A stretch of 64,000 nt of DNA from contig JAICSO010000019.1 of NCBI GenBank assembly GCA_025936825.1, positions 1-64,000 on the forward strand, written 5' to 3'. The translations under genes and the position numbers were made by a program. Position 1 is the first letter of the stretch, and every line of letters begins with the position of its first letter. Origin of the DNA: Terriglobales bacterium (GTDB lineage Bacteria; Acidobacteriota; Terriglobia; Terriglobales; Acidobacteriaceae). Under the pieces are notes generated by a model. It saw only the letters and a list, made by a program, of their open reading frames with translations. It was not told the origin of the DNA and did not search any database. Shown here piece after piece: positions 1 through 64,000 of this stretch.

Positions 1-210
1 GCGCAGGTCACGGTGCGCAGCCAAGCGGAGTGGCGCAGCAAGTTCTTCCATCTGGCCATGCGGCGTGGACGGAAGATTGCCAAGGTAGCGATGGCGCGCA
101 AACTGGCGGTGCATCTGTACTGGATGTGGCGTCAGGGCCGGGACTACGGCCAATTGCAAAAGCTCGGTTCGCACGCGGGAGAGCCCGGAAATCGCGATGG
201 TGGGCAGTAA
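1..210 (+). CDS. IS110-family transposase, C-terminal end (cut by window edge)
   Basis: The frame is open from base 1, so the gene begins outside the window. The visible 69 residues match the C-terminal tail of IS110/IS116/IS902 (Transposase_20) proteins: a basic stretch with RRGRKIAKVAMARKLAVHLY followed by YWMWRQG and a GSHAGEPGNRDG tail. This part follows the conserved serine-containing domain, so the catalytic DEDD region would lie upstream. The same frame reads a further recognisable IS110-like tail (ITDVMIGHPAP) after the TAA, so even this end may be slightly eroded. Whether the full element is intact cannot be told from here. Confidence 0.8.
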   Translation, partial: AQVTVRSQAEWRSKFFHLAMRRGRKIAKVAMARKLAVHLYWMWRQGRDYGQLQKLGSHAGEPGNRDGGQ

Positions 211-686
211 ATCACCGATGTAATGATTGGGCATCCCGCTCCCTGTGGGTAAGGGAGTTCGAATAAAAGGAATCTTGATCGCAGTTCGTGATCGAAGAGA
301 TGGCTGGGTCGGACTGAGTTCCTGACCCTGACGATTCAAAGCGAGCCCAGGTTGGAAACGCGCAAACCATCCACGAGAGCGAAATGGCGCTCTTCTATGA
401 GTGCACGCAGAAGTACGCTCGAAAACGTGCTTGACAGTGCCGACATTGTTAGAGATGCGATTTTTTGATAGGGTCGGAGGTTAAAAGCAGTGACTACGAG
501 ATCTATGGACTTGGCCTGACCAGAGAAACAAAGAACGATCTGATCCATATCTGATCAGCTCAAGTCTGCCCGCCGATCATTCCCTCGTGATCTGAGGGCA
601 AGGACCTGCGCACCTACCAACGCTCGCGAAACAGAAAGAAAGTCCCCTGCACGTCCTCAACCTCACATGAATTAAGGAGCGAAGCC
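211..686. other. intergenic stretch without a supportable gene
   Basis: No ORF here shows a family match or a convincing ribosome binding site. A 70-codon minus-strand ORF (548 to 336) has no recognisable features. The last 30 bases hold the leader of the next gene. Confidence 0.5.
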
Positions 687-1541
687 ATGAACCGTTTGCA
701 ATTGCACCGTACCTCCACTTTTACGATGTCGCTGTTGTTTGCCATTGGCTTTTCCCTGCTTGCGGTTATTCCCGTTTCAGCACAATTGGCTGCGAATCAG
801 ACGAAGGGCTTTGGAAACAACCAGCTTGTGACCTTCACGTATCTTCAGAATTTTGATTGTGTCGATCAGCCTTTGCTGGATCTCGATTTCAATGGGATCA
901 AAGCGCAATCCGATCCCAACGAGATGCAAACTCCGATCTGCCAGCCGGTCACCGAACCCACCGAGGATCCAACGGGCGGCAGCATCAAGCACACCGCTCA
1001 TCTCTATGTTTTTGTGCCGATGTTTTCCGTGGACAATGATCAAAATCCGAACGATGCAATGCCATGCCCGAACGGTGGGCGGCCGGGAGAGCTTTGCGGT
1101 CCGGCTCTGGGTTCGGCTCTGATCTCGTTATTCGGATTTGTTCCGGAGGCATGGAAAACCCATTCCCTGGTTTCTACTCAATGTCCAGATCCCAACAATC
1201 CGGTGCCGGGGACCTGCACGATGCACGCTTCCTCGGTGGATCTTTCTGTAACCCTGCAAGCACTGGGAAAGGCGGGAAGTCCGACCGCACCAGTATTTGT
1301 TCCGACGCCCAATCATGATCACGTGATTGACAACAGCCGGGTCAATGCCCTACCAATCTGGTGGGAAGTGAGGCCTGTGCTGATCTTAAACGCGAGTGAT
1401 TGGCCTGCCGCGGACGGCGGCAGCGGCATCACATCTTCAAAGACGATGGACGACGCCGAGGCTGCAGGACGAGCGATTGAAGTCGGATCGAATTTCTTCC
1501 TCTTCTTCAGTTCACGATTGGCGACCCACGTGGGTCATTGA
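687..1541 (+). CDS. secreted protein of unknown function
   Basis: This 284-residue protein begins with a basic N-terminus and a hydrophobic stretch (about residues 14-31) ending in VSAQLA, a typical signal peptidase I site, so it is probably exported to the periplasm or outside. The mature part has several Cys residues (FDCVDQP, PICQP, MPCPNGGRPGELCGP, STQCPDP, GTCTMH), which could form disulfides, and a HDHVID segment. I do not recognise a domain. The start is supported by AAGGAG 8 bases upstream of the ATG. A strong terminator follows directly after the stop, so it is probably monocistronic. Confidence 0.75.
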   Translation: MNRLQLHRTSTFTMSLLFAIGFSLLAVIPVSAQLAANQTKGFGNNQLVTFTYLQNFDCVDQPLLDLDFNGIKAQSDPNEMQTPICQPVTEPTEDPTGGSIKHTAHLYVFVPMFSVDNDQNPNDAMPCPNGGRPGELCGPALGSALISLFGFVPEAWKTHSLVSTQCPDPNNPVPGTCTMHASSVDLSVTLQALGKAGSPTAPVFVPTPNHDHVIDNSRVNALPIWWEVRPVLILNASDWPAADGGSGITSSKTMDDAEAAGRAIEVGSNFFLFFSSRLATHVGH

Positions 1542-1555
1542 CATCGAAAAGACGC

Positions 1556-1608
1556 CGGGTGTCCGCCGGTTCTATAGCTTGCAGATATGGCGGACACCCG
1601 CACTTTTT
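1556..1608 (+). terminator. rho-independent terminator after the secreted protein gene
   Basis: A perfect 12-bp inverted repeat (CGGGTGTCCGCC at 1556-1567 and its complement at 1589-1600, 21-nt loop) is followed within 3 bases by TTTTT. It lies 15 bases after the stop codon at 1541. Confidence 0.8.
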
Positions 1609-2029
1609 GGGCACCGTCACACAGCAGGGTTGTAGTCCACTGGAGCTGGGCGAATTCTCAACTCCCCTTCCCATCTTCGAGAACTCCGATTGCGAGTTCT
1701 GACGGGTCTCCTGTTGCTCTTCGTCCACGTGCCTATTCAGAAAAGCGAGGTGCAGGCAGCAAGTCATCATCGCCACGGGTAGAAAGCTAGCGCTGTTGCC
1801 GTATCGCGTGTGGGTGAGCGGAGAAGTGTACCAACCCTTGCACCAGCACCCGAACGACCGTGGCCGCGTCGCCTAAAAACAAAATGGTTCCAGGAGAGAA
1901 CAGACAGAAACCTAAAACCGACGTTGCTCAGTGTCAATGGCTTGGCCCAGGTCCCACTCGCAGGAGTAGAACCACAGGTCGTCAGACAGATGGCAGCACC
2001 GGCTCAAACGAGAACGCCCATTACGCACC
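1609..2029. other. intergenic stretch without a supportable gene
   Basis: Overlapping ORFs occur on both strands, but none has a family signature, and a long plus-strand frame continuing to 2649 is a shadow of the IS110 remnant. I see no gene here. Confidence 0.45.
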
Positions 2030-2492
2030 GAGGGAGCGAATCGCTCCTCCAGTGCGGCTTGCACTTCCGGACTCAAACTTCGGCTTTCTCCGGATTCATG
2101 TTGCGCACGTTTCAGGCGCGCAGTGCCGCAAGACTTCGCCAGTCCGCGAGCCGTGTTAACCAGTCCCGTACGAGCCCTGCCAGGCCGGCACGCCCTCGCT
2201 ATCCCAGTCAGGTCGCCTGCGCATGTGCGCTGCGATGCTTCAAGAGGACATCAAAAGGATCGATCCGGGCCAGTCGCGCCAGGGACTGCGCATCCAGCCG
2301 ATCGTTTTCCTGGCGGATCTCTCCGATCAGCCGCGCCTTACGCGCATCCGCCACGATCACTTCATGCCCCAAATCGCTCAGCAAACGACTAATCCGGGGC
2401 GAATGTGTCCCGCTTTCCATCGCGAACCGGCTGCGCGGCGCACGAGAAGGCGGCTCGGAGTCCAGTCGGTTCTTTTGTTTTACGTTGAACAA
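2030..2492 (-). pseudogene. degenerate IS110-family transposase, N-terminal half
   Basis: Read on the minus strand, residues such as FAMESGTHSPRISRLLSDLG, HEVIVADARKARLIG, DRLDAQSLARLARIDP and KHRSAHAQA are characteristic of the DEDD domain of IS110 transposases. The frame closes at 2208. After a one-base shift near 2215 the match continues (DLTGIARACRPGRARTGLV, LVNTARGLAKSCG, SLSPEVQAALEERF) to about 2030. No start codon region or C-terminal domain is seen, so this is a dead fragment. It belongs to the same family as the fragment at the window start but lies on the opposite strand and covers the other half of the protein. Confidence 0.85.
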
Positions 2493-2816
2493 GGTTCTTC
2501 TCTTCCGGTGGCCGAGTGGCCATTATCGCCATGCCTTCATTCGCACTGGAAGCGCTGCTGAAAGCAATCGAGTCGCTGAGCGAGGCAACTCAAGTAAAAT
2601 TGCCGTCCTTGGCAAAGCTGGCCAGGGTGGTCGCAGCGACCATCTGTAGATTGCGCTGCGATGCTTAGTTCACGCTACCGTGTTAGTGCACGGATTGCGC
2701 CGGATTGGCTCCTCGCTGCCGAGACCAGTTGCTACGACCGAAACCGGCGACTTACGAGATAGTTCCTAAACAGAACGATGAGGGAGATGACTTGAAAAAA
2801 AGATCTCTTCTCGAGC

Positions 2817-2853
2817 AAAAAGCCCACGTTGCAGACCCTCTGGAACGTGGGCT
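2817..2853 (-). terminator. rho-independent terminator, minus strand
   Basis: Perfect 10-bp inverted repeat (AGCCCACGTT at 2821-2830, its complement at 2844-2853, 13-nt loop). On the minus strand the stem runs into TTTTT then GC. No intact minus-strand gene is visible just upstream, so it may be left over from a lost gene. Confidence 0.65.
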
Positions 2854-3343
2854 CGTGGTTGGGAGAGAGTTGAAAACAGCTTGAGCTTACTTTACGGTCG
2901 TGAATCTTGGAAAGGGTCACGGGCTTGAAACTTGTTTGTAATTTTTTCGTAAACTCTGTTCTTACCTATGTACATCAAGCTAAGAACCTTTTGGTGAACC
3001 CGGACGGAGCAGTGCAAGTCATGGCCCACTCTGACCACACTACCGCCTTGATGCGCACTCTGGTGGAGTGGGCAGGGTGCACTATGAGATCCACTTGGGC
3101 GCACAACAATCCATCATGTCTCCCGTATAAGGCTCGGAATAGTCCGGGCACCCTCAAAGTTGTGCTAGAACCATAACCGCGGAACCGTCTTCGCTCCGGC
3201 TCGTCCACTGTGCGCAAGCCATGGGCCCTTCACGGGCGATGGGAGGCACCCCAGTATCAAGGGCGCACCTAAATGCGAAAGGTCGTAAGAGCAACAAATC
3301 TTCTTTTCAACAACGTTTGGATCTGGCCTCCAATGCTGCAGCT
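2854..3343. other. region upstream of the HprK-like operon, no supportable gene
   Basis: Short ORFs occur on both strands but none is convincing. I looked here for a small precursor peptide or a PqqD-like gene that could go with the kinase-like proteins downstream and did not find one. A 31-codon ORF at 3270-3365 has no leader/core pattern I can defend. Confidence 0.45.
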
Positions 3344-3370
3344 TTACAAGATTGTGACAATGCCTTGACA
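3344..3370 (-). promoter_or_regulatory. three-repeat 11-bp-period regulatory site 1 (before the HprK-like operon)
   Basis: Read on the minus strand: TGTCA-N6-TGTCA-N6-TGTAA. In the direction of the gene this is TTACA, TGACA, TGACA with starts exactly 11 bp apart. The gene-proximal edge lies 69 bp before the GTG at 3439. Four other sites with the same 5-6-5-6-5 layout and orientation occur at 10016, 15274, 15362 and 25210. Confidence 0.7.
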
Positions 3371-3438
3371 ACAGCGTCACCTGATTTGAACGAGAATCTC
3401 TGACGCGCCGTAGCTGGACCGATCTCGCCTGGACCAGT

Positions 3439-4464
3439 GTGCGCCTTTGGGCTATGCGATCTGGAGACTTTCTACATGGAGATGTCGAAACTCCATTACA
3501 GGACCATTACATAGCGGCGGGTGTGAGCTGCAGGCTTTCTACTAATTGCGAGCACGTTTTGAACGCAGCGCGTTCGAGTTTTTTGCCACTCCCAGGACAG
3601 CCTGATGAAATCGAATTAGATTTACGTTTCTGGATTGACAAAACTGACAAGGCACCCTCACTTCGGCCGAAGCTGTATGTGAGAGGTCTGGATCACTTGG
3701 TATTCGTTGGGATCGATCCCGCCAGTTCCATGCTTGCCAACCTTCACACCAAGCGCGTCATTGGTCGATTCTCGGCTGCTCTAGCCCAGGATTCGACATA
3801 TTGGAGAACAGTGATCTTCCCTGTGCTGATGTCTGTTGTTGCGGGCTCGGTCGGAATCGTGGAATTGCATGCCGCTTGCGTGGCCATCAATAACTGCGGT
3901 CTGTTATTAATTGGCTCCGGCCGATCAGGCAAATCTACGTTGGCAATGGCACTGACGGAGTTGGGATTCGGTTTCGTGTCGGATGACCGATCTTTCTGTT
4001 CCCTAAAGGGTCCTGCATTGTCCGCTTACGGTCTCGCTAGGCCCTTAAAGCTAAGGGAGGCGGCGGCATCGTGGTTCAAAGACTTTCGCAATCGTGAGCC
4101 CTCCGCTGTCCAGAACGGAGAACGTGTCTTTTATTGCGAGCCCAATCGTATTTTTGGACGACAGGCCTCCTCTTACTGCCGGCCCCGCTTGCTTCTGTTT
4201 CTTGAACGGCAGCAACAATCAGGCTTTTTTCTCACGCCGATGGAGTCCGGCCACGCAAAGTCGCGCATTGCAGTGGATTTGTTGCCGGAGATTCCTGCAG
4301 CACTCAACCAGCAACATCGCGTGCTGGACGCATTGCTAGGTCTTCCCTGTTGGCGATTGCAATACAACGGGCGTCCGCAAGTAATTGCCGAACACATTAT
4401 TGGTGCGCTATCGGATTTTTATGAAGTCAACGGCTCTATGCTTCAATGCGAACGTGCGAACTGA
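3439..4464 (+). CDS. HprK-like P-loop protein (kinase A of the pair)
   Basis: A 341-residue protein. The C-terminal half resembles the P-loop domain of HPr kinase/phosphorylase: a Walker A motif GSGRSGKST near residue 160, followed after about 20 residues by FVSDDRSF, the acidic pair that follows the P-loop in HprK-like proteins. The N-terminal 150 residues match nothing I know. HprK-like proteins outside sugar regulation are known as partners of NTP_transf_5 and PqqD-type proteins in peptide-modification loci, where some phosphorylate a Ser; an NTP_transf_5 gene lies at 11682. No HPr or PTS gene is near. The start is uncertain: GTG at 3439 is given, and ATG at 3454 is equally possible. First gene of a tightly packed plus-strand operon. 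Confidence 0.8.
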   Translation: MRLWAMRSGDFLHGDVETPLQDHYIAAGVSCRLSTNCEHVLNAARSSFLPLPGQPDEIELDLRFWIDKTDKAPSLRPKLYVRGLDHLVFVGIDPASSMLANLHTKRVIGRFSAALAQDSTYWRTVIFPVLMSVVAGSVGIVELHAACVAINNCGLLLIGSGRSGKSTLAMALTELGFGFVSDDRSFCSLKGPALSAYGLARPLKLREAAASWFKDFRNREPSAVQNGERVFYCEPNRIFGRQASSYCRPRLLLFLERQQQSGFFLTPMESGHAKSRIAVDLLPEIPAALNQQHRVLDALLGLPCWRLQYNGRPQVIAEHIIGALSDFYEVNGSMLQCERAN

Positions 4465-5484
4465 ATGGCGACTAACCACGGAACAATGCAACCGGTTTAT
4501 GAAAGCTCGAGTGCAGCAAGCCGCGTGGACCTTTTGCGTCGTTTCGCCCCGACAATACACGCAACTAATCTGGTAGCGATGCAAAGAACAATGCGCGTGG
4601 AAACAAATAACGTGGAGATGCTTGCCCTGGTTCTGAAGTTCTTCGAGCGGCACCAACATGGCACTCCAAGCGTGCCCGAATTTGTCTGGCGCATCATCCT
4701 AGAATCTGATAACAGACTTGACCCGAGCGGGGCGCGACTCTCCGCCTTCTCCAACGGCGGACTTCGCTATGTCAATATTGGACAGATGAGCTTCTTGGCT
4801 GTTGATCTGGAGAAGCGGGAAGGAAAAGCGTTTCTGGATCCTGCATTTGTTCACGCAGACGCAAGGTTCAGACATCGCCCGCCAGTGGATATTTTGTTTT
4901 GCATGACAGCCGCGAGCTTGGGACTGGCAGCTCTCTCCGGCGGGTGCGTTGGCAACAATAATCGCGGGGTGCTCATTTTCGGTCCGCCGAACTCGGGAAA
5001 AACCACTGCTTGTTATCTCGCTGCCGAGAGTGGAATGGAGTTCCATGCCGACCAGGTTATCTTCGCCGACGCAAGATCTAATTCGCTGGCGGTGTGGGGA
5101 GATCCGTTTCCCGCCGTGTTTCGTCCGGAAACGTTGGCCTATCTTTCAGAGCTGCGGGACCGCTGTCGTCAGTCCACTTATGGCAATTGCAGTTTCTACT
5201 ACTTCGATAAAGGCCCGATGCAAGCGCCGCGAACTAAACCTGTGGTTCCGATTTGCAGTTTGTTCCTTGATCGCAGCGGGCGGGGAGACGCCCAATTGTC
5301 TGAGATGAAACCCCGCGCGGCACTAAGCCGATTCTATGAGTACATGCTATTCGCAGAGGACGCCAAAGTGGATCCTCAGATCGGTGCAGCAATGCACGCA
5401 CTAACAAGAACACCTGCATACAGCCTTACGTACAATACCGATCCGAAAATTGCTGCCGACGTCATGGTGAAGATGCTGAAATGA
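4465..5484 (+). CDS. HprK-like P-loop protein (kinase B of the pair)
   Basis: A 339-residue paralogue of the preceding protein, starting on the base after its stop codon, so the two are probably translated together. It has Walker A GPPNSGKTT near residue 175 followed by MEFHADQVIFADARS, the equivalent of the HprK acidic region but with AD in place of DD. The N-terminal domain (about 1-150) is again of unknown family. The two proteins may act as a pair with different substrates, or one may be a non-catalytic partner; sequence alone does not decide. Confidence 0.8.
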   Translation: MATNHGTMQPVYESSSAASRVDLLRRFAPTIHATNLVAMQRTMRVETNNVEMLALVLKFFERHQHGTPSVPEFVWRIILESDNRLDPSGARLSAFSNGGLRYVNIGQMSFLAVDLEKREGKAFLDPAFVHADARFRHRPPVDILFCMTAASLGLAALSGGCVGNNNRGVLIFGPPNSGKTTACYLAAESGMEFHADQVIFADARSNSLAVWGDPFPAVFRPETLAYLSELRDRCRQSTYGNCSFYYFDKGPMQAPRTKPVVPICSLFLDRSGRGDAQLSEMKPRAALSRFYEYMLFAEDAKVDPQIGAAMHALTRTPAYSLTYNTDPKIAADVMVKMLK

Positions 5485-6155
5485 GGCCAATATTCTGGAG
5501 GACACTCGCCTGTTCGCTAGGCTATCTACTCCTCGCCATGGCGTGCCTCGTGCAATGGCATGGCGCATCTCACTGGGAGCAACTTGACTGGTTTGCGGGA
5601 AGTTATTTCGCGCTGCGTTTTGTGGGCTCGCTGCATTCGATACTGTCGAGCTGGGGTGTCTTTCATTCCAAGGTTTTACGCGAGGAGTGGTGGGCGTTGA
5701 ATTCCGATCCCACCGGACCTCGGTGGGTCATGTTGTTAATGGCTCTTGATCTCACCGTGTTTCTCGACTATGGCCACTGGCGACTCACACCACGACTGAT
5801 CCAACCCGAGATGCAGATTGCAGGCGCCGGATTATATCTGGCCATTACGCTGCTGCAGATCTGGACCGACAGCTATCTCGCGCGCTTTTTCAACCCGGGG
5901 GAGGCGGCCTCGGCACCAATGAACCATGGGCCATACCGACTTGTACGACATCCGCGATATGCCGCGGCAATCATCGGTAAAGTCGCAATGGCGTTAATTT
6001 TCGGAAGTCTTTTCGGATGGCTGCTCGTTTTTGGGTGGGGAGCGCTTCTTCTCAACAAAATCTCCGTGGAAGAAAGATATCTCCGAAAAGTGTTTGGAAG
6101 CAATTACGAGGCGTACGCCCGAACTACGGCCAAGGTAATCCCGGGAATTTACTGA
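5481..6155 (+). CDS. isoprenylcysteine carboxyl methyltransferase-like membrane protein
   Basis: A 224-residue integral membrane protein with about five hydrophobic segments. The C-terminus carries the ICMT/PEMT signature: GPYRLVRHPRYAA, then ISVEERYL, FGSNYEAYARTT and a final PGIY. In the family these residues bind S-adenosylmethionine and the enzymes methylate lipid-like or membrane-bound acceptors; many bacterial members have unknown substrates. The ATG overlaps the stop of the preceding gene (ATGA), which suggests translational coupling with the HprK-like genes. Confidence 0.85.
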   Translation: MRPIFWRTLACSLGYLLLAMACLVQWHGASHWEQLDWFAGSYFALRFVGSLHSILSSWGVFHSKVLREEWWALNSDPTGPRWVMLLMALDLTVFLDYGHWRLTPRLIQPEMQIAGAGLYLAITLLQIWTDSYLARFFNPGEAASAPMNHGPYRLVRHPRYAAAIIGKVAMALIFGSLFGWLLVFGWGALLLNKISVEERYLRKVFGSNYEAYARTTAKVIPGIY

Positions 6156-6171
6156 AACGGCGTTGGATTGA

Positions 6172-8439
6172 GTGATGCCGCCATCATGGTTACATTTCGG
6201 GCGTACGCGACAATCAGCATCACGGATTCCGCCCAAGTCTTGTGAAACGGAGCAAGCGGCGGCGGGCACATTTGCATTTGAGCCTAGATCTCCTTCGCCG
6301 AGCATTCAGTTACGTGCCGGCGCGGAGTGGTCCCTCCTGTGCCTCCTCCTTTTTGCGTTCGGAGTTGCGGCTTTCATTCCTGCATGCCGGCGCCTCAACT
6401 CAGACTTTCCCAATTACTACCTAGTCGCTCGGCTGTATCGAGCTGGCTACCCGCTGGACCGGGTGTACGAGTGGACCTGGTTCCAGCGCCAAAAAGATTA
6501 CGCCGGCATCGATCAAGGACTAGTCACTTTTATTCCATTAACGCTGCCTTCGGCGCTAGTGGTGGCGCCTGTGGCATCACTGGCCCCGCTCCAAGCCAAG
6601 CGGTGCTGGCTCGTTGCCAATCTGGTGTTCCTGTTTATCACAGCCATGCTCCTGACCCGCATCAGCGACTTGAACTGGAGGCAAGTCGGGTTATTGATGT
6701 TTCTTGCGTTCGTTCCGCTCCGAAGCAACTTTATGCTCGGCCAGATGCATGTTTTGATCTTGCTCTTATTTACGTTTGCCCTTTGGCTGTATTTGCGGCG
6801 ACTCCATTTCACAGCAGGAACTGTCCTTGCTGTCGCGGCAGCGTTAAAGGTCTATCCCGCCCTATTCTTACTCTTTTTTGTCCTCAAACGTAGATGGCGC
6901 GCGGCCCTTGGCCTGAGCGCCGGATTGCTCGGTTCCGCTCTGATGTCGCTTTACCTTTTTGGAAAAACCGCGTGTGAGGTCTACGTTCAGGAAATACTGC
7001 CTGCGGCGTTACGAGCAGAGACAATCGATCCTTACAATGTCGCATTTGGATCCATTAGTACTTTGTTGCGACGCCTGTTCATCGCCGAACCGGAACTCAA
7101 TCCAGCTCCCGTTGCACATCTCCCCTGGCTGTACGCGATCCTGCAGCCGGCTGTGCACACCGTAATATTCATGCTTTTCATTTGGGCAATTGGGCCGCAC
7201 GAGGGAGATCAACAAAAGATCAAGCGCGATTGGGCGATGTACATCTTCCTCCTACTATTCGTCTCATCGCAGCCGGCCGGATATCACTTCGTCGTGCTCA
7301 TGCTCCCAGCGGCGCTTATCCTCAGCGAAATGGTACGCAATCGGCGGCCCGTCCTGGCGTGCATCGGTGCAGCCGTGTATACAGCGACGTGCGTAGCCAC
7401 ATTTTCATGGCATTTCCCATCGCCTTCCGGCTGGCAGACTCTGCTGTTCTTCCCCAGACTTTGGCTCATGGCGATTCTTGGGTCTTTGTTGCTGCTCTGG
7501 ACATTCTCGGCTCGCAGAGGGAGGTGGACTCAGAATCGTGGCATCCGCGCAAAAAGCCTCGTTGGAGCCAGTGTTCTTATTCTAATTATGGCGGGCTTCT
7601 ACTCCACGAAGCGGCATCTTAGGGGCGAGTTTGAGAACTACAAGAGCCGGGTGGCGAGCCGGCCGGGCTCACTATTCGCTTCCAATCCGACGGTCAACGC
7701 TGATGGCATTCTCTCCACAGTAATGACCACGGGTGGTTATACAATTCGGCACACCGAAGGTGAATCCTTTCAGGATTTCCCACGAAGCCATGGCGACTGG
7801 TTCCATCCTTCCCTCGCAGCGCATTCCAGCTTCTCTTGGGTAGAGCAAGCTACTGAACACGGTTCGCGCATCGTTCAGGAGAACACAGTTTCTACTGCGA
7901 CCCGATCCGGTGCGGAGATTGAGGATGCAACGGAGCCAGTTGTCTCGCGCGATGGCGAATGGCTCGCATTTTTTCGCTCCGTAGAGGGACGAAACAGCTT
8001 GTGGGTTCAAAACATCGCGTCGCTGTCTGAAGGCCGCCGCTTGCTCAGTTCACGCCGAATTGCCGGGCCAGAATACGACGCGCGGGGTGCTGACTTTGTT
8101 TCGGATCATCAACTGATCTTCAGTTCCGGCAATGGCAGACTTCTGCTCGCGGATCTTACCAACGATCGAATGCTGCGAGACCTGCATGCAAGTTGCTTCG
8201 CTCGTGATCCTGCCGTCTCGCCCGATGGCACTTGGATGGCTTTCAGCTGCAGACAAAAAGGAAATTGGCAGCTGCATACGATGGGGTTTCAAGATCACGC
8301 GGAGTTGCAGCTCACAGGCGGCGAATGCAATTCCATCACTCCCGCGTGGACGACAGATTCGAAAAGCCTGATTTACGCTACAGATTGCGGTCGAGGGGTA
8401 GGGCTCACAGCCCTCGCGAAAATCAACGTGAATCCGTGA
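6172..8439 (+). CDS. GT87-type polyprenol-dependent glycosyltransferase fused to a TolB-like beta-propeller
   Basis: 755 residues. The first part (about 45-480) is very hydrophobic with many membrane helices and resembles DUF2029/GT87 mannosyltransferases: an acidic segment LNSDFPNYYL after helix 1, then FVPLRSNFMLGQMH and LAVAAALKVYPALFLLFF. After about residue 500 the protein is soluble and contains beta-propeller repeats (VSRDGEWLAFF, VSPDGTWMAFSC, WTTDSKSLIYATDC) as in TolB. The enzyme part would use a polyprenyl-phosphate sugar on the outer face of the membrane, with the propeller in the periplasm. GTG at 6172 or ATG at 6175, 17-20 bases after the previous stop. The fusion is unusual; a single uninterrupted frame supports it. 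Confidence 0.8.
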   Translation: MMPPSWLHFGRTRQSASRIPPKSCETEQAAAGTFAFEPRSPSPSIQLRAGAEWSLLCLLLFAFGVAAFIPACRRLNSDFPNYYLVARLYRAGYPLDRVYEWTWFQRQKDYAGIDQGLVTFIPLTLPSALVVAPVASLAPLQAKRCWLVANLVFLFITAMLLTRISDLNWRQVGLLMFLAFVPLRSNFMLGQMHVLILLLFTFALWLYLRRLHFTAGTVLAVAAALKVYPALFLLFFVLKRRWRAALGLSAGLLGSALMSLYLFGKTACEVYVQEILPAALRAETIDPYNVAFGSISTLLRRLFIAEPELNPAPVAHLPWLYAILQPAVHTVIFMLFIWAIGPHEGDQQKIKRDWAMYIFLLLFVSSQPAGYHFVVLMLPAALILSEMVRNRRPVLACIGAAVYTATCVATFSWHFPSPSGWQTLLFFPRLWLMAILGSLLLLWTFSARRGRWTQNRGIRAKSLVGASVLILIMAGFYSTKRHLRGEFENYKSRVASRPGSLFASNPTVNADGILSTVMTTGGYTIRHTEGESFQDFPRSHGDWFHPSLAAHSSFSWVEQATEHGSRIVQENTVSTATRSGAEIEDATEPVVSRDGEWLAFFRSVEGRNSLWVQNIASLSEGRRLLSSRRIAGPEYDARGADFVSDHQLIFSSGNGRLLLADLTNDRMLRDLHASCFARDPAVSPDGTWMAFSCRQKGNWQLHTMGFQDHAELQLTGGECNSITPAWTTDSKSLIYATDCGRGVGLTALAKINVNP

Positions 8440-8454
8440 CAAACACCACCGCTA

Positions 8455-9966
8455 CTACGTGCAGCTTGGCGCTGTCTCTGGCTGTAACCTTTTTGCATCG
8501 ACACTAGGTTTAGGCAACTTCACAATGTTCTTTAGCTTTCGATTGATCCAAAGCTCTACCGGAAAGCTGTAAAAGTCATAGTTCAGGCGCATGCGAGCAG
8601 GATACGCGGTGAGGTGCTGAATAGTTTTTGCGATGCGACCGTGACCTTTGGTCGCAATCGGAGCTCGATCGAACGCGATCCGCAGGTAATCTCGCATAGT
8701 CTGGACCCGCTGGTGATCGGTACCTTTGAGCCAAGGCAGCACGGTGTATCGTGGGAAGTAATCCGCCCAACCCTCCAGGGACTTGGGTACCTCGATCCCC
8801 AGTTGGGCAGTCTGCTGGAAAATCGGTGATCCGGGATAAGGAGTGAAGATGTTCGTCCAGAATTCTGCACCGGGGAACTTGCGGCAGATATCCATCATGA
8901 AAGCGACCGTTTCGCGCCGCTCTTTCGGGCCTTCCCCGGGAAACCCAAAGATGATATTGAACGACGGGATAACTCCCGCGCGAATGCACCTCTCGGTAGA
9001 TTGATAGATGTCTCCCAGAACTTGAAAATCCTTATTCATCAGCTTCATCACCGTCGGAGAAGCCGTTTCAATCCCCTGGCAAATCTGATGTAACCCGGAG
9101 CGGCGCAGCAGGGTCAATTCCTGGATGGTTAGCCGCGCTGTGAGGTTAGTCGTAGCTTGAACACTCCACTTAAAGTTCGCCCCACCCCGGATCAAGCCTT
9201 CTGCGATCTTGAGCGAGCGGTCGAGATCGACCAGGAAATTATCATCGGCCATCCACAGCAGTTCCAGGCGATAGCGGCGAGTCAGATCGATAGTCTCCTC
9301 CACTACTTGCTCGACGGGCAGGGCGTTCCACTTGCGTCCGTAAACTCCGGCGTTCGTGCAGTAAGCGCAATTGAAGGGACAGGCTAGGCTAGAGACGTAC
9401 ATCGCCCAGCGCCGGCCGCAAATTTGTTCGTACGCGTCAAAGTCGGCAAGATGGTAGGCCTTTGCCGGCATCTGTTCGAGCCTCTTGAGCGGTCGTTCGG
9501 CAGTAAAGTGCAGCTTGCCATCGCGCTTGAATCCGATGCCCATTACGTCGTCGAGTGGGGCATCGTCGCGTAGCCTATCGGCCACAGCAACCATGCTCTC
9601 CTCCCCTTGGGCCCGGACAATGATGTCCACGTAAGGGGCCTCAAGTGTCTGGGTTGGGAGCAAAGACGGATGCCAGCCCCCTAAAATGATGGGGAATTCC
9701 GGACTCCAGTTCTTGATCGCTTTCGCGACCTCAACGGTCTCACGGATCATCGGCCCAGTCACTAGCGAGATGCCTAGACAGAGCGCATCTTTTACTTCTT
9801 CCATGATGCGCTTCTTGTAGTCTGGTGCGATGGACGCATCGATGATGCAGATTTCATATCCCGCATCCAGTAGAGGAGTGGAGATTGCCAGGATTCCGAG
9901 CGGGGCAGTCGCTTCAATGCTGGAAAAAGAGGCAACGAAGAAGACGATTTTCTTTGAGGATTTCAC
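8455..9966 (-). CDS. B12-binding domain radical SAM protein
   Basis: About 500 residues. N-terminal cobalamin-binding-like Rossmann domain (to about 150: PLGILAISTPLLDAGYE, LCLGISLVTGP, PIILGGWHPSL), without a DxHxxG motif, as in many B12 radical SAM enzymes. The radical SAM core follows with SLACPFNCAYC, the CxxxCxxC that binds the [4Fe-4S] cluster, then a GIETASP strand and FGFPGEG. The frame is open to 10107, but GTG at 9966 is preferred: GAGAAGG lies 6 bases upstream and the translation then aligns with its paralogue at 15446. Both paralogues end with a YSFPxELW motif. Last gene of the minus-strand group; it has its own copy of the regulatory repeat at 10016. Confidence 0.9.
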   Translation of the reverse strand: MKSSKKIVFFVASFSSIEATAPLGILAISTPLLDAGYEICIIDASIAPDYKKRIMEEVKDALCLGISLVTGPMIRETVEVAKAIKNWSPEFPIILGGWHPSLLPTQTLEAPYVDIIVRAQGEESMVAVADRLRDDAPLDDVMGIGFKRDGKLHFTAERPLKRLEQMPAKAYHLADFDAYEQICGRRWAMYVSSLACPFNCAYCTNAGVYGRKWNALPVEQVVEETIDLTRRYRLELLWMADDNFLVDLDRSLKIAEGLIRGGANFKWSVQATTNLTARLTIQELTLLRRSGLHQICQGIETASPTVMKLMNKDFQVLGDIYQSTERCIRAGVIPSFNIIFGFPGEGPKERRETVAFMMDICRKFPGAEFWTNIFTPYPGSPIFQQTAQLGIEVPKSLEGWADYFPRYTVLPWLKGTDHQRVQTMRDYLRIAFDRAPIATKGHGRIAKTIQHLTAYPARMRLNYDFYSFPVELWINRKLKNIVKLPKPSVDAKRLQPETAPSCT

Positions 9967-10015
9967 CTTAAGCCTTCTCGTGAGTCCACAAATTACCAAT
10001 GACTGCCTGCCCGTT

Positions 10016-10042
10016 TGTCTCGAAATTGTTAAAACCCTGCAA
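10016..10042 (+). promoter_or_regulatory. three-repeat 11-bp-period regulatory site 2 (before the radical SAM gene at 9966)
   Basis: Plus-strand reading TGTCT-N6-TGTTA-N6-TGCAA, spacing exactly 11 bp. It lies 50 bp upstream of the GTG at 9966 and points away from the gene. It shares an extended pattern with site 3 (TTTGTCTC, ATTGTYAAA and CTGCAAA at equal distances). Confidence 0.7.
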
Positions 10043-10137
10043 AATTCCAAGTCGGACAGGAGTTTTTCACTTGCAACGGTCGTGGAGCAGCAACGAAGTC
10101 GTGGCAAGAGCGTGAAAAGGTTGAGACATTCCAGCCC

Positions 10138-11670
10138 TCATTCCGGCTCCATTAAGTAAGAGAATGCCTGCATAGGTGCCGCCCTGGTCCATCGTCGCAG
10201 AAGAAAGCAGCCCAACCCGGCGCCGTAGACCACGGCTCCGCAGGTGAATTGAGCCATAAGTGCACCAACGGTGTGAATCCCAAAGACCCGTCCGAGCAGC
10301 CAGAGCACGCAGGTGAATGGGATGCAGAGAAGCAACGGGAATCCATAACACCGTCTCAGAAAAGTCCGGAGCGGTAGGCGCAGCAAGCGACAGACGTGTT
10401 CCGGCAGAAAAAGAATACTCGTGCATGTCAGCGGAATCGCCGTGCCCAGGGCAACGCCGAGCAGGCCCAAAGGACGGACCAAAATCAGGCTGAGCAGAAG
10501 GTTGGTCGCCCCTTCCAGCAGGAGCACTGAGGCCAGCGTTCGATGCCGGCCCATGCCGAGAAGAATCTTCGTAGATGTGGATTGGGCAAGATACAAAGAA
10601 CGCGGGACGAGCAATAGAACCAGCACCGAGTAGCTGGCGATATAGCGGCTGCCCACCCAAACCTCAATAATGGATCGGCCCATGATCACCAGAGTCATGC
10701 AGATGGGAAAGACGATCAACGCGCAAGCCCGGTTCCCAGCGATGAAAGTGCGCTGCAGGCGGTTGAGATCACCGACTGCATGGAAGTGACTGCTCATTGG
10801 AACAAAGACTTGCGACATACCCCGAACGGCGTACCCGGAATATTCGACGAGCTTTCCTGCAATCGAGAATCCTGTGATTGCGCTGGCAGAGAGGAAGGCG
10901 CCGATCACCACGGCGTCAGATTGGAAGCGTAGCTTCTCGGCCATCGCAATCAGAAGTGCGAAAACGCCGTACCCCGCCATTTTATAAAGCGCAGTTGTTT
11001 CCAAGTGCGCCACTGAGAGGCGCACCGGCATCGCCCATATTGTTATGATTGCCAGGAGCACGTAACCAAGCACGCTGCTTATGACGGCAATGGCGCCTAT
11101 GGCCAACAGTCCTTTGCCAGTAATAAGCGCAATACAGATCAAGGCAGCGCGGACCACATGCATGCCAGCCTGGGTGAGTTGCAGGACCGAAAACTTCTGA
11201 AGACCCTCAAGGATGGCAGTGAAGACGGTCAGCGGAAATGAAAGCCCAACGCCGATCCCCGAAAGTACGAAGAGCATCCGAGCGGAACCCAGAAGAGCGG
11301 ACGGGATTTTGAAAAAGACGTTCAGATAGAGGGACCCTACTGCCGTCAGAAGTACAACCAGCACTGCGACCACGCTATAAAACGCCAGACTTGTGCTCAA
11401 ATATCGCGAGAGATGATCGGCATTGCCGGTGGCGGTGAACGTTGCCGTGTACTTTACGATGGACGACCGAATTCCAAAATCGAGGAGCGCGAAATACGAC
11501 GTCACGGTGAAGACTAAAATCCAAAGGCTGAAGGCTTCATCCCCGAGGCGGTGAAGAATCAGGGGGGAAAGCACAATACCGACCGCCCCATGCACGGCAA
11601 GCGCGACCCACGTCGCGGCGACGTTTTTGAGCGCTCTTACTTTGACGCCCATGAATCTTTGTTCCCCCAT
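10138..11670 (-). CDS. polysaccharide/lipid flippase (Wzx/MATE-like membrane protein)
   Basis: About 510 residues with roughly 12-14 hydrophobic segments along the whole length, and a start resembling O-antigen flippases (NVAATWVALAVHGAVG, LSPLILHRLG, then a DFGIRSSIVKY element typical of the Polysacc_synt family). It probably moves a lipid-linked intermediate across the inner membrane. The frame is open to 11736, overlapping the upstream gene by 55 bases; ATG at 11670 (12 bases after the upstream stop) is chosen, and ATG at 11652 with GGGGGA upstream is also possible. Fourth gene of the minus-strand unit, after the NTP_transf_5 gene. Confidence 0.85.
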   Translation of the reverse strand: MGEQRFMGVKVRALKNVAATWVALAVHGAVGIVLSPLILHRLGDEAFSLWILVFTVTSYFALLDFGIRSSIVKYTATFTATGNADHLSRYLSTSLAFYSVVAVLVVLLTAVGSLYLNVFFKIPSALLGSARMLFVLSGIGVGLSFPLTVFTAILEGLQKFSVLQLTQAGMHVVRAALICIALITGKGLLAIGAIAVISSVLGYVLLAIITIWAMPVRLSVAHLETTALYKMAGYGVFALLIAMAEKLRFQSDAVVIGAFLSASAITGFSIAGKLVEYSGYAVRGMSQVFVPMSSHFHAVGDLNRLQRTFIAGNRACALIVFPICMTLVIMGRSIIEVWVGSRYIASYSVLVLLLVPRSLYLAQSTSTKILLGMGRHRTLASVLLLEGATNLLLSLILVRPLGLLGVALGTAIPLTCTSILFLPEHVCRLLRLPLRTFLRRCYGFPLLLCIPFTCVLWLLGRVFGIHTVGALMAQFTCGAVVYGAGLGCFLLRRWTRAAPMQAFSYLMEPE

Positions 11671-11681
11671 AGACCCGAGAC

Positions 11682-12983
11682 TCAGGTGCCGGAATGTGGG
11701 AGCCGCTCCGGCCGAAAACGCATCCCGTTCAGCCACAGCCAGCGTGGCACTTCACAGAAATAGCGCAGCCAGGCAAATCCGTAATAGACACAGCGACGCG
11801 CAAGTTTGTGTTGTTTCCACCACTGTAGGTTCAGAATTAGCGAGGGATTCTTTCTCAGAGCAAAAGCAATCCGCAATGGCCGCCAGGCAGAGGGAGCGGG
11901 GCTGCCGTCAGCCGGTTGAACGGGGTCCCCCCGGTACTGCTGATGCAGAAACACGGATAGCTTCGAAGTGGCAAAAAAACGTATCTCGTGGACTGGTAAT
12001 TCGCTGAGCACCCATTTGCAGGAATAGCGATCAAGCCAGACGCGAGCTCCGGGACGAAGCTGGCCAGTCCAGGTCTGAACCAGTTGAGGTAAAGGGGCGT
12101 CAAAAAGCTGAGTGGCTGACTCGCTCACCACGACCACAAATTCCCTCAGCTCTGCATTGCAACCCACCCTTTGCTCGATCATTCTCCACAGCCTGGCGTC
12201 GCTCGCGCGCTGATTCAAGAAGAATGCGATCTCGAGCAGGCTCCCAACTTTGATCCAGTGCGAAAAGACGTGAGACATGGCATGCAGCACCTGGATGAGG
12301 AACGCGTCCGCATCATCCAGAGCCGGAAATCTGGTCCCCTCAATCTCGTTCATTACGACCCGTCGCGCGGTGAACTGTCGCTGCACCGACGGCAGACGTA
12401 ACAGTTCACCATCCCAAATGTCCAGATGCAGTTCAACTGCGTGGGGCGCCCGCGAGGAATACTGCTCAGACCCGCGAGAGCGAGGAACCGTTCCCGGCTT
12501 GAAGAACAAACGTTCTTTACTCGATGCCGTCTGCTTCGACAGGTATCCCATATCAGTCAGGATTCGACAAGCGGCTCCGAGTGACTGCTGGTCAACCAGA
12601 TAATCAAGATCACCTTGCTGTCGCAACGAAATGTCGGGACAGTACTCGGGCACGAGCGAAAAGCCCTTCAGCACCGCGAATCTGAGGCCAGAATTCTGGA
12701 ATTGCTCATTGATCTGTCTCATGCGATCGAACAGATCAGCCATGCGTTTTTGGTTCGCCGCAAAATCTGCTCTCAAACGGAACAGTAACGGTTCGGGGAT
12801 CGTTCCCGTTGCGTTTTGAGTCTCGAGCCTGTGCAGGAAGTAAAATGCGAGTCCGGAGTCGTTAAGCCACTGGAACGTACGCTTCCACTGGTGTGAATTG
12901 ATTGTGTTCAGAGCGTCGACACCCGGTCCAGAACTGGAGAACGCCAGGAACTGAACAATCCTCTCTGCAGCGCAGCGACTCAT
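11682..12983 (-). CDS. nucleotidyltransferase-like protein (NTP_transf_5 family)
   Basis: About 433 residues. The pattern RFAVLKGFSLVPEYCPD followed by LRQQGDLDYLV is the core of the NTP_transf_5 (PF14907) family, with the Asp-x-Asp pair of the nucleotidyltransferase fold near residue 135. A conserved His (VELHLDIW) and HAMSHVFSHWIKVGSLLEIAFF follow. Members often sit with HprK-like kinases and in lasso-peptide or exosortase-linked loci, where their exact reaction is not settled. The chosen ATG at 12983 overlaps the stop of the methyltransferase upstream (ATGA); the frame is open further up to 13112, inside that gene. Confidence 0.85.
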   Translation of the reverse strand: MSRCAAERIVQFLAFSSSGPGVDALNTINSHQWKRTFQWLNDSGLAFYFLHRLETQNATGTIPEPLLFRLRADFAANQKRMADLFDRMRQINEQFQNSGLRFAVLKGFSLVPEYCPDISLRQQGDLDYLVDQQSLGAACRILTDMGYLSKQTASSKERLFFKPGTVPRSRGSEQYSSRAPHAVELHLDIWDGELLRLPSVQRQFTARRVVMNEIEGTRFPALDDADAFLIQVLHAMSHVFSHWIKVGSLLEIAFFLNQRASDARLWRMIEQRVGCNAELREFVVVVSESATQLFDAPLPQLVQTWTGQLRPGARVWLDRYSCKWVLSELPVHEIRFFATSKLSVFLHQQYRGDPVQPADGSPAPSAWRPLRIAFALRKNPSLILNLQWWKQHKLARRCVYYGFAWLRYFCEVPRWLWLNGMRFRPERLPHSGT

Positions 12984-13729
12984 ACCAATCCCCCAGCACA
13001 GATTGGTTTCTTGCAATGCCAGACGATTACAGCCGGCATTGAACTTGCCTCCGTAAACAATCGAGACTTGCCAGCCGCGTGGAATATCGGTCTCTCCGAC
13101 TCTTCCAGCCAAAGAGGCATGGAGGTCACGCGTTCAAAACCAGCTTCGGTCAACGCTCTAACTGTCTCCAGAGAAGAGCGAGGGAATACTTCGATCTCCA
13201 GCGAGTCGTGATCATCGCGAAATCCGACTCGCCAGCCGTGGCCGTAGGCTTCGGGATGAAGATCGCTGACGAAAATATCCGCTCCTGGCTTGGTGACTCG
13301 CGCCAACTGCGGCAGTACCGAGTCCAGGCGACGAATGTGACTGAATGCAAACGAGCAAACTACCAAGTCGAAGATTGTCTCGCGGAATGGAAGATCCGAG
13401 CAGTCCGCTTGGATGAGCTTGTTAGTTATCGTAGGCTTTCGCTGTGCCACTCGCAGCATCGCATTGGAGCGATCCACTCCGATGCCTGCGGCCAGCTCAG
13501 GCATCAGTCTTTCCAACCAGCGGCCCGTTCCGCAGGCCATATCCAGAAACGTCCTGTTGCGCATAGCTGCTAGCAGTGGCAACAGATGACGTTGCTCGCG
13601 CGCCAGTAACGGATTAGGAGAACGGTCGTAAGTGGGCGCCCAGCGCTCGTAGCCGTCGCTAACCGAAACCGGACCAGGTTGCACGCCAGCCGGGCTCGGG
13701 CATTCATCTGTTCGCACAATGCGGTTCAC
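12980..13729 (-). CDS. class I SAM-dependent methyltransferase
   Basis: 249 residues with the Methyltransf_11 pattern: YERWAPTYDRSPNPLL near the start, motif I FLDMACGTGRWLERL (about residues 57-71), an acidic loop GVDRSNAML, and LVVCSFAFSHI and DIFVSDLHPEAYG as later motifs. Soluble. It overlaps its neighbours at both ends by 4 bases (the radical SAM gene upstream and the NTP_transf_5 gene downstream), so it belongs to one tightly coupled unit. The acceptor is unknown. Confidence 0.9.
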   Translation of the reverse strand: MNRIVRTDECPSPAGVQPGPVSVSDGYERWAPTYDRSPNPLLAREQRHLLPLLAAMRNRTFLDMACGTGRWLERLMPELAAGIGVDRSNAMLRVAQRKPTITNKLIQADCSDLPFRETIFDLVVCSFAFSHIRRLDSVLPQLARVTKPGADIFVSDLHPEAYGHGWRVGFRDDHDSLEIEVFPRSSLETVRALTEAGFERVTSMPLWLEESERPIFHAAGKSRLFTEASSMPAVIVWHCKKPICAGGLV

Positions 13730-15189
13730 AGGCTCTCAGCTTTGGGCTTGCGCAATTCAATAACTTGCTGCATCCATTTCAGCTCCCATGGTGCTCCGTA
13801 GATGCCGAGGCGATAACGCCAACTGCTGAGCGCTTTCAGCGCGAGCCGGCCCCAATTCGGCAAGCGAATGTCCTGAACGGTCGGCCATCGCGACGAGACG
13901 ACCAGTTCAAAGTTGTCGATTCTCCGCTTTGTCGTGGGTTTTAACCAGGGTGTCTGGGGATCCTTTTGGGTTGCGAAGCGCTGCCAGTGGTCCGTAGCCC
14001 ACTCGTCGGGCGTGGTCGGAAATTGGACTTTGTCCTCTATGCCACCGTACATCCGTGCACGCTGGGGCACGGGGGTGTAGTGCTCCACGATGATCTCCGC
14101 CTCTGGATTCAGACGTTTCAGCTGGCGAATAAATCCGATGCAGCTCCGGGTATCGCCCTCCGGGTCTTTTGGATTTCCAAAGATAATTGAAAACTCCGGA
14201 GTGATGCCGAATCGCCGAATGCGTGAGGCCAATGCAAGGGTATCCTCAGCATGAAGGTCTTTGTTCATCTCCTTAAGAACCTGGTTATCGCCGGACTCGG
14301 CGCCAAAAAAAATCATGGTGCAACCCGCGCGCCTCAGAGCCTCATAGGTCGCATCCGAGTACTTCATCATGATGTCGGTTCGCCCTTCGCACCACCAGCG
14401 GAGATTCAACGAGGCAAGGCGGTCAGCCAACTCGCGGGTGTGGTCCTCTCGCAGGAAGAAATTGTTGTCATAAAACTGAACTGCATCTACTCCGTACGTT
14501 TTGACCAGATGCCGCAGGATGTCCTCGGTGCGCCCTGGCGATTCCATTCTCTCCCGGCTTCCGGAAAACGTGACCACACCGCAAAAGTTGCAGCGATACG
14601 GGCAGCCGAGGCTAGCTTGATGAACCGCTGTGCGAGCACCCAGAAACGTAGGCAGAAGATATCTTTGGGCGGGAAGCCGATGATATGGATACCAGGGAAA
14701 ATCATCGAGGCTGCGCATCGGGCGCTCGGGATTATGGCGCACGATGCCCGTTTTGTCCCTGTACGAGAGTCCTGAAATATTCTTCAGGTCGCGTCGGTCA
14801 CGCAGGGCCTCAAGCAATTCGAGAAACGTTTGTTCCCCCTGCCCGCGAACGGCGAAATCAACGTAAGCCGCGTTCAGCGCCGCGGCCGTGTAGTTGGAAG
14901 CAAAATACCCCCCCCAGACGATCGGGACCGAAGGAAATCGCGCGCGAATCTCGCGGCAACTCGCCACGGCCCCGACTGTCTGCGGCCCCGGCATCACCGT
15001 GACGGCAAGGAGTTCAACGGGACGGTCCTTCAGGATGCCAATCAGGGTCTGGGTGGGGTTGGGATCAAGATTCCCATCGACAATCTCGTACTCTTCCTGG
15101 CCTTCCACCACTGCAGCCATGGCAAGGATCGACAGAGGAAAACGCCGGTTCCGCGCTCGAGTGGCTTTCGGGTTGTAAAAGAGAATCAT
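13726..15189 (-). CDS. B12-binding domain radical SAM protein
   Basis: 487 residues from ATG at 15189. The frame is open to 15408, but the translation becomes family-like only at MILFYNPKATRARNRRFPLS, so the ATG at 15189 is used. B12-binding-like domain to about residue 150 (VIVWGGYFASN at its end), then the radical SAM core with SLGCPYRCNFC and FFGAESGD; the C-terminus has YGAPWEL, similar to the YSFPWELW end of two other enzymes in the locus. First gene of the minus-strand unit, with regulatory site 3 at 85 bp upstream. It is the most divergent of the five B12 radical SAM proteins here. Confidence 0.9.
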   Translation of the reverse strand: MILFYNPKATRARNRRFPLSILAMAAVVEGQEEYEIVDGNLDPNPTQTLIGILKDRPVELLAVTVMPGPQTVGAVASCREIRARFPSVPIVWGGYFASNYTAAALNAAYVDFAVRGQGEQTFLELLEALRDRRDLKNISGLSYRDKTGIVRHNPERPMRSLDDFPWYPYHRLPAQRYLLPTFLGARTAVHQASLGCPYRCNFCGVVTFSGSRERMESPGRTEDILRHLVKTYGVDAVQFYDNNFFLREDHTRELADRLASLNLRWWCEGRTDIMMKYSDATYEALRRAGCTMIFFGAESGDNQVLKEMNKDLHAEDTLALASRIRRFGITPEFSIIFGNPKDPEGDTRSCIGFIRQLKRLNPEAEIIVEHYTPVPQRARMYGGIEDKVQFPTTPDEWATDHWQRFATQKDPQTPWLKPTTKRRIDNFELVVSSRWPTVQDIRLPNWGRLALKALSSWRYRLGIYGAPWELKWMQQVIELRKPKAESL

Positions 15190-15273
15190 ACGTACAGCGT
15201 GGAACTCACTTCGGCATCTGGGCGAGATGCTTGTAAATTCCGCCACGAAGGTAACAATCGTGACGTTCTCATT

Positions 15274-15300
15274 TGTCTCCGTATTGTCAAAGTTCTGCAA
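15274..15300 (+). promoter_or_regulatory. three-repeat 11-bp-period regulatory site 3 (before the minus-strand unit)
   Basis: Plus-strand reading TGTCT-N6-TGTCA-N6-TGCAA. It lies 85 bp before the ATG at 15189 in the divergent region and points away from that gene, the same relative orientation as the other four sites. Confidence 0.7.
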
Positions 15301-15361
15301 ACAAAAGCAGTGTGGCGAGCACGGTACACCCGGCGAAACGGCAGCGAGAATTGTCAAGAAG

Positions 15362-15388
15362 TGACACAGATTTAACAATCCACTGACA
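15362..15388 (-). promoter_or_regulatory. three-repeat 11-bp-period regulatory site 4 (before the plus-strand radical SAM unit)
   Basis: Minus-strand reading TGTCA-N6-TGTTA-N6-TGTCA; in gene direction TGACA, TAACA, TGACA at 11-bp intervals. 58 bp before the TTG at 15446. A further half-site in the opposite direction (TGTCA at 15352-15356) makes an inverted repeat with the first TGACA, with 5 bases between them. Confidence 0.7.
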
Positions 15389-15445
15389 AGTCGTGCGTCT
15401 CTATCCACCTAGAGTGCAGTAGCCGAACGCTCATAGGGACTTGAC

Positions 15446-16951
15446 TTGTCCGGAACCAAAAAAGTCGTACTGTTTTATCCCCCGTATGACGGTCCACCGC
15501 TCGGTGCGCCCCTCTCCCTACTCTGCCTCGCATCTCCACTCTTGCAGGCGGGATTTGAAGTCAAGATCATCGACAACCTGATCGCGCCGAACTATGACAA
15601 GGCAATCCTTCAGGAAACAGCGGATGCGCTTTGTTTAGGCATCTCGGTGCTCACGGGGCCACACATCGGCGCCGCAGTTCGGGTCTCGAGACTGATAAAG
15701 AAGCTGCGGCCAGAGTTGCCCATCATTTTCGGCGGCTGGCACCCGAGTCTCGCAACTCATCAAACGCTTCGCGAACCGTTCGTTAATGCGATTGTCAGAG
15801 GACAAGGCGAGCTTACCCTGCTGGAACTCGTGCAAAGAATCGCAGAACGAAGCGATTGGCACGGCGTGCAAGGCCTCTCGTTCAAAGATGGGGACGGGAA
15901 ACTCATTGATGAACCCGAGAGGCCTGTCACGAATGTGAACCAGCTGCCGCCTCCCAGTTATCATCTAGCAGATCCGGCTATTTACGCCGCGGTGTCCGGG
16001 GTAAGGCAGTTAGCATACACCAGCAGCATCGGATGCCCCTACCAGTGCAACTACTGCACCGACATGGTCTTCTATAAACGGCGTTTCAATGCTTACACAG
16101 TTGATCGCGTGGTGAGCGAACTCAGTGACCTGGTTCCCCGTTACAACATCGAACACGTCCCCTTTTTCGATTCTAATTTCCTGGTGGACCGTCGGCGTGC
16201 CGTCGCAATCGCCAAAGGGATCATCGCCACTGGAGTGAAGTTTCAGTGGGACTTTCAGACTTCCACCGACTTCCTTTCTCTCATGAGCGAGGAGGAGGTC
16301 CACCTTTTGGCGGAAAGCGGTGTACACCACATCGGATTCGGGACCGAATCAGCCTCGCAAGAGGTACTTACCCTGATGAACAAGCGTTTTCAGCATGTGG
16401 AACAGATGGTCGAGACGGCGCGAAAGACTCACCTGGCCGGGATCCACGTGGTATTCAACATAATTCTTGGTTATCCCGGCGAGACCGACTCCGATCGCCA
16501 GAAGACTTTCCGTGTAATGAGCGATATCGCCAAAGACTACTCGAATGTCAGCTTCTCTCCCAATATCTTCACTCCCTATCCTGGAATCCCGATCTGGCCG
16601 CAGCTCAAGAGTATGGGAGTGAGGGAGCCGCAATCTCTAGAAGAATGGGAGACCTTGGCCCTGGGTACTAACGTCCTGCCCTGGTTGCGCGGAGAAGATT
16701 TACATCGCCTTCGGCGCAGTCTCGAATACTTCCTGCTCAACAATCAGATTCGAAAGTTCACCAGGAAAATACCGTGGGCGCAACGCGGCGTCAGGCGACT
16801 ATTGGGAGCACCCGTACGCTGGCGCATTGGCAAAAGCCACTACTCATTCCCCTGGGAACTCTGGGTGTCGCGCGCAGTGGAGAGAGTGGTTACGAAACGC
16901 TCGCTGTTAACCGGGCAGGCTTTACCCGAACGTACGGAGCAAGCGTGTTGA
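15446..16951 (+). CDS. B12-binding domain radical SAM protein
   Basis: 501 residues, a clear paralogue of the gene at 8455-9966 over its whole length (shared PLGA/PLGI start, LCLGIS, TGP, GGWHPSL, NIFTPYPG and YSFPxELW). It has the B12-binding-like N-terminal domain without DxHxxG, then SIGCPYQCNYC as cluster motif and GFGTESAS. The TTG start is supported by AGGGA about 8 bases upstream and by alignment with the paralogue. The two copies may catalyse successive or alternative steps. First gene of the five-gene plus-strand unit; site 4 lies 58 bp upstream. Confidence 0.9.
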   Translation: MSGTKKVVLFYPPYDGPPLGAPLSLLCLASPLLQAGFEVKIIDNLIAPNYDKAILQETADALCLGISVLTGPHIGAAVRVSRLIKKLRPELPIIFGGWHPSLATHQTLREPFVNAIVRGQGELTLLELVQRIAERSDWHGVQGLSFKDGDGKLIDEPERPVTNVNQLPPPSYHLADPAIYAAVSGVRQLAYTSSIGCPYQCNYCTDMVFYKRRFNAYTVDRVVSELSDLVPRYNIEHVPFFDSNFLVDRRRAVAIAKGIIATGVKFQWDFQTSTDFLSLMSEEEVHLLAESGVHHIGFGTESASQEVLTLMNKRFQHVEQMVETARKTHLAGIHVVFNIILGYPGETDSDRQKTFRVMSDIAKDYSNVSFSPNIFTPYPGIPIWPQLKSMGVREPQSLEEWETLALGTNVLPWLRGEDLHRLRRSLEYFLLNNQIRKFTRKIPWAQRGVRRLLGAPVRWRIGKSHYSFPWELWVSRAVERVVTKRSLLTGQALPERTEQAC

Positions 16952-16977
16952 ATGGCTGAATGGAAGGGGCAATCAAG

Positions 16978-18513
16978 GTGTCTGACGTTCTACTGACCCA
17001 TTCTTACCATCTGTATTACGACCGCAAGCAAACGCGGAAAATGCAGCCCTATCCTCCGCTGGGTACGTTATATGCGGCGGCATTGTTGCGCCGGGCTGGA
17101 ATCTCAGTAGCTCTGTTCGACACAATGCTGAACGATCCCCAAGAAGGGTTTCAGCATGCCCTCGAGCGCCATCGGCCGCGCATCGTCGTCGTCTACGAGG
17201 ATAATTTCAACTTCTTATCCAAGATGTGCCTAACGCGAATGCGAGAGGTCGCATTCGCCATCGGCAACATGTCGCGTAAAGCGGGAGCAACGATTTTGGT
17301 CAACGGTTCCGATGCTTCCGATCATGCAGAAGAATACCTGCAACACGGCTTTTGCTACGTTTTGCTGGGAGAAGCTGAGTGGACCTTACTTGAAACCGTG
17401 AAACATCTGCTGGCCGGAGAAGACCTAGCCTTGGAACGCGTCGCTGGAATCGTCTCTCTGCGAGAAGGCACCCGGGAACCGGCGAGAACGCCGTCCAGGG
17501 CCCTCATGCGCGATCTCGACTGCTTGCCCTTCCCTTCCCGTGACCTGATCGATATCGAACAGTACCGAACAGCATGGAAGTCCACCCATGGCTATTTCTC
17601 GCTCAATGTCGTAGCCAGCCGGGGTTGTCCGTACCGTTGCAACTGGTGCGCTAAGCCGATATATGGCGACTCCTTTTCGATGCGCTCGGCGCGATCCGTA
17701 GCGCAGGAAATGCGCGAATTGAAATTTGAGTACGGCGCCGATCATTTATGGTTCGCAGATGATATTTTCGGCTTGCGCCCCAAGTGGGTGCGAGAACTGG
17801 CCGCTGAGGTGGAGAAACTGGATGCAGCGATCCCGTTCAAAATGCAAACCCGCGTAGATCTGATGTCGCCGGATACTGTGTCGGCTTTGCGGCGGGCTGG
17901 TTGCGCGGAAGTTTGGATGGGAGCCGAGTCCGGATCGCAGAAGATCCTGGACGCCATGGATAAAGGCACCCGCGTGGATCAGATCGCAAAAGCACGCAAA
18001 AACCTTCGTGATCAGGGAATTCGCGCCTGCTACTTCCTGCAATTCGGATACTCGGGAGAAACCTGGCACGACATTCAGAGCACCATCAAACTGGTTTGCG
18101 ATACGCGGCCGGACGATATCGGCGTATCCGTTTCCTACCCGCTGCCCGGGACAAAATTCTTCGAGCGCGTGCAAGCGCAACTGGGCGAGAAGACTAACTG
18201 GTCTGACAGTGAAGACTTGTCGATGATGTTCCAGGGCGCCTACACCAACGAGTTCTACCGCGCTCTGCACGATGCGCTGCACGCTCAGGTTGATCGCTGG
18301 AACACATCCAGCCGACACACCGATAATCGCCGGCAGGAGAGTTCCCACGGCAACCCTGAGCGACTCTGGAAACGCGTCATGGAACTGGAGCAGACGTGCC
18401 GGAATCCACGACCCACACGGTTGCGAGTCGTGCCGAAGGAAGAACTGGTTCAAATCTCGCCGTGCGCACACGCCACCAGCCTTGAAGAACTTCTTGCCGA
18501 TCTGGCCGGTTGA
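16978..18513 (+). CDS. B12-binding domain radical SAM protein (tandem copy 1)
   Basis: About 511 residues. Opens with a DVLLTHSYHLYYDRKQT segment and MQPYPPLGTLYAAALLRRAG, the start of a B12-binding-like domain; the cluster motif is ASRGCPYRCNWCAKP near residue 220, followed by MGAESGSQKILDAM and LQFGYSGE. GTG at 16978 is preferred over ATG at 16960 because GGAAGGGG lies 8 bases before it and the translation then starts like the next gene. A tail of about 90 residues after the core is not shared with that neighbour. 26 bases after the previous stop. Confidence 0.9.
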   Translation: MSDVLLTHSYHLYYDRKQTRKMQPYPPLGTLYAAALLRRAGISVALFDTMLNDPQEGFQHALERHRPRIVVVYEDNFNFLSKMCLTRMREVAFAIGNMSRKAGATILVNGSDASDHAEEYLQHGFCYVLLGEAEWTLLETVKHLLAGEDLALERVAGIVSLREGTREPARTPSRALMRDLDCLPFPSRDLIDIEQYRTAWKSTHGYFSLNVVASRGCPYRCNWCAKPIYGDSFSMRSARSVAQEMRELKFEYGADHLWFADDIFGLRPKWVRELAAEVEKLDAAIPFKMQTRVDLMSPDTVSALRRAGCAEVWMGAESGSQKILDAMDKGTRVDQIAKARKNLRDQGIRACYFLQFGYSGETWHDIQSTIKLVCDTRPDDIGVSVSYPLPGTKFFERVQAQLGEKTNWSDSEDLSMMFQGAYTNEFYRALHDALHAQVDRWNTSSRHTDNRRQESSHGNPERLWKRVMELEQTCRNPRPTRLRVVPKEELVQISPCAHATSLEELLADLAG

Positions 18514-18517
18514 TTCC

Positions 18518-19912
18518 ATGGACATACTTCTAACTCACGGTTATTTCCTTTACGAGGACCCCAAAGAATTGCAGATCATGAAGCCCTATCCCCCCTTAGG
18601 CGTTCTCTACATCTGCTCGCATTTGCGTAAAAAGGGGATCGTCGCCGAGGTCTTCGACTCCACGTTTTCATCGCGCCAGCAGCTATGGGAGCTACTGCGC
18701 AAAGGGCCGCCATCTGTTCTCGGTGTATATGCCAATTTAATGACTCGATCGAACGTGGTTGAAATTCTTGCTGTGGCCAAAGAAGCAGGCTGGAAAACCC
18801 TGGTCGGAGGGCCCGAGCCAGGCGCCTACGTCTCCGAATACCTGGCGGCCGGCGCCGATGTGGTGGTGATCGGTGAAGGCGAACTTACATTGGAAGAACT
18901 AGTTCCGGCGCTGCGCTCGCATGGCCTAGATAATCTGCACGAAATCGACGGCATCGCATTCCGGTCCAGGGAGGGTTCGATCATACGCACCAAGCCTCGC
19001 GAGCAGATCAAGGACATCGACGCTCAACCCTGGCCGGCTCGGGAAGCAATTGACGTCGCACAATACGTTGACGTGTGGCGCAAGCACCATGGCATGGGCT
19101 CGGTTTCCCTGATCACGGCTCGTGGCTGCCCGTATCACTGCCGCTGGTGCAGCCATGAGGTGTTTGGAAAAACGCACCGGCGCCGTAAGCCGGCATCCGT
19201 AGCCGAGGAGCTCGAGTGGCTTATTAGCCGTTATCAGCCGCAAATGGCGTGGATGGCCGATGACGTGTTTACCATCCATCACGGTTGGTTATTTGAATAT
19301 GCGGCAGAACTCAAGCATCGCGGCTTGAAACTGCCCTTTGAATGCATTTCTCGTGCCGATCGTTTGAGCCCCCGGGTTGTCGAGACTCTGGCAGACATGG
19401 GATGTTTCCGCGTCTGGATCGGCTCCGAAAGCGGCTCGCAACGCATCCTCGACGCGATGGAGCGCGGTGTGACCGTGGAACAAGTGCGGAACGGAGTCGC
19501 GCTCTGCCGGGCAGCAGGGATTCAGACCGGAATGTTCCTGATGTGGGGTTACGAGGGTGAAGATCTTTCTGACATCGAAGCCACTGTTGAGCACGTCAAG
19601 GAAACCGATCCCGATATTTTCTTTACCACGGTGGCGTATCCCATCAAAGGGACCCCATATTTCTCTGAGGTGGCCGAGCGCGTTGAACCGTTGAAGCAAT
19701 GGAAGGACACTTCGGACCGCGAATTTCGTATTAGAAACCGGCACTCGCGCCAGTTTTACCGTTTCGCAGACAAGCTGCTGCGCAGCGAAGTGGAACTCAA
19801 ACGCCTTCATCATAAGCCGGACGTGGATGCCGCCGCCGTAGTAGCCTTGCGCAGTGTGGTTGCCGAAGCTCGTGCCGGCCTGGAAGCAACGTACTCCGAG
19901 GTGGAGGCGTGA
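18518..19912 (+). CDS. B12-binding domain radical SAM protein (tandem copy 2)
   Basis: 464 residues from ATG at 18518, four bases after the preceding stop; upstream codons in the same frame belong to the overlap with that gene. It is a tandem paralogue of the previous protein: ILLTHGYFLYEDPKELQ and MKPYPPLGVLYICSHLRKKG at the start, ARGCPYHCRWCSHEVFGK as the CxxxCxxC motif, IGSESGSQRILDAM and MWGYEGE in the barrel. The two probably arose by local duplication and may act on related positions of one substrate. Confidence 0.92.
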   Translation: MDILLTHGYFLYEDPKELQIMKPYPPLGVLYICSHLRKKGIVAEVFDSTFSSRQQLWELLRKGPPSVLGVYANLMTRSNVVEILAVAKEAGWKTLVGGPEPGAYVSEYLAAGADVVVIGEGELTLEELVPALRSHGLDNLHEIDGIAFRSREGSIIRTKPREQIKDIDAQPWPAREAIDVAQYVDVWRKHHGMGSVSLITARGCPYHCRWCSHEVFGKTHRRRKPASVAEELEWLISRYQPQMAWMADDVFTIHHGWLFEYAAELKHRGLKLPFECISRADRLSPRVVETLADMGCFRVWIGSESGSQRILDAMERGVTVEQVRNGVALCRAAGIQTGMFLMWGYEGEDLSDIEATVEHVKETDPDIFFTTVAYPIKGTPYFSEVAERVEPLKQWKDTSDREFRIRNRHSRQFYRFADKLLRSEVELKRLHHKPDVDAAAVVALRSVVAEARAGLEATYSEVEA

Positions 19913-20739
19913 AGATGTCGGTCTTACAGCCGCAAGTCGTGCCGGCACCGTTCGATGCGGTGGCCAACCAGTACGACAATAGGTTTACTTCGTCGGCGGT
20001 CGGCCGAGCCCAGCGTGTGGCCGTGTGGAAAGAACTACCAAACATATTTCACCCGGGAGATCGCGTGCTTGAGATCGGCTGTGGTACCGGCGAAGACGCG
20101 TGTTTTCTGGCACAACGCGGAGTTCGAGTGACCGCCTGCGACAGTTCCTCGCAAATGATTGCTGTAGCGAGGCACAAAATTGCCGGGTGTGGCCTGCAGA
20201 AACTCGTAACGCTCGCTCAGGTTCGGGCAGAGCACATTTCCAATCTGGGGACCGGCGGAGCTTTCGATGGAGCATTCTCTAATTTTGGCGTACTGAACTG
20301 CGTGCCGGATTTAGGCCAATTAGCAACGGATCTGGCAACCCTGCTCAAGCCCACGGCTCATGCTGTGCTGTGCTGGATGGGGCCGACCTGTATTTGGGAG
20401 ATCGCTTGGTATCTCGTTCACGGGGATCGGAAAAAGGCATTTCGGAGGCTGCAGCGGGATACCGTTATCGCGAGAATCGCAGCGGGTGCTTCCGTCCACA
20501 TTAGTTACCCGTCGGTCAGATCACTGGCAAAAACCTTTGCGCCCTACTTTCGAGTGAAGGCTGTTATCGGCATCGGAGTCGCCGTCCCACCCAGCTATGC
20601 GGAAGCTTGGGCGCAACGTCATCCCAAATGGATGCGGTTTTGCGAAGGCTTCGATGCACTGCTGGGTAGATCTCCGACCGTCCGCCTGCTCGGGGATCAC
20701 GTGTTGGTGCACTTTCAGCGCAATTTGGTGCAGGGATGA
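19909..20739 (+). CDS. class I SAM-dependent methyltransferase
   Basis: About 276 residues. FDAVANQYDNRF at the N-terminus and motif I VLEIGCGTGEDACFLAQRG (about residues 45-63), acidic CDSSSQMI, then FDGAFSNFGVLNCV place it in the Methyltransf_11/25 group. GTG at 19909 overlaps the previous stop; ATG at 19915 with GGAGG upstream is an equally good start. Its stop overlaps the next gene's ATG. It is distinct in sequence from the methyltransferase at 12980, so the locus has two soluble methyltransferases in addition to the membrane ICMT-like protein. Confidence 0.9.
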   Translation: MKMSVLQPQVVPAPFDAVANQYDNRFTSSAVGRAQRVAVWKELPNIFHPGDRVLEIGCGTGEDACFLAQRGVRVTACDSSSQMIAVARHKIAGCGLQKLVTLAQVRAEHISNLGTGGAFDGAFSNFGVLNCVPDLGQLATDLATLLKPTAHAVLCWMGPTCIWEIAWYLVHGDRKKAFRRLQRDTVIARIAAGASVHISYPSVRSLAKTFAPYFRVKAVIGIGVAVPPSYAEAWAQRHPKWMRFCEGFDALLGRSPTVRLLGDHVLVHFQRNLVQG

Positions 20740-21776
20740 GTACTCTTGTATCCATCGCGAGTTCGCCCGATCACGCTAGCTTGGCCGCGCAGCGGGTCCG
20801 AGCTTTGCCAGTGCTCGTTATCTTTCCTCATAATCAATGCAATTGCCGCTGTGTGATGTGCGATATCTGGCGCGTTCGGGAAGCGCAGCAGATTACCCCG
20901 GCAGACCTCGAACTGCAAATGGCTTCCATCCGGGAACTTGGGGTCAAGTGGGTGGTTTTCTCCGGCGGTGAGCCGCAGTTGAACGAGAAGTGGAGTTGCC
21001 TGGCTCGCATGCTGCGTGCAGCTGGAAGCCGTATTACGCTGCTCACGGCCGGATTGCTGCTTCATTCCCAAGCCCACGCCGTAGTGAATGCCGTGGACGA
21101 TGTCATCGTATCGCTTGATGGTCCACCTGCCATTCACAACAGCATCAGGCGGGTGAAAGATGCTTTCGAACAGTTAGAGGTAGGAGTGCGAGCCTTACGT
21201 CAGCTCCGGCCCGAGATTCCTGTCCGTGCGCGATGTACGGTGCAGCGGGCAAATCACCGTGCCTTGCGAGCTGTCTTACAGACCGCCAAAGAGATGGGAT
21301 TGACATCAATTTCTTTCCTGGCCGCTGATGTGACTTCAACTGCATTCAATCGAACTGAGCCCTGGCCGCCGAATCGCGTCAATCGGGTGACGCTCGATTC
21401 AGAAGAAGTCGCTGCCCTCGAGACCGAGATCGAACTGCTAGTCCACGAGCATCAAGCGGACCTTGATTCAGGATTCGTGGCCGAATCAGCGGGGAAGTTC
21501 AGGCTCATTGCCCGTCATTTTCGAGCCCAACTGCAGCAGGCGGAGCATCTGGCGCCGCGCTGCAATGCTCCTTGGGTCTCGGCCGTCATTGAAGCATCGG
21601 GCGATGTGCGCCCATGCTTCTTTCAACCGGTGCTGGGAAACATTCACCGGCGCTCGTTGCCGGAGATTGTCAACGGCCCCGAGGCACTGTGGTTTCGGGC
21701 GAACCTGGACGTCCGAAGTAATCCTGTGTGCCAGCGATGCGTTTGCTCGTTGCACATCACACGGCAGGAGCCGTGA
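20736..21776 (+). CDS. radical SAM protein with SPASM-like C-terminus
   Basis: 346 residues without a B12 domain. The cluster motif is CNCRCVMC (CxxxCxxC) near residue 35, followed by VVFSGGEPQL, the SAM-binding GGEP motif. The C-terminal quarter has Cys residues spaced as in SPASM domains (APRCNAPWVS, DVRPCFFQP, NPVCQRCVCSL), which usually hold extra iron-sulfur clusters and are typical of enzymes acting on peptides or on other large substrates. Starts with an ATGA overlap and ends the plus-strand unit. Among the radical SAM genes here it is the one that most suggests a peptide-like substrate, but no precursor is visible. Confidence 0.9.
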   Translation: MSTLVSIASSPDHASLAAQRVRALPVLVIFPHNQCNCRCVMCDIWRVREAQQITPADLELQMASIRELGVKWVVFSGGEPQLNEKWSCLARMLRAAGSRITLLTAGLLLHSQAHAVVNAVDDVIVSLDGPPAIHNSIRRVKDAFEQLEVGVRALRQLRPEIPVRARCTVQRANHRALRAVLQTAKEMGLTSISFLAADVTSTAFNRTEPWPPNRVNRVTLDSEEVAALETEIELLVHEHQADLDSGFVAESAGKFRLIARHFRAQLQQAEHLAPRCNAPWVSAVIEASGDVRPCFFQPVLGNIHRRSLPEIVNGPEALWFRANLDVRSNPVCQRCVCSLHITRQEP

Positions 21777-21833
21777 GCTAGTGGCGCGGCTTCACCTTAT
21801 ACCAGCCATCGAATGACGCTTTGGGAACACTGG

Positions 21834-22565
21834 CTACTGCTTGAATGTGAAGTCTAAGGTCTTATTTTCGCCGGCGCCCACGGTTATCTTCTGGACTGAT
21901 GTTCCCAGTTTTTCCTGCCACGCGGTGATCGTGTAGCTACCTGGCGGCAGGTCCTTCAAGCTGAAATGTCCTTCTTTGTCGCTTACCGCGAAATAGGGGT
22001 TCTTCAATACTGCGATATAGCCTTTCATCCACGGATGTACATTGCACTTCACCGGGACCGCAACTTCCTCGCGAGCAAATGATTTTTCGAGCGGCATGCC
22101 ATGAGGCTGAGTCATGTTCCACTCTCGGTTGTTGACGGGACTGGGGTGGATGTTGTGCGTGGTCTCGTCGCTATTGATGATGTTGATTTTTTGGTTGCTC
22201 TGTACGGCCAAGACGTGCGGTTTATACTGGCAGCCTTTCTGCTCGAGCACCGCGGGCTGTTGCGGAGGCTGGAAGGTCTGCGTACTCAATCCATCAGAGA
22301 TGTACACCACAACATTGGCCAACCCGCCATCCGGCCCCACCAGGATGTCCTCGGTAGTGAGCGGCGTAGAGTGCGCCTTTGCGCAGAGTGGGTCTTGTGA
22401 TACATCGATACGGGTAGGTTTGGGCGGTGTACCCTGGAACTTAACCTCCCCACTTATGGACGCGGGGGAGTCTGCGGCGCTGGCCGTCGTCCTAACCCCG
22501 AGGACGGCTACTGAGTAAACAAGAGCAGTGATAGAGATGATCAAGACGGAGTATCTCGATTGCAT
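21834..22565 (-). CDS. exported cupredoxin-like protein with carboxypeptidase regulatory-like domain
   Basis: 243 residues with a signal peptide (about 1-31, ending ASAAD). The middle part resembles a cupredoxin: ETTHNIHP and, after about 30 residues, VKCNVHPWM, where His, Cys, His and Met are spaced as type I copper ligands (CxxHxxM). The last 60 residues (GHFSLKDLPPGSYTITAWQE) form a CarboxypepD_reg-like beta-sandwich. It probably is a periplasmic copper electron carrier or methylamine-utilisation-type protein. Last gene after two heme proteins in the same direction, about 50 bases downstream of the cytochrome gene. Confidence 0.85.
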   Translation of the reverse strand: MQSRYSVLIISITALVYSVAVLGVRTTASAADSPASISGEVKFQGTPPKPTRIDVSQDPLCAKAHSTPLTTEDILVGPDGGLANVVVYISDGLSTQTFQPPQQPAVLEQKGCQYKPHVLAVQSNQKINIINSDETTHNIHPSPVNNREWNMTQPHGMPLEKSFAREEVAVPVKCNVHPWMKGYIAVLKNPYFAVSDKEGHFSLKDLPPGSYTITAWQEKLGTSVQKITVGAGENKTLDFTFKQ

Positions 22566-22614
22566 TTGATGCCTTCCTTTGGAACGTGTAGCAAAATGGG
22601 ATAACGAACTTGGC

Positions 22615-23403
22615 TTACCGTCCTTTCACTTGCAGGATGTGGCCGCTCCTATTGGCTGTGCTCAAGGTGCGAATGTAATGCACCAGGTCCCACCTCTGAT
22701 CGGCGGTGGTGGCGCTGGCAAACGACGGCATAGGAGTTCCATCCAATCCCGTCACCAGGTCGCGATACATGTCTCGGTCTGTATTGCCGCATTTAAAAGT
22801 CGGTCCGCTGGTGAAGTCGAATGGCTTGATTGGGTTTCCTTTGCTGTCGGTAAGGGAAACTGCGGACGGGCCATTGCCGCGCCCATCTTTTCCATGGCAG
22901 CTCCAGCAATTCATACTTTGGAAGAGTTCCGATCCCCGCTGAATGCTTTCGGTGGAGGGCGGCGGTTCGGGCGGAATTTCGACCGGAGCACCGGGCCTCT
23001 CCTCCTGAAAGGACGGGGAGAAGGTCTTCACATAAGCCACTAGATCCGCTCGCTCTTGGCGTAATAACGGTTTCCAGGATGGCATTCCGCTGGCGTGAAT
23101 TCCACGCGTAATCGTGTCATAGAGATCACTATCCAACGGAAGACTGCCGCTGGGCGTAGATCTGCATTTGAATGCTGCCTTAGTAAAGTCGCGGGGCTTC
23201 GGATCCAGATAAGCAGCGCTCTCGCCTCTCCCGTCCCCGTACTGGCCGTGACAAAAAATGCAGTAGCGCTGGTACAGCGCCTTACCGCGCCTGGCGTTTC
23301 CCACCAGGTTGCCAACGTGGCTTTCTTGCGCATACCCGGCAACGTTCCACGCGATCAAAATCGAAATCGCGACCCGCCTGATCAGCCCGCTTTTGTTGCT
23401 CAC
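22615..23403 (-). CDS. diheme c-type cytochrome
   Basis: 262 residues with an N-terminal signal sequence (IRRVAISILIAWNVAGYAQ). Two cytochrome c domains with heme-binding CxxCH motifs: YCIFCHGQYGDG near residue 47 and NCWSCHGKDGRGNG near residue 166; candidate Met ligands lie in MPSW and MPSF. Periplasmic electron transfer is expected. It lies between the barrel protein and the cupredoxin, with gaps of 12 and 49 bases, so the three are almost certainly co-transcribed. Confidence 0.9.
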   Translation of the reverse strand: MSNKSGLIRRVAISILIAWNVAGYAQESHVGNLVGNARRGKALYQRYCIFCHGQYGDGRGESAAYLDPKPRDFTKAAFKCRSTPSGSLPLDSDLYDTITRGIHASGMPSWKPLLRQERADLVAYVKTFSPSFQEERPGAPVEIPPEPPPSTESIQRGSELFQSMNCWSCHGKDGRGNGPSAVSLTDSKGNPIKPFDFTSGPTFKCGNTDRDMYRDLVTGLDGTPMPSFASATTADQRWDLVHYIRTLSTANRSGHILQVKGR

Positions 23404-23415
23404 CGGGAATTCTCC

Positions 23416-24759
23416 TCAGAAATCGAAGTCAAAGCCCATCAGATAACTGTCTCGAATCTCATCCAGGTGCGAGACCGGCGCAGCCCCAACATTGGCGATG
23501 TGCGAATACTCTTGTGTCCACGCAAGCCCTGCGCGCGTACTCATAATCGGGTACCAGCGGTAACCCACTGTCCAGGTATCGAGGTTCCCTAACTTCGGAG
23601 GAAGCAATGGGTTCGCCTGCCGCGACATGCGCGTGAGTTCGTATTTACTGATGAAGACCCACCGTGGAGTTGGATTGTAGTGACCTTCCACGAAACCTCC
23701 ATTCCAGACTGGAGCTAGCGCGCCCACGGGTAGAGTCGATGCCTGGTTTGCGGGTACACCGTTGCCCAGAAAAACGTTGTCGTAGCCATGAAGGTAAAAG
23801 GTGTAGAAATCGAATCGCTTCACGAACCAGTGTCCGTACGCCCCGACGCGGTAGAAACTCTCATTTCCAGTGCCGGTTCCGGGTAACGGAGTCCCGCCCG
23901 CAGTTTGAAAGTAGGTGGGCGACTGGCCCCAATATGCGTACACCCCGACTTGCTGCATTCCGAGCCGTGGCACTTCAAAAGCCTGATTCACATTGGCATA
24001 CACGTCATAGGTCTGATTAGTCGGCAGACCAGTGGCTCCACTGTTACTGCTCACCATAGCAACGGAATATCGTGTGTAGTCGTTTGCGGAGTGGCCGGAG
24101 ACTTCAATCCCCAGTTGGGGAAGTCCGATGCCCCCGAACAAGTTCCTATCTCCGGGCGGGTTGAAGAAGTAGTTGTAATAAAGTGCTCCCGTGTTGTTCA
24201 GCAGCAGAGAGCGTTCCTGCGAGATCGGCTCATCCAATTCGAATTTGCCCATTTTCAAGTTGAGCCAACGCGATCCCGCTAGATTGTCGAGACGTGCCCA
24301 CGCTTGCGACAGTGTGACACTGGAATTGCCGATGAAAGGCTGCACAAATACAGATATGTTCTTGTAAAGAGTGCCCGCTGCGATGAAATCCACTCCGCCA
24401 AGGTCGAAACCTGATGTGGTCACGTTTCGTTCTATCAATCCGCTGGCGGCGCTGCCGGGAATCGAATCGACTCCCTGACGATTATTATTCTCTCGATGCC
24501 AGAAGGGAGTAGTACGAAACATTATCGGCCAATACCCCGGATCCTGATAGATCGGGGCATCCCGCCCATTTCCCAACTGATATCCATTGTCCTTGAATGT
24601 CTGTCCAAAATTGTTGAGCATCGGCCACGCTTCATGGCAGGCGGAGCAAGGCAGCCCGTATTTCCGAGCGAATGCGGGAATACAGTGGGCGTTCTCTGTA
24701 ATTCCTAAGAGCGCTCCCAACATTAGAAATTCCAGCACGATTGATTTCCTAATTGGCAT
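23416..24759 (-). CDS. outer-membrane barrel protein with an N-terminal heme-binding motif
   Basis: 447 residues with a signal peptide, followed by IPAFARKYGLPCSACHEAWP, a CxxCH heme attachment motif about 35 residues from the start. The rest alternates aromatic and polar residues in the manner of a beta barrel (PIMFRTTPFWHRENN, GAYGHWFVKRFDFYTFYLHG, TVGYRWYPIMSTRAGLAWTQ) and ends in LMGFDFDF, an outer-membrane C-terminal signature with final Phe. A heme-bearing porin suggests electron exchange across or at the outer membrane. Starts 26 bases after the regulator gene, in the same direction. Confidence 0.8.
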   Translation of the reverse strand: MPIRKSIVLEFLMLGALLGITENAHCIPAFARKYGLPCSACHEAWPMLNNFGQTFKDNGYQLGNGRDAPIYQDPGYWPIMFRTTPFWHRENNNRQGVDSIPGSAASGLIERNVTTSGFDLGGVDFIAAGTLYKNISVFVQPFIGNSSVTLSQAWARLDNLAGSRWLNLKMGKFELDEPISQERSLLLNNTGALYYNYFFNPPGDRNLFGGIGLPQLGIEVSGHSANDYTRYSVAMVSSNSGATGLPTNQTYDVYANVNQAFEVPRLGMQQVGVYAYWGQSPTYFQTAGGTPLPGTGTGNESFYRVGAYGHWFVKRFDFYTFYLHGYDNVFLGNGVPANQASTLPVGALAPVWNGGFVEGHYNPTPRWVFISKYELTRMSRQANPLLPPKLGNLDTWTVGYRWYPIMSTRAGLAWTQEYSHIANVGAAPVSHLDEIRDSYLMGFDFDF

Positions 24760-24785
24760 GGCGGTTGTTCGTGAAAATCCCTTCC

Positions 24786-25151
24786 TTAGCTATCTCTTAC
24801 CTGAGCGGCCTCGAGCCGCTCGAGCGGTACAAACTTGTAGCCGATCCCGCGAACTGTTCGGATCAAAACGGGACACCCGGGATTGCTCTCAATTTTCTGG
24901 CGCAGGTTGGCGATGCAGTTATCGACGGTCCGATACGTGGAACGCTGTCGTTTCGGCCACGCCGAGGCAATGAGTTTCTGGCGTGACAGTACGATTCCCG
25001 GTCGCGTAACCAGGAACTTCAGAACTCGGAACTGGCGAAGTGTCAGTTCCACAACCCGACCGGAGCAGCAAAGCTCCATGCTTTGAAAGTCCAGCGAAAA
25101 ATCCCCAAAATGCGCCACTTTAAACGCGCTTGGCATTGCCAGCTCTGTCAA
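24786..25151 (-). CDS. orphan OmpR/PhoB-type winged-helix DNA-binding protein (no receiver domain)
   Basis: 121 residues that are only a Trans_reg_C effector domain: FGDFSLDFQSMELCCSG (the N-terminal beta sheet), VELTLRQFRVLKFLVTRPG, SRQKLIASAWP, TVDNCIANLRQKIES, and RTVRGIGYKFVP (the wing). No phosphoacceptor domain, membrane helix or sensor follows, so its activity must be controlled by level, ligand or partner. It is probably the first gene of an operon with the heme/copper genes (26-base gap). A three-repeat site with 11-bp period lies 59 bp before the start, and the same site precedes the radical SAM units, making it a candidate shared regulator with autoregulation. Confidence 0.85.
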   Translation of the reverse strand: MTELAMPSAFKVAHFGDFSLDFQSMELCCSGRVVELTLRQFRVLKFLVTRPGIVLSRQKLIASAWPKRQRSTYRTVDNCIANLRQKIESNPGCPVLIRTVRGIGYKFVPLERLEAAQVRDS

Positions 25152-25209
25152 GCATCACGAGAATTTAACGAGTTCATTTTGTAACTTAGCTCTTCTGGCC
25201 TTCTATGCT

Positions 25210-25236
25210 TGTCACGAAAGCGTCATATTCTTGTTA
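25210..25236 (+). promoter_or_regulatory. three-repeat 11-bp-period regulatory site 5 (before the winged-helix regulator operon)
   Basis: Plus-strand reading TGTCA-N6-CGTCA-N6-TGTTA, exact 11-bp spacing, 59 bp before the ATG at 25151 and pointing away from the gene. It lies 10 kb from the other sites, but orientation and distance are the same. Confidence 0.65.
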
Positions 25237-25707
25237 AAAGCGCGCTTCTGCACCGCTTGACTGGTTCACAGTGATGTGGTTTCAACGTTGGACGGTGGCT
25301 CCATTTGTGTCTATTAAGTAGACTAGTCTTGGCGCTACGTTACTCGACGAAGCCGCACACGAATCGGAGTACATGCGGAAGCCTTTGATTACTGTAGCCT
25401 CTAATCCGCAAGTCGCTCCACCGTGGATATGCGCATCTTAAGTATGGATTCGTGCGGGCTCGCAGGGTAAATCGTAGCGATTTAAGGGGTACACAACTCC
25501 CTTGAACTCCGGCGCGGCAAGCCAGCGTTGTCTGATTAAAATTACTTTTTTTTAACATATTTGTGACGCCGTCTCGACGCTGTTGGCTTTAATCTTTTTT
25601 CCCCAGTACCTCTGGGAAAGAGTAACAATGCCATCCGGCTCACAACCGCAGGCGGCTGCTCAAAAGCGTACAGGCCATTAGTCCGGCACTTGATCTTTGC
25701 GGCATCT
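25237..25707. other. intergenic stretch without a supportable gene
   Basis: More AT-rich than its surroundings, with runs of T near 25545-25555 and a small hairpin CCCAG-N5-CTGGG near 25602. A 17-codon ORF (25628-25681) is too short to judge. No gene claimed. Confidence 0.45.
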
Positions 25708-25929
25708 ATGCAACGAACAGTGGAGATTTACGTTCGGCTGTTAAGCGAGGGAACGGAATGTTCACTGCGGACTCAAGCTGTAGACTTAGGGAATGGTCTG
25801 TTCAGAGTTCTTCCTTCGTCCGACTACGACCCGAGAGACCGGGATTGGGAGTTTCCTCCTAACTCGATTGTGCGGTCGGAGGTGAAACTTTTGCAGGGTA
25901 AAAGCTTTCTGTTTGCTGTCGCTCGCTGA
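25708..25929 (+). CDS. small conserved-looking protein of unknown function
   Basis: 73 residues from ATG at 25708 (an in-frame alternative lies at 25690). The sequence VEIYVRLLSEGTECSLRTQA followed by VDLGNGLFRVLPSSDYDP and WEFPPNSIVRSEVKLLQG has the look of a small all-beta protein that recurs in soil bacteria: a charged N-terminal strand, a GxxLFR/GLFRVL turn and a W-F-PP-S-VR segment. Soluble, no signal peptide. The ribosome binding site is weak. It stands alone between two empty stretches. Confidence 0.5.
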   Translation: MQRTVEIYVRLLSEGTECSLRTQAVDLGNGLFRVLPSSDYDPRDRDWEFPPNSIVRSEVKLLQGKSFLFAVAR

Positions 25930-26621
25930 TCTCCTGGTTAGGGAGTAATGTCCGGTTATCGCTAGTTCGGGAAAAAGGCTTTATCATGCTCGACTAGCAG
26001 CACGTTGTGCAAGCCAGTGTCATTTTGGAGCGAGGCGGTGAGCGGCGCCTTTAGCTATCAAGTGCGGCTTGGTTTCTTGGTCCTTTCACATGGTATTTCT
26101 CTTGAACGAAGATGAGGCTCAGAACACCTTCACGCCGTGAAAACAGCCAGGGGCACACTACTTGCGGTTGTTCCGTCTACGGCTGAATTCAATCGAGAAA
26201 AGGCGAATGCTGGGGCAAAGCGATCCAAAGCTTCACTCCGTCGTGGGATGGCGTGCAAAGAAAACATGAATTCTAAAATCGACATATAGGCGCACCGCTG
26301 GTAGGAGTTAGTGTCATTGGGCCAATATTGATCTCAAACGAAGTTACCCGGTCTGCATATGGGAAGACCACCATCAGAAGTTGCTGGAGGGCGAGCTTTT
26401 TTGAAGACACTGTGTTCTTCGTTGCCCGAGTTGTCTGCCGCCATCCTTCTATTCGACATGGTGATGATCGATGTCGTTTGCTGCGTGCAAGAGAGTTTCC
26501 AGTCAGTGCGTACTGTCGTGCGACTCAGGCTCTGCAATTCGTTCTGAAGTGGGCTCGGCAACTCTCTTAAGGTTCGGAGATCACCCGGTTGCGCGGGTTT
26601 TCGCCCTGAGGGGGCCTGATT
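25930..26621. other. intergenic stretch without a supportable gene
   Basis: ORFs of 60-80 codons occur on both strands between 26330 and 26700 but overlap one another and lack family patterns. I see no RNA gene or repeat here. Confidence 0.45.
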
Positions 26622-28205
26622 CTATTGACCTTCAGGTGTGCAATCGTTTTGCGGCCAATGGGCAGTTCCGATGTGGGTCTTCAATGATGGTGAATCCTTG
26701 AAATCGAACAGATCTTCCAAATCGTTGGCGTAAGCATCGCGCTGGGTCAGGTGAGAATTTCCCAGACCACTAAGGAAACGCTTTTCGATAAGGGCCAGCA
26801 ACGACGCATGATCTCCTACCACGTGAGAAACGTAGGAAGGTTTGGAGAATGGCGATACCGCGATTAGAGGGACACGAACACCCAATTGATCGAATGCGGC
26901 GCACCCTGGGGGGAACGATGCAGACGGGTTGTTGGCGAGCGCAGGGCACAGCGCCTCGGCAGCCGCTTGGCTTTGTATGGCGATGTCAGAACAGGACTCT
27001 GTGACCCTGGCTGGGGTTTTGCTCACCATGAGAGCAGCGGATTCCTCGCACTGCCCAGGGAAAATTCCGTCCGGTGTGCGGTCTCCACCCTGCCGAGCTG
27101 TGGGAGGATGGACGTGGTCGTAAAAACCTCCGTGCTCATCATAAGTAATGAAGATGATCGAATCTTCCCAGTGGGGCCCGTTGCGGACTGCATTCACGAT
27201 TTCCGAGACATGGGACTGCCCCCGCTGGATGTCCGAAGGTGGATGTTCATCATCTTCGAAAACCTTTGACCTGGTGCTAAAGGCCGGATCTATCCACGCC
27301 ACTTGTGGAAGTGTGCCGATGCCGCCTGCCTGGTTGAAAAACATGGCAAGGGGTAGATTGTGGGCTGAGTCGAGAAGTTGGAAAATGCTATCCTGCGCCC
27401 CATCCTCGAAATAGTCTGCCCACGAAACCTGGCGAGCATTCAGCAAATCAAAAATCGTACCGGTGATGGGCTTGTAACCTCCTATCGGGGTGAATTCGTT
27501 GGCGGTAAGCCCAAAGGAAGTAGCCGCCATCAAATAAGAGCGGTTTGGCAGGGTGGGCCCCAACACAGACGAAAACTGCCGATCGCTAATGGCAAACTTT
27601 TCTGCCAGCTCGTAGTAAAACGGCAGGTCGTCCCAATCATAGAAAGACATCGTCTTATCTTGCGACCGCTGCCCCGGGCCGGTGCCTTGATGCCGACGTT
27701 CATTCTGCTGCACGAAGCCGTCGTTGAGTGCTTGGTCAAGCGCTTGATTCGGGCTTTCGAAATTGATCTCGCGATGGGAACCCACCCATGAGTGGTCCAG
27801 ATCTGGAGCAACGCAGCGAGTGCTAGCTTTGAAAGCTTTCACCGCATCGCCGTGTCCATCTGGATTGCTATTTGTGCATTGAAAGTGACCACGTGTAATT
27901 GAGCAGGTAAGACCGTCGAAGCACCTGTGGTCTGCCTGGGAACAGAGCCCGTTGCCATTATGGTAGGGAGTAGCCGGGGCGTACGCAAGCACACCAAAGT
28001 AGTTGTCCAAAGAATGATTCTCCTGCATCACAATGATGATGTGGTTCACGCGCGACAAATCAGGCTTATTCAGCGCGCATCCTTCCGTGAGCAAACAGGC
28101 TCCCCAGAGCAAGGAAATCAAGAGCGTTGCCGACGTCTGCAACGATCCGTCGCATGAGCGGACCATAGCTCGCATGAAAGCACAACCGGAGGCTGCGAAT
28201 GTCAA
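26622..28205 (-). CDS. exported phosphoesterase (phospholipase C / acid phosphatase family)
   Basis: 527 residues of the PF04185 phosphoesterase family. It has an N-terminal hydrophobic segment with a Cys (LISLLWGACLLTEGC), possibly a lipoprotein signal. Family motifs: HIIIVMQENHSLDNYFG near residue 55 (metal-binding Glu-Asn), the SVLGPTLPNRSYLMA segment, IIFITYDEHGGFYDHVHPP (the Asp/Glu/His cluster) and GVRVPLIAVSPFSKP. It probably cleaves phosphate or phospholipid head groups in the periplasm. Several in-frame ATGs lie near the start (28205, 28172); the longest frame is given. Divergent from the membrane-protein gene at 28285. Confidence 0.9.
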   Translation of the reverse strand: MTFAASGCAFMRAMVRSCDGSLQTSATLLISLLWGACLLTEGCALNKPDLSRVNHIIIVMQENHSLDNYFGVLAYAPATPYHNGNGLCSQADHRCFDGLTCSITRGHFQCTNSNPDGHGDAVKAFKASTRCVAPDLDHSWVGSHREINFESPNQALDQALNDGFVQQNERRHQGTGPGQRSQDKTMSFYDWDDLPFYYELAEKFAISDRQFSSVLGPTLPNRSYLMAATSFGLTANEFTPIGGYKPITGTIFDLLNARQVSWADYFEDGAQDSIFQLLDSAHNLPLAMFFNQAGGIGTLPQVAWIDPAFSTRSKVFEDDEHPPSDIQRGQSHVSEIVNAVRNGPHWEDSIIFITYDEHGGFYDHVHPPTARQGGDRTPDGIFPGQCEESAALMVSKTPARVTESCSDIAIQSQAAAEALCPALANNPSASFPPGCAAFDQLGVRVPLIAVSPFSKPSYVSHVVGDHASLLALIEKRFLSGLGNSHLTQRDAYANDLEDLFDFKDSPSLKTHIGTAHWPQNDCTPEGQ

Positions 28206-28284
28206 ATGGGGGTCATTTTGATCCTCGCACCGGATTTCACACGTGAAGTGCTACCTGAACTACAATACCGGCAGGAGATCAGTC

Positions 28285-28797
28285 ATGGAAATTCCAAAAC
28301 GAATGTGGATGGCGATGGTAGTTTTGGGCGCCGCCGCGCGCTTGCTTCCTCACCCATGGAATTTCACGCCAATAATGGCTATTGGGCTGTTTGCAGGAAC
28401 TCAAGCTCGAAAGGCTAGCACGGGTGTTTTGGCCACCCTGGTGGCGCTCGTCGTCAGTGACGCCGTGCTGGGTCTCTACTCCGGATTTTGGTACGTATAT
28501 GCGGCGGCGCTGATTCCAGTGCTACTCGGCAGGCTAATTCGTAACCGAAGTCGTGCGGCCGCAATTGCAACCGCTGCCCTTGTCTCCAGTCTGTCATTCT
28601 TCTTGCTAACCAATTTCATGGTCTGGGCTACCGAGCGATTGTACCCGCATACGCTCGGTGGTCTATCCGAATGTTTCCTGGCTGGCATACCGTTTTATCG
28701 GAATCAAGTGCTGGGGGATGCGGTCTATACCATTGCTATCTTCGGCGGTTACGCACTCCTGAACCGCTTGTGCCAACCAGCACAGCAGGCCGCATAA
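28285..28797 (+). CDS. small integral membrane protein, possible transporter component (DUF6580-like)
   Basis: About 170 residues with five or six hydrophobic segments. The pattern LLPHPWNFTPIMAIGLFAGTQ near the start and PFYRNQVLGDAVYTIAIFGGYALLNRL at the end resembles the DUF6580 family, which looks like the membrane-spanning subunits of ECF vitamin importers. GCAGGAG lies about 9 bases before the ATG at 28285. It is one base from a cobalamin-binding protein gene and upstream of a DUF71 ATPase; this neighbourhood suggests corrinoid uptake or salvage, but that is inference. Confidence 0.75.
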   Translation: MEIPKRMWMAMVVLGAAARLLPHPWNFTPIMAIGLFAGTQARKASTGVLATLVALVVSDAVLGLYSGFWYVYAAALIPVLLGRLIRNRSRAAAIATAALVSSLSFFLLTNFMVWATERLYPHTLGGLSECFLAGIPFYRNQVLGDAVYTIAIFGGYALLNRLCQPAQQAA

Positions 28798-28798
28798 C

Positions 28799-29749
28799 AT
28801 GCGCATTGTTTCTCTCCTGGCGAGCGCCACAGAAATTGTCTGCGCTCTGGGTGCCGGTGAAATGCTCGTCGGACGGTCGCATGAGTGCGATAACCCGGAG
28901 TGGGTGAAGCGACTCCCAGCATGTAGCGCTCCCGCCTTTGACGTGTCGGTTTCCAGCAGAGAAATTGATACTGAGGTTCGGCGTCGCCTGCGATCAGGTG
29001 AGCCGCTCTATCACATTCACGGAGATCTGATTCGCGAGTTGCAGGCGGATTTGTTGATTTCACAATCGCATTGCGAAGTGTGCGCGGTTACTCCTGGTGA
29101 CCTAGAGCGAAGTGGCGCCTGCACAGCTCCCGCGCGGCAAGTGGCATTGTCGGCCACCTCTTTGGAGGAGATCTTCCAAGGAATTCTGCGTATTTCACAG
29201 GAGCTTCGGTTAGAGCAGAAGGGCGAATTACTTGTTCGCCGCGAACGGGAGCGCTTGGGCAGAGTTAGGGAGAAGACTGAGCGCAGCCGTCGCCCAACCG
29301 TGGTGATGGTTGAATGGACGGACCCGCTGTTCGCGATGGGCAACTGGGGCCCGGAGTTGATGGAAATCGCCAACGGCGAACTACTGCTTGGGGAAAAGGG
29401 CAAGTATTCGGCAGCCATTCCCGCGGAGCAGCTGCGAGACGCCGATCCGGAGTACCTCATTGTGGCGCCCTGCGGATTCGACCTAGAGCGTAGTTTGCGG
29501 GAACAAGCCGTACTGGAGCGATATCCGTGGTGGCGTGAGCTTCATGCTGTGCGCCAAGGCAATGTCGTGTTTGCTGACGGCAATCTGCTCTTCAACCGTT
29601 CCGGAATGACGGTCTCCCAAACCGCCGAGGTGATTGCCGAAATCCTTCACGGCGTCTCGTTCGGCGAGCGAACCGAAAGAGTGGGTTGGCGCCGGATCGA
29701 AACGCACGCGAAGGTAGATTCGCAGCGGGTGACCATGAGCCGCGCGTGA
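28799..29749 (+). CDS. cobalamin-binding protein of the BtuF/helical-backbone metal receptor family, no signal peptide
   Basis: 316 residues. It opens directly with IVSLLASATEIVCALGAGE, the first strand of the periplasmic binding fold, with no signal sequence, so it may act in the cytoplasm. Further features are SHCEVCAVTPGDLE (a CxxCA motif also present in the homologue at 39553), VVMVEWTDPLFAMGNWGPELM and YLIVAPCGFDLERS. The family is annotated as cobalamin-binding. It starts one base after the membrane-protein gene, and its stop overlaps the DUF71 gene, so the three are translationally coupled. Confidence 0.88.
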   Translation: MRIVSLLASATEIVCALGAGEMLVGRSHECDNPEWVKRLPACSAPAFDVSVSSREIDTEVRRRLRSGEPLYHIHGDLIRELQADLLISQSHCEVCAVTPGDLERSGACTAPARQVALSATSLEEIFQGILRISQELRLEQKGELLVRRERERLGRVREKTERSRRPTVVMVEWTDPLFAMGNWGPELMEIANGELLLGEKGKYSAAIPAEQLRDADPEYLIVAPCGFDLERSLREQAVLERYPWWRELHAVRQGNVVFADGNLLFNRSGMTVSQTAEVIAEILHGVSFGERTERVGWRRIETHAKVDSQRVTMSRA

Positions 29750-30408
29750 CGAAGGTTCTCTTATCGTGGAGCAGCGGCAAAGACAGCGCCTGGACGCTGC
29801 ACCTTCTCCGGCAACAGCCGAACATCCATGTAGCTGCGCTGCTGACCACCTTTAACTCCGAGGCGAACCGCGTGGCGATGCACGCGGTCCGGCGCCTTTT
29901 GGTGGAAGCTCAGTCCGAGCGGACCGGGATCCAGCTCTGGCCTGTGGAACTCGCGTGGCCATGCTCCAAGCTGGAATACGAAGATCGAATGCGCATTGTG
30001 TGTCAACGGGCAGCAGCTGAGGGAATCACCGCGGTCGCATTCGGAGACCTTTTTCTTCAGGACATCCGTAATTATCGAGAGCGGCAACTGCAGGGGACCG
30101 GGCTCACACCGCTGTTTCCGGTCTGGCAAATTCCAACGGATAAAATGAGCCGGGATATGATGGCAGCGGGCGTGAAAGCAAAGATTACGTGCGTGGACGC
30201 ATCGAAGCCAGCGAAGTCGTTTGCCGGCCATGAACACGACCTACAGTTGCTGCAAGCATTGCCTTCGGGAATCGATCCATGCGGGGAAAACGGAGAATTT
30301 CACACGTTCGTATATGATGCACCGGTATTCTCTGGGCCCATCGCGGTGCGCACGGGAGAAGTGATCGAACGCGATGGATTTGCATTTGCGGACTTGGTTC
30401 CGCTATGA
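29746..30408 (+). CDS. DUF71/COG2102 ATP-binding protein (diphthine ammonia ligase-like), bacterial B12-salvage type
   Basis: 220 residues of the PP-loop ATPase family: VLLSWSSGKDSAWTLHLL at the N-terminus is the SGGxDS-like motif, followed by AVAFGDLFLQDIRNYRE and DPCGENGEFHTFVYDAP, both characteristic of DUF71. In archaea and eukaryotes the family makes diphthamide; bacteria lack diphthamide, and comparative genomics of DUF71/COG2102 proposed a role in B12 salvage because the bacterial genes lie next to corrinoid genes, as here. GTG at 29746 overlaps the previous stop (GTGA). Confidence 0.88.
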   Translation: MTKVLLSWSSGKDSAWTLHLLRQQPNIHVAALLTTFNSEANRVAMHAVRRLLVEAQSERTGIQLWPVELAWPCSKLEYEDRMRIVCQRAAAEGITAVAFGDLFLQDIRNYRERQLQGTGLTPLFPVWQIPTDKMSRDMMAAGVKAKITCVDASKPAKSFAGHEHDLQLLQALPSGIDPCGENGEFHTFVYDAPVFSGPIAVRTGEVIERDGFAFADLVPL

Positions 30409-30595
30409 CCCATCACCGCGCGAGCTTTTTCCCATCCGGGGAGAGGAATGTCCCGAGGCATTGGTAAGGTCTGTAGGTGCTTCCGCCATCGTGTCGAAAT
30501 CTGAAAGCGCATCAGTGTTGATCGACAAATGTAGATCGCTGTTTTATCGCAAAGCCGCCTGACGCGCCCTCGCCATCGATCGAAGAGGTAAATTT

Positions 30596-30778
30596 TTGCG
30601 ACCTTATCCTTCCGAACAATTGCGATTCGAACTGAACCATTTGCTCCGCAAACAACGTGAAGTTTTGGAGTCAAGAATGCTCGGTACCGCTAGCGACGAC
30701 GACTTACTGGAATACGACGTCAGACAACAAATCATCCACGAGCTATGCAATGTTCTAGCAAATTCGGCAGCGCCGTAG
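30596..30778 (+). CDS. small protein of unknown function, paralogous to a broken copy at 34745
   Basis: 60 residues starting at TTG 30596 (AGAGG about 10 bases upstream). Charged and probably helical: a QLRFELNHLLRKQREVLESR helix, then MLGTASDDDLLEYDVRQQII and HELCNVLANSAAP. The central block is repeated with changes in a decayed minus-strand copy at 34875-34745, evidence that it is a real protein family. It resembles short helical proteins that I associate with acidobacteria; no function is known to me. Confidence 0.6.
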   Translation: MRPYPSEQLRFELNHLLRKQREVLESRMLGTASDDDLLEYDVRQQIIHELCNVLANSAAP

Positions 30779-31466
30779 CAATCACCTCCAGCCCCAAGCT
30801 AAAACCAAGCAGAAAAACCCTTCATGTATCTCTCCCTCAATTGAGGTTTCGTTGAACAATGCCGGTGTTTAGTTGCTCTTTTGGCGCCGAGAGGCAGTCC
30901 GGCAACACTCGGTGTGTCGGGGATGAGTCCTTGCTGTGGTTCGTGTCCAACATTTCTACCCTCTCCTATTCAAATACAATGAATCTATGGTAAGAGAGAT
31001 GAGAGGTTCCTACGTTCCAGCATGGCAGTTGGCATAGGCGTGGTGGCGGGTTTGCGTGACCTGATTGCGCCCGCAGTGCTTGCATGGGCTGTGAAGCGCA
31101 GGTGGCTTCGCCTCGGAAGTCTCCCTTTCGCCATGGTGATTTCAGGGACAGCATCGAAACAAATCACCCAACTTGCTGTCAGCGAATTGATCACGAACAA
31201 AGCGCCCTTTACTGCCAGTCGATTGAATTCTCGCAGCCGGTAATGTCATGGTCTGGGTCGATGTGTCAGGCAATCAACTCCATTACACATTCCGAATGTT
31301 TGAACCTTCAAGGTCCAGAGGTGCCGCCTTCGCCACCGGGGGCCATCGAGGCTCGTGTGGCGACTGGCACTCGCCGGCACCCAACGACGGGCCCCGCTGA
31401 TGCGGCACCCGATGTGTTGGCACGAGCGAGTGGTGTGATCTGGGACTTCTTTTATGTGCCCTAGTT
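30779..31466. other. low-information stretch with possible gene debris
   Basis: No intact gene. A piece reading TASKQITQLAVSELITNKAP near 31150-31210 faintly recalls the SELVTNA motif of anti-sigma (RsbW-type) ATPases, but the frame breaks and I do not claim it. Another frame ends at 31464 with ASGVIWDFFYVP, which may be the upstream part of the next feature after a frameshift. Confidence 0.35.
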
Positions 31467-32120
31467 GAGAGCCCTTCGGAAAGAACTTGGGACGCAAATA
31501 CGTGGGTGCTCTACTACAGCGTGGGCGTTTACGGGGCGATTGGACAAGTGTATCGGGCGACGGGGGATGCGCCGCCGGTATTTGAGCGGACCGGCGTTGC
31601 GCTGGCGACGCTGCATTATGCGAACGACGTAAAAGTATTTCAAGCGAGCGGGAAAACGTGGTACCTGATGTCACTGTACATAGAGCGGGTGCAGACCGAT
31701 CCGAGTTCAGTTGCGTTTTCTTATAGCTTGTCGAATGACGGGAAGCAGTTCGGGCCGGAGCAGATATTGTTTACGCTGGCACAGGGAGCGGAGGATTCGT
31801 TTGGGGTGACGCCGGCTTTCGTGACGCGGGCGGGGCGGGTTTTGGGCGTGCTTTACGGAGCGAATCCGCAGGACCTGCTTTCCGCGACGGACGCGATCTT
31901 TGCGCGCTGGCTCCAGAAGAAGGTGGAGGTAGTGGATTCGAGCGGGACGGCGGTCGCGGCTCAGGGAGGCTACGGTCCGGACAGGCAATGGTTCGCGGCG
32001 GAGGGATTGGGAAAACTGCAAGGAACGATCCGTGTGTTTGCGGAAGACGGCGTGACTCCGTTAGCGACGGGCTCGATCGACCTAAGCGCAGGGAAGGCCT
32101 ATGCGCTCGTGGTGCAGTAG
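31467..32120 (+). pseudogene. C-terminal fragment of a protein of unknown function
   Basis: An open frame of about 217 codons with coding-like composition (TWDANTWVLYYSVGVYG, VFERTGVALATLHYAND, TWYLMSLYIERVQTDPSS, SIDLSAGKAYALVVQ) but no convincing start: the only early start is GTG at 31506, without a ribosome binding site. The frame reads naturally as a continuation of WDFFYVP ending at 31464 in another frame, so a one- or two-base change near 31462 has probably broken the gene. The rest of the 5' end is not recognisable. Function unknown; beta-rich. Confidence 0.45.
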
Positions 32121-32195
32121 GAAGAAGCAGCATACCCTACCCGCCCAAGACTTAGGCCAAAAACTAGGTCCACTGACGCACTTAGTCAGATCCCC

Positions 32196-32402
32196 GTGAA
32201 ACGCTGTCAAGACCGGACGAGGGTTGCATCCAAAATCCTCTTCGTTAGCGAAGAGCGCTCTCCTGATGTTGCAGAAGAAGCCTTGAACACGGGGGCAGGC
32301 GGGTACGTCGTCAAGTCCGATGCGAATAGCGAATTATTGCCTGCGGTCAAAAGCTGTTCTGGGCAGCTTCGACGTCGAACCCTTTGCCTGAATCGCGAAT
32401 GA
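32196..32402 (+). pseudogene. fragment of a response regulator receiver domain
   Basis: SKILFVSEERSPDVAEEALN followed by TGAGGYVVKSDANSELLPAV is the second half of a CheY-like receiver domain (the strand with conserved Ser/Thr and the GA-GYVxK segment with the invariant Lys). The first half with the phosphoacceptor Asp is missing. After PAVK the frame goes wrong; in the next frame AVLGSFDVEPFA continues the expected helix, so an extra A in the AAAA at about 32348 is a likely frameshift. Dead fragment. Confidence 0.7.
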
Positions 32403-32520
32403 TCAGATGAATCTCACCGGATAGCATCTGGCCTCGTGGGCGGCACTGTGCCCGGGCAATCACGAAAGAGCCGGCAAGCCGAAATCCGGCAAGAGTCGAA
32501 CGAAGGAGATTGCTACCTGG

Positions 32521-32751
32521 GTGATTATTCCGGCTGCCGGCTTATCCCTATTAGCCATCTATGAGTTGGCAATGGATCATTGGGAAAATAGTGTTAGAGC
32601 GCCAATCAGACTTGACCTGTTTTTGGAAATTTCACTCATGCTGGTTTTCGTAGTATGGGGCATTACCGCTTGTCTATTCCGGTCAAGAAAAGAAAAGCAA
32701 CTCGGAGGCCCGACAGCGCCTGAGCACTTGCATCAGACGCCAAACAATTGA
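32521..32751 (+). CDS. small two-helix membrane protein of unknown function
   Basis: 76 residues with two hydrophobic helices (IIPAAGLSLLAIYELA and LEISLMLVFVVWGITACLF) separated by a charged loop, then a basic, proline-containing tail (RSRKEKQLGGP). GTG at 32521 is the first start; GAAGGAG lies about 12 bases upstream. No domain recognised. It stands alone between a receiver fragment and a radical SAM gene. Confidence 0.5.
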   Translation: MIIPAAGLSLLAIYELAMDHWENSVRAPIRLDLFLEISLMLVFVVWGITACLFRSRKEKQLGGPTAPEHLHQTPNN

Positions 32752-32922
32752 TTTGGTTCGCCACAACGCTATGACCTATGGCCGCTGCCGAAGGACACTG
32801 CCGGTGCTGCGGCCAAAAACAACGTCACCGTTCCGGCCCTACGACCCGACGGCTGCGATACAATTGCAATATTTCGCTTCGCCAACGCGGTCTTAAACGC
32901 GCCTGAGGGTCGCGCCGAAGTA

Positions 32923-32940
32923 ATAAGGACCGGTCCTTAT
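32923..32940. promoter_or_regulatory. perfect 18-bp palindrome covering the ribosome binding site and start codon
   Basis: ATAAGGACCGGTCCTTAT is its own reverse complement. It contains the Shine-Dalgarno AAGGA (32925-32929), and its last two bases are the first two of the ATG at 32939. As RNA it could fold with a 7-bp stem and a 4-nt loop that pairs AAGGA with UCCUU and hides the start; as DNA it could be an operator. Confidence 0.6.
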
Positions 32941-34426
32941 GAATGTCCTGTTACTTTCCATGCCGGATTCCTTCGAACACATGCCACCGGTCGCTATCCG
33001 TATGCCTAATGGAGGGCTCACGTCACTGGCGGGAAACGTTGATCTGCAGCACCGCGTCGCCGTGGCTGATTTGATCCTGGTTCAGTCCCAGGTTCGTGAG
33101 ACTGTCACCAGACTTATCCGCGAGCTAGATCCGGAAGTGGTCGGACTTTCCGTCATGACGTTTCAGCGCCGTACCGCCGTGCGCATTGTCGAACTAGTCC
33201 GCGCTCTCCGGCCGGGCGTGAAAATCGTCGTGGGAGGGTACGACCCCAGCCTTGCCCCCGAAGCTTACGAACAAATCAACGTCGATTATCTTGTACGCAG
33301 CGAGGGCGAAGTCACGTTCCGCGAATTATTGCGCTCAGTCGAGCAGGGGTCTGGAGTCGACCGGATCTGCGGCCTCTCTTACCGAAACGGCGAGAACTGG
33401 GTGCACAACCCCGACCGGCCGCCACACCGCCTCGAAGACAGCGAAATCCGTGCGCCGAAACGCGATGCACGTGTCCTCACGGGATATACATTGCTCGGTC
33501 GCCAGGTGGATGTAGTCGAGACCTCTCGAGGCTGCACCTACGATTGCAGCTTCTGTTCGATCATCGAAATGAGGGGGCGCAATTTTCACACCTATTCTTT
33601 CGACCGCGTGCTGGCGGACATTAGCGACGCCCGTGACCATGGCGCGCGAACCATTTTCCTGGTGGATGACAATATCACCCTGAACGTGCGACGGTTTGCA
33701 GCGTTGTGCGAAGCGATTATCGCTGCCGGGCTGCACAAGCTCGAGTACTTCGTGCAGGGAATGACCTCCGCCATCGCGAACCACGGCGACACCCTCGCCC
33801 CGCTGATGCGACGAGCCGGATTCCGCTATGTTTTCCTGGGGATTGAGAACGTCTTGAAAGGCGACCTGGAATTTCTGCGGGCTACCGCTAAGAATATCGA
33901 GCGCATTAACGGGCAAAACAGCGGGAATGCCGCCCTCAAAGCCATCGATTACCTGCACCGCAACCACATGTACGTGGTCGGAGGATTGATCATTGGCAGT
34001 CCTGACGACACACTCGAGTCTATCCAAGCCAACCTCGAATTCGCCCGCCGCTACGTGGATTGGCCCTATATTCAGCACCCGACACCGTACCCCCGCACGC
34101 CCATGACGAGAGAGTTCCGCGAGCAGGGCTTGGTGATGAATGAGCGGCTTGAAGAATATGATGGCACTACGGCGGTGGTGCGTACTCGACACCTGCCGGC
34201 GGAGGAAGTGGAATTCCTGCGCTGGAAAGCCGAACGTTGGATGAAGGTTCACCACATACCTGTCGCCCTTCAGCATGACCCGAGTTTCGTTCTGTTTCGA
34301 GGATGGAGGATGTTGGCTCACACTTTCCGGGGAAGCTCGATTCGCTCAGCTCTTGGACTGGAAAGCGAGAAGAAAGTTTTTGAGCGGTATCGAGCCATTC
34401 GGCGGGCCGAGCGGGAATACGTCTAA
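32939..34426 (+). CDS. B12-binding domain radical SAM protein (solitary)
   Basis: 495 residues. B12-binding-like N-terminal domain (VVGLSVMTFQRRTAVRI, KIVVGGYDPSLAPE) to about residue 150, then ETSRGCTYDCSFC as the cluster motif near residue 200, LVDDNITLN, FLGIEN and VGGLIIGSPDD. The C-terminal region carries a RTRHLPAEEVEFLRWKAERW helix found in many B12 radical SAM enzymes of the BchE/hopanoid type. It is only distantly similar to the five enzymes of the 8-20 kb locus. No partner gene is adjacent, so the substrate cannot be inferred. Start chosen at the ATG inside the palindrome with AAGGA 9 bases upstream. Confidence 0.9.
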   Translation: MNVLLLSMPDSFEHMPPVAIRMPNGGLTSLAGNVDLQHRVAVADLILVQSQVRETVTRLIRELDPEVVGLSVMTFQRRTAVRIVELVRALRPGVKIVVGGYDPSLAPEAYEQINVDYLVRSEGEVTFRELLRSVEQGSGVDRICGLSYRNGENWVHNPDRPPHRLEDSEIRAPKRDARVLTGYTLLGRQVDVVETSRGCTYDCSFCSIIEMRGRNFHTYSFDRVLADISDARDHGARTIFLVDDNITLNVRRFAALCEAIIAAGLHKLEYFVQGMTSAIANHGDTLAPLMRRAGFRYVFLGIENVLKGDLEFLRATAKNIERINGQNSGNAALKAIDYLHRNHMYVVGGLIIGSPDDTLESIQANLEFARRYVDWPYIQHPTPYPRTPMTREFREQGLVMNERLEEYDGTTAVVRTRHLPAEEVEFLRWKAERWMKVHHIPVALQHDPSFVLFRGWRMLAHTFRGSSIRSALGLESEKKVFERYRAIRRAEREYV

Positions 34427-34744
34427 CACTACAATAAAGGTCCTGCCGACTAAGCGCCGCAGTCCTTCGAGCGCATGCCGGAGTTGCGGAATCCTCCCTT
34501 CAACCGTCCTCGCGCAAGTTGGGCTAGTTGTTGGGCGTCGTCCTACCCATTCCTTCCATCGCGACGGAGGCCATGTGAGACGGTTATGTTGACTAGCACG
34601 TCCGTGCTCGGCTCTGCCACGTCTTAGCCATTCCTGTATCGGCAGGTGCCGTCGTACCTTTTAGAGCGCTGACGGCAGCGCACTCGATGGGCGGTGGCGA
34701 ACGAAAGTTCACTCCTCATGTGCCGCCGCCAGTCCAACCAAGTG
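34427..34744. other. intergenic stretch without a supportable gene
   Basis: Nothing recognisable on either strand; it lies between the solitary radical SAM gene and the decayed small-protein copy. Confidence 0.4.
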
Positions 34745-34875
34745 CTACACCTGCACCGAATGCGCGAGCTCACGCACATATCGTGAATAACACCCTGCCT
34801 CATTTCGTATTCGAGCACCTCCGCATCGGAAGCGCTCCCGAGCATCTGGGCTTCCAGTCTGCGGCTCGGGCGGTC
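34745..34875 (-). pseudogene. broken copy of the small protein encoded at 30596
   Basis: The minus strand reads RRLEAQMLGSASDAEVLEYE and then MRQGVIHDMC, matching the LESRMLGTASDDDLLEYDVRQQIIHELC core of the intact protein. After the Cys a frameshift is needed to continue with RELAHSVQV and a stop, and an in-frame TGA precedes the core where the N-terminal helix should be. So the copy is truncated and frameshifted. Confidence 0.6.
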
Positions 34876-34935
34876 TCAACTGTGTTGCGGCGAGGAAATC
34901 CACGAACGGTCGCAATGGCAGCGAACCCAGGTCCT

Positions 34936-35706
34936 CTACTGACTTATCTTCGGTGGTGAGCGGTCAGAGGTGCCCTTGCGATGTATTTCTTTTTTGAGAC
35001 CAAAAGCGTGCAGAATGTCCAAGGAAAATTCGCTCACAAAGTTATAGCCACTGCCGATTCCCGCTTGTGAAAGCATGCTCAGTGCACCGCCTTTCCAGAT
35101 GTTGTTTTGACCCGGAAGCCAGGTGTTATACAACAGGCCGGAAGCGAACGCTCCAGTGTACGTAGGCATCTGAGGGCGAAGTTCGCGCTCGGTTCGGTTA
35201 TATGCGACAAAGTTACGCGAGATGGCGTGCAGAGTGCGGGGCCAAAAGCCGTCGCACCGGCAGAAATCGTAGCGCGGTTCGTAGTCTAAGAGAGCATTAC
35301 CTGCCGCCACCCAGGTGTTCTGAACCACAAATTCACCGTAGCGTGCAATATAGCGCCGTCCATAACCCGGCCAACCTCCACCCCACTGTTGGGGTACGCC
35401 CTTTGCTTAATCAAGTCCAGCCGAAAATGCCCTAGCAACGTAAGATCCCGCTGTCAGAAAAGTCTGCCGAAAATAAGCCTGCTCTCGTTGCGAGTTGGTT
35501 AAAGGCTTGAGCTGCTCCTGCACGGGAACGTACGGACCTATGATCCATTCGATGGGCAAACGGCTGAGCTTCCGAGATTGCGATGACTCCTCTTGTTGCG
35601 GCGGCGCGCCAGAGTTCTCAGCTTTAGGGGTATTCTGCTGTGCCGCTCCTCCTGGTATCGCTGCGAATTCGAGGCACAGCACAAGAGAAAGGTGGACGCA
35701 GTTCAT
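34936..35706 (-). pseudogene. exported protein of unknown function interrupted by an in-frame TAA
   Basis: From ATG at 35706: a signal peptide (MNCVHLSLVLCLEFAAIPGG), a low-complexity QQNTPKAENSGAPPQQEE linker, then WIIGPYVPVQEQLKPLTN and a hydrophobic GSYVARAFSAGLD. There a TAA (35407-35409) interrupts, and the same frame continues without shift: AKGVPQQWGGGWPGYGRRY, then NTWVAAGNALLDYEPRYDF and NFVSEFSLDILHAF to a stop at 34936. The GLD-stop-AKG context fits a CAA (Gln) to TAA change. About 256 codons in all. The parts after the stop look fully coding, so the mutation is probably recent. Confidence 0.7.
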
Positions 35707-35836
35707 GAACGTGGGCTCCACTCCTGTGCTAACTCCAACCATAAAACGGCCCAACGAGCACCAGGGCCCCGAAAGGCTTGTTGGGCCAATGCGGAACTCT
35801 GTTGTTGTGATGCTGGTCTGAAAGCTTACACCCTGC

Positions 35837-36700
35837 GTGCGGAAATATAACTCCAAGATCCAGATCGACCAGCTCAAACGTGAGATCACAAACAAACCAG
35901 TACGATACGTGATCAATACGCACTTTCACGGAGATCACACGCAGGGAAACCGAGCCTACCGCGCATCCGGTCGGCCCGTGGATTTTATCTCCAGCACAAC
36001 CACCAAGGAGCTGATGTCCGATCTCGGAGTGACACGTGCAAAGGCTTCGCTGGATGCTGCGCGGGAAGAGATCGAGGCGCTGCACAAAGAGGCGGTGAAG
36101 GCGCCTACAGCGAAGGAAAAGGCATTCTGCGCGGACCAGATTCGACAGTTAGAGGCATATGCGGCGGAACTGAAGGATTACTCGCCTGAGCTGCCAACGA
36201 TCACATTCGACAACTCGTACCTGCTGCCGGATTCTGCCTTCGATTTGCACCTCGAGTTCCACGGCCGGGCACATTCGGCTGGAGACATCTTTGTCCTCTG
36301 CCCGCAGCGAAGCTCGATTGCGACCGGCGACGCCTGCATGGGCTGGGTTCCCAACCTCGGGAACGCATATCCAAAGGAGTGGCCGCGTACCCTCGACGCA
36401 GTTGGGCAGATCGGCTTCGATCACGTGCTTGGCGGCCATGGAGCGCTGGAGTCAGGGCACGGCGTGATGCGGAATGTGCGGAACTATATTGAAGAACTGA
36501 CCGGCAGGGCGGAGCGAGCCAAAGAGTCGGGCCTGAATGTCGCGGAGATGCAGAAGCAGATCACAGCGGATTCGCTCAAGTCACTCGCCTCAAACGGATA
36601 CGGCGCTTCCCTGACCTGTGCGATGACGGCAGGGTTGGCGCATGGAGGGCCTGGTCCCTTTGCAGGTGTGGGTGAATTGGAATATCGCGGACATCGATAA
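35837..36700 (+). pseudogene. MBL-fold metallo-hydrolase, 5'-truncated
   Basis: A 287-codon frame that begins just before the metal site: INTHFHGDHTQGN (HxHxDH), later GRAHSAGDIFV (third His), SIATGDACMGW (bridging Asp) and VLGGHG (last His). These are the zinc ligands of the metallo-beta-lactamase superfamily. Normal members have a signal peptide and about 70-100 residues of beta strands before the HxHxDH; here there are only about 30 and the N-terminus has no clear start signal. A start at the unsupported ATG/GTG near 35837 could still give an unstable product. The neighbour on the other side is also broken. Confidence 0.7.
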
Positions 36701-37329
36701 AAATTTGGAGCGTGCATAGTCAACGTAGCGACGGGTACGTGACGCGCACCTCCTAATGATTCGCAACCGGCTCGATGCGCGAGAGACAGCCGCCTGGTGG
36801 CCCAGCTCGAACGAACTGTCAGCGGTCCTGTAGTCGGTGAGTCGTCGCAGGGTCTAAAAACAAAACGTGCTCCGTAGTAGGCAGGGTTCGAATGCCAAGG
36901 AACGCATATGTAGACCCCAACTCCGCACGTGCGTTCGAGGGTGGAATGGTCGCCCAAGCACTGGGAAGAGATCCATCGCGGGGCGGTTCAGTACCACGCG
37001 GCTCCGTTTTTCCCATAGGACTCGTCTTGCGCGTGACCAAGAATGTGATAAACGGGCTCATCGCCATGAACTCCCGAATCGTAGGCATTCTCTGATTCGA
37101 TTAGGGACGGATTGCCCGTCATCCGGTCATTACTTCAATTCCGCGGGCCAGTTCAACTTGCTCCTGGAGTTTTTCCTGCTTAGGCTTGATGACACTTGCT
37201 GTGCTTGGTCATCCCTTTGACCGCCGCAACCCCACGGGGCTCCGTTCCTACACAGCGGGGCCTTTTTTGCCCGCCGGATTGGGTCAAGGGTACAGACAAG
37301 CGAGGACAATAAACTAGCGCGGTGGGCGG
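36701..37329. other. intergenic stretch without a supportable gene
   Basis: Overlapping ORFs on both strands near 36820-37220 lack any family pattern. A GC-rich hairpin region followed by TTTTTT at 37262-37267 could be a weak plus-strand terminator. Confidence 0.4.
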
Positions 37330-37632
37330 TTAAGCTCTAGCCGATTGTCCTTTTGGGGCGAGGAGCGCGTTGAGTTGGGTGACTAATTCGCTCCGCGGTG
37401 GTGCATCCTGCGCCCCTTTTGCATTGAGGAATGTGAACACCCGTGCTCTTCTGGCAAATCTAAGCGCGCGCGTTCGGGAGGAGGTAAAACGGGTCAGAGC
37501 CTCGAGAAGAGCATCGTGTCCAGCAGAGCGATCCACATATTCGCTTGAGCCACTGCGCATGCTGGCCACGATGTTGCCGGGCTGAGTCAGGTCGCCGCTT
37601 GCAAAAATGGCGATCTGGCTGAGTAGTCGCAT
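37330..37632 (-). CDS. doubtful small ORF
   Basis: 100 codons (LLSQIAIFASGDLTQPGNIV, SSEYVDRSAGHDALLEALTR). It starts 8 bases after a stop that ends another short coding-like minus-strand frame (AEVVIVDVPRKAASALSATLN, ending near 37638), so the two might be remnants of a pair of genes. No domain is recognised and codon use is arginine-rich, so this may be a chance frame. Confidence 0.25.
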   Translation of the reverse strand: MRLLSQIAIFASGDLTQPGNIVASMRSGSSEYVDRSAGHDALLEALTRFTSSRTRALRFARRARVFTFLNAKGAQDAPPRSELVTQLNALLAPKGQSARA

Positions 37633-37824
37633 GGATCAATTCAGTGTTGCGGATAGCGCGCTGGCCGCTTTGCGGGGCACATCGACGATGACAACTTCTG
37701 CAGGCGATTCCTGCAACTGCCGGGTGAGCGTATCTGTCGGCCACACAGGAAAGCCAAGGTGGCGGAAGCCCTCCCTGCGCGATTTGGGTGATAGCCGCGG
37801 TAATCAAGGGCCACTTGTTGGTTC

Positions 37825-38841
37825 TCACCGGTACGCAATGACCAATCGATCGAGGCCAATCTGTGGTGGCGCGAGCTCCACGCGCGTGAAGCCCGCGTTT
37901 GTCGAAATGCTCTCAATCTCTTCGAAGGTGTAGGCGTCGCCATTGGGCGTTGTGGCCAGCATCATCATGCTGAAGGCAGCCGCAGTGGGCGGGGTAACGC
38001 GGTCAGGATTGGGAACGAGTTCAGCAATCGCGGCGCGCCCGCCTGATATCAGCGTGGTATGCATCTTACGCATGAAATTTGTGCATGTGGGCGGATCGAA
38101 ATGGTGCAGGAAATTGGTGATTAAGACTAGATCGTAGCCTTCGCCAAAATCAGTTTCGAAGGCACTGCCGGGCAGAAGATGGTAGCGATCGGCCACTCCC
38201 ATTGTCTGCGCATTCTTAGTTGCTACTTCAAGCACATTCTTCCAGTCGGCCGCATAGATGTGTGCGGCGGGATTTTGTTTAGCCACGGAGATTCCGAAGA
38301 TGCCGTGACCAGCGGCTATATCGAGAACTTTATGCGCCTCACCGCCTTTGCGCAGCTCGGAGGCCATGATCTCAGCGGGCATATGCATCAGTGGCATCAT
38401 GGCGCGGGCGAACTTCACCCAGTCGGGATTCTCGCGCTCCAGCGTTCCTTCACCCAAGGCCGTGCTTCCCCGGCGGACGGCTTCCGTCAGCCGGGCGTGA
38501 GCTTCGCGCAAGCGCGGAGTGAGCAGAAACTCAATGGCTCCGCCGATGTATGCCGGCGAATGCCGGTTGAGGAATAAAGATGAATCCGGTGCCAGAGCGT
38601 ACTGGATTCCTTCTTTGGTCAAGAAGCCGTGAATGGTTAGGAAATCGCACAGGGTGCGTACACCGCGTTCCGAGGCCTTGCAGCGTTTCGCGACCGTTGC
38701 GGCCGTAGTATTGCCTTCGGCGATGGCGGTAAAGATCTCCAATTCAACCGCAGTCTTCATCGCCTCAGTTTGCTCATAAGCATTTATGGCATTGAAGAAG
38801 CGTTCCGGAGTGGGCTGTTGATGCGAGGCGGTGCCGGCCAT
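37825..38841 (-). CDS. SAM-dependent O-methyltransferase (Methyltransf_2 / acetylserotonin-type)
   Basis: About 338 residues. The N-terminal 100 residues form the winged-helix dimerisation domain (AVELEIFTAIAEGNTTAATVAKRC, then RGVRTLCDFLTIHGFLTKEG). The catalytic domain has KVLDIAAGHGIFGISVAKQN (motif I, about 175-195), IYAADWKNVL, GYDLVLITNFLHHFDP and GRAAIAELVPNPD. Such enzymes methylate hydroxyl or other groups on small secondary metabolites. ATG at 38841 is preferred over 38862. It is intact in an otherwise decayed stretch and has no obvious operon partner. Confidence 0.88.
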   Translation of the reverse strand: MAGTASHQQPTPERFFNAINAYEQTEAMKTAVELEIFTAIAEGNTTAATVAKRCKASERGVRTLCDFLTIHGFLTKEGIQYALAPDSSLFLNRHSPAYIGGAIEFLLTPRLREAHARLTEAVRRGSTALGEGTLERENPDWVKFARAMMPLMHMPAEIMASELRKGGEAHKVLDIAAGHGIFGISVAKQNPAAHIYAADWKNVLEVATKNAQTMGVADRYHLLPGSAFETDFGEGYDLVLITNFLHHFDPPTCTNFMRKMHTTLISGGRAAIAELVPNPDRVTPPTAAAFSMMMLATTPNGDAYTFEEIESISTNAGFTRVELAPPQIGLDRLVIAYR

Positions 38842-39552
38842 GTAATCGTCCCTTCGGTACAAGCCTCAGCAGTGTAAGCCAATTTCTATTTTTCGGCATC
38901 CCGCAATTTTCAGATGTGGCCTCGGTAAGTTCGCCGCAGGCACGTCGGGCGTGAGCGGCAGCTTGACCGGTTGCGGCACTCCATTCTGGACAATTCGCCT
39001 AATGGGCATGGTCGAGGACAAGAGCCGGTGCTGCCGGGCCGAGGGCATCAAGGACTTCGCGAATGTGACGATGCAGCAACTTATCGGGCTCTTAAGGTTT
39101 GAATAGACTGATGCAAGAAATAGACGACTTCGTAGCTAGCCTGCCTATCCTCAAACAGAAACACGCGCTTATGATCAGGCCTTTGGCAACCACAAGCTAC
39201 CGGTCCCGAACCACTCCGGCCTGGAAGTCGGCGGGGAGCAAGCAACCACTATTTACTACTGTTCACAAGGGAAGTGGATCCAGCTTGCTGGAAGCGATTA
39301 GCGCGATAAACGAGAATACGATTATTTCGCGAGTACCGGTGTCAGCACGGCTGAGACAATGTCTTTAAATTATCAACTCACGAGGTTCAATGGTCCAACT
39401 TCTTCACAACCGATCCTGAGAATCATTAGAGACTGCAAGGTCGGGTGCAATCTCGCGTTTGACCGAAGTAGAGGATTGCCGGGTACAATGCGAGACAAAT
39501 ACTCGAAGGCCGCAATCGAACTTGGAACTTGTGCGCGGTAGTGAGGTTTAAT
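38842..39552. other. intergenic stretch without a supportable gene
   Basis: ORFs of 60-90 codons are present but none has a family pattern. I looked for a cobalamin riboswitch before the BtuF-like gene at 39553 and did not see the conserved AAGTCAGGAGACC box. Confidence 0.45.
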
Positions 39553-40452
39553 ATGCAGATCTGCTCGTTCTTACCCTCGGCGACTGAGATTTTGTATGCG
39601 CTAGGCTTGGGAGAATCTGTTTCGGGTGTGACCTTCGAATGCGATTTTCCTCCTGAAGCTGCGAAAAAGACCGTGGTGGTGAACACAAACCTTGCCCACG
39701 ATCTGACATCGGCCGAAATTGACCGCGACGTAAACCAGTATTCCTCTCACGGGGAGGGGCTTTATCGAGTTGATGTCCAGAAGCTCGAAGCGATCAAGCC
39801 GGACCTCATCGTCACACAGGAACTGTGTGATGTCTGCGCCATCAGCACATCCTACGTGGCCAAGGCGGTTCATCAGCTTTCTTCGAAACCTCAGATACTT
39901 TCGCTGACACCCCATAGCCTAGAGGATGTGCTGCAAGATATTTTGCGAGTTGGCGAGGCTACAGAGCGAGGAATCGAAGCTCGCGCGCTGCTGTCTTCTC
40001 TGCGGGAACGGATCGCCAATGTTAGCCAAATGCAAAAGACGCAGCGACCCACCGTGGTTTGCCTGGAGTGGCTGTCTCCGCCGTTCAACGGAGGGCACTG
40101 GATCCCAGAGATGATTGACTTGGCGGGTGGCATAGATCCTCTGGGCAAACTGGGAAAGGACAGTTACCGTATGGATTGGGACGAGGTTTTGCGCGTCGAC
40201 CCCGATGTAATCCTGGTCATGCCCTGCGGTCATAATCTGGAAAGGTCGATCAAGGAATACCACGCCACGCAATTTCCCGAAGGCTGGAAACAGGTCAAGG
40301 CGGTGCGCAATGGCAGAGTATATGCGGTGAACGCCAGTGCGTATTTTTCTCGTCCGGGACCGCGGTTGGTTACCGGACTCGAAATTATGCACTCTCTGTT
40401 GCAGGACGACCGGCCGCAAGCAGCGCTCGGAAACAGTTGGAGCCGCTTGTAG
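39553..40452 (+). CDS. cobalamin-binding protein (BtuF-like), no signal peptide
   Basis: 299 residues, homologous to the protein at 28799: ICSFLPSATEILYALGLGES at the very N-terminus, TQELCDVCAIST (the CxxCA motif), VVCLEWLSPPFNGGHWIPEM and VMPCGHNLERS. No export signal is visible, unlike the BtuF at 42752. ATG at 39553 is used because the family homology begins there. It lies 100 bases before the first cobalamin riboswitch but is not under it. It could bind cobalamin inside the cell or deliver it to salvage enzymes; the latter is inference. Confidence 0.88.
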   Translation: MQICSFLPSATEILYALGLGESVSGVTFECDFPPEAAKKTVVVNTNLAHDLTSAEIDRDVNQYSSHGEGLYRVDVQKLEAIKPDLIVTQELCDVCAISTSYVAKAVHQLSSKPQILSLTPHSLEDVLQDILRVGEATERGIEARALLSSLRERIANVSQMQKTQRPTVVCLEWLSPPFNGGHWIPEMIDLAGGIDPLGKLGKDSYRMDWDEVLRVDPDVILVMPCGHNLERSIKEYHATQFPEGWKQVKAVRNGRVYAVNASAYFSRPGPRLVTGLEIMHSLLQDDRPQAALGNSWSRL

Positions 40453-40550
40453 CTCGCTAGTGGGGTGAACCTTAAGTTGCGAGAGGTGCTGTCCGCACCG
40501 CACTCAGGCTTAGTGTTTGACGTTTCTCTTGCCTCGCGGTATAAATCACA

Positions 40551-40701
40551 GGGTCTGGTATTTGGGAAGGCGGTTAGAGTCCGCCACTGCCCCGCAACTG
40601 TATTCGCTGAGAACTGAGCAACTACGCCACTGGACAACTTTCTGGGAAGGCTGCTCAGATTCGACGAAGCGTAAGTCAGGAGACCGGCCAGACGCAGACC
40701 C
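40551..40701 (+). promoter_or_regulatory. cobalamin riboswitch 1
   Basis: All parts of the AdoCbl class are visible: closing stem GGGTCTG (40551) with CAGACCC (40695-40701), GGGAAGGCGGTTAGAGTCCG, GCCACTGCCCCGCAACTGT, GCCACTGG, TGGGAAGGC and the B12 box AAGTCAGGAGACCGGCC. It lies about 110 bases before cobU and probably switches off the cobU-cbiA-btuF operon when cobalamin is plentiful. Confidence 0.95.
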
Positions 40702-40809
40702 AAGGCATATTCGACTTCGATGGGAGAGTCGGAGCGCGTTCTGACGATTTACCTTCAACCCGCGTCTGAAAGCTGCCGGTAGAATCCCGCTCGCGTCGGG
40801 GCCACTCTC

Positions 40810-41385
40810 GTGCCCCAGGTGAGCATGCACGACCAATCTCGGAAAGCCATCACGTTGGTGCTAGGCGGCGTGCGCAGCGGCAAGAGTCGATACGCCCAGA
40901 CGCTCGCCGCAGGCGTTGCGCCCGTGGCGTTTGTCGCGACTGCCCGGCCGTCGGACTCAGATGAAGAGATGCGGCGGAAGATCGAACGCCACCGGACTGA
41001 CCGTCCCCAGGACTGGAAAACGATTGAGGAACCGCTCGATCTCGCGAGCGTACTGGCCGAACAGGGTCCCAATTACCGGATCATAGTGGTCGATTGTCTT
41101 ACGCTGTACGCCGCGAATCTCCTCGAAGTTGAGCACAGAAATCTGCTCGCTGTGGAAGAACGTCTGCAAGGGTTTTACACAGCGCTGCGGTCGGCGTCTT
41201 GTTCGGTCGCGCTGGTCTCGAATGAAGTGGGCAGCGGAATCGTTCCGCCGTTTCCTGAAGGACGCACCTACCGTGACTTGCTGGGAGAAATCAATCAGCG
41301 GGTTGCAACCATTGCGGACACCGTGTTGCTTATGGTCGCCGGACTTCCCCTTGCTCTTAAGGGAACTCCGGAGGTGCTTCCGTGA
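40810..41385 (+). CDS. cobU: adenosylcobinamide kinase / adenosylcobinamide-phosphate guanylyltransferase
   Basis: 191 residues. Phosphorylates adenosylcobinamide and then adds GMP, activating it for joining to the lower ligand. Features: Walker A GGVRSGKSRYA near the N-terminus, FVATARPSD, IERHRTDRP with the His that carries GMP (RHRxxRP), IIVVDCLTLYAANLL and SNEVGSGIVPPFPEGRTYRD. Length is normal. The frame begins at GTG 40810; ATG at 40825 is an alternative. It lies below the first cobalamin riboswitch and overlaps cbiA by 4 bases. Confidence 0.95.
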   Translation: MPQVSMHDQSRKAITLVLGGVRSGKSRYAQTLAAGVAPVAFVATARPSDSDEEMRRKIERHRTDRPQDWKTIEEPLDLASVLAEQGPNYRIIVVDCLTLYAANLLEVEHRNLLAVEERLQGFYTALRSASCSVALVSNEVGSGIVPPFPEGRTYRDLLGEINQRVATIADTVLLMVAGLPLALKGTPEVLP

Positions 41386-42755
41386 ACGGATTTGTAGTGG
41401 CGGGCACGGCGAGCGGGGTGGGCAAGACCACAGTTGCTCTCGCCATTATCGCGGCTCTACGGTCAAGAGGTTTGAGCGTACAGCCCTTCAAATGCGGTCC
41501 TGACTTCATCGATGGCGGCCATCTGGCGGTTATCGCGAGCCGCGCCGTGCGCAACCTCGATACCTGGATGCTCGATGCCGAAGCCAACCGCGACATTTTC
41601 TCAGGCGCCTCCACAAGCTGCGATGTAGCTGTCGTCGAAGGAATGATGGGGCTTTTCGATGGTGTCGCTGGAAATACGGAGGAAGGCAGTACGGGCGAAA
41701 TTGCCAAGCTGCTTGGCTTGCCGGTGATTCTGGCCGTGGACGCCGGGAACAGCGCGCGCAGTATTGCCGCTGTGATTCGAGGGTTCGAGACTTTTGACGC
41801 GGGACTCCGGTTTGCGGGCATCATTTTGAACCGCGTGGCCGGGCATGCCCACTTCCGCTTACTGGAATCGGCGATTCGCCAATTCTCCGCGGTTCCAGTG
41901 CTCGGGTGGTTGCCGGTAGAGGCAGAGCTTGCCATTCCCGAAAGACACCTCGGGCTACACACCGCGGCCGAAGGAATCAGTGGCAATATCCCCGCTCTTA
42001 CGCGATTCGGTAATCGTCTCGACGTTGAACATTTGCTGAATGCGACAGGTTGCAACCAACGGTTTGCAACCACACGCATAAGCAGCGCTCAATCCAAATA
42101 CCAAGGCATTCGCGTGGGTGTCGCTCGCGATCGGGCGTTCTCATTCTATTACGAGGACAATCTCGACCTCCTCCGCGAGAATGGCGCAGAAATCGTGGAG
42201 TTCAGTCCGATGATAGATTCCGTGTTGCCCCGGAACCTGCATGCCCTCTACTTCGGTGGCGGATATCCCGAGCTGTACGCGGCTGAACTCAGCGTCAATG
42301 CCAGCCTGCTCCTCGAGATCCGCCATTTTGCGAAAGCGAATAAGCCGATTTACGCCGAATGTGGCGGGTTGATGTTCTTGGCTGAAACTCTGACAACCTT
42401 GGATGCGAAAAGCTATCAAATGGCCGGTGTGCTGCCGGTCGCCATCGAGATGACCAAGGCCTTAGTTCATTTCGGGTACGCCGATGTCGAGTTCACGCAC
42501 GATTGCCTGCTTGGGCAAAAGGGAACGACCGTTCGCGGGCATAGTTTCCACTGCTCGCGCATTGTTGCTCACGATCGTTTGGATTGCGCTTATCGCGTTC
42601 ATTACTCACTTTCCGACCGACGAGAGCAGGAAGGATTCGTCCGCGGGCGCGTCCTCGGAACTTACATCCATCTGCACTTCCGGTCCAATCTATCTCTCGT
42701 TTCATCCTTCTTGCGGCAGGCTGATTCGGCACGGCTCACAGCGGGGGCGCGATGA
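41382..42755 (+). CDS. cbiA: cobyrinate a,c-diamide synthase
   Basis: 457 residues, full length. Uses ATP and glutamine to amidate the a and c side chains of the corrin ring. The N-terminal synthetase domain has VVAGTASGVGKTTVALAII and PFKCGPDFIDGGH; the C-terminal amidotransferase domain has IYAECGGLMFLAETL with the catalytic Cys and VRGHSFHCSR with the His. GTG start in a GTGA overlap with cobU. This is a ring-modification enzyme among late assembly genes; no other ring-synthesis gene occurs in the window, so it may serve salvage of incomplete corrinoids or a pathway encoded elsewhere. Confidence 0.95.
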   Translation: MNGFVVAGTASGVGKTTVALAIIAALRSRGLSVQPFKCGPDFIDGGHLAVIASRAVRNLDTWMLDAEANRDIFSGASTSCDVAVVEGMMGLFDGVAGNTEEGSTGEIAKLLGLPVILAVDAGNSARSIAAVIRGFETFDAGLRFAGIILNRVAGHAHFRLLESAIRQFSAVPVLGWLPVEAELAIPERHLGLHTAAEGISGNIPALTRFGNRLDVEHLLNATGCNQRFATTRISSAQSKYQGIRVGVARDRAFSFYYEDNLDLLRENGAEIVEFSPMIDSVLPRNLHALYFGGGYPELYAAELSVNASLLLEIRHFAKANKPIYAECGGLMFLAETLTTLDAKSYQMAGVLPVAIEMTKALVHFGYADVEFTHDCLLGQKGTTVRGHSFHCSRIVAHDRLDCAYRVHYSLSDRREQEGFVRGRVLGTYIHLHFRSNLSLVSSFLRQADSARLTAGAR

Positions 42756-43612
42756 GAATCGAACTCGGTACGATCATCCTACTGACTTCCCTCGCGCTGC
42801 CGTGCTTCGCGAGCCGAACGGTGAACGACGAACTGGGTCGGACGGTCGAGGTCCCGGACCATCCCCATCGTGTGGTTTGTCTGATCCCGAATGTGGCGGA
42901 CATCGTGTATTCGCTAGGGGCGGGAGCCGACGTTGTTGCCATCAGCGATTTCACAAAATATCCGAAAGAGGCTCTCGATAAGCCGAGCATTGGACTACCG
43001 CTCAACCCCTCCATGGAAACCATCGTTGCTTTGCACGCGGACCTGGCGCTCGGAACGGGCGACCTGAATACCCTGGAGTTCGCCGGCCAACTCGAGAGAC
43101 TGGGCATTCCCGTGTTCATGGTGGATCCGCACGGGATTGAGGGAATCTATGCGTCGATTCTCAGCATCGGCAGCGCGCTAAATCGGGAACCCGATGCCAA
43201 GACCCTGGTTGCCCGGCTGCGCACGCGCGTGGACACTGTGAAAGCTCGTGTCTCCGGCAAACCAAGGGTGCGAGTATTCATGGCGATCTGGTACGACCCA
43301 GTCATGACCATCGGCAAGCGTGCGTTTATCAGCGAATTGATTGAGGCTGCTGGCGCCCGCTCGGTGACAGATGACATCGCACAGGAGTGGCCGGAAGTGA
43401 GTATAGAAACCGTAGTCAGTCGTCAACCAGACGCGCTCCTGTTTGCAAGTGGATCAGGAATTACGCCTGAAGAGTTGAAGGCACGCCCTGGTTGGGAAGA
43501 CTTAAAAGCGGTTCGTGAGGGCCGCATTTATTACATCGACGATCGAGTTCAGTATCCGAGCCCGATTGCATTCGATGCATTGGAGGATCTAGCGAAACAG
43601 TTTCATCCCTGA
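42752..43612 (+). CDS. btuF: periplasmic cobalamin-binding protein of the ABC importer
   Basis: 286 residues with a signal peptide (IILLTSLALPCFAS) and the fold of the BtuF/FhuD group: VNDELGRTVEVPDHPHRVVC, IPNVADIVYSLGAGADVVAI, EWPEVSIETVVSRQPDALL and GWEDLKAVREGRIYYID. It captures cobalamin in the periplasm and hands it to BtuCD encoded downstream. The ATG overlaps the cbiA stop, which ties uptake to the first riboswitch. Confidence 0.9.
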   Translation: MRIELGTIILLTSLALPCFASRTVNDELGRTVEVPDHPHRVVCLIPNVADIVYSLGAGADVVAISDFTKYPKEALDKPSIGLPLNPSMETIVALHADLALGTGDLNTLEFAGQLERLGIPVFMVDPHGIEGIYASILSIGSALNREPDAKTLVARLRTRVDTVKARVSGKPRVRVFMAIWYDPVMTIGKRAFISELIEAAGARSVTDDIAQEWPEVSIETVVSRQPDALLFASGSGITPEELKARPGWEDLKAVREGRIYYIDDRVQYPSPIAFDALEDLAKQFHP

Positions 43613-43666
43613 CACTGAGCTCGAAGCAGGATTGTTTTTGATCTCGGACTCTGAACAAAAACCAAA

Positions 43667-43825
43667 CGGCAGAATGTTCGGGAAGCGCGGTGAGAATCCG
43701 CCACTACCCCGTAACTGTGAACGCCGAGAACCGGGCAAGCAGATGACTTGCAGCCACTGGGGACTAAGTTCCCGGGAAGGTTGCCCGGATTCGTCGAGGC
43801 GTAAGTCAGGAGACCGGTTTTGCCG
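43667..43825 (+). promoter_or_regulatory. cobalamin riboswitch 2
   Basis: Second AdoCbl-type element: closing stem CGGCA (43667) with TGCCG (43821-43825), GGGAAGCGCGGTGAGAATCC, GCCACTACCCCGTAACTGT, CCACTGG, CCGGGAAGGTTGCCCGG and the B12 box AAGTCAGGAGACCGG. It ends about 25 bases before the receptor gene and probably controls receptor, transporter and the assembly genes that follow. Confidence 0.95.
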
Positions 43826-43848
43826 AAACCAATTTCCGAGGGGAAAAA

Positions 43849-46320
43849 ATGAAATTTCTTGGGCGAAATCAAACCCGCAGGCGATTGTTCTGCCTGCTCT
43901 TTTTCACAGGTCTGTTTGGGCCGGCAGCTTACGCCGCAACGGTTCGTGGGACCGTGACTGACTCACTTGGCGCTGTGATCGCAGGTGCGCGCATCGAACT
44001 CATGGCAAATCAAAAAACGATTGCGGCGACTGCGGACGGCACTGGAAGATATGAATTCCACGACGTCCCCGCGGGCCGGTACCAAGTCCGGGCCAGCGCT
44101 CCCTCGTTCGATTCGACTGCGAGCAGACCTTTCTATCTTGGAGAAGGCGCGAACGCCAATATTGATCTCGTGCTGGCCATCGGCGTAGTTTCGCAGGCGG
44201 TCACGGTTACATCGACGGGCACGCCGACGCCGGCGGCCCAAGTCGGCGCATCGATCACTCTGCTTTCCGCAGACGACTACGCGGACAAACTGGACGTGCA
44301 CGAGGCTCTGCGGTTAGTGCCCGGCGCGCAAATCATCGAGACCGGTCAGCGCGGCGGGCTGGGCGAGTTGCTCGTGCGCGGCGGCAACAGTGATGCGAAT
44401 AAGGTCCTCATCGACGGCATCTCCGCCAACGACATCGGCGGCGCGGTCGATTTTGGCGTACTTGCCGCTACCGGAATCAATCAGATCGAAGTGTTGCGGG
44501 GACCGAATAGCGCTCTGTACGGATCCGATGCGCTCGCCGGCATCGTGAGCATGACTACTCGGCGCGGCATCACGCCTCTGCCGGAGTTCACCTACTCGAT
44601 TGATGGTGGAAGTTTCGGGACCTACCGGCAGGAAGGGATCCTGGGTGGAAGCTATAAGCAGTTCGATTATTTTTCTGACTTCTCCCGTTTCGACACCGCG
44701 AATGATATTCCCCGCAGTTCTTTTCACAATGGAACCTATGCCGGGAATCTGGGCTGGACTCCGAAACCGAACACCGAGTTCCGCGCGACCGTCCGGCGCC
44801 TAGCGACTGCGGCCGGAGAAGCCAACGCTGTTCAACTCTTCGGGATCCCCGATGATGCGGGGCAGAAGGACCAACAACTCTTCATCAGCGCTACGTTCCA
44901 GCAGCAGACAACTGAGCGTTGGCACAACATCGTGCGTTATGGAGCGCTTCGGTTGCGCTCCCAGTTTACCGGCTACGCCCCGACCGGGATTCCCTACGAC
45001 TCAGCGATTGTGGGATCAGAGTACATTGGCGCGCCGGTCACGCTTCGCGGAGCCAACGGATATGCGGTAAGCGGGCAGGCGATTTTCCAGTTTGTTCAAC
45101 CCTATCCGAATCGGTTTATAACCAGCACCGATCGTGATTTTGTCTATGCCCAAACAGAATATGAGGTTAAGCCGCAGTTGGCGGCGCTGTTCGGATTTCG
45201 CTACGAGGCCGAGCGCGGGTCCACCCAACCGAATTTCGGAGTGCCTCCCGCTGATCGTGGCAACTACAGCTACACTTTGCAGGTGGCGGGCAGTCTCGCC
45301 AACCGTCTTTATTACACGCTAGGCAGCGGCATTGAGAAAAACGCGGTGTTCGGCGTGGCAGGTACGCCACGAGCATCGCTTGCCTATTACTTGCTGCGTC
45401 CGGATGCGTCGAAAGTTTTCAGCGGGACGAAGCTTCGCGCCAATTTCGGCACAGGCATCAAGGAGCCCAGCATCTCCGCTGCCGGCACGTCTCTGTTCAG
45501 CCTGCTTCAAACACTCGGTAATGGAGCGCAACTCATTTCGCAGTTCCACGTTGCTCCCATTGGAGCCGAGCACTCGAAGACTTATGACGGCGGCGTTGAG
45601 CAAAGCCTTTTGGATGGGCGGGCAAGACTGGGAATTACCTACTTCCACAATGAGTTCACGCATCTGATTGAATTTGTTTCCACGCAGGGGCTGATCGAGC
45701 TTGGGGTCGCTCAACCCATTGCAGATTCGCTTCTCGCAGGATCCCACTTTGGAGCCACAGTGAACTCCCAGGCGTTCCGCGCCCAGGGAGCAGAGACGGA
45801 ACTCGAATATCGGATGGGACGCAGCCTCGTCGCTCGTGGAGGATATACGTACTTGGATGCGGCTGTGCAGCGCTCCTTTACCAGCGATTCGCTTGGCCCG
45901 AGCTTCAACACTTCTTCGAACTTCCCAACCATCCCCATCGGTGTCTTTTCGCCGCTGATCGGAGCTCGGCCATTTCGGCGTGCGCCGCATAGCGGTTACG
46001 TGGCGGTCACCTATCATCATGACCGCTGGACGGGGTCGTTAACCGGAACCTTTGTGGGCAAGCGGGATGATAGTGATTTCCTCTCCGATAAAGACGGGGG
46101 CACGAGCCTGCTCCTGCCGAATCGCAATCTGGACGCGGCATATCAGAAGGTCGACCTCGGAGGCAGTTACCAGGTAAACCACGCGCTCTGCGTTAACGCC
46201 GATCTTCAAAATGTGCTGGGTCGACACTATGACGAGGCGTTCGGTTATCCGGCGCTTCCTTTCACTTTTCGCTCAGGCATTCGCATTACGTTTGGAGGAG
46301 AGTCGTGGAAACTGAAATAG
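43849..46320 (+). CDS. TonB-dependent receptor, probable cobalamin/corrinoid importer (BtuB-like)
   Basis: 823 residues. Signal peptide (to about residue 32), then a carboxypeptidase regulatory-like domain (about 33-115: VRGTVTDSLGAVIAGARIEL, YEFHDVPAGRYQV), a plug domain (DVHEALRLVPGAQIIE, LLVRGGNSDANKVLIDGI, VLRGPNSALYGSDALAGIV) and a 22-strand-type barrel ending NVLGRHYDEAFGYPALPF and a short C-terminal strand. The extra N-terminal domain is common in receptors of Acidobacteria and Bacteroidetes. The cobalamin riboswitch directly upstream and btuCD directly downstream make a corrinoid the likely substrate. GGGG/GAGG upstream of ATG 43849. Overlaps btuC by 16 bases. Confidence 0.92.
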   Translation: MKFLGRNQTRRRLFCLLFFTGLFGPAAYAATVRGTVTDSLGAVIAGARIELMANQKTIAATADGTGRYEFHDVPAGRYQVRASAPSFDSTASRPFYLGEGANANIDLVLAIGVVSQAVTVTSTGTPTPAAQVGASITLLSADDYADKLDVHEALRLVPGAQIIETGQRGGLGELLVRGGNSDANKVLIDGISANDIGGAVDFGVLAATGINQIEVLRGPNSALYGSDALAGIVSMTTRRGITPLPEFTYSIDGGSFGTYRQEGILGGSYKQFDYFSDFSRFDTANDIPRSSFHNGTYAGNLGWTPKPNTEFRATVRRLATAAGEANAVQLFGIPDDAGQKDQQLFISATFQQQTTERWHNIVRYGALRLRSQFTGYAPTGIPYDSAIVGSEYIGAPVTLRGANGYAVSGQAIFQFVQPYPNRFITSTDRDFVYAQTEYEVKPQLAALFGFRYEAERGSTQPNFGVPPADRGNYSYTLQVAGSLANRLYYTLGSGIEKNAVFGVAGTPRASLAYYLLRPDASKVFSGTKLRANFGTGIKEPSISAAGTSLFSLLQTLGNGAQLISQFHVAPIGAEHSKTYDGGVEQSLLDGRARLGITYFHNEFTHLIEFVSTQGLIELGVAQPIADSLLAGSHFGATVNSQAFRAQGAETELEYRMGRSLVARGGYTYLDAAVQRSFTSDSLGPSFNTSSNFPTIPIGVFSPLIGARPFRRAPHSGYVAVTYHHDRWTGSLTGTFVGKRDDSDFLSDKDGGTSLLLPNRNLDAAYQKVDLGGSYQVNHALCVNADLQNVLGRHYDEAFGYPALPFTFRSGIRITFGGESWKLK

Positions 46321-47396
46321 CGGAAAAGATCGAACCTCCAGCGTCGTTGCGGGCCGATCGCCGGCTCGGATTCTCCGACCGAGCGCTGTTCATCCTTATT
46401 GTATTCGTTTTGTTCGTGGCCCTCGCGGTCGTGCTTTTGCTCTCGGCTGGGATGGGCGCAACCAGGATCGGACTTCGGGAAGTGCTCGGCTCCTTGCTCC
46501 ATGGGCATCGTTCTCAAAGCACGGATTCTGTGATTCTCTTCGATATCCGTCTTCCTCGCGTGTTCGCGTCGGCCTTGGTTGGAGCTGCGCTTTCCGTAGC
46601 CGGGCTTCTGTTCCAGGGACTTTTCCGAAATCCCATGGCGGATCCGTACGTGATCGGCTCTTCGGGAGGAGCGGCCCTGGGCGCTGGGATTGGACTGTTT
46701 CTGCTCCCTCGTTTTTCCTTTCTCGGATTCGGCGCGACTGCCACTATGGCGTTCATCGGCTCCGTGGCGACCATCGCGCTGGTCTATTGGCTGGCCCGGA
46801 TTGGTGGTCGGGTCCCCGTTGTGACGCTGCTGCTCGCAGGGTTCGCGGTGAGCACGATGTTGAGTTACTCCACTTATTTTCTTGTTGTGCTTGACGACAA
46901 CTTTGGGCTGCGAACGCGGGTGCTTGCCTCTTGGCTTACGGGAGTCATTGCCGTGCCCCGGTGGAGTCAACTCGAGGTCACTGCTCTGATGATCGGTTGC
47001 GGCTTGATTTTCTGCTTTCCTCTGGCACGGCGCTTGAATACTCTGGCGCTGGGTGAAGACTACGCCCGCCAAGTTGGCGTGCAGGTGGAGAGAACACACC
47101 TGGCCATCATTCTTACCGGTTCACTCATCACCGCTGCTGCGGTGTCATTGGGAGGAGTGATCAGCTTCGTGGGGCTGATCGTCCCGCACATGGCAAGGCT
47201 GGTCCTCGGCCCAGACCACGTTCGCCTCTTGCCGGTTACAGCGATTGCGGGCGCGATTTTCCTGGTTCTGGCAGACACCCTGGCACGCACCGTGCTTGCT
47301 CCTTCTGAAATTCCGGTGGGACTTCTGACCGCATTTATTGGCGGTCCGTTTTTCCTCTACCTTTTGCGCCGGACCAGACGGGAGTACGCATTTTGA
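46305..47396 (+). CDS. btuC: cobalamin ABC importer permease
   Basis: 363 residues, FecCD family with about ten membrane helices. Typical segments are FDIRLPRVFASALVGAALSV, GLLFQGLFRNPMADPYVIGS, ALGEDYARQVGV (the cytoplasmic coupling loop) and GVISFVGLIVPHMARLVLGP. GTG start within the end of the receptor gene; the next gene overlaps its stop. The iron-siderophore importers share the family; context decides for cobalamin. Confidence 0.92.
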   Translation: METEIAEKIEPPASLRADRRLGFSDRALFILIVFVLFVALAVVLLLSAGMGATRIGLREVLGSLLHGHRSQSTDSVILFDIRLPRVFASALVGAALSVAGLLFQGLFRNPMADPYVIGSSGGAALGAGIGLFLLPRFSFLGFGATATMAFIGSVATIALVYWLARIGGRVPVVTLLLAGFAVSTMLSYSTYFLVVLDDNFGLRTRVLASWLTGVIAVPRWSQLEVTALMIGCGLIFCFPLARRLNTLALGEDYARQVGVQVERTHLAIILTGSLITAAAVSLGGVISFVGLIVPHMARLVLGPDHVRLLPVTAIAGAIFLVLADTLARTVLAPSEIPVGLLTAFIGGPFFLYLLRRTRREYAF

Positions 47397-48172
47397 CTCC
47401 ATTGCTTCAGTTTGTTGACGTGTCATTTTCGTACCAGCAACATTTGGTTCTTAACGATGTCAGCTTCTCGATAGAAGCGGGCGAATGCGGAGCGCTGATT
47501 GGTCCTAATGGAGTGGGAAAAACCACACTGCTGCGTCTGGCCGCGGGCGTGCTCGCCTGTTCGCGCGGTACAGTTTCGCTGGCCGGACGCGGATTGCACG
47601 CTCTCGGTCGAGGCGAGGCTGCGCGGCTGGTTGCGCTGGTTCCCCAAAGATTCGAAGTGCCGTTTGATTTCACGGTTGAGCAAATCGTTGAGCAAGGGCG
47701 TACACCTTATCTTGGCTTATTTGCCGGTTTCAAGCACCGCGATCGCCAGGCGGTCGAGCGCGCTCTCGGACTGGCCGATGTCACTTCCCTCAGGAATCGC
47801 ATCTTCAATGAGTTGAGCGGGGGAGAACGCCAGCGGGTCAAGATTGCTCTCGGACTGGCACAGGAACCTCGCTTGCTGCTCCTTGACGAGCCTACTCAAA
47901 ACCTCGACCTCGGTCGCCAGCTCGAACTGCTGGATTCGATCCACGCCCTCCATAAGGAAGGGGTTACGATCTTGGCCGCGATGCACGACCTTCAATTGAT
48001 TCCAGGCACATTCTCCTCCGTATTATTGCTGGAGCCTGACCAGGAAGCGCGCAAAGGTCGTCCGGCTGACATCTTGCGGCCAGACATTCTCGAAAGGGCT
48101 TTCGATTGTCCTCTTCGACGCCACCCGAAGTTAGTGAGTGAAAATCAGGTTACGCTGGAGAAGACACCATGA
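47393..48172 (+). CDS. btuD: cobalamin ABC importer ATPase
   Basis: 259 residues with all ABC motifs: Walker A GPNGVGKTTLLR, Q-loop region LVPQRFEVPFDF, signature LSGGERQRVKIALGLAQ, Walker B LLLLDEPTQNLDLG and H-loop AAMHDLQLIPG. TTG start in a TTGA overlap with the permease stop. Energises uptake through the BtuC dimer. Coupled to cobT by a 4-base overlap. Confidence 0.92.
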   Translation: MTPLLQFVDVSFSYQQHLVLNDVSFSIEAGECGALIGPNGVGKTTLLRLAAGVLACSRGTVSLAGRGLHALGRGEAARLVALVPQRFEVPFDFTVEQIVEQGRTPYLGLFAGFKHRDRQAVERALGLADVTSLRNRIFNELSGGERQRVKIALGLAQEPRLLLLDEPTQNLDLGRQLELLDSIHALHKEGVTILAAMHDLQLIPGTFSSVLLLEPDQEARKGRPADILRPDILERAFDCPLRRHPKLVSENQVTLEKTP

Positions 48173-49257
48173 CAGCAACCAATTCTGAGATGCTGTCGGA
48201 ATTCATCCAAGAGATTGTTGTGCCTGATCCCACATTCCTGCAACAGGCGCGCACACATCTCGACCATCTGACCAAACCACGAGGCAGTCTCGGCCGGCTG
48301 GAGGGCATCGCCGCCCGATTTGTCGCGATCATGAAAGGCGACCCTGGCTGGCCGCTAAGCAAGGCTGCTTATGTGTTTGCCGCCGATCACGGAATCGTGG
48401 CCGAAGGAGTCAGTGCGTATCCCAAGGAAGTCACTTGGCAAATGGTGCTTAATTTCCTCGAGGAAGGGGCGGCGATCACCGTCCTGGCAAGGCTGCACCA
48501 TGCCGAGTTGACCATCGTGGATGTCGGTGTGGATGCGGATTTCGGCGCTCTTTCGGGTCTGCTACGACGAAAAGTCCGGCTCGGCACTCGCAACATGCTT
48601 CATGAACCGGCCATGACCGAAGGTGAAATGCTGGAAGCTTTGCAGATAGGACTAGAACTGGCAACCGGCGCTCACGAGAAGGGGCAGACACTGATCGCAG
48701 TCGGCGAGATGGGAATCGGCAACACGACTTCAGCCAGCGTGATAACAGCCGTCCTTACCCGCCAAACTCCTGCCTTGGTTACTGGTCGGGGCACAGGCTT
48801 GGAGAAGCTCGCATACGAGCACAAGATCAGTGTCGTCGACGCCGTCATCCAAAAGCATTTCGGCAAAGACCTCCGAATTTCTGACGCGCAACCCCTTGAG
48901 ATTCTGCGGCGCGTCGGTGGATTGGAAATCGCTGCCATGGTTGGATTATTCCTGGGTTTGGCACGGTATCAGATCCCGGTCATCACGGATGGTTTTATCT
49001 CGACGGCGGCTGCGGCGTTGGCGTACGCCGTCGCGCCGCATGTAAAAGAGTATTTGTTCGCCGGGCATTGTTCGAAAGAGCCTGGCCATCGCTTTCTGCT
49101 GGAGTATTTGGGACTCGAACCCATTCTGACTCTCGAGATGCGGCTGGGCGAGGGCACCGGCGCCGTTTTGGCGATGCCCATCATCGAATCGGCTGTGCGC
49201 CTCTACATCGACATGGCCACCTTCGCTTCGGCGGGAGTAAGTGGGCCGAGCGAATGA
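48169..49257 (+). CDS. cobT: nicotinate-nucleotide--dimethylbenzimidazole phosphoribosyltransferase
   Basis: 362 residues, normal length. Makes alpha-ribazole phosphate from nicotinate mononucleotide and 5,6-dimethylbenzimidazole, the lower ligand. Characteristic segments: LTKPRGSLGRLEGIA, FAADHGIVAEGVSAYP, GEMGIGNTTSASVI and RLGEGTGAVLAMPIIESA with the catalytic Glu. ATG start overlapping the btuD stop; its own stop overlaps cobS. Confidence 0.96.
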   Translation: MTATNSEMLSEFIQEIVVPDPTFLQQARTHLDHLTKPRGSLGRLEGIAARFVAIMKGDPGWPLSKAAYVFAADHGIVAEGVSAYPKEVTWQMVLNFLEEGAAITVLARLHHAELTIVDVGVDADFGALSGLLRRKVRLGTRNMLHEPAMTEGEMLEALQIGLELATGAHEKGQTLIAVGEMGIGNTTSASVITAVLTRQTPALVTGRGTGLEKLAYEHKISVVDAVIQKHFGKDLRISDAQPLEILRRVGGLEIAAMVGLFLGLARYQIPVITDGFISTAAAALAYAVAPHVKEYLFAGHCSKEPGHRFLLEYLGLEPILTLEMRLGEGTGAVLAMPIIESAVRLYIDMATFASAGVSGPSE

Positions 49258-50009
49258 AGCCAATGAGGCGATTGGTGGACGATTTGCTGGTTGCTTTCCA
49301 ATTTCTCACGCGACTGCCGATCTCGCGTATTACCTACCAGCCCAACTCCTTATCGCGGGCGGCGAAGTTCTTTCCCGTTGTCGGCCTAGTCATTGGGTTG
49401 GGCGTTTCACTTTTGCATCGTATCCTTACGCCACATCTCGACCGAGCTCTCGTGGCGCTATTGCTACTGACATTTTTGGTGCTGAGTACCGGTGGACTTC
49501 ATGAAGACGCCCTGGCTGATACGGCGGATGCCTTCGGCGGTGGCTGGAACCGCGAGCAAGTTCTCACTATCTTACGGGATAGCCGAATCGGAAGTTTTGG
49601 AGCGCTGGCGCTCGTGCTATCTGTGCTGGCCAGATTCCTGCTTCTTTCGATTCTTCCGGTAAATCGTTTTACGGCATTGGTGGTCTCCGCACACGTCCTG
49701 TGCCGTTGGACCACGCTGCCATTGAGCTATTTCCTGCGACCTGCGCGCGACAGTGAGGGACAGGGGGCGAGAATTGCACAGCAAATCTCGCCCGCATCTC
49801 TTCTCGTAGGTACGCTGCTGAGCTTTGCGATTGTCTTTTATGTGATGTGGAGTCAGTTCTGGATTCCGATCGTCGCGGCGCTCGTGATCACCGTGCTGAG
49901 TGGTCTCTATTATTGTCGCCGGCTCGGCGGAATCACAGGTGATTGTTTCGGCGCCACGAATCAACTCACCGAAATTGCGGTTTATTTTTGTGGGGTCTGG
50001 AGCGTGTGA
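49254..50009 (+). CDS. cobS: adenosylcobinamide-GDP ribazoletransferase (cobalamin synthase)
   Basis: 251 residues from ATG at 49254 (ATGA overlap with cobT; the open frame upstream is a shadow). Membrane protein with several helices. FLVLSTGGLHEDALADTADA followed by FGGG is the metal-binding DxxxD signature, and LTRLP near the start and GGITGDCFGATNQLTEI at the end are also conserved. Joins GDP-cobinamide to alpha-ribazole, the last step of assembly. Confidence 0.95.
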   Translation: MKPMRRLVDDLLVAFQFLTRLPISRITYQPNSLSRAAKFFPVVGLVIGLGVSLLHRILTPHLDRALVALLLLTFLVLSTGGLHEDALADTADAFGGGWNREQVLTILRDSRIGSFGALALVLSVLARFLLLSILPVNRFTALVVSAHVLCRWTTLPLSYFLRPARDSEGQGARIAQQISPASLLVGTLLSFAIVFYVMWSQFWIPIVAALVITVLSGLYYCRRLGGITGDCFGATNQLTEIAVYFCGVWSV

Positions 50010-50581
50010 CACAGCTTCTTCTAATTCGCCACGCGGATACCGACCTAGCTGGCCGATTCTGTGGCCAGTCTGATCCGGATCTCAATGAGCGAGGCCGCCA
50101 ACAGCTCGCAGGGCTGGTGAACAGGCTGTCGCGACACGCAATCCGCGGACTCTATACCAGTGATCTTCGGCGTGCCCGACGGACTGCCGAGGCGATTGCC
50201 AGACATTTCGGGATGGGGCTCCACGTTCGTCCTGGGCTGCGCGAAATCCACTTTGGCCTCTGGGAAGGTCTCTCTTGGAACGAAATCGAAGTGCTCGACC
50301 CAGTCCTGGCAAAGGGTTGGGCGGAGATGTACCCGAATTCGACCGCGCCAGGAGGTGAGCCCTTTCAGCAATTTGCATCGCGGGTTCGCCAGGAGACTAC
50401 CTTCTTGCTAGGACAAGGGGCGAATTCCCCGATCGCGGTGGTTACGCACGCCGGTTTCATTCGCGTCGTGCTAAAGAGGTGGTGCAGGATATCGGAACAG
50501 GACGCTTGGGATCAGACAAAGGACTACGGATCCATCGTAGCCCTAGACACCAATCATATCTATGGGGACTTGGGGACTTGA
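50006..50581 (+). CDS. cobC: histidine phosphatase, probable alpha-ribazole (5'-)phosphatase
   Basis: 191 residues, phosphoglycerate-mutase-like fold: LLLIRHADTDLAGRFCGQSD with the catalytic RHxxT, TSDLRRARRTAEAI, REIHFGLWEGLSW (Glu) and VVTHAGFIRVVLKR (second His). GTG at 50006 overlaps the cobS stop. The family is broad, but position between cobS and the adenosyltransferase supports removal of phosphate from alpha-ribazole phosphate or cobalamin phosphate. Confidence 0.9.
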   Translation: MTQLLLIRHADTDLAGRFCGQSDPDLNERGRQQLAGLVNRLSRHAIRGLYTSDLRRARRTAEAIARHFGMGLHVRPGLREIHFGLWEGLSWNEIEVLDPVLAKGWAEMYPNSTAPGGEPFQQFASRVRQETTFLLGQGANSPIAVVTHAGFIRVVLKRWCRISEQDAWDQTKDYGSIVALDTNHIYGDLGT

Positions 50582-50722
50582 GGACTGAGGACTTGAAGGC
50601 CCTGTAGTTCGGACAAGGCGGTCTGGCCTCTGAGGATTTTGAGGATGAGGGCCGGAAGACGGCTCGGTCTGAAATTGAGTAGCGGCAGGTTGCACGACCA
50701 CATAATTTCAAGGAGCAACGAA

Positions 50723-51297
50723 ATGAGCATCGCAACCAAACGAGGGGACGGCGGACAGACCGGGCTTGTCGGAGGCATTCGTATTTCTAAGGCTGACCTG
50801 CGAGTAGAAGCCTATGGGTCAGTTGACGAATTGAATTCCTATTGGGCTTTGCACGCAGCATTTGCCAAAACGCAGAGATTCGTGCGTGGACAGAATCAAT
50901 CCAGAAGACGCTGTTTCGGCTTGGGTCGGCATTAGCCACGCCGCCAGAGGCTAACAATCCGTCACCTGAGATAACCGCTGGTGATGTAGAACATCTCACA
51001 ACTCTCGTCCATACCATTGAGGCGACGAAAGGGATCTTGTCGGACTGGTCCTTGCCTGGGGCGCACACGGAGGCCGCAGCCTTCGAAATGGCGCGCACCG
51101 TCTCTCGCCGGGCAGAGCGAAACGTGGTCCGGCTGGTCGAGAGTGGCGCTCCCGTGGACTCGCAGGTGCTGGCATATCTGAACCGTTTGTCAGACGTTTT
51201 GTGGCTCTTCGGACGGCTGCTGGAACTTCACGCTGGCGTCGAATCCAAAATGCGCGATGATCAACACGCCAGTGCGCGATGGTCGAAGGCCTGGTGA
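50723..51297 (+). pseudogene. PduO-type cob(I)alamin adenosyltransferase with a one-base frameshift
   Basis: From ATG 50723 (AAGGAG 7 bases upstream) the frame reads [20 protein letters not shown] and [12 protein letters not shown], the ATP-binding start of the PduO family, then loses sense. From about 50840 the next frame continues correctly: [59 protein letters not shown] and LAYLNRLSDVLWLFGRLLE. Restoring one C in the TTCC at about 50838-50839 joins both parts into a protein of normal length (about 191 residues). Either a real recent mutation or a base-calling error. The enzyme would convert cob(I)alamin to adenosylcobalamin. Confidence 0.85.
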
Positions 51298-51979
51298 TGC
51301 CACGTGCCGAAGGATTTCCGGAAGCTGAGCTGCGGGGAGTCTATCGTGCAATTCGTGACCGGCGCGATGTGAGATCTGGCTTCTTGCCCGAACCACTGAG
51401 TGACCAAGTCCTGGGTCGACTCTTGGAGGCCGCCCATCACGCACCCTCTGTGGGCCTGATGCAACCTTGGCGATTTATTCTCATTCGAGCGATTGAGACC
51501 TGTAGAGCTGTCCATGATATTTTTCTGCAATCGAACCGCGAGGCACTCGAAACCTACGAGGGTGACCATGCGAAGAAATACGCCAGCCTGAAGCTCGAAG
51601 GGGTTCTGGAAGCGCCTCAGGACCTCTGCATCGTCTACAATCCAGAATGTGAACGCGGACATCGACTCGGCCGCCACTCCATGCCAGAAACTGCCCTCTA
51701 TTCCGCGGTCTGCGCGTTCAGTATCTCTGGCTTGCAGCTCGCGCCGAAGGGGTTGGTGTCGGATGGGTCAGCATTCTCGACAAGCAGGCACTGCAAAACG
51801 TGTTGCACATTCCAGCCAACATAGTCCCAGTAGCCTATCTATGTCTCGGGTACGTGAACTGCTTTTCGGCAGTGCCGGATCTCGAACGTGCTGGATGGGA
51901 GTACCGGATTCCGCTTGTTCAAGTGCTGGGGTTCGAACGATACGACCCACGCTGGAGTGCCGAGGAGAAGAAGCTATAG
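51297..51979 (+). pseudogene. bluB: 5,6-dimethylbenzimidazole synthase (BluB-type nitroreductase) with a one-base frameshift
   Basis: Starts at ATG 51297 (overlapping the previous stop; ATG 51279 is an alternative). The first part reads VYRAIRDRRDVRSGFLPEPL, LLEAAHHAPSVGLMQPWRFI and CIVYNPECERGHRLGRHSMP, all BluB signatures (FMN and O2 chemistry that cleaves reduced flavin to the lower ligand). After AVCAF near 51720 the frame breaks; one base further the family sequence resumes: QYLWLAARAEGVGVGWVSIL, IPANIVPVAYLCLGYVNCF and VPDLERAGWEYRIPL to a TAG at 51977. One extra T at the TTC near 51721 would restore a 227-residue enzyme. Same kind of lesion as in the gene before it. Confidence 0.85.
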
Positions 51980-52175
51980 CTGCCTGCGCTATTATGGTTT
52001 AGGAAACGGTCTCTAACCAGGCAAATCGCTCCTGATTGCAGCCGTCTGCCGCATCTTTCGAGACCCAAACCGTGTGGCTACATACGGCTAGGACACACCA
52101 GCCTGGTGAGGGGATGCTGCGGAAAGTACGTCTTCTGTTAACCACTGCATAGTTCTATCGCAAACACCTCGATAG

Positions 52176-52838
52176 CTAAGCCATCCGGTGCTCTTTTTTT
52201 CTTCCTCTGCCGCCTTGCTTTCCCCAGTCCGACAGCTGCTCCTTGTGCCTGGCTGCGGTTGCTCGTCCCCCACCGGAAGCGATGCATCGAGGGCAGATCA
52301 GGTTTGCGCCGGAGTGCTTGGAGCAGGATGGCATCACGGATTTAACCGCTAAGGCGAGTTGGCCGGAGACTTCCTGCAGGAACTCAGCATGCTCTTGGGA
52401 GTAGCGGTTCTTTTGAGAACTGAGGATTATCAAGACCCCCAAGCTGTCCCCCCGGAGCACCAGAGGAACGGCACAGTAAGATCGAATTCCTTCGATGAGA
52501 TTCTGCTGTTCGACCTGAAATTCCATCTCTTTTTGCAAGTCGGCGCGCACGATGGCTTTCTTGTTCTGGAATACCCATCCATGATGCGTTTCTTTGCAGT
52601 CCAGCAGCAAGCCAACGCGAAAGAAGCTTTCACGACCGCAGCCCTCGGCTACGACTAGCTTGAGCGCTCTCTCCTCGGGCACGTACAAGCTCAATCCCAT
52701 TCGATCATAAGTGAGCACCTTCTTCACGGCCTCGCACGTACCCCGGAATACTTCATTGATCCCTGGCTGAGTGATTGCTGCACGGTTGACCTCCAGTATC
52801 GTCGCGTACCGTTGTGTGATTCTTAATCGCCGCGTCAT
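52176..52838 (-). CDS. GAF-domain protein with a Cys-pair and basic C-terminal tail
   Basis: 220 residues. One GAF domain (about 10-160): ILEVNRAAITQPGINEVFRG, RMGLSLYVPEERALKLVVAE, RSYCAVPLVLRGDSLGVLII and EVSGQLALAVKSV. The tail is distinct: LICPRCIASGGGRATAARHK and LSDWGKQGGRGRKKEHR, with a CPxC pair that may bind zinc and a strongly basic end that may bind nucleic acid. No kinase or output domain. A similar tail occurs in proteins I associate with acidobacteria, but its role is unknown to me. Stands alone between bluB and the catabolic locus. Confidence 0.8.
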   Translation of the reverse strand: MTRRLRITQRYATILEVNRAAITQPGINEVFRGTCEAVKKVLTYDRMGLSLYVPEERALKLVVAEGCGRESFFRVGLLLDCKETHHGWVFQNKKAIVRADLQKEMEFQVEQQNLIEGIRSYCAVPLVLRGDSLGVLIILSSQKNRYSQEHAEFLQEVSGQLALAVKSVMPSCSKHSGANLICPRCIASGGGRATAARHKEQLSDWGKQGGRGRKKEHRMA

Positions 52839-53106
52839 CTGTCTTGCAGGCTCACGTCAATCGCGATGAACCACTACACCAATTTGTAGGCATGTAAAAC
52901 CTTTATGCAAAAAGACACCAGGTCCCTTTTTTACGAAATCAGAACACAAGCCCATCGCATGGCGCCGCGCTTGAATGCTCATCGACCGCCACATCGAAGC
53001 AGTGCGTAACACCGGAAATTGTGGGTATATACAATATGCGCCTGCTTTCAATCGGCTTTCTCGCCCTGCACTCCGCAACACTTGTCTTCGTCAACACAGG
53101 TTTCTT

Positions 53107-53880
53107 TCATAATGCTGACTGTCCGCCGTCGACCACCAGCACATGGCCGGTGACGAACGCAGAGGCATCCGACGCCAGAAATACAACAGCGCCCTTTAGA
53201 TCGTCTTTGCCCCCGAACCGGTTTTGTGGAATGTTCTGCAGCAAGAGCTCTTGCTTGTTCTTGATCGACCAATCGGACATGTGGGTGGGGAACCAACCAG
53301 GGGCGACTGCATTGACCTGGATGTTGTGTGGCGCCCATTTACAGGCAAGATCTTTGGTGAAACTTATAACTGCACCTTTGCTTGCATGGTACGCGGTTGC
53401 CTGAAGGACTTCTGCAGGAGTGCCGCTAAGCCCGGCTACAGAGGCGATATTGATGATTTTTCCTCGGTGTTTGCCCAGCATGACTTTCCCCACAGCCTGA
53501 GCACAGAGAAATGTACCGGTCAGATTGGTTTCGATTACTCTGCTCCAATCCAAGAGGCGCATTTCCTCGACGGGCGCACCCCAGGATATGCCTGCGTTGT
53601 TGACTAGGACATCGATCCTGCCAAATTCGTTTAGTGTCTCTTCCACCAGAGACTGAATGTCATTCGGTTTTGTCACATCGCAAGCGACCGGCAAGACACG
53701 AACTCCCAGTTTGCGCAACTCATCCGCAGCCTGTTCGCATCGCTCCTTCTTTCGAGCGCACAGAACGAGATCGGCCCCCATTTCGGCGAGGCCTTCGGCC
53801 ATCTGGCGCCCAAGGCCAAGGGAGCCTCCAGTGATGATTGCCACGCGTCGCGTGAGATCGAAAAGTTCCCTAACGTGCAT
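53107..53880 (-). CDS. short-chain dehydrogenase/reductase
   Basis: 257 residues from ATG 53880 (the frame is open to 53928). Classical SDR: cofactor motif ITGGSLGLGRQMAEGLAEMG, structural VLVNNAGISWG, catalytic Ser in INIASVAGLSG, YHASK (Tyr and Lys), and a C-terminal FVTGHVLVVDGG. Soluble, NAD(P)-dependent oxidoreductase on an alcohol/ketone. Last gene of a possible five-gene minus-strand operon with an acyl-CoA dehydrogenase upstream, so a beta-hydroxyacyl or related substrate is possible. Confidence 0.92.
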   Translation of the reverse strand: MHVRELFDLTRRVAIITGGSLGLGRQMAEGLAEMGADLVLCARKKERCEQAADELRKLGVRVLPVACDVTKPNDIQSLVEETLNEFGRIDVLVNNAGISWGAPVEEMRLLDWSRVIETNLTGTFLCAQAVGKVMLGKHRGKIINIASVAGLSGTPAEVLQATAYHASKGAVISFTKDLACKWAPHNIQVNAVAPGWFPTHMSDWSIKNKQELLLQNIPQNRFGGKDDLKGAVVFLASDASAFVTGHVLVVDGGQSAL

Positions 53881-53975
53881 CGTACATTCTCGGCTCCCAG
53901 CTTGGGTCAAGAAGTCCCAACGCGGCAATCCCGCACTCGAAGAAAACCTTTAAACATTCCAGGACGAGCAAGCCC

Positions 53976-55202
53976 TCACCGTGCGCCAGATGGTTCTGCG
54001 TGATTGCTGTGCTTTCTGAGTTCCAGTTTGGCAACCGCTTCGGAATGAACTTCGTCAGGCCCATCAAACAATCGTATTACGCGGACATCCGCCCATGCGC
54101 TAGCAAGGAAGGTATCCTGGGAAACACCGGCGCCGCCATGAGCCTGGATGGCTCTGTCTAGTACTCGAAGCGCCATATGTGGTGCAACCACTTTGATCAT
54201 GGCAATCTCGGCTCTGGCAGCCTTATTTCCGACAGTGTCCATCATGTACGCAGCCTTCAGGACTAAAAGGCGTGCTTGTTCGATTTCCATACGGGAGGCG
54301 GCAATTGCATCTCGAATGGTACCTTGATCGGCGAGCGGTTTGCCGAATGCCACCCGAGACTGGACCCGTTTGCACAAAATCTTCAGGGCTCTCTCGGCAA
54401 CCCCAATGCAGCGCATGCAGTGATGGATGCGTCCGGGGCCCAACCGCCCCTGCGCAATTTCGAATCCGCTTCCTTCCGAAAGAAGTATGTTTGCTATTGG
54501 AACGCGAACATTGTGAAAGGCAATTTCAGCATGGCCATGGGGGGCGTGGTCATAACCGAATACTGTGAGCAGTCGTTCGATCTTCAATCCTGGCGTATCC
54601 ATCGGCACCAGAATCATTGATTGCTGCTGATGTCGAGGCGCGGAGGGGTCTGTCTTGCCCATAAAAATGACGAGTTTGCATCGCGGGTCGCCCGCCCCTG
54701 TGCACCACCATTTCCTACCGTTAATGACGTACTCCCGGTCCTCTCTAACGATGCTTGCTTCGATGTTGGTTGCGTCAGAGGAAGCCACCGCAGGCTCGGT
54801 CATCGCGAAACAGGAGCGGATTTGACCCGCGAGCAACGGGCGTAACCAGCGTTCCTTCTGTTCGGCGGTGCCATAACGGGCAAGCACCTCCATATTGCCG
54901 GTGTCTGGGGCAGAACAGTTGAACACTTCAGGCGCCATTGCGCTACGGCCCATAATCTCCGCCAGCGGAGCATATTCAAGATTCGTCAGACCTGCCCCAT
55001 TCTCATCTTCTGGCAAGAAGAGATTCCACAGACCATCCGTTCGAGCTTTCGCCTTCAGTTCTTCGATGACGTGCGGTGCCGTCCAACGGTCGCGCTGGAC
55101 TTCATCGAGGAAGCGCTGCTCATTTGGGTAAACTTGCTCCTCCATGAATGCTGTCAGACGCTGGCGATAGTCCTTGGCTCTCAGGGACAATTCGAAGTCC
55201 AT
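53976..55202 (-). CDS. acyl-CoA dehydrogenase (ACAD10/11-like)
   Basis: 408 residues, full length FAD enzyme: N-terminal helical domain, beta domain with [20 protein letters not shown] and [16 protein letters not shown] (FAD and substrate contacts), and a C-terminal helical domain with [39 protein letters not shown] and [20 protein letters not shown]. The C-terminal GPDEVH pattern is that of the ACAD11 subgroup. It oxidises an acyl-CoA at the alpha-beta bond. The acyl-CoA ligase at 60405 could supply its substrate. Confidence 0.92.
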
Positions 55203-55247
55203 GGTTGCTCCATTAAGAGTTGGGTACCCACACCATTGAAAAGCGGT

Positions 55248-55976
55248 TCATCGCAGGCTACGAAGGCATGCCAAAGCTAGGTGCGGCACCGCATTGAATG
55301 CAAACAACCTCCGTTGTTTATCGCGGAGCCGTAGGACCGTGAATGATGAGTTCTGAAGCACTCCCGCAAGGTCGATCAGCCTCTCGTCGAGGATGCCCAA
55401 CGCTAGGCCTGTCCAAATGGCCACGGGAGTGGCTGATGTGAATACGGCGGCAGCGGCACGGCCTTCTGGTGGATCAGCCACGGTTTGCCATGCCACCACG
55501 CGGCTTCTGAATTGCTCCCAGCTTTCCCCGGAATACTGGTATCGGCCACGAATCCATGTGTGCACGATTTCTGTATCGCAGGGCAACCATCGACGCTTTG
55601 CACCGTCTCCCTCAGCCCCGTGGGCAGAACGAACTTGTCTGCGCATGGTCTCAAAATACAGCTTGAATTGCTGGTCATCGGCGCATAGCTTCGGCCCGAT
55701 TTCACGGTAGATGTGATCAAGATCGAACTCATTCCACGCACTCTCGACCGCAACTTCCGGGAAAGGGAGGCACGCTTCCTGATACGCTAGGCATACTTCA
55801 CCTGCGGTCCCGCGCTGTCGGGACAGCGCTCCTGAATACGCCGCTGCAAAGACAATCTCTTGTGAAATAAAGTACTCCCCGAGCAATCGAGACTGCTTGC
55901 GGCCGAGATCAGAAAGGGAGTCGTAAGATCCTCGGGTACCAGCCTGGCCATGCCGTACCAAGTAGAGTGTCGTCAA
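55248..55976 (-). CDS. histidine phosphatase family protein with altered second His motif
   Basis: 242 residues. YLVRHGQAGTRGSYDSLSDL gives the phospho-accepting RHG motif and LGRKQSRLLGEYF, ESAWNEFDLDHIY a Glu region. The region where related enzymes have a second catalytic His (SHGGP or THAG) reads AVFTSATPVAIWTGLALG, with no His. This variant occurs in a subgroup of the family; activity may differ from true phosphoglycerate-type phosphatases. Position between DpaL and the acyl-CoA dehydrogenase gives no clear substrate. Confidence 0.85.
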   Translation of the reverse strand: MTTLYLVRHGQAGTRGSYDSLSDLGRKQSRLLGEYFISQEIVFAAAYSGALSRQRGTAGEVCLAYQEACLPFPEVAVESAWNEFDLDHIYREIGPKLCADDQQFKLYFETMRRQVRSAHGAEGDGAKRRWLPCDTEIVHTWIRGRYQYSGESWEQFRSRVVAWQTVADPPEGRAAAAVFTSATPVAIWTGLALGILDERLIDLAGVLQNSSFTVLRLRDKQRRLFAFNAVPHLALACLRSLR

Positions 55977-56088
55977 TTGAGTGTCCCCACGATATTGGCA
56001 GCCGCTCCAATTAACACCCGTCGCACGTGTCGGGCATTAAGCCCATCCGCACCGAAGAATCCAACGACGGAGATGACCGGCGGTTCAA

Positions 56089-57318
56089 TCATTCATAGAC
56101 GGCCGACTTGATTAGAGAGTGGTAGATCTCGGGATCGGTGTTCCCCTCCGTGCCGATGACCAATACCCGGCTGTTGGCATCCAGTTTGAGTGCGGCCCGA
56201 AGAACCGAGTCGCCTGCGGAAATGAGCAAAGCAGCCAGGCCGGCGACAGCGGATTCTCCAGCCACGATCGGCTGATCGCCATTGATTGGGGTATCGAGCA
56301 GTTGCATGCAAGGTGCGACTACTGCGTCAGGCACAGTTATAAACGCAGCGGCACCGCTGGATAGCACATTCCACGCATAGGTAGAGACCTCGCCACAATC
56401 GAGACCGGCCATGATCGTACCGACTGGAGGTGGCGCAGGCGTTGGTCTTCCTGCTAACGCGCTAGCGAAAAGACAGGCTGCGCGCTCCGGCTCGACCACA
56501 ACCAACGCTGGAGCACTATCACCAAGTCTGTTTGAGAAATGCGCACACACCGCAGCAGCCAGCCCTCCTACACCACCCTGGACGAAGACATGCGTCAGTT
56601 GTTCATCGGCCGGCAACTGCTGTAAAACTTCCTCAACCAAGGTCGTATAACCATTCATGATGTCTCGTGGAATATCGACATAACCAGTCCACGATGTATC
56701 AGACACGAGCATGAAGCCATTCTGCGAAGCGTCGGACGCACACAATCTGACCGTGTCGTCGTAGCCGACCTCTGTTCTTATGATGGTGGCGCCATAGCGA
56801 GCGATAGCTGCTTCCCGAGTGCGACTGCAGGATTTGGGAACATAGACGACGCAGCGAGAGTTGAACATCTGCGAGCCCCAGGCGACCGCTCGGCCATGGT
56901 TGCCATCTGTTGCCGTCGTTACTGTCACTCCACGAGTGATTGCAGCAAACGAGCCATTCCGCATTTCCTCCGAGCTCGGCTCATGTTCAGTTTGCCGCAA
57001 TACCTCTCTCTGAAGCACACGCAGTACGGCATAGGCCCCCCCTAATGCCTTGAAACTACCGAGATCAAAGCGTGAGCTTTCGTCCTTAAACCAGAGACTC
57101 CGAATGTCTAAGGCGAATGCGATGTTTTTTAGTGGAACAAGCGTTGTAGGCTGAAACCCCGGCCAGGAGGCAAGCTCTTTCATTGCGGCGGCGTGACCAG
57201 TGAGCGACAAGCCCCCGGTTTGAGGGCAACGCGCCGCGCAATTCACGAACAAACGGAGCCGTTGCCGCATTGCCGCGAGAACGGCGATTCTATTGACTCC
57301 GGTTTCCACAGGGTTCAT
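56089..57318 (-). CDS. dpaL: diaminopropionate ammonia-lyase-like PLP enzyme
   Basis: 409 residues of PLP fold type II. The start of the core LWFKDESSRFDLGSFKALGG gives the Lys that binds PLP, TTATDGNHGRAVAWGSQMF is the phosphate/Asn loop, and SDTSWTGYVDIPRDIMNGYT and GTIMAGLDCGEVSTYAW are typical of DpaL/YgeX rather than threonine dehydratase. Known members split 2,3-diaminopropionate into pyruvate and two ammonia. Downstream of the FadR-type regulator by 39 bases, so probably the second gene of its operon. Confidence 0.88.
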   Translation of the reverse strand: MNPVETGVNRIAVLAAMRQRLRLFVNCAARCPQTGGLSLTGHAAAMKELASWPGFQPTTLVPLKNIAFALDIRSLWFKDESSRFDLGSFKALGGAYAVLRVLQREVLRQTEHEPSSEEMRNGSFAAITRGVTVTTATDGNHGRAVAWGSQMFNSRCVVYVPKSCSRTREAAIARYGATIIRTEVGYDDTVRLCASDASQNGFMLVSDTSWTGYVDIPRDIMNGYTTLVEEVLQQLPADEQLTHVFVQGGVGGLAAAVCAHFSNRLGDSAPALVVVEPERAACLFASALAGRPTPAPPPVGTIMAGLDCGEVSTYAWNVLSSGAAAFITVPDAVVAPCMQLLDTPINGDQPIVAGESAVAGLAALLISAGDSVLRAALKLDANSRVLVIGTEGNTDPEIYHSLIKSAVYE

Positions 57319-57357
57319 GGCGAGACTTTCGCTGCATACCGATATTTTCTGTCGCGT

Positions 57358-58158
57358 TTAACACCGGGAGCTCGGCTCTTTTACGTTTGCGTCAGTACTG
57401 GCGGCGCTTTCGGATTGAGTCTTCGCCTTGAGTGATTCGCCCAGACGCTCGTCAACAGAGTGGAGATGAGCCTCCATTGCCTCCCGAGCGAGAGCGGGAT
57501 TGCGTTTTCGGATCACCGCAAGCAGGTCACGATGGTCTTTGATTTCTTGCCACGCATCGAAATAACGGTTATACAAGGGTCCTTCAGCCGCTCTTATCAT
57601 GTGATAAATAACGTCGATGACCTTGGTCGTCGCAGCGTTTCTGGCCGCCTTTGCCACCAAGAGGTGAAATTCCCAGGCAAGCTCGAACAAGCTCTCACCT
57701 CTTATTGCCTTTTTTTCCATCCGCTCGAGGATTTTTTCTATCTTTTCAAAATCCTCATCGGTTCCTCTCTCGGCCGCTCTCTCAGCAATCGCCGGCTCTA
57801 GAACACGACGAAGCTCTTGGATTTCCCACAACTCCTCGGAAGCAAGCAGAAGCTGGAGAACTCCCGAATGGATTGCGTCCGCCGACGATGGCTCGCGCAC
57901 GTAAATGCCTTCTCCCTGCCGGGCTTCAAGCAAGCCTTCGCCGATCAGTACGCGTAGTGCTTCGCGTACACTTTGTCGGCTGACCCCTAGTTTTTTTGAG
58001 AGCGTTGTCTCCGGCGGCAAGCAGGAACTGGGAGCAAGTTCGCCGTCGAGAATGAGTGTTCGAACTTGTTCCAGTATTGCTTCCACCACAGACTTTTCTG
58101 TAATGCGGGAAAACATTTCCGCTCCCCCCGGCAGGCTTCTCGTGATTTGGTTCTGCAA
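57358..58158 (-). CDS. GntR/FadR-family transcriptional regulator (FCD ligand domain)
   Basis: 266 residues. N-terminal winged helix: VEAILEQVRTLILDGELAPS, LPPETTLSKKLGVSRQSVRE and ALRVLIGEGLLEARQGEGIY. C-terminal all-helical FCD domain with metal-binding pattern: LRRVLEPAIAERAAERG, FELAWEFHLLVAKAARN and IKDHRDLLAVIRKRNPALAR. It probably binds a small carboxylate and represses nearby genes; palindromes similar to FCD-type operators lie in the divergent region upstream (58293, 58394) and at 62165 and 62277. ATG 58116 is an alternative start. Confidence 0.9.
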   Translation of the reverse strand: MQNQITRSLPGGAEMFSRITEKSVVEAILEQVRTLILDGELAPSSCLPPETTLSKKLGVSRQSVREALRVLIGEGLLEARQGEGIYVREPSSADAIHSGVLQLLLASEELWEIQELRRVLEPAIAERAAERGTDEDFEKIEKILERMEKKAIRGESLFELAWEFHLLVAKAARNAATTKVIDVIYHMIRAAEGPLYNRYFDAWQEIKDHRDLLAVIRKRNPALAREAMEAHLHSVDERLGESLKAKTQSESAASTDANVKEPSSRC

Positions 58159-58292
58159 AGACTAACCCCTTACGACGAACGTGTGCTTTAACTAGTCAGG
58201 CGGGCTACCGCAGCATACCTGGTGCTGGAGCCATCCGGCGACCTCTTGCCTGATCGAATGGCCGCCGATCTTTCGGATCTAAACTATAACAG

Positions 58293-58303
58293 ATGTCTGG
58301 CAG
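58293..58303. promoter_or_regulatory. weak match to the TTGTCnGACAA palindrome
   Basis: ATGTCTGGCAG, 8 of 11 bases as in TTGTCTGACAA, 135 bp upstream of the regulator gene start at 58158. Possible autoregulatory or operon site. Confidence 0.35.
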
Positions 58304-58352
58304 GCTATGTATATCGATTATATCTTCCAGAAATAAGGCAGGTTACGTAATA

Positions 58353-58380
58353 TTGACATGTCCGGTAGTCGCATGATAAG
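58353..58380 (+). promoter_or_regulatory. candidate sigma-70 promoter for the CocE hydrolase gene
   Basis: Consensus -35 TTGACA (58353-58358), 16-base spacer, -10-like GATAAG (58375-58380). The expected start of transcription is near 58387, so the palindrome at 58394-58404 would sit just downstream of it. Confidence 0.5.
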
Positions 58381-58393
58381 CATAACCGGCCTG

Positions 58394-58404
58394 TTGTCAG
58401 ACAA
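58394..58404. promoter_or_regulatory. perfect palindromic operator TTGTCAGACAA
   Basis: Perfect 5-1-5 palindrome of the kind bound by FCD-type GntR proteins. It lies just after the expected transcription start of the CocE gene, a position that suits repression, and in the region shared with the divergent regulator gene. Confidence 0.6.
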
Positions 58405-58467
58405 AGGTGCTGCCAAGCACTTTGACCACGAGAATCGGCCGGGGTTGACGTCGTCGGAGGGGTTCTG

Positions 58468-60285
58468 ATGTTTACACGATGGTTCAGGAAACGCTTTAGC
58501 TACAAACAAATGCTTCAATTCGGCAGCAGGAAGAGCGCCAGCATTTTGTTTGCAGCCACTCTGTTTGTGGGGTCATTTTTCAATCTGAGATTGCTCGCCG
58601 GTCCCGAGAAAACGACGACAACAAAACATCCAACCGTGCACGAAGACAACGTAATGGTCCTTATGCGCGATGGGGTCAAGCTCGCGACCAACATTACCCG
58701 CCCTGCTGCACCGGGAAAATATCCCGCCGTTCTCTTGCGTACGCCGTACAGCAAAGAAGAGGAGGGGAAAGAAATTGTGGACTTAGCAGAGTTTGGGTAT
58801 GTGATCGTCGCCCAGGACTGCCGCGGTCGCTTCTCTTCCCAGGGGGAATGGGTTCCTTTTTTTCATGAAGCTGAAGATGGGGACGACGCGATCAATTGGG
58901 TCGCAACGCAACCATGGTCGGACGGGCGTGTTGTTACAACTGGGGGATCCTATTCCGCAATGGACCAGTGGCTGGCCGCAACTCAGCACAACCCCCACCT
59001 CAAGGGAATGATCTCCATGGTAAGCCCCTCCGATTTTTACCACGGTGTAATTTACCAGGGAGGAGCACTGAACCAGGGTGTCCTCCAAATGTGGAGTTAC
59101 TTCACATCCGGCCCAAAATTATACCCGCCCGAATCGGCGCCGGTAGCTTGGGGTGAGGTTTTTTCTCACATTCCAGTGTTGGACGGAGTAGGTTTGGAGA
59201 ATGTGAAGGTGGATTTTTATCGTGACTGGATTGCACACCCTACCGACAGCAGTTACTGGCGACGTATTCGGTTTGATGACCGGTACGGCACGTTCAATCT
59301 CCCCGTCCTGCATTTCACCGGCTGGTACGATATGTTTCAGGCTGGCACGATCGAGAATTTCCGACAGATGCACGATCGTGCGCCACGATCTGTGCGTGAC
59401 CAACAGATACTAATCGTTGGTCCCTGGGGACATAATTCATACGGCCGTAAAGTCGGCGAAATTGATTTTGGCCAAAAAGCCAACCCAGACCTGATCCCTT
59501 TGTTCGTTGGCTGGTTGGATCATGTCCTCAACGGAGGCGATGACAAGTTTTTCGCGAAACCCGTCCGTGTCTTTACGATGGGAGAAAACGAATGGAACGA
59601 CTATGACAGCTGGCCGGTGCCCAGTGCGCAACCGATCAAGTTTTTTCTGAGCAGCCACGGAACATCAAACGGGTTGCAAGGCTCAGGAATGCTCTCTACC
59701 GCTAGTCCCGACTCGCAGGAAACGCCAGACCACTATGTCTATGACCCGGCCAATCCGGTTCCAACACGGGGCGGGGGGAATTGCTGTTGGCCCAAGCTCG
59801 TCCCCTGGGGTCCCGCCAACCAAGTGGATGTCGAGAAACGACAGGATGTGCTCGTCTACACATCTCGGGAGTTGAGCCATGATCTCCGCATCACCGGTCC
59901 GATCATAGCCAAGCTCTGGGTTTCCAGCAGCGCACTGGACACGGATTTTACGGTCAAGCTTGTTGACGTGTATCCCGACGGTTTTGCGATGAATCTCGCG
60001 GACGGCATTCTGCGCGCACGTTACCGCAAGTCGTTCGAAAGTCCACAGCCCCTGAAACCAAACAAGGCCTATCAAATCACGGTGGAAATGGGGAACACAA
60101 GTAATCTGTTCAAGATCGGGCATCGTATCCGAGTAGAAGTTTCCAGCAGTAATTTTCCGCATTTTTCACGCAACACGAACACCGGCAGAGAACCAGAAAC
60201 TGATTCCAAAACCGAGTTGGCGCGACAAACGGTTCTACACGACGCAAAACATCTGTCGTACATTGTGCTCTCTGAGCTTCCCTGA
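58468..60285 (+). CDS. exported CocE/NonD family hydrolase (X-Pro dipeptidyl-peptidase S15 type)
   Basis: 605 residues with a basic N-terminus and hydrophobic segment (about 27-45), so exported or anchored. Alpha/beta-hydrolase domain: VAQDCRGRFSSQGEW, nucleophile Ser in TTGGSYSAMDQW, Asp in HFTGWYDMFQAG and His in VGPWGHNSYG. C-terminal jelly-roll domain ends ISSSNFPHFSRNTN-like (here VEVSSSNFPHFSRNTN), typical of the family. It would cleave acyl, ester or Pro-containing bonds in the periplasm. Divergent from the FadR-type regulator, with an operator-like palindrome in between. Confidence 0.9.
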   Translation: MFTRWFRKRFSYKQMLQFGSRKSASILFAATLFVGSFFNLRLLAGPEKTTTTKHPTVHEDNVMVLMRDGVKLATNITRPAAPGKYPAVLLRTPYSKEEEGKEIVDLAEFGYVIVAQDCRGRFSSQGEWVPFFHEAEDGDDAINWVATQPWSDGRVVTTGGSYSAMDQWLAATQHNPHLKGMISMVSPSDFYHGVIYQGGALNQGVLQMWSYFTSGPKLYPPESAPVAWGEVFSHIPVLDGVGLENVKVDFYRDWIAHPTDSSYWRRIRFDDRYGTFNLPVLHFTGWYDMFQAGTIENFRQMHDRAPRSVRDQQILIVGPWGHNSYGRKVGEIDFGQKANPDLIPLFVGWLDHVLNGGDDKFFAKPVRVFTMGENEWNDYDSWPVPSAQPIKFFLSSHGTSNGLQGSGMLSTASPDSQETPDHYVYDPANPVPTRGGGNCCWPKLVPWGPANQVDVEKRQDVLVYTSRELSHDLRITGPIIAKLWVSSSALDTDFTVKLVDVYPDGFAMNLADGILRARYRKSFESPQPLKPNKAYQITVEMGNTSNLFKIGHRIRVEVSSSNFPHFSRNTNTGREPETDSKTELARQTVLHDAKHLSYIVLSELP

Positions 60286-60404
60286 GGATCCGGCGGGCGA
60301 CACATGGTCGGGTAGATGTAGGCAGCGCGGCAGTTGGAACGAGTGACGCTAGAGTGAATGCGCTCTTCTACGAATCAAAGCCGGTTAAGGCAAAACTGTA
60401 CCGT

Positions 60405-62021
60405 TTACTGATCCCATTTCCAATTTGCATACTGCTGCCGAAGCTCGAGCTTCAGGAGTTTCCCAACCGAAGTGTGAGGCAATTCATTCGTGAAAAGGAA
60501 AGCGTCTGGCATCTGCCACTTTGCGAATTGCGCCGCCAACAGAGCGCGCAACTCGTCGGCCTGAACTTCCATCCCTTCTTTCCTAACCATGATCGCAAGC
60601 GGCCGTTCCTGCCATTTGGGATGGGGGACCCCGATCACGGCAGCCTCGCGCACGGCAGGATGTGCCATCAGCGCATTTTCGATATCCACAGAGCTGATCC
60701 ATTCTCCGCCCGACTTGATAAGGTCTTTGCTACGATCCACGATCTTGAGATACCCTTCCGAATCAATGGTGGCAATATCGCCGGTCTTGAACCACCCATC
60801 GTCTGTCCAGCGATCACATGTCTCCGGAGATTCGAAATAGCTCGCTGCAACCCAAGGCCCGCGCACTTCGAGCTCGCCATAAGAGACGCCATCCCACGGG
60901 GCTTCCCCACTGGGCCCCATTACGCGCAGCTCAACAAAGGGCGAAGGAATTCCCTGTTTACCCCGAATCTTGTATTGGTGGTCTTCGCCGCATTGAGCCA
61001 GAGTCGATTTGACAAACCCAGTGCTAGCGAGCGGTGCGGTTTCGGTCATGCCCCAAAGATGCGTGATGTGAAACCCGAAGCGATCCAAGCCGCGTAGCAA
61101 CGATTCGGGCACGGCACTGCCGCCAGCACCGATTCGCACGGTCCATGAAATATTCCATCGGCCAGGATGGTTTTCAAGGGCAGCTAAGACGCCGAGCCAG
61201 AGGGTTGGGACACCGGCGGCAAATGTCACGCTCTCCCCCTCGATCAAGTCAAGCAGGCTTTCCGGATCCAGATGCGGGCCGGGCAGCACCATTTTCGCTC
61301 CGACCATCGTTGCCGTAAACGGAATCCCCCATGCGTTTGCATGGAACATGGAAGACCCGGGCAACGCGACATCGTTCTGCGAAAGACAGAAACTATCAGC
61401 CGCGCACTCGTTGAGACTGTGCAATACCAGGGCACGGTGGGAATACAAGACGCCCTTGGGTTTCCCCGTTGTGCCGGAAGTAAAGCACATTGTAGCGGCT
61501 TGGTTTTCGTCCAAGTCGGGATATATGAAATCACCAATCGCGCCGGCCAAGAAATCTTCATAGTTTTCGCAATTGTTGGGAACGGATACGTGGCCATGGG
61601 GAACGACCAGCACACGTTCGAAGTCTACCTGGGAGCGGATGGATTCGTAGACCGGGAGCAGGACATCATCCACGATCAGGTAACGATCACGAGCATGGGT
61701 CACGATATACGCAAGCTCGTTGGCATGTAACCGCAGGTTCAACGTGTGTAAAATACCGCCGGCGACCGGAATACCGAAATAAGCTTCAACGTGTTGCGCG
61801 TGATTCCACATGAGGGTTGCGACACGGTCGCCCGGCTTGAGGCCTGCAAGCTGGAGTGCATGAGCCAACTGCCGTGCGCGACGATAGATGTCGCCGTACT
61901 TGCAGCGCCCAAGCCCAAGACCCGGCAGTCTCGATACTACTTCGACCTTGCTGAAGAGCTTCCCCGCTCGCTCCAGAATCGGAGCCAGAGTGAGCGGGAA
62001 ATTCATCATGGTTCCGAGCAT
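60405..62021 (-). CDS. medium/long-chain acyl-CoA ligase (AMP-forming)
   Basis: 538 residues of the ANL superfamily: ATP-binding TMCFTSGTTGKPKGVLYSHR, SMFHANAWGIPF, substrate-pocket HLWGMTETAPLASTG, DDGWFKTGDIATIDSEGYLK, hinge RSKDLIKSGGEWISSVDIE and the C-terminal TSVGKLLK with the catalytic Lys. The HANAWG and GEWISSVDIEN motifs fit the AlkK/medium-chain fatty acid group. It would activate the acid released by a hydrolase for the acyl-CoA dehydrogenase encoded at 53976. Its upstream region contains operator-like palindromes shared with the next gene. Confidence 0.93.
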   Translation of the reverse strand: MLGTMMNFPLTLAPILERAGKLFSKVEVVSRLPGLGLGRCKYGDIYRRARQLAHALQLAGLKPGDRVATLMWNHAQHVEAYFGIPVAGGILHTLNLRLHANELAYIVTHARDRYLIVDDVLLPVYESIRSQVDFERVLVVPHGHVSVPNNCENYEDFLAGAIGDFIYPDLDENQAATMCFTSGTTGKPKGVLYSHRALVLHSLNECAADSFCLSQNDVALPGSSMFHANAWGIPFTATMVGAKMVLPGPHLDPESLLDLIEGESVTFAAGVPTLWLGVLAALENHPGRWNISWTVRIGAGGSAVPESLLRGLDRFGFHITHLWGMTETAPLASTGFVKSTLAQCGEDHQYKIRGKQGIPSPFVELRVMGPSGEAPWDGVSYGELEVRGPWVAASYFESPETCDRWTDDGWFKTGDIATIDSEGYLKIVDRSKDLIKSGGEWISSVDIENALMAHPAVREAAVIGVPHPKWQERPLAIMVRKEGMEVQADELRALLAAQFAKWQMPDAFLFTNELPHTSVGKLLKLELRQQYANWKWDQ

Positions 62022-62164
62022 CGATCCACCTCCATGGCACGCTGAACCAACGCACGGGAAGACTGCACAAATGTCAAGAGCGTAGGCGAGGGCTTTGCAC
62101 TCAACGATTTTTGAAAATGCTGCCGCTTCGTCACGGAGGCGGTCATTTCACATCGCCCTTTTAT

Positions 62165-62175
62165 TTGTCTGACAC
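62165..62175. promoter_or_regulatory. near-perfect FCD-type operator candidate
   Basis: TTGTCTGACAC, 10 of 11 bases as in a perfect TTGTCTGACAA palindrome, in the AT-rich divergent region between the ligase gene and the propeller-protein gene. Confidence 0.5.
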
Positions 62176-62276
62176 ATGTGTATAAATATATATCACCACA
62201 AGAATTGTTTTTGCTTATCTTTTACATTATACACAACTTAAAAATAGTAATATATTGACTTGCAGACGGATGTCTG

Positions 62277-62287
62277 TTATCTGACAC
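62277..62287. promoter_or_regulatory. second operator candidate before the propeller-protein gene
   Basis: TTATCTGACAC, 9 of 11 bases as in TTGTCTGACAA, next to a further inverted repeat CAGAC-GGAT-GTCTG (62263-62276). A -35-like TTGTTT (62207) and -10-like TATACA lie upstream. Confidence 0.4.
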
Positions 62288-62289
62288 TC

Positions 62290-64000
62290 ATGCAAGATGT
62301 GGCCCGGAGAGCTGGCGAGCAGGTTAAGCAAGTTAAGTCGGTTGCGAGTGGATTGCGGGTGATGGACTCGGTCGGGAACTGCGAGCGAACCCGGGCCACA
62401 CCGCGTGTGCTTCTAGGGGCGTGGTTGCTAACAATTCTGATGATGACCGCGACAACCCCAGCCCAAATTCGGGAAGCCGACTGGGACGTAACGGTTCCTC
62501 GCGGACACACCCGGGTAGTCGATTTCGAAACCACTGACGGCACCTGGATGACAGTGGATCTGTCGCCCGATGGCCGATGGATCGTGTTTGATCTCCTAGC
62601 CCACATTTACCGTGTACCAGTGGGGGGCGGGCAGGCGGAGAACCTCACTCAGGATAGTGGCATCGCCCTAAACTTCCAGCCCCGCTATTCCCCCGACGGA
62701 CGCACCATTGCCTTCATCACTGACCGCAAGGGACAAAACAATCTTTGGATCATGGATGCTGATGGAGGGAATCCAAGGCCGGTTTTTACCGATAAGAACG
62801 TGCGGGTTTGGGAGCCTGCGTGGACGCCCGACAGTCAGTACATTCTGGTGCGACGGCAACAAATGGATGATTCCAATGATTACGCTGAAAGCGTCTGGAT
62901 GTATCACCGCGACGGCGGCCAGGGAGTCGAACTGCTCGGAAAAGAGGCCCACGCGTTCTGGCCTACAGTTTCACCCGACGGCAACTCTGTCTACTTTCAC
63001 GCCGCAGTTTGCCTGGGTTTCCCCATTGATCCGCTGGTGGACATGCTAAAAGGTTGTTTTCAGATTCGGCAAGTCGACCTGCGCACCGGCGATATCTTTG
63101 ACGTAACTTCCGGCCGCTCGATGCAGCAAATTCGGGGAACGAGTGGCGGCGCGATCGCGCCGGAGGTGTCGCCCGACGGCCGCTCGCTGGCGTTCGCTCG
63201 CCGCATTGCCGATGGGACCATCTCTTTCAAGGGGCACAAATTCGGTCCGCGCAACGCTCTCTGGGTTCGAGACCTCAGCACTGGAGCCGAGCGACTCATC
63301 ATGGATCCCATTGAGACGGACATCGCCGAACAGTTTCCCACCTTGCCGCGCGCCTTACCGGGCTACAGTTGGGCACGCGACGGCAAGTCAATCGTGATTG
63401 CCCAGGGCGGCAGGATTCGGCGTGTTTGGCTTGACACCGGCAAGGTGGACACCATACCGTTCACCGCGCACGTTCACCGTGTCATTTCGGAGATGGCCTA
63501 CGCGCCATTCCGGATCTCGGACGGGCCCTTTCAATCGCGTTTTCTCCGCTGGCCTACGGCTTCGCCTGATGGCAAGGCATTAGTCTTTCAAGCCGTAGGC
63601 AAAATCTGGCTCATGGCCCTGCCAAACGGAGTTCCACGCCGCGTAACTCCACATTCTTTTGGCCCTTCAGAGTTCTCGCCTACCTGGTCACCGGACGGCC
63701 GTTGGATTGTGTTCACGACTTGGGATGATGAACGTCGTGGTCATCTGTGGAAGGTGCCAGGGATCGGAGGCGATCCTGACCGGCTCACCCGGGAAACAGG
63801 TGAATACATCAATCCCACCTGGACGCCTGACGGAAACTCGTTAATCGTGGCGCGGGGTGCTGGCGCGACCGGTCATGGCCGTAGCCTGGCAGCAAACACC
63901 TGGTACGATTTAGTGCGCGTGTCGGCGGCGGGCGGATCACCAGAGTTCATCGTTCGAGTTCAATCACCGAGGCAACTCCTAGCCCCAATGCCACCCCGGG
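62290..64000 (+). CDS. exported TolB-like beta-propeller protein, probably the N-terminal part of an amidohydrolase (cut by window end)
   Basis: The frame is open from ATG 62290 to the window end (570 codons). A hydrophobic segment (LLGAWLLTILMMTATTPAQ, about residues 45-64) is a signal or anchor; the ATG may be further downstream. Then repeated propeller blades: VDLSPDGRWIVFDLLAHIYR, YSPDGRTIAFITDRKGQNNL, WTPDSQYILVRR, VSPDGNSVYFHA, VSPDGRSLAFARR, TASPDGKALVFQAVGKIWLM and WSPDGRWIVFTTWDDE. In similar proteins such a propeller precedes an amidohydrolase domain, which would lie beyond the window, so that function is inference. Confidence 0.8.
   Translation, partial: MQDVARRAGEQVKQVKSVASGLRVMDSVGNCERTRATPRVLLGAWLLTILMMTATTPAQIREADWDVTVPRGHTRVVDFETTDGTWMTVDLSPDGRWIVFDLLAHIYRVPVGGGQAENLTQDSGIALNFQPRYSPDGRTIAFITDRKGQNNLWIMDADGGNPRPVFTDKNVRVWEPAWTPDSQYILVRRQQMDDSNDYAESVWMYHRDGGQGVELLGKEAHAFWPTVSPDGNSVYFHAAVCLGFPIDPLVDMLKGCFQIRQVDLRTGDIFDVTSGRSMQQIRGTSGGAIAPEVSPDGRSLAFARRIADGTISFKGHKFGPRNALWVRDLSTGAERLIMDPIETDIAEQFPTLPRALPGYSWARDGKSIVIAQGGRIRRVWLDTGKVDTIPFTAHVHRVISEMAYAPFRISDGPFQSRFLRWPTASPDGKALVFQAVGKIWLMALPNGVPRRVTPHSFGPSEFSPTWSPDGRWIVFTTWDDERRGHLWKVPGIGGDPDRLTRETGEYINPTWTPDGNSLIVARGAGATGHGRSLAANTWYDLVRVSAAGGSPEFIVRVQSPRQLLAPMPPR

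Follow-up and report, generated by a model that had tools for sequence, protein, structure and literature searches.

A fourteen-gene Acidobacteriota locus with five B12-binding radical SAM enzymes, paired HprK-like proteins and NTP_transf_5 that may make an exported surface compound

The fourteen genes at positions 3439-21776 of a 64,000-nucleotide stretch of DNA from a Terriglobales bacterium (the window) are real, and the locus that they form is not a random assembly, as its parts are co-located across genomes above chance. We propose, with a probability of about 0.4, that the product is an exported surface compound, in which a GTP-derived methylated moiety would be phosphorylated by an HprK-like kinase, capped by an NTP_transf_5 protein, glycosylated, and exported with a polysaccharide. 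The observed basis of this proposal is the co-conservation of the parts, the fusions of HprK1 to HprK2 and of MT1 to an amidohydrolase, the intact motifs, and, in some relatives, a GTP cyclohydrolase II specific to the cluster. The surface compound appears to be undescribed.

Gene content of the locus

An earlier note on this DNA described fourteen packed genes in three units, and inspection of the open reading frames of the window found all of them in place. The units are each encoded on one strand: 3439-8439 (plus), about 15.2 to 8.46 kb (minus), and 15446-21776 (plus). The genes mostly overlap by 4 bases or are separated by short gaps. Likelier starts were picked by eye from candidate starts, overlaps, and orthologue alignments. 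Pfam agrees with the earlier identities of twelve genes; the HprK-like label is weaker by HMM.

The first unit encodes HprK1, a 341-residue protein with a predicted HprK/PEPCK kinase fold (3439..4464, plus strand), and a second HprK-like unit, HprK2 (4465..5484, plus). They are followed by a PEMT/ICMT-type membrane methyltransferase of 224 residues (5481..6155, plus), which is 65 and 69% identical in the two nearest relatives, and by GT87PD, a GT87 glycosyltransferase fused to a C-terminal PD40 propeller (6172..8439, plus). The second unit, on the minus strand, is composed of the B12-binding radical SAM enzyme B12b (13726..15189; start moved from 15408), the class I SAM methyltransferase MT1 (12980..13729), the NTP_transf_5 nucleotidyltransferase (NTP5; 11682..12983; start moved from 13112), a Wzx-like flippase with a Polysacc_synt domain (10138..11652; start moved from 11736), and B12a (8455..9966; refined start 9966). 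Wzx has no counterpart at the corresponding place in the related genome G070 or in locus L033. The third unit, on the plus strand, contains B12c (15446..16951), B12d (16960..18513), B12e (18518..19912; start moved from 18272), the class I SAM methyltransferase MT2 (19909..20739), and a radical SAM enzyme with a SPASM domain (20736..21776).

All five B12 enzymes contain B12-binding and Radical_SAM domains, and they and the SPASM enzyme keep the CxxxCxxC motif. B12a is 91% identical in the two nearest relatives; B12b is 90% identical over 311 residues in G070 and 87% in L033. B12a and B12c are paralogues (41%), as are B12d and B12e (36%). Among the best 25 NCBIfam matches per protein (BchE, HpnJ, HpnR, rSAM_ocin_1, AprD4 and others), the B12 enzymes reach no cut-off, their best scores being 113-151 bits against cut-offs of 481-578. 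The best 25 matches of the SPASM enzyme are likewise all below cut-off, led by a tungsten-cofactor maturase with 71.5 bits of 380. With no cut-off reached among the NCBIfam matches listed, enzyme activities are putatively assigned at the superfamily level only. To our knowledge, a pathway seldom employs as many as two B12-radical SAM enzymes.

Kinase pair, nucleotidyltransferase and the peptide question

HprK1 scores 27.4 bits against Hpr_kinase_C (PF07475), below the cut-off of 33.3, and HprK2 has no match in a Pfam HMM scan; a search with HprK2 retrieves HprK1 at 5.5e-14. The AlphaFold2 model of HprK1 (pLDDT 87.9) has a PEPCK/HprK fold, and Foldseek matches it to PEPCK at 3.5e-9 and to HprK at 1.2e-6. 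A profile built from 16 sequences hits not only 3tqf (2.5e-6) but numerous other P-loop ATPases as well. Both proteins contain a Walker A motif, GSGRSGKS in HprK1 and GPPNSGKT in HprK2, and HADQ occupies the place of the HprK1 SDD motif in HprK2. HprK1 is predicted to be a catalytic kinase, and HprK2 is possibly a degenerate partner. Against degeneracy, the Walker A motif of HprK2 is intact and one single HprK (L081) also carries SDE. HprK1 and HprK2 form a single fused protein in six of the 14 HprK ORFs from hand-chosen loci, and in two more the second unit is cut down to its N-domain. HprK diverges faster than the B12 enzymes. HprK2 searches found one close relative in the genomes of the order, and one locus, from an Acidobacteriaceae bacterium MAG, in contigs of close relatives only; the B12 search shows that the locus is more widespread.

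The NTP_transf_5 protein scores 122.8 bits against PF14907 (cut-off 31.2). Its nucleotidyltransferase residues Q, D, D, E, and H, including the QxDxD motif, are invariant in 14 NTP_transf_5 sequences, and it has a weak nucleotidyltransferase fold match.

In exosortase-linked loci, NTP_transf_5 and PqqD accompany the HprK-related kinases A (TIGR04352) and B (TIGR04355). The locus resembles these in kinase family and, in relatives, in its polysaccharide context. It differs in that the matches to the two kinase models reach 36.8 and 34.9 bits, below the cut-off of 200, and that Pfam detects no PqqD, exosortase, McjB, or McjC among the fourteen genes, as the earlier note had claimed. An exosortase and a McjB-like protein are encoded on other contigs of the genome, the latter on contig C2. 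ScmC, the SynChlorMet cassette kinase, is not among the NCBIfam matches listed for HprK1 or HprK2, and the HprK of one relative (L076) scores 27.5 bits against the ScmC cut-off of 125.

An HPr-kinase homologue and a nucleotidyltransferase lie together in the locus, as expected of a phosphorylated or glycosylated lasso peptide cluster. According to a review, such pairs occur in lasso-peptide tailoring, and in pseudomycoidin kinase and nucleotidyltransferase phosphoglycosylate the peptide (PMC8498205). As in the paeninodin and pseudomycoidin clusters, kinase (K) adjoins nucleotidyltransferase (N), and the suggested logic is phosphorylation followed by the addition of a sugar to the phosphate; unlike them, the locus shows no precursor and no B or C protein, and contains two kinase units, a B12-radical SAM module, and polysaccharide genes. 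This likeness and the sub-threshold matches of the B12 enzymes to rSAM_ocin_1, ApyD and similar RiPP models are consistent with a RiPP cluster, in which B12-radical SAM enzymes would C-methylate a ribosomal peptide, HprK would phosphorylate a Ser/Thr, NTP_transf_5 would glycosylate the phosphate as in pseudomycoidin, and the ICMT would methylate a C-terminus. We presume that protein N belongs to NTP_transf_5. The earlier note had suggested a search for conserved short ORFs at orthologous loci, and among 1806 ORFs of 20-160 residues from 67 loci, outside larger genes for the most part, no family is conserved except cytochrome c, cupredoxin, and ORFs antisense to these, which argues against a peptide product. 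Short ORFs of the window before 24.7 kb have no relative for any tested. Together with the lack of McjB, McjC, and PqqD, and the poor fit of the GTP cyclohydrolase II and amidohydrolase of relatives described below, this makes a RiPP distinctly unlikely.

Conservation in Acidobacteriota and a second cluster type

A module with homologues of B12a, B12c, B12d, B12e, MT2, B12b, MT1, and the SPASM enzyme recurs in several families of Acidobacteriota. B12a is present in 29 of 150 genomes of the order, the window's included (28 at 62-100% identity, G137 with a 39% match only), and B12b in 40 of 200 class genomes and 21 of 247 phylum genomes. Genes of relatives were called with a simple ORF script and labelled by BLAST, so that small genes, starts, and labels are possibly wrong; the compared loci (the 25-locus set, the HprK-ORF loci, and the second-type loci) were hand-chosen from matches, not random. 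The earlier note named orthologues scattered in related genomes as grounds for refutation; gene-neighbourhood analysis finds the cluster conserved. The view of a single locus holds in part, as there are two linked modules, each alone in some genomes.

The B12 module stands without nearby HprK or NTP5 in G039, G052, and G113, and HprK and NTP5 also occur in genomes without B12a. In the genus-mate G103, the thresholds applied yield no B12a, no HprK, and no NTP5 homologue. The B12 proteins of the window and G070 are 77-91% identical, and HprK1, HprK2, NTP5, and GT87PD only 32-49%. These observations would fit two unrelated islands, an HprK/NTP_transf_5 exopolysaccharide locus and a B12-radical SAM secondary-metabolite cluster, that occupy a common integration hot spot without working together. 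However, in 24 of 40 genomes the distance between NTP_transf_5 and B12b is at most 30 kb, in differing arrangements, where about 0.75 genomes would be expected by chance if kinship is ignored; outside the window's family the count is 12 of 25. No NTP_transf_5 is found within this distance in the other 16, including all five with a B12b of only 40-42% identity. Across the 150 order genomes, kinship ignored, an NTP5 homologue is present in 29/29 with B12a versus 27/121 without, and HprK in 24/29 versus 18/121. In the window, B12b, MT1, NTP5, Wzx, and B12a follow one another on one strand, and NTP5 overlaps MT1 by 4 bases if it starts at 12983. The NTP5 gene of the second cluster type overlaps MT2 and is in one run with B12d. 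We therefore consider two independent islands unlikely.

This second type is found in six loci and has the order NTP5-MT2-GTP cyclohydrolase II-B12d-Xmt-amidohydrolase-UGT-GT87PD, with HprK adjoining; L162 lacks GT87PD, and the cyclohydrolase of G024 has one stop. MT2 is present in both types, GT87PD is found beside both, and B12d is the one B12 enzyme in the second. The amidohydrolase is guanine-deaminase-like, and in relatives MT1 is fused to an amidohydrolase. The fused HprK pair, the altered HprK2 motif and, in relatives, the amidohydrolase, a third methyltransferase, and GTP cyclohydrolase II are features beyond the earlier note.

Eight of 20 hand-chosen genomes have three or more GTP cyclohydrolase II matches, exactly those with a copy in the locus. 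Seven cluster copies are 59-92% alike and 52-60% identical to six other copies. The cluster gene is an extra copy, distinct from the others, and for this reason we rejected its reading as a mere riboflavin gene. The window genome has the usual two matches, and the one that was compared falls with the non-cluster copies (60-67% identity; 52-56% to cluster copies). The link to GTP comes from relatives, because GTP cyclohydrolase II and Xmt are both missing from the window locus and the window genome has no close amidohydrolase (best match 2e-4). The cyclohydrolase and amidohydrolase of relatives hint that the building block may be GTP-derived.

These genes are hard to reconcile with membrane-lipid tailoring, in which acyl or isoprenoid chains of hopanoid or membrane-spanning lipid type would be the targets of methylation or coupling by the B12 enzymes, and the ICMT and GT87 would modify head groups. 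Both of the latter are membrane enzymes, and the B12 enzymes have sub-threshold similarity to HpnJ, HpnR, and TIGR04072. However, the patchy spread noted for B12a is unlike a core lipid trait, and the fourteen genes include no lipid-backbone gene and offer no gene-content support for membrane-spanning lipid synthesis. A role in lipid tailoring is very doubtful.

Proposed route to a surface compound

For the preferred reading, an exported GTP-derived surface compound, we infer the substrates, the reactions, and the order of steps as follows. A small moiety would be assembled, and methylated several times, by the SPASM enzyme, the methyltransferases, and the five B12-dependent radical SAM enzymes; in relatives, the dedicated GTP cyclohydrolase II and guanine-deaminase-like amidohydrolase would also take part. 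Because of these two enzymes, the moiety probably derives from GTP and is a heterocycle, not a peptide. HprK1, with HprK2, would phosphorylate a hydroxyl group on the moiety or its carrier, and NTP_transf_5 would place a nucleotidyl or sugar group on the phosphate, by analogy with the pseudomycoidin pair as outlined in the review. GT87 and neighbouring glycosyltransferases would add sugars, Wzx would flip the product, and its exit would be via an exopolysaccharide system.

GT87 enzymes use a polyprenyl-phosphate donor. Genes for Wza, Wzz, a Wzy-like ligase, Wzx, and glycosyltransferases adjoin many relatives' copies; Wza is present in nine of the 25 hand-chosen loci and in three of the six second-type loci. 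They strengthen the earlier suggestion of a lipid-linked glycan, but in the window glycan export is represented by Wzx and GT87 only, without Wza or Wzz. The window flippase and these genes of relatives resemble Wzx/Wzy exopolysaccharide loci, of which we know none with five B12-radical SAM enzymes or GTP cyclohydrolase II. Riboflavin and toxoflavin are metabolites derived by GTP cyclohydrolase II. Clusters of relatives share with their pathways a dedicated cyclohydrolase paralogue, methyltransferases, and a deaminase-like enzyme; unlike them, the locus adds B12-radical SAM enzymes, a kinase, a nucleotidyltransferase, and glycan export, and the window lacks a dedicated cyclohydrolase. We speculate that the moiety could be a multiply C-methylated flavin-, pteridine- or azapteridine-like heterocycle, phosphodiester-bound to the exopolysaccharide as an extracellular redox group served by cupredoxin, cytochrome c, and outer-membrane barrel proteins, a refinement that we regard as quite improbable.

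The gene set has no pathway name among the NCBIfam matches listed or in the literature searched, judged by titles, abstract beginnings, or a lack of hits, and no characterised pathway matched, in line with the earlier claim. Up to five B12-radical SAM enzymes are kept in several families with no step bearing an NCBIfam name. If correct, the proposal would bring together three usually separate fields: the chemistry of radical methylation, the phosphorylation of secondary products by HPr-kinase-like enzymes, and the polysaccharides of the cell surface. With a fused kinase pair and a GTP cyclohydrolase II specific to the cluster, the substrate question is open to direct test.

Anti-phage defence was considered and rejected: for seven of the fourteen proteins (HprK1, HprK2, ICMT, GT87PD, NTP5, MT1, and the SPASM enzyme), PADLOC gave superfamily matches only, to mad2 (MT1) and viperin models (SPASM enzyme).

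Gene order is shared with G070 past the end of the fourteen genes at 21776 and as far as about 25.2 kb in the window. A CarboxypepD_reg-domain protein (21834..22565, minus strand) is probably only a neighbour; its homologue next to the G070 module is 69% identical, and weak homologues (27-32%) adjoin the module in other families. A two-domain cytochrome c (22615..23403, minus), a possible neighbour, is in identical order in G070. Genes for cupredoxin, cytochrome c, and outer-membrane barrel proteins recur beside the locus. Cupredoxin-like motifs are discernible by eye in one relative of the CarboxypepD_reg protein.

The locus and its B12 radical SAM module

The locus at 3439-21776 comprises fourteen closely packed genes in three units, and the gene calls in the window agree with the earlier note on this. 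Pfam assigns clear family names to 12 of the 14. The CxxxCxxC motif is intact in all six radical SAM enzymes, namely the five B12-binding enzymes (B12a-e) and the SPASM protein. B12a and B12c form one group of B12 enzymes (41% identity), B12d and B12e a second (36%), and B12b stands by itself as a third, with 28% identity to B12c. NCBIfam matches are at superfamily level only, with best scores of 113-151 bits for the B12 enzymes, under all cut-offs among the matches listed. Judged from titles and abstract beginnings, the open-access literature yielded no published description of this gene set.

B12a was detected at 1e-60 in 29 of 150 genomes of the order, including that of the window, with 62-100% identity in 28 of them. 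B12b was detected at 1e-80 in 40/200 genomes of the class and 21/247 of the phylum; its 13 matches outside the class share 36-46% identity, apart from one at 66% (G477). The gene order B12a-(c)-d-e-MT2-(Xmt)-B12b-MT1-amidohydrolase-SPASM, where MT1, MT2 and Xmt are methyltransferases, recurs with variations in families f1, f4 (a single genome, G197), f5 and f6, and is only partial beyond them. The neighbourhood comparison proposed by the earlier note recovered the module in several families. The window carries a subtype lacking both Xmt and the amidohydrolase at the locus, and its genome contains no close amidohydrolase (best match 2e-4). In ten of 25 loci selected from the search hits, MT1 and the amidohydrolase both match a single open reading frame (ORF) of 604-734 aa; the one scanned (644 aa) contains Methyltransf_11 at 54-147 and Amidohydro_1 at 426-580.

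A linked HprK and NTP_transf_5 module

The HprK-like and NTP_transf_5 genes are a second module, linked to the B12 module. Homologs of NTP5, the NTP_transf_5 protein, occur at 1e-15 in 29/29 genomes of the order with B12a versus 27/121 without it, and those of HprK2 at 1e-5, mostly distant, in 24/29 versus 18/121; these are raw counts that ignore kinship. In at least 24 of 40 class genomes, B12b has a PF14907 gene no more than 30 kb away, about 0.75 being expected under random NTP_transf_5 placement. The count is at least 12/15 in the window's family and at least 12/25 in other families. Among the 16 remaining genomes, two (G039 and G052) have NTP_transf_5 far off on the B12b contig, thirteen have none on that contig and G263 has none at all, among the matches listed; five have just a 40-42% identical B12b. 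We estimate a probability of about 0.95 that the parts of the locus are co-conserved.

HprK1 and HprK2, described in the earlier note as an HprK-like pair, are homologous to each other and both possess a Walker A motif. The HprK1 structure model (pLDDT 87.9) matches the predicted fold to those of PEP carboxykinase and HPr kinase. In Pfam, HprK1 falls just below the HPr-kinase cut-off and HprK2 has no match. In one locus set, six of 14 HprK ORFs are single proteins of 673-707 aa whose first half aligns to HprK1 and second half to HprK2. Two more have the second half reduced to its N-terminal domain, and the remaining six are single HprKs, one ending at the stretch boundary. The fusion was not found in the other locus sets examined, including second-type loci. 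In genus g4, HprK is followed by a separate protein of about 133 aa, for which the second N-domain in two of the fused proteins gives a match at 27-28%. HprK1 units carry DD downstream of the P-loop (SDD; ADD in L185), and the nine HprK2 units seen carry HADQ, HSDE, HSDQ, HSDM or QSDQ. The pair is therefore likely one functional unit, in which a kinase may be accompanied by a degenerate partner. The motif by itself does not decide this, since the single HprK of L081 has SDE.

Nature of the product

Identity between the window and its relative G070 is 91% for B12a, 90% for B12b (over 311 residues), 85% for B12c, 77% for B12d and 85% for B12e. It is 70% for SPASM, 65% for ICMT, 60% for MT2 and 55% for MT1, and 49% for HprK1, 47% for NTP5, 36% for HprK2 and 32% for GT87PD (GT87 with PD40). 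The kinase and transfer enzymes are less tightly conserved than the radical enzymes, a pattern that would suit a single core moiety coupled to varying carriers.

As far as tested, the product does not appear to be a peptide. Among 1806 ORFs of 20-160 aa from 67 loci, a search suggested by the earlier note, no short-ORF family was conserved in three or more loci beyond cytochrome c, cupredoxin and their antisense ORFs, among the members listed. The window ORFs tested before 24.7 kb had no relative in this search.

A second cluster type may point to the moiety. Six loci have the order NTP5-MT2-GTP cyclohydrolase II-B12d-Xmt-amidohydrolase-UDP-glycosyltransferase-GT87PD with an adjoining HprK; L162 lacks GT87PD, and the G024 cyclohydrolase contains one stop. 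A similar GTP cyclohydrolase II adjoins GT87PD in two first-type genomes (G016 and G029). In 20 genomes selected by hand, exactly two GTP cyclohydrolase II matches occur in 12 and more in eight, which are the six second-type genomes, G016 and G029. Seven cluster copies share 59-92% identity among themselves and 52-60% with six non-cluster copies. For the amidohydrolase, guanine-deaminase models come closest, at 47.5 of 375.4 bits, and PDB matches are weak. The window's genome has no extra GTP cyclohydrolase. A GTP-derived moiety would be the simplest reading common to these clusters. Separately, L159 (1960-3213) encodes a RibBA in which the GTP cyclohydrolase II half appears degenerate on visual inspection; that genome has three other matches.

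In a lasso-peptide cluster, a kinase and a nucleotidyltransferase act so that Ser is phosphorylated and hexoses are placed on the phosphate, as outlined in PMC8498205. NTP5 has the nucleotidyltransferase motif, and its fold weakly matches toxin and small-molecule nucleotidyltransferases (best 5.8e-4). By analogy, we tentatively propose, at somewhat below even odds, that a small moiety would be phosphorylated and its phosphate decorated, followed by a GT87 step and polysaccharide export.

Surroundings of the locus

Wza is present in 9 of the 25 selected loci and 3/6 second-type loci; both groups, like the f5 loci, often carry Wzz, Wzx, Wzy-like ligases and glycosyltransferases as well. Beside the loci, cupredoxins, small cytochromes c and probable β-barrel proteins also recur. 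As in G070, the next genes after SPASM in the window encode a CarboxypepD_reg protein and a cytochrome c. A cytochrome c of about 100 aa occurs in 19/67 loci and a cupredoxin in 18/67. Together with a second cytochrome c and a probable β-barrel of about 360 aa, they form a set beside HprK/NTP_transf_5 in L074, L077, L084, L156, L162-L164, L167, L168 and others, also where B12 genes are absent. In family f5, a cytochrome c protein adjoins B12a (L137 17793-19430; L184 8448-9850), that of L137 with a RoxA-like match below cut-off (21.2 of 26.7 bits).

Elsewhere in the window, a sixth B12-binding radical SAM gene lies outside the locus at 32939-34426. Cobalamin riboswitches at 40539-40706 (94.4 bits) and 43622-43836 (79.9 bits) both precede B12 salvage and uptake genes (CobU, CobB/CobQ-like, periplasmic binding protein, TonB receptor plug, FecCD, ABC ATPase, DBI_PRT and CobS), roughly 20 kb away from the genes for the five B12-dependent enzymes. 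Other contigs of the genome encode an exosortase (G000:C32:84898-85653) and a McjB-like (Transglut_core3) protein (G000:C2:49865-50188).
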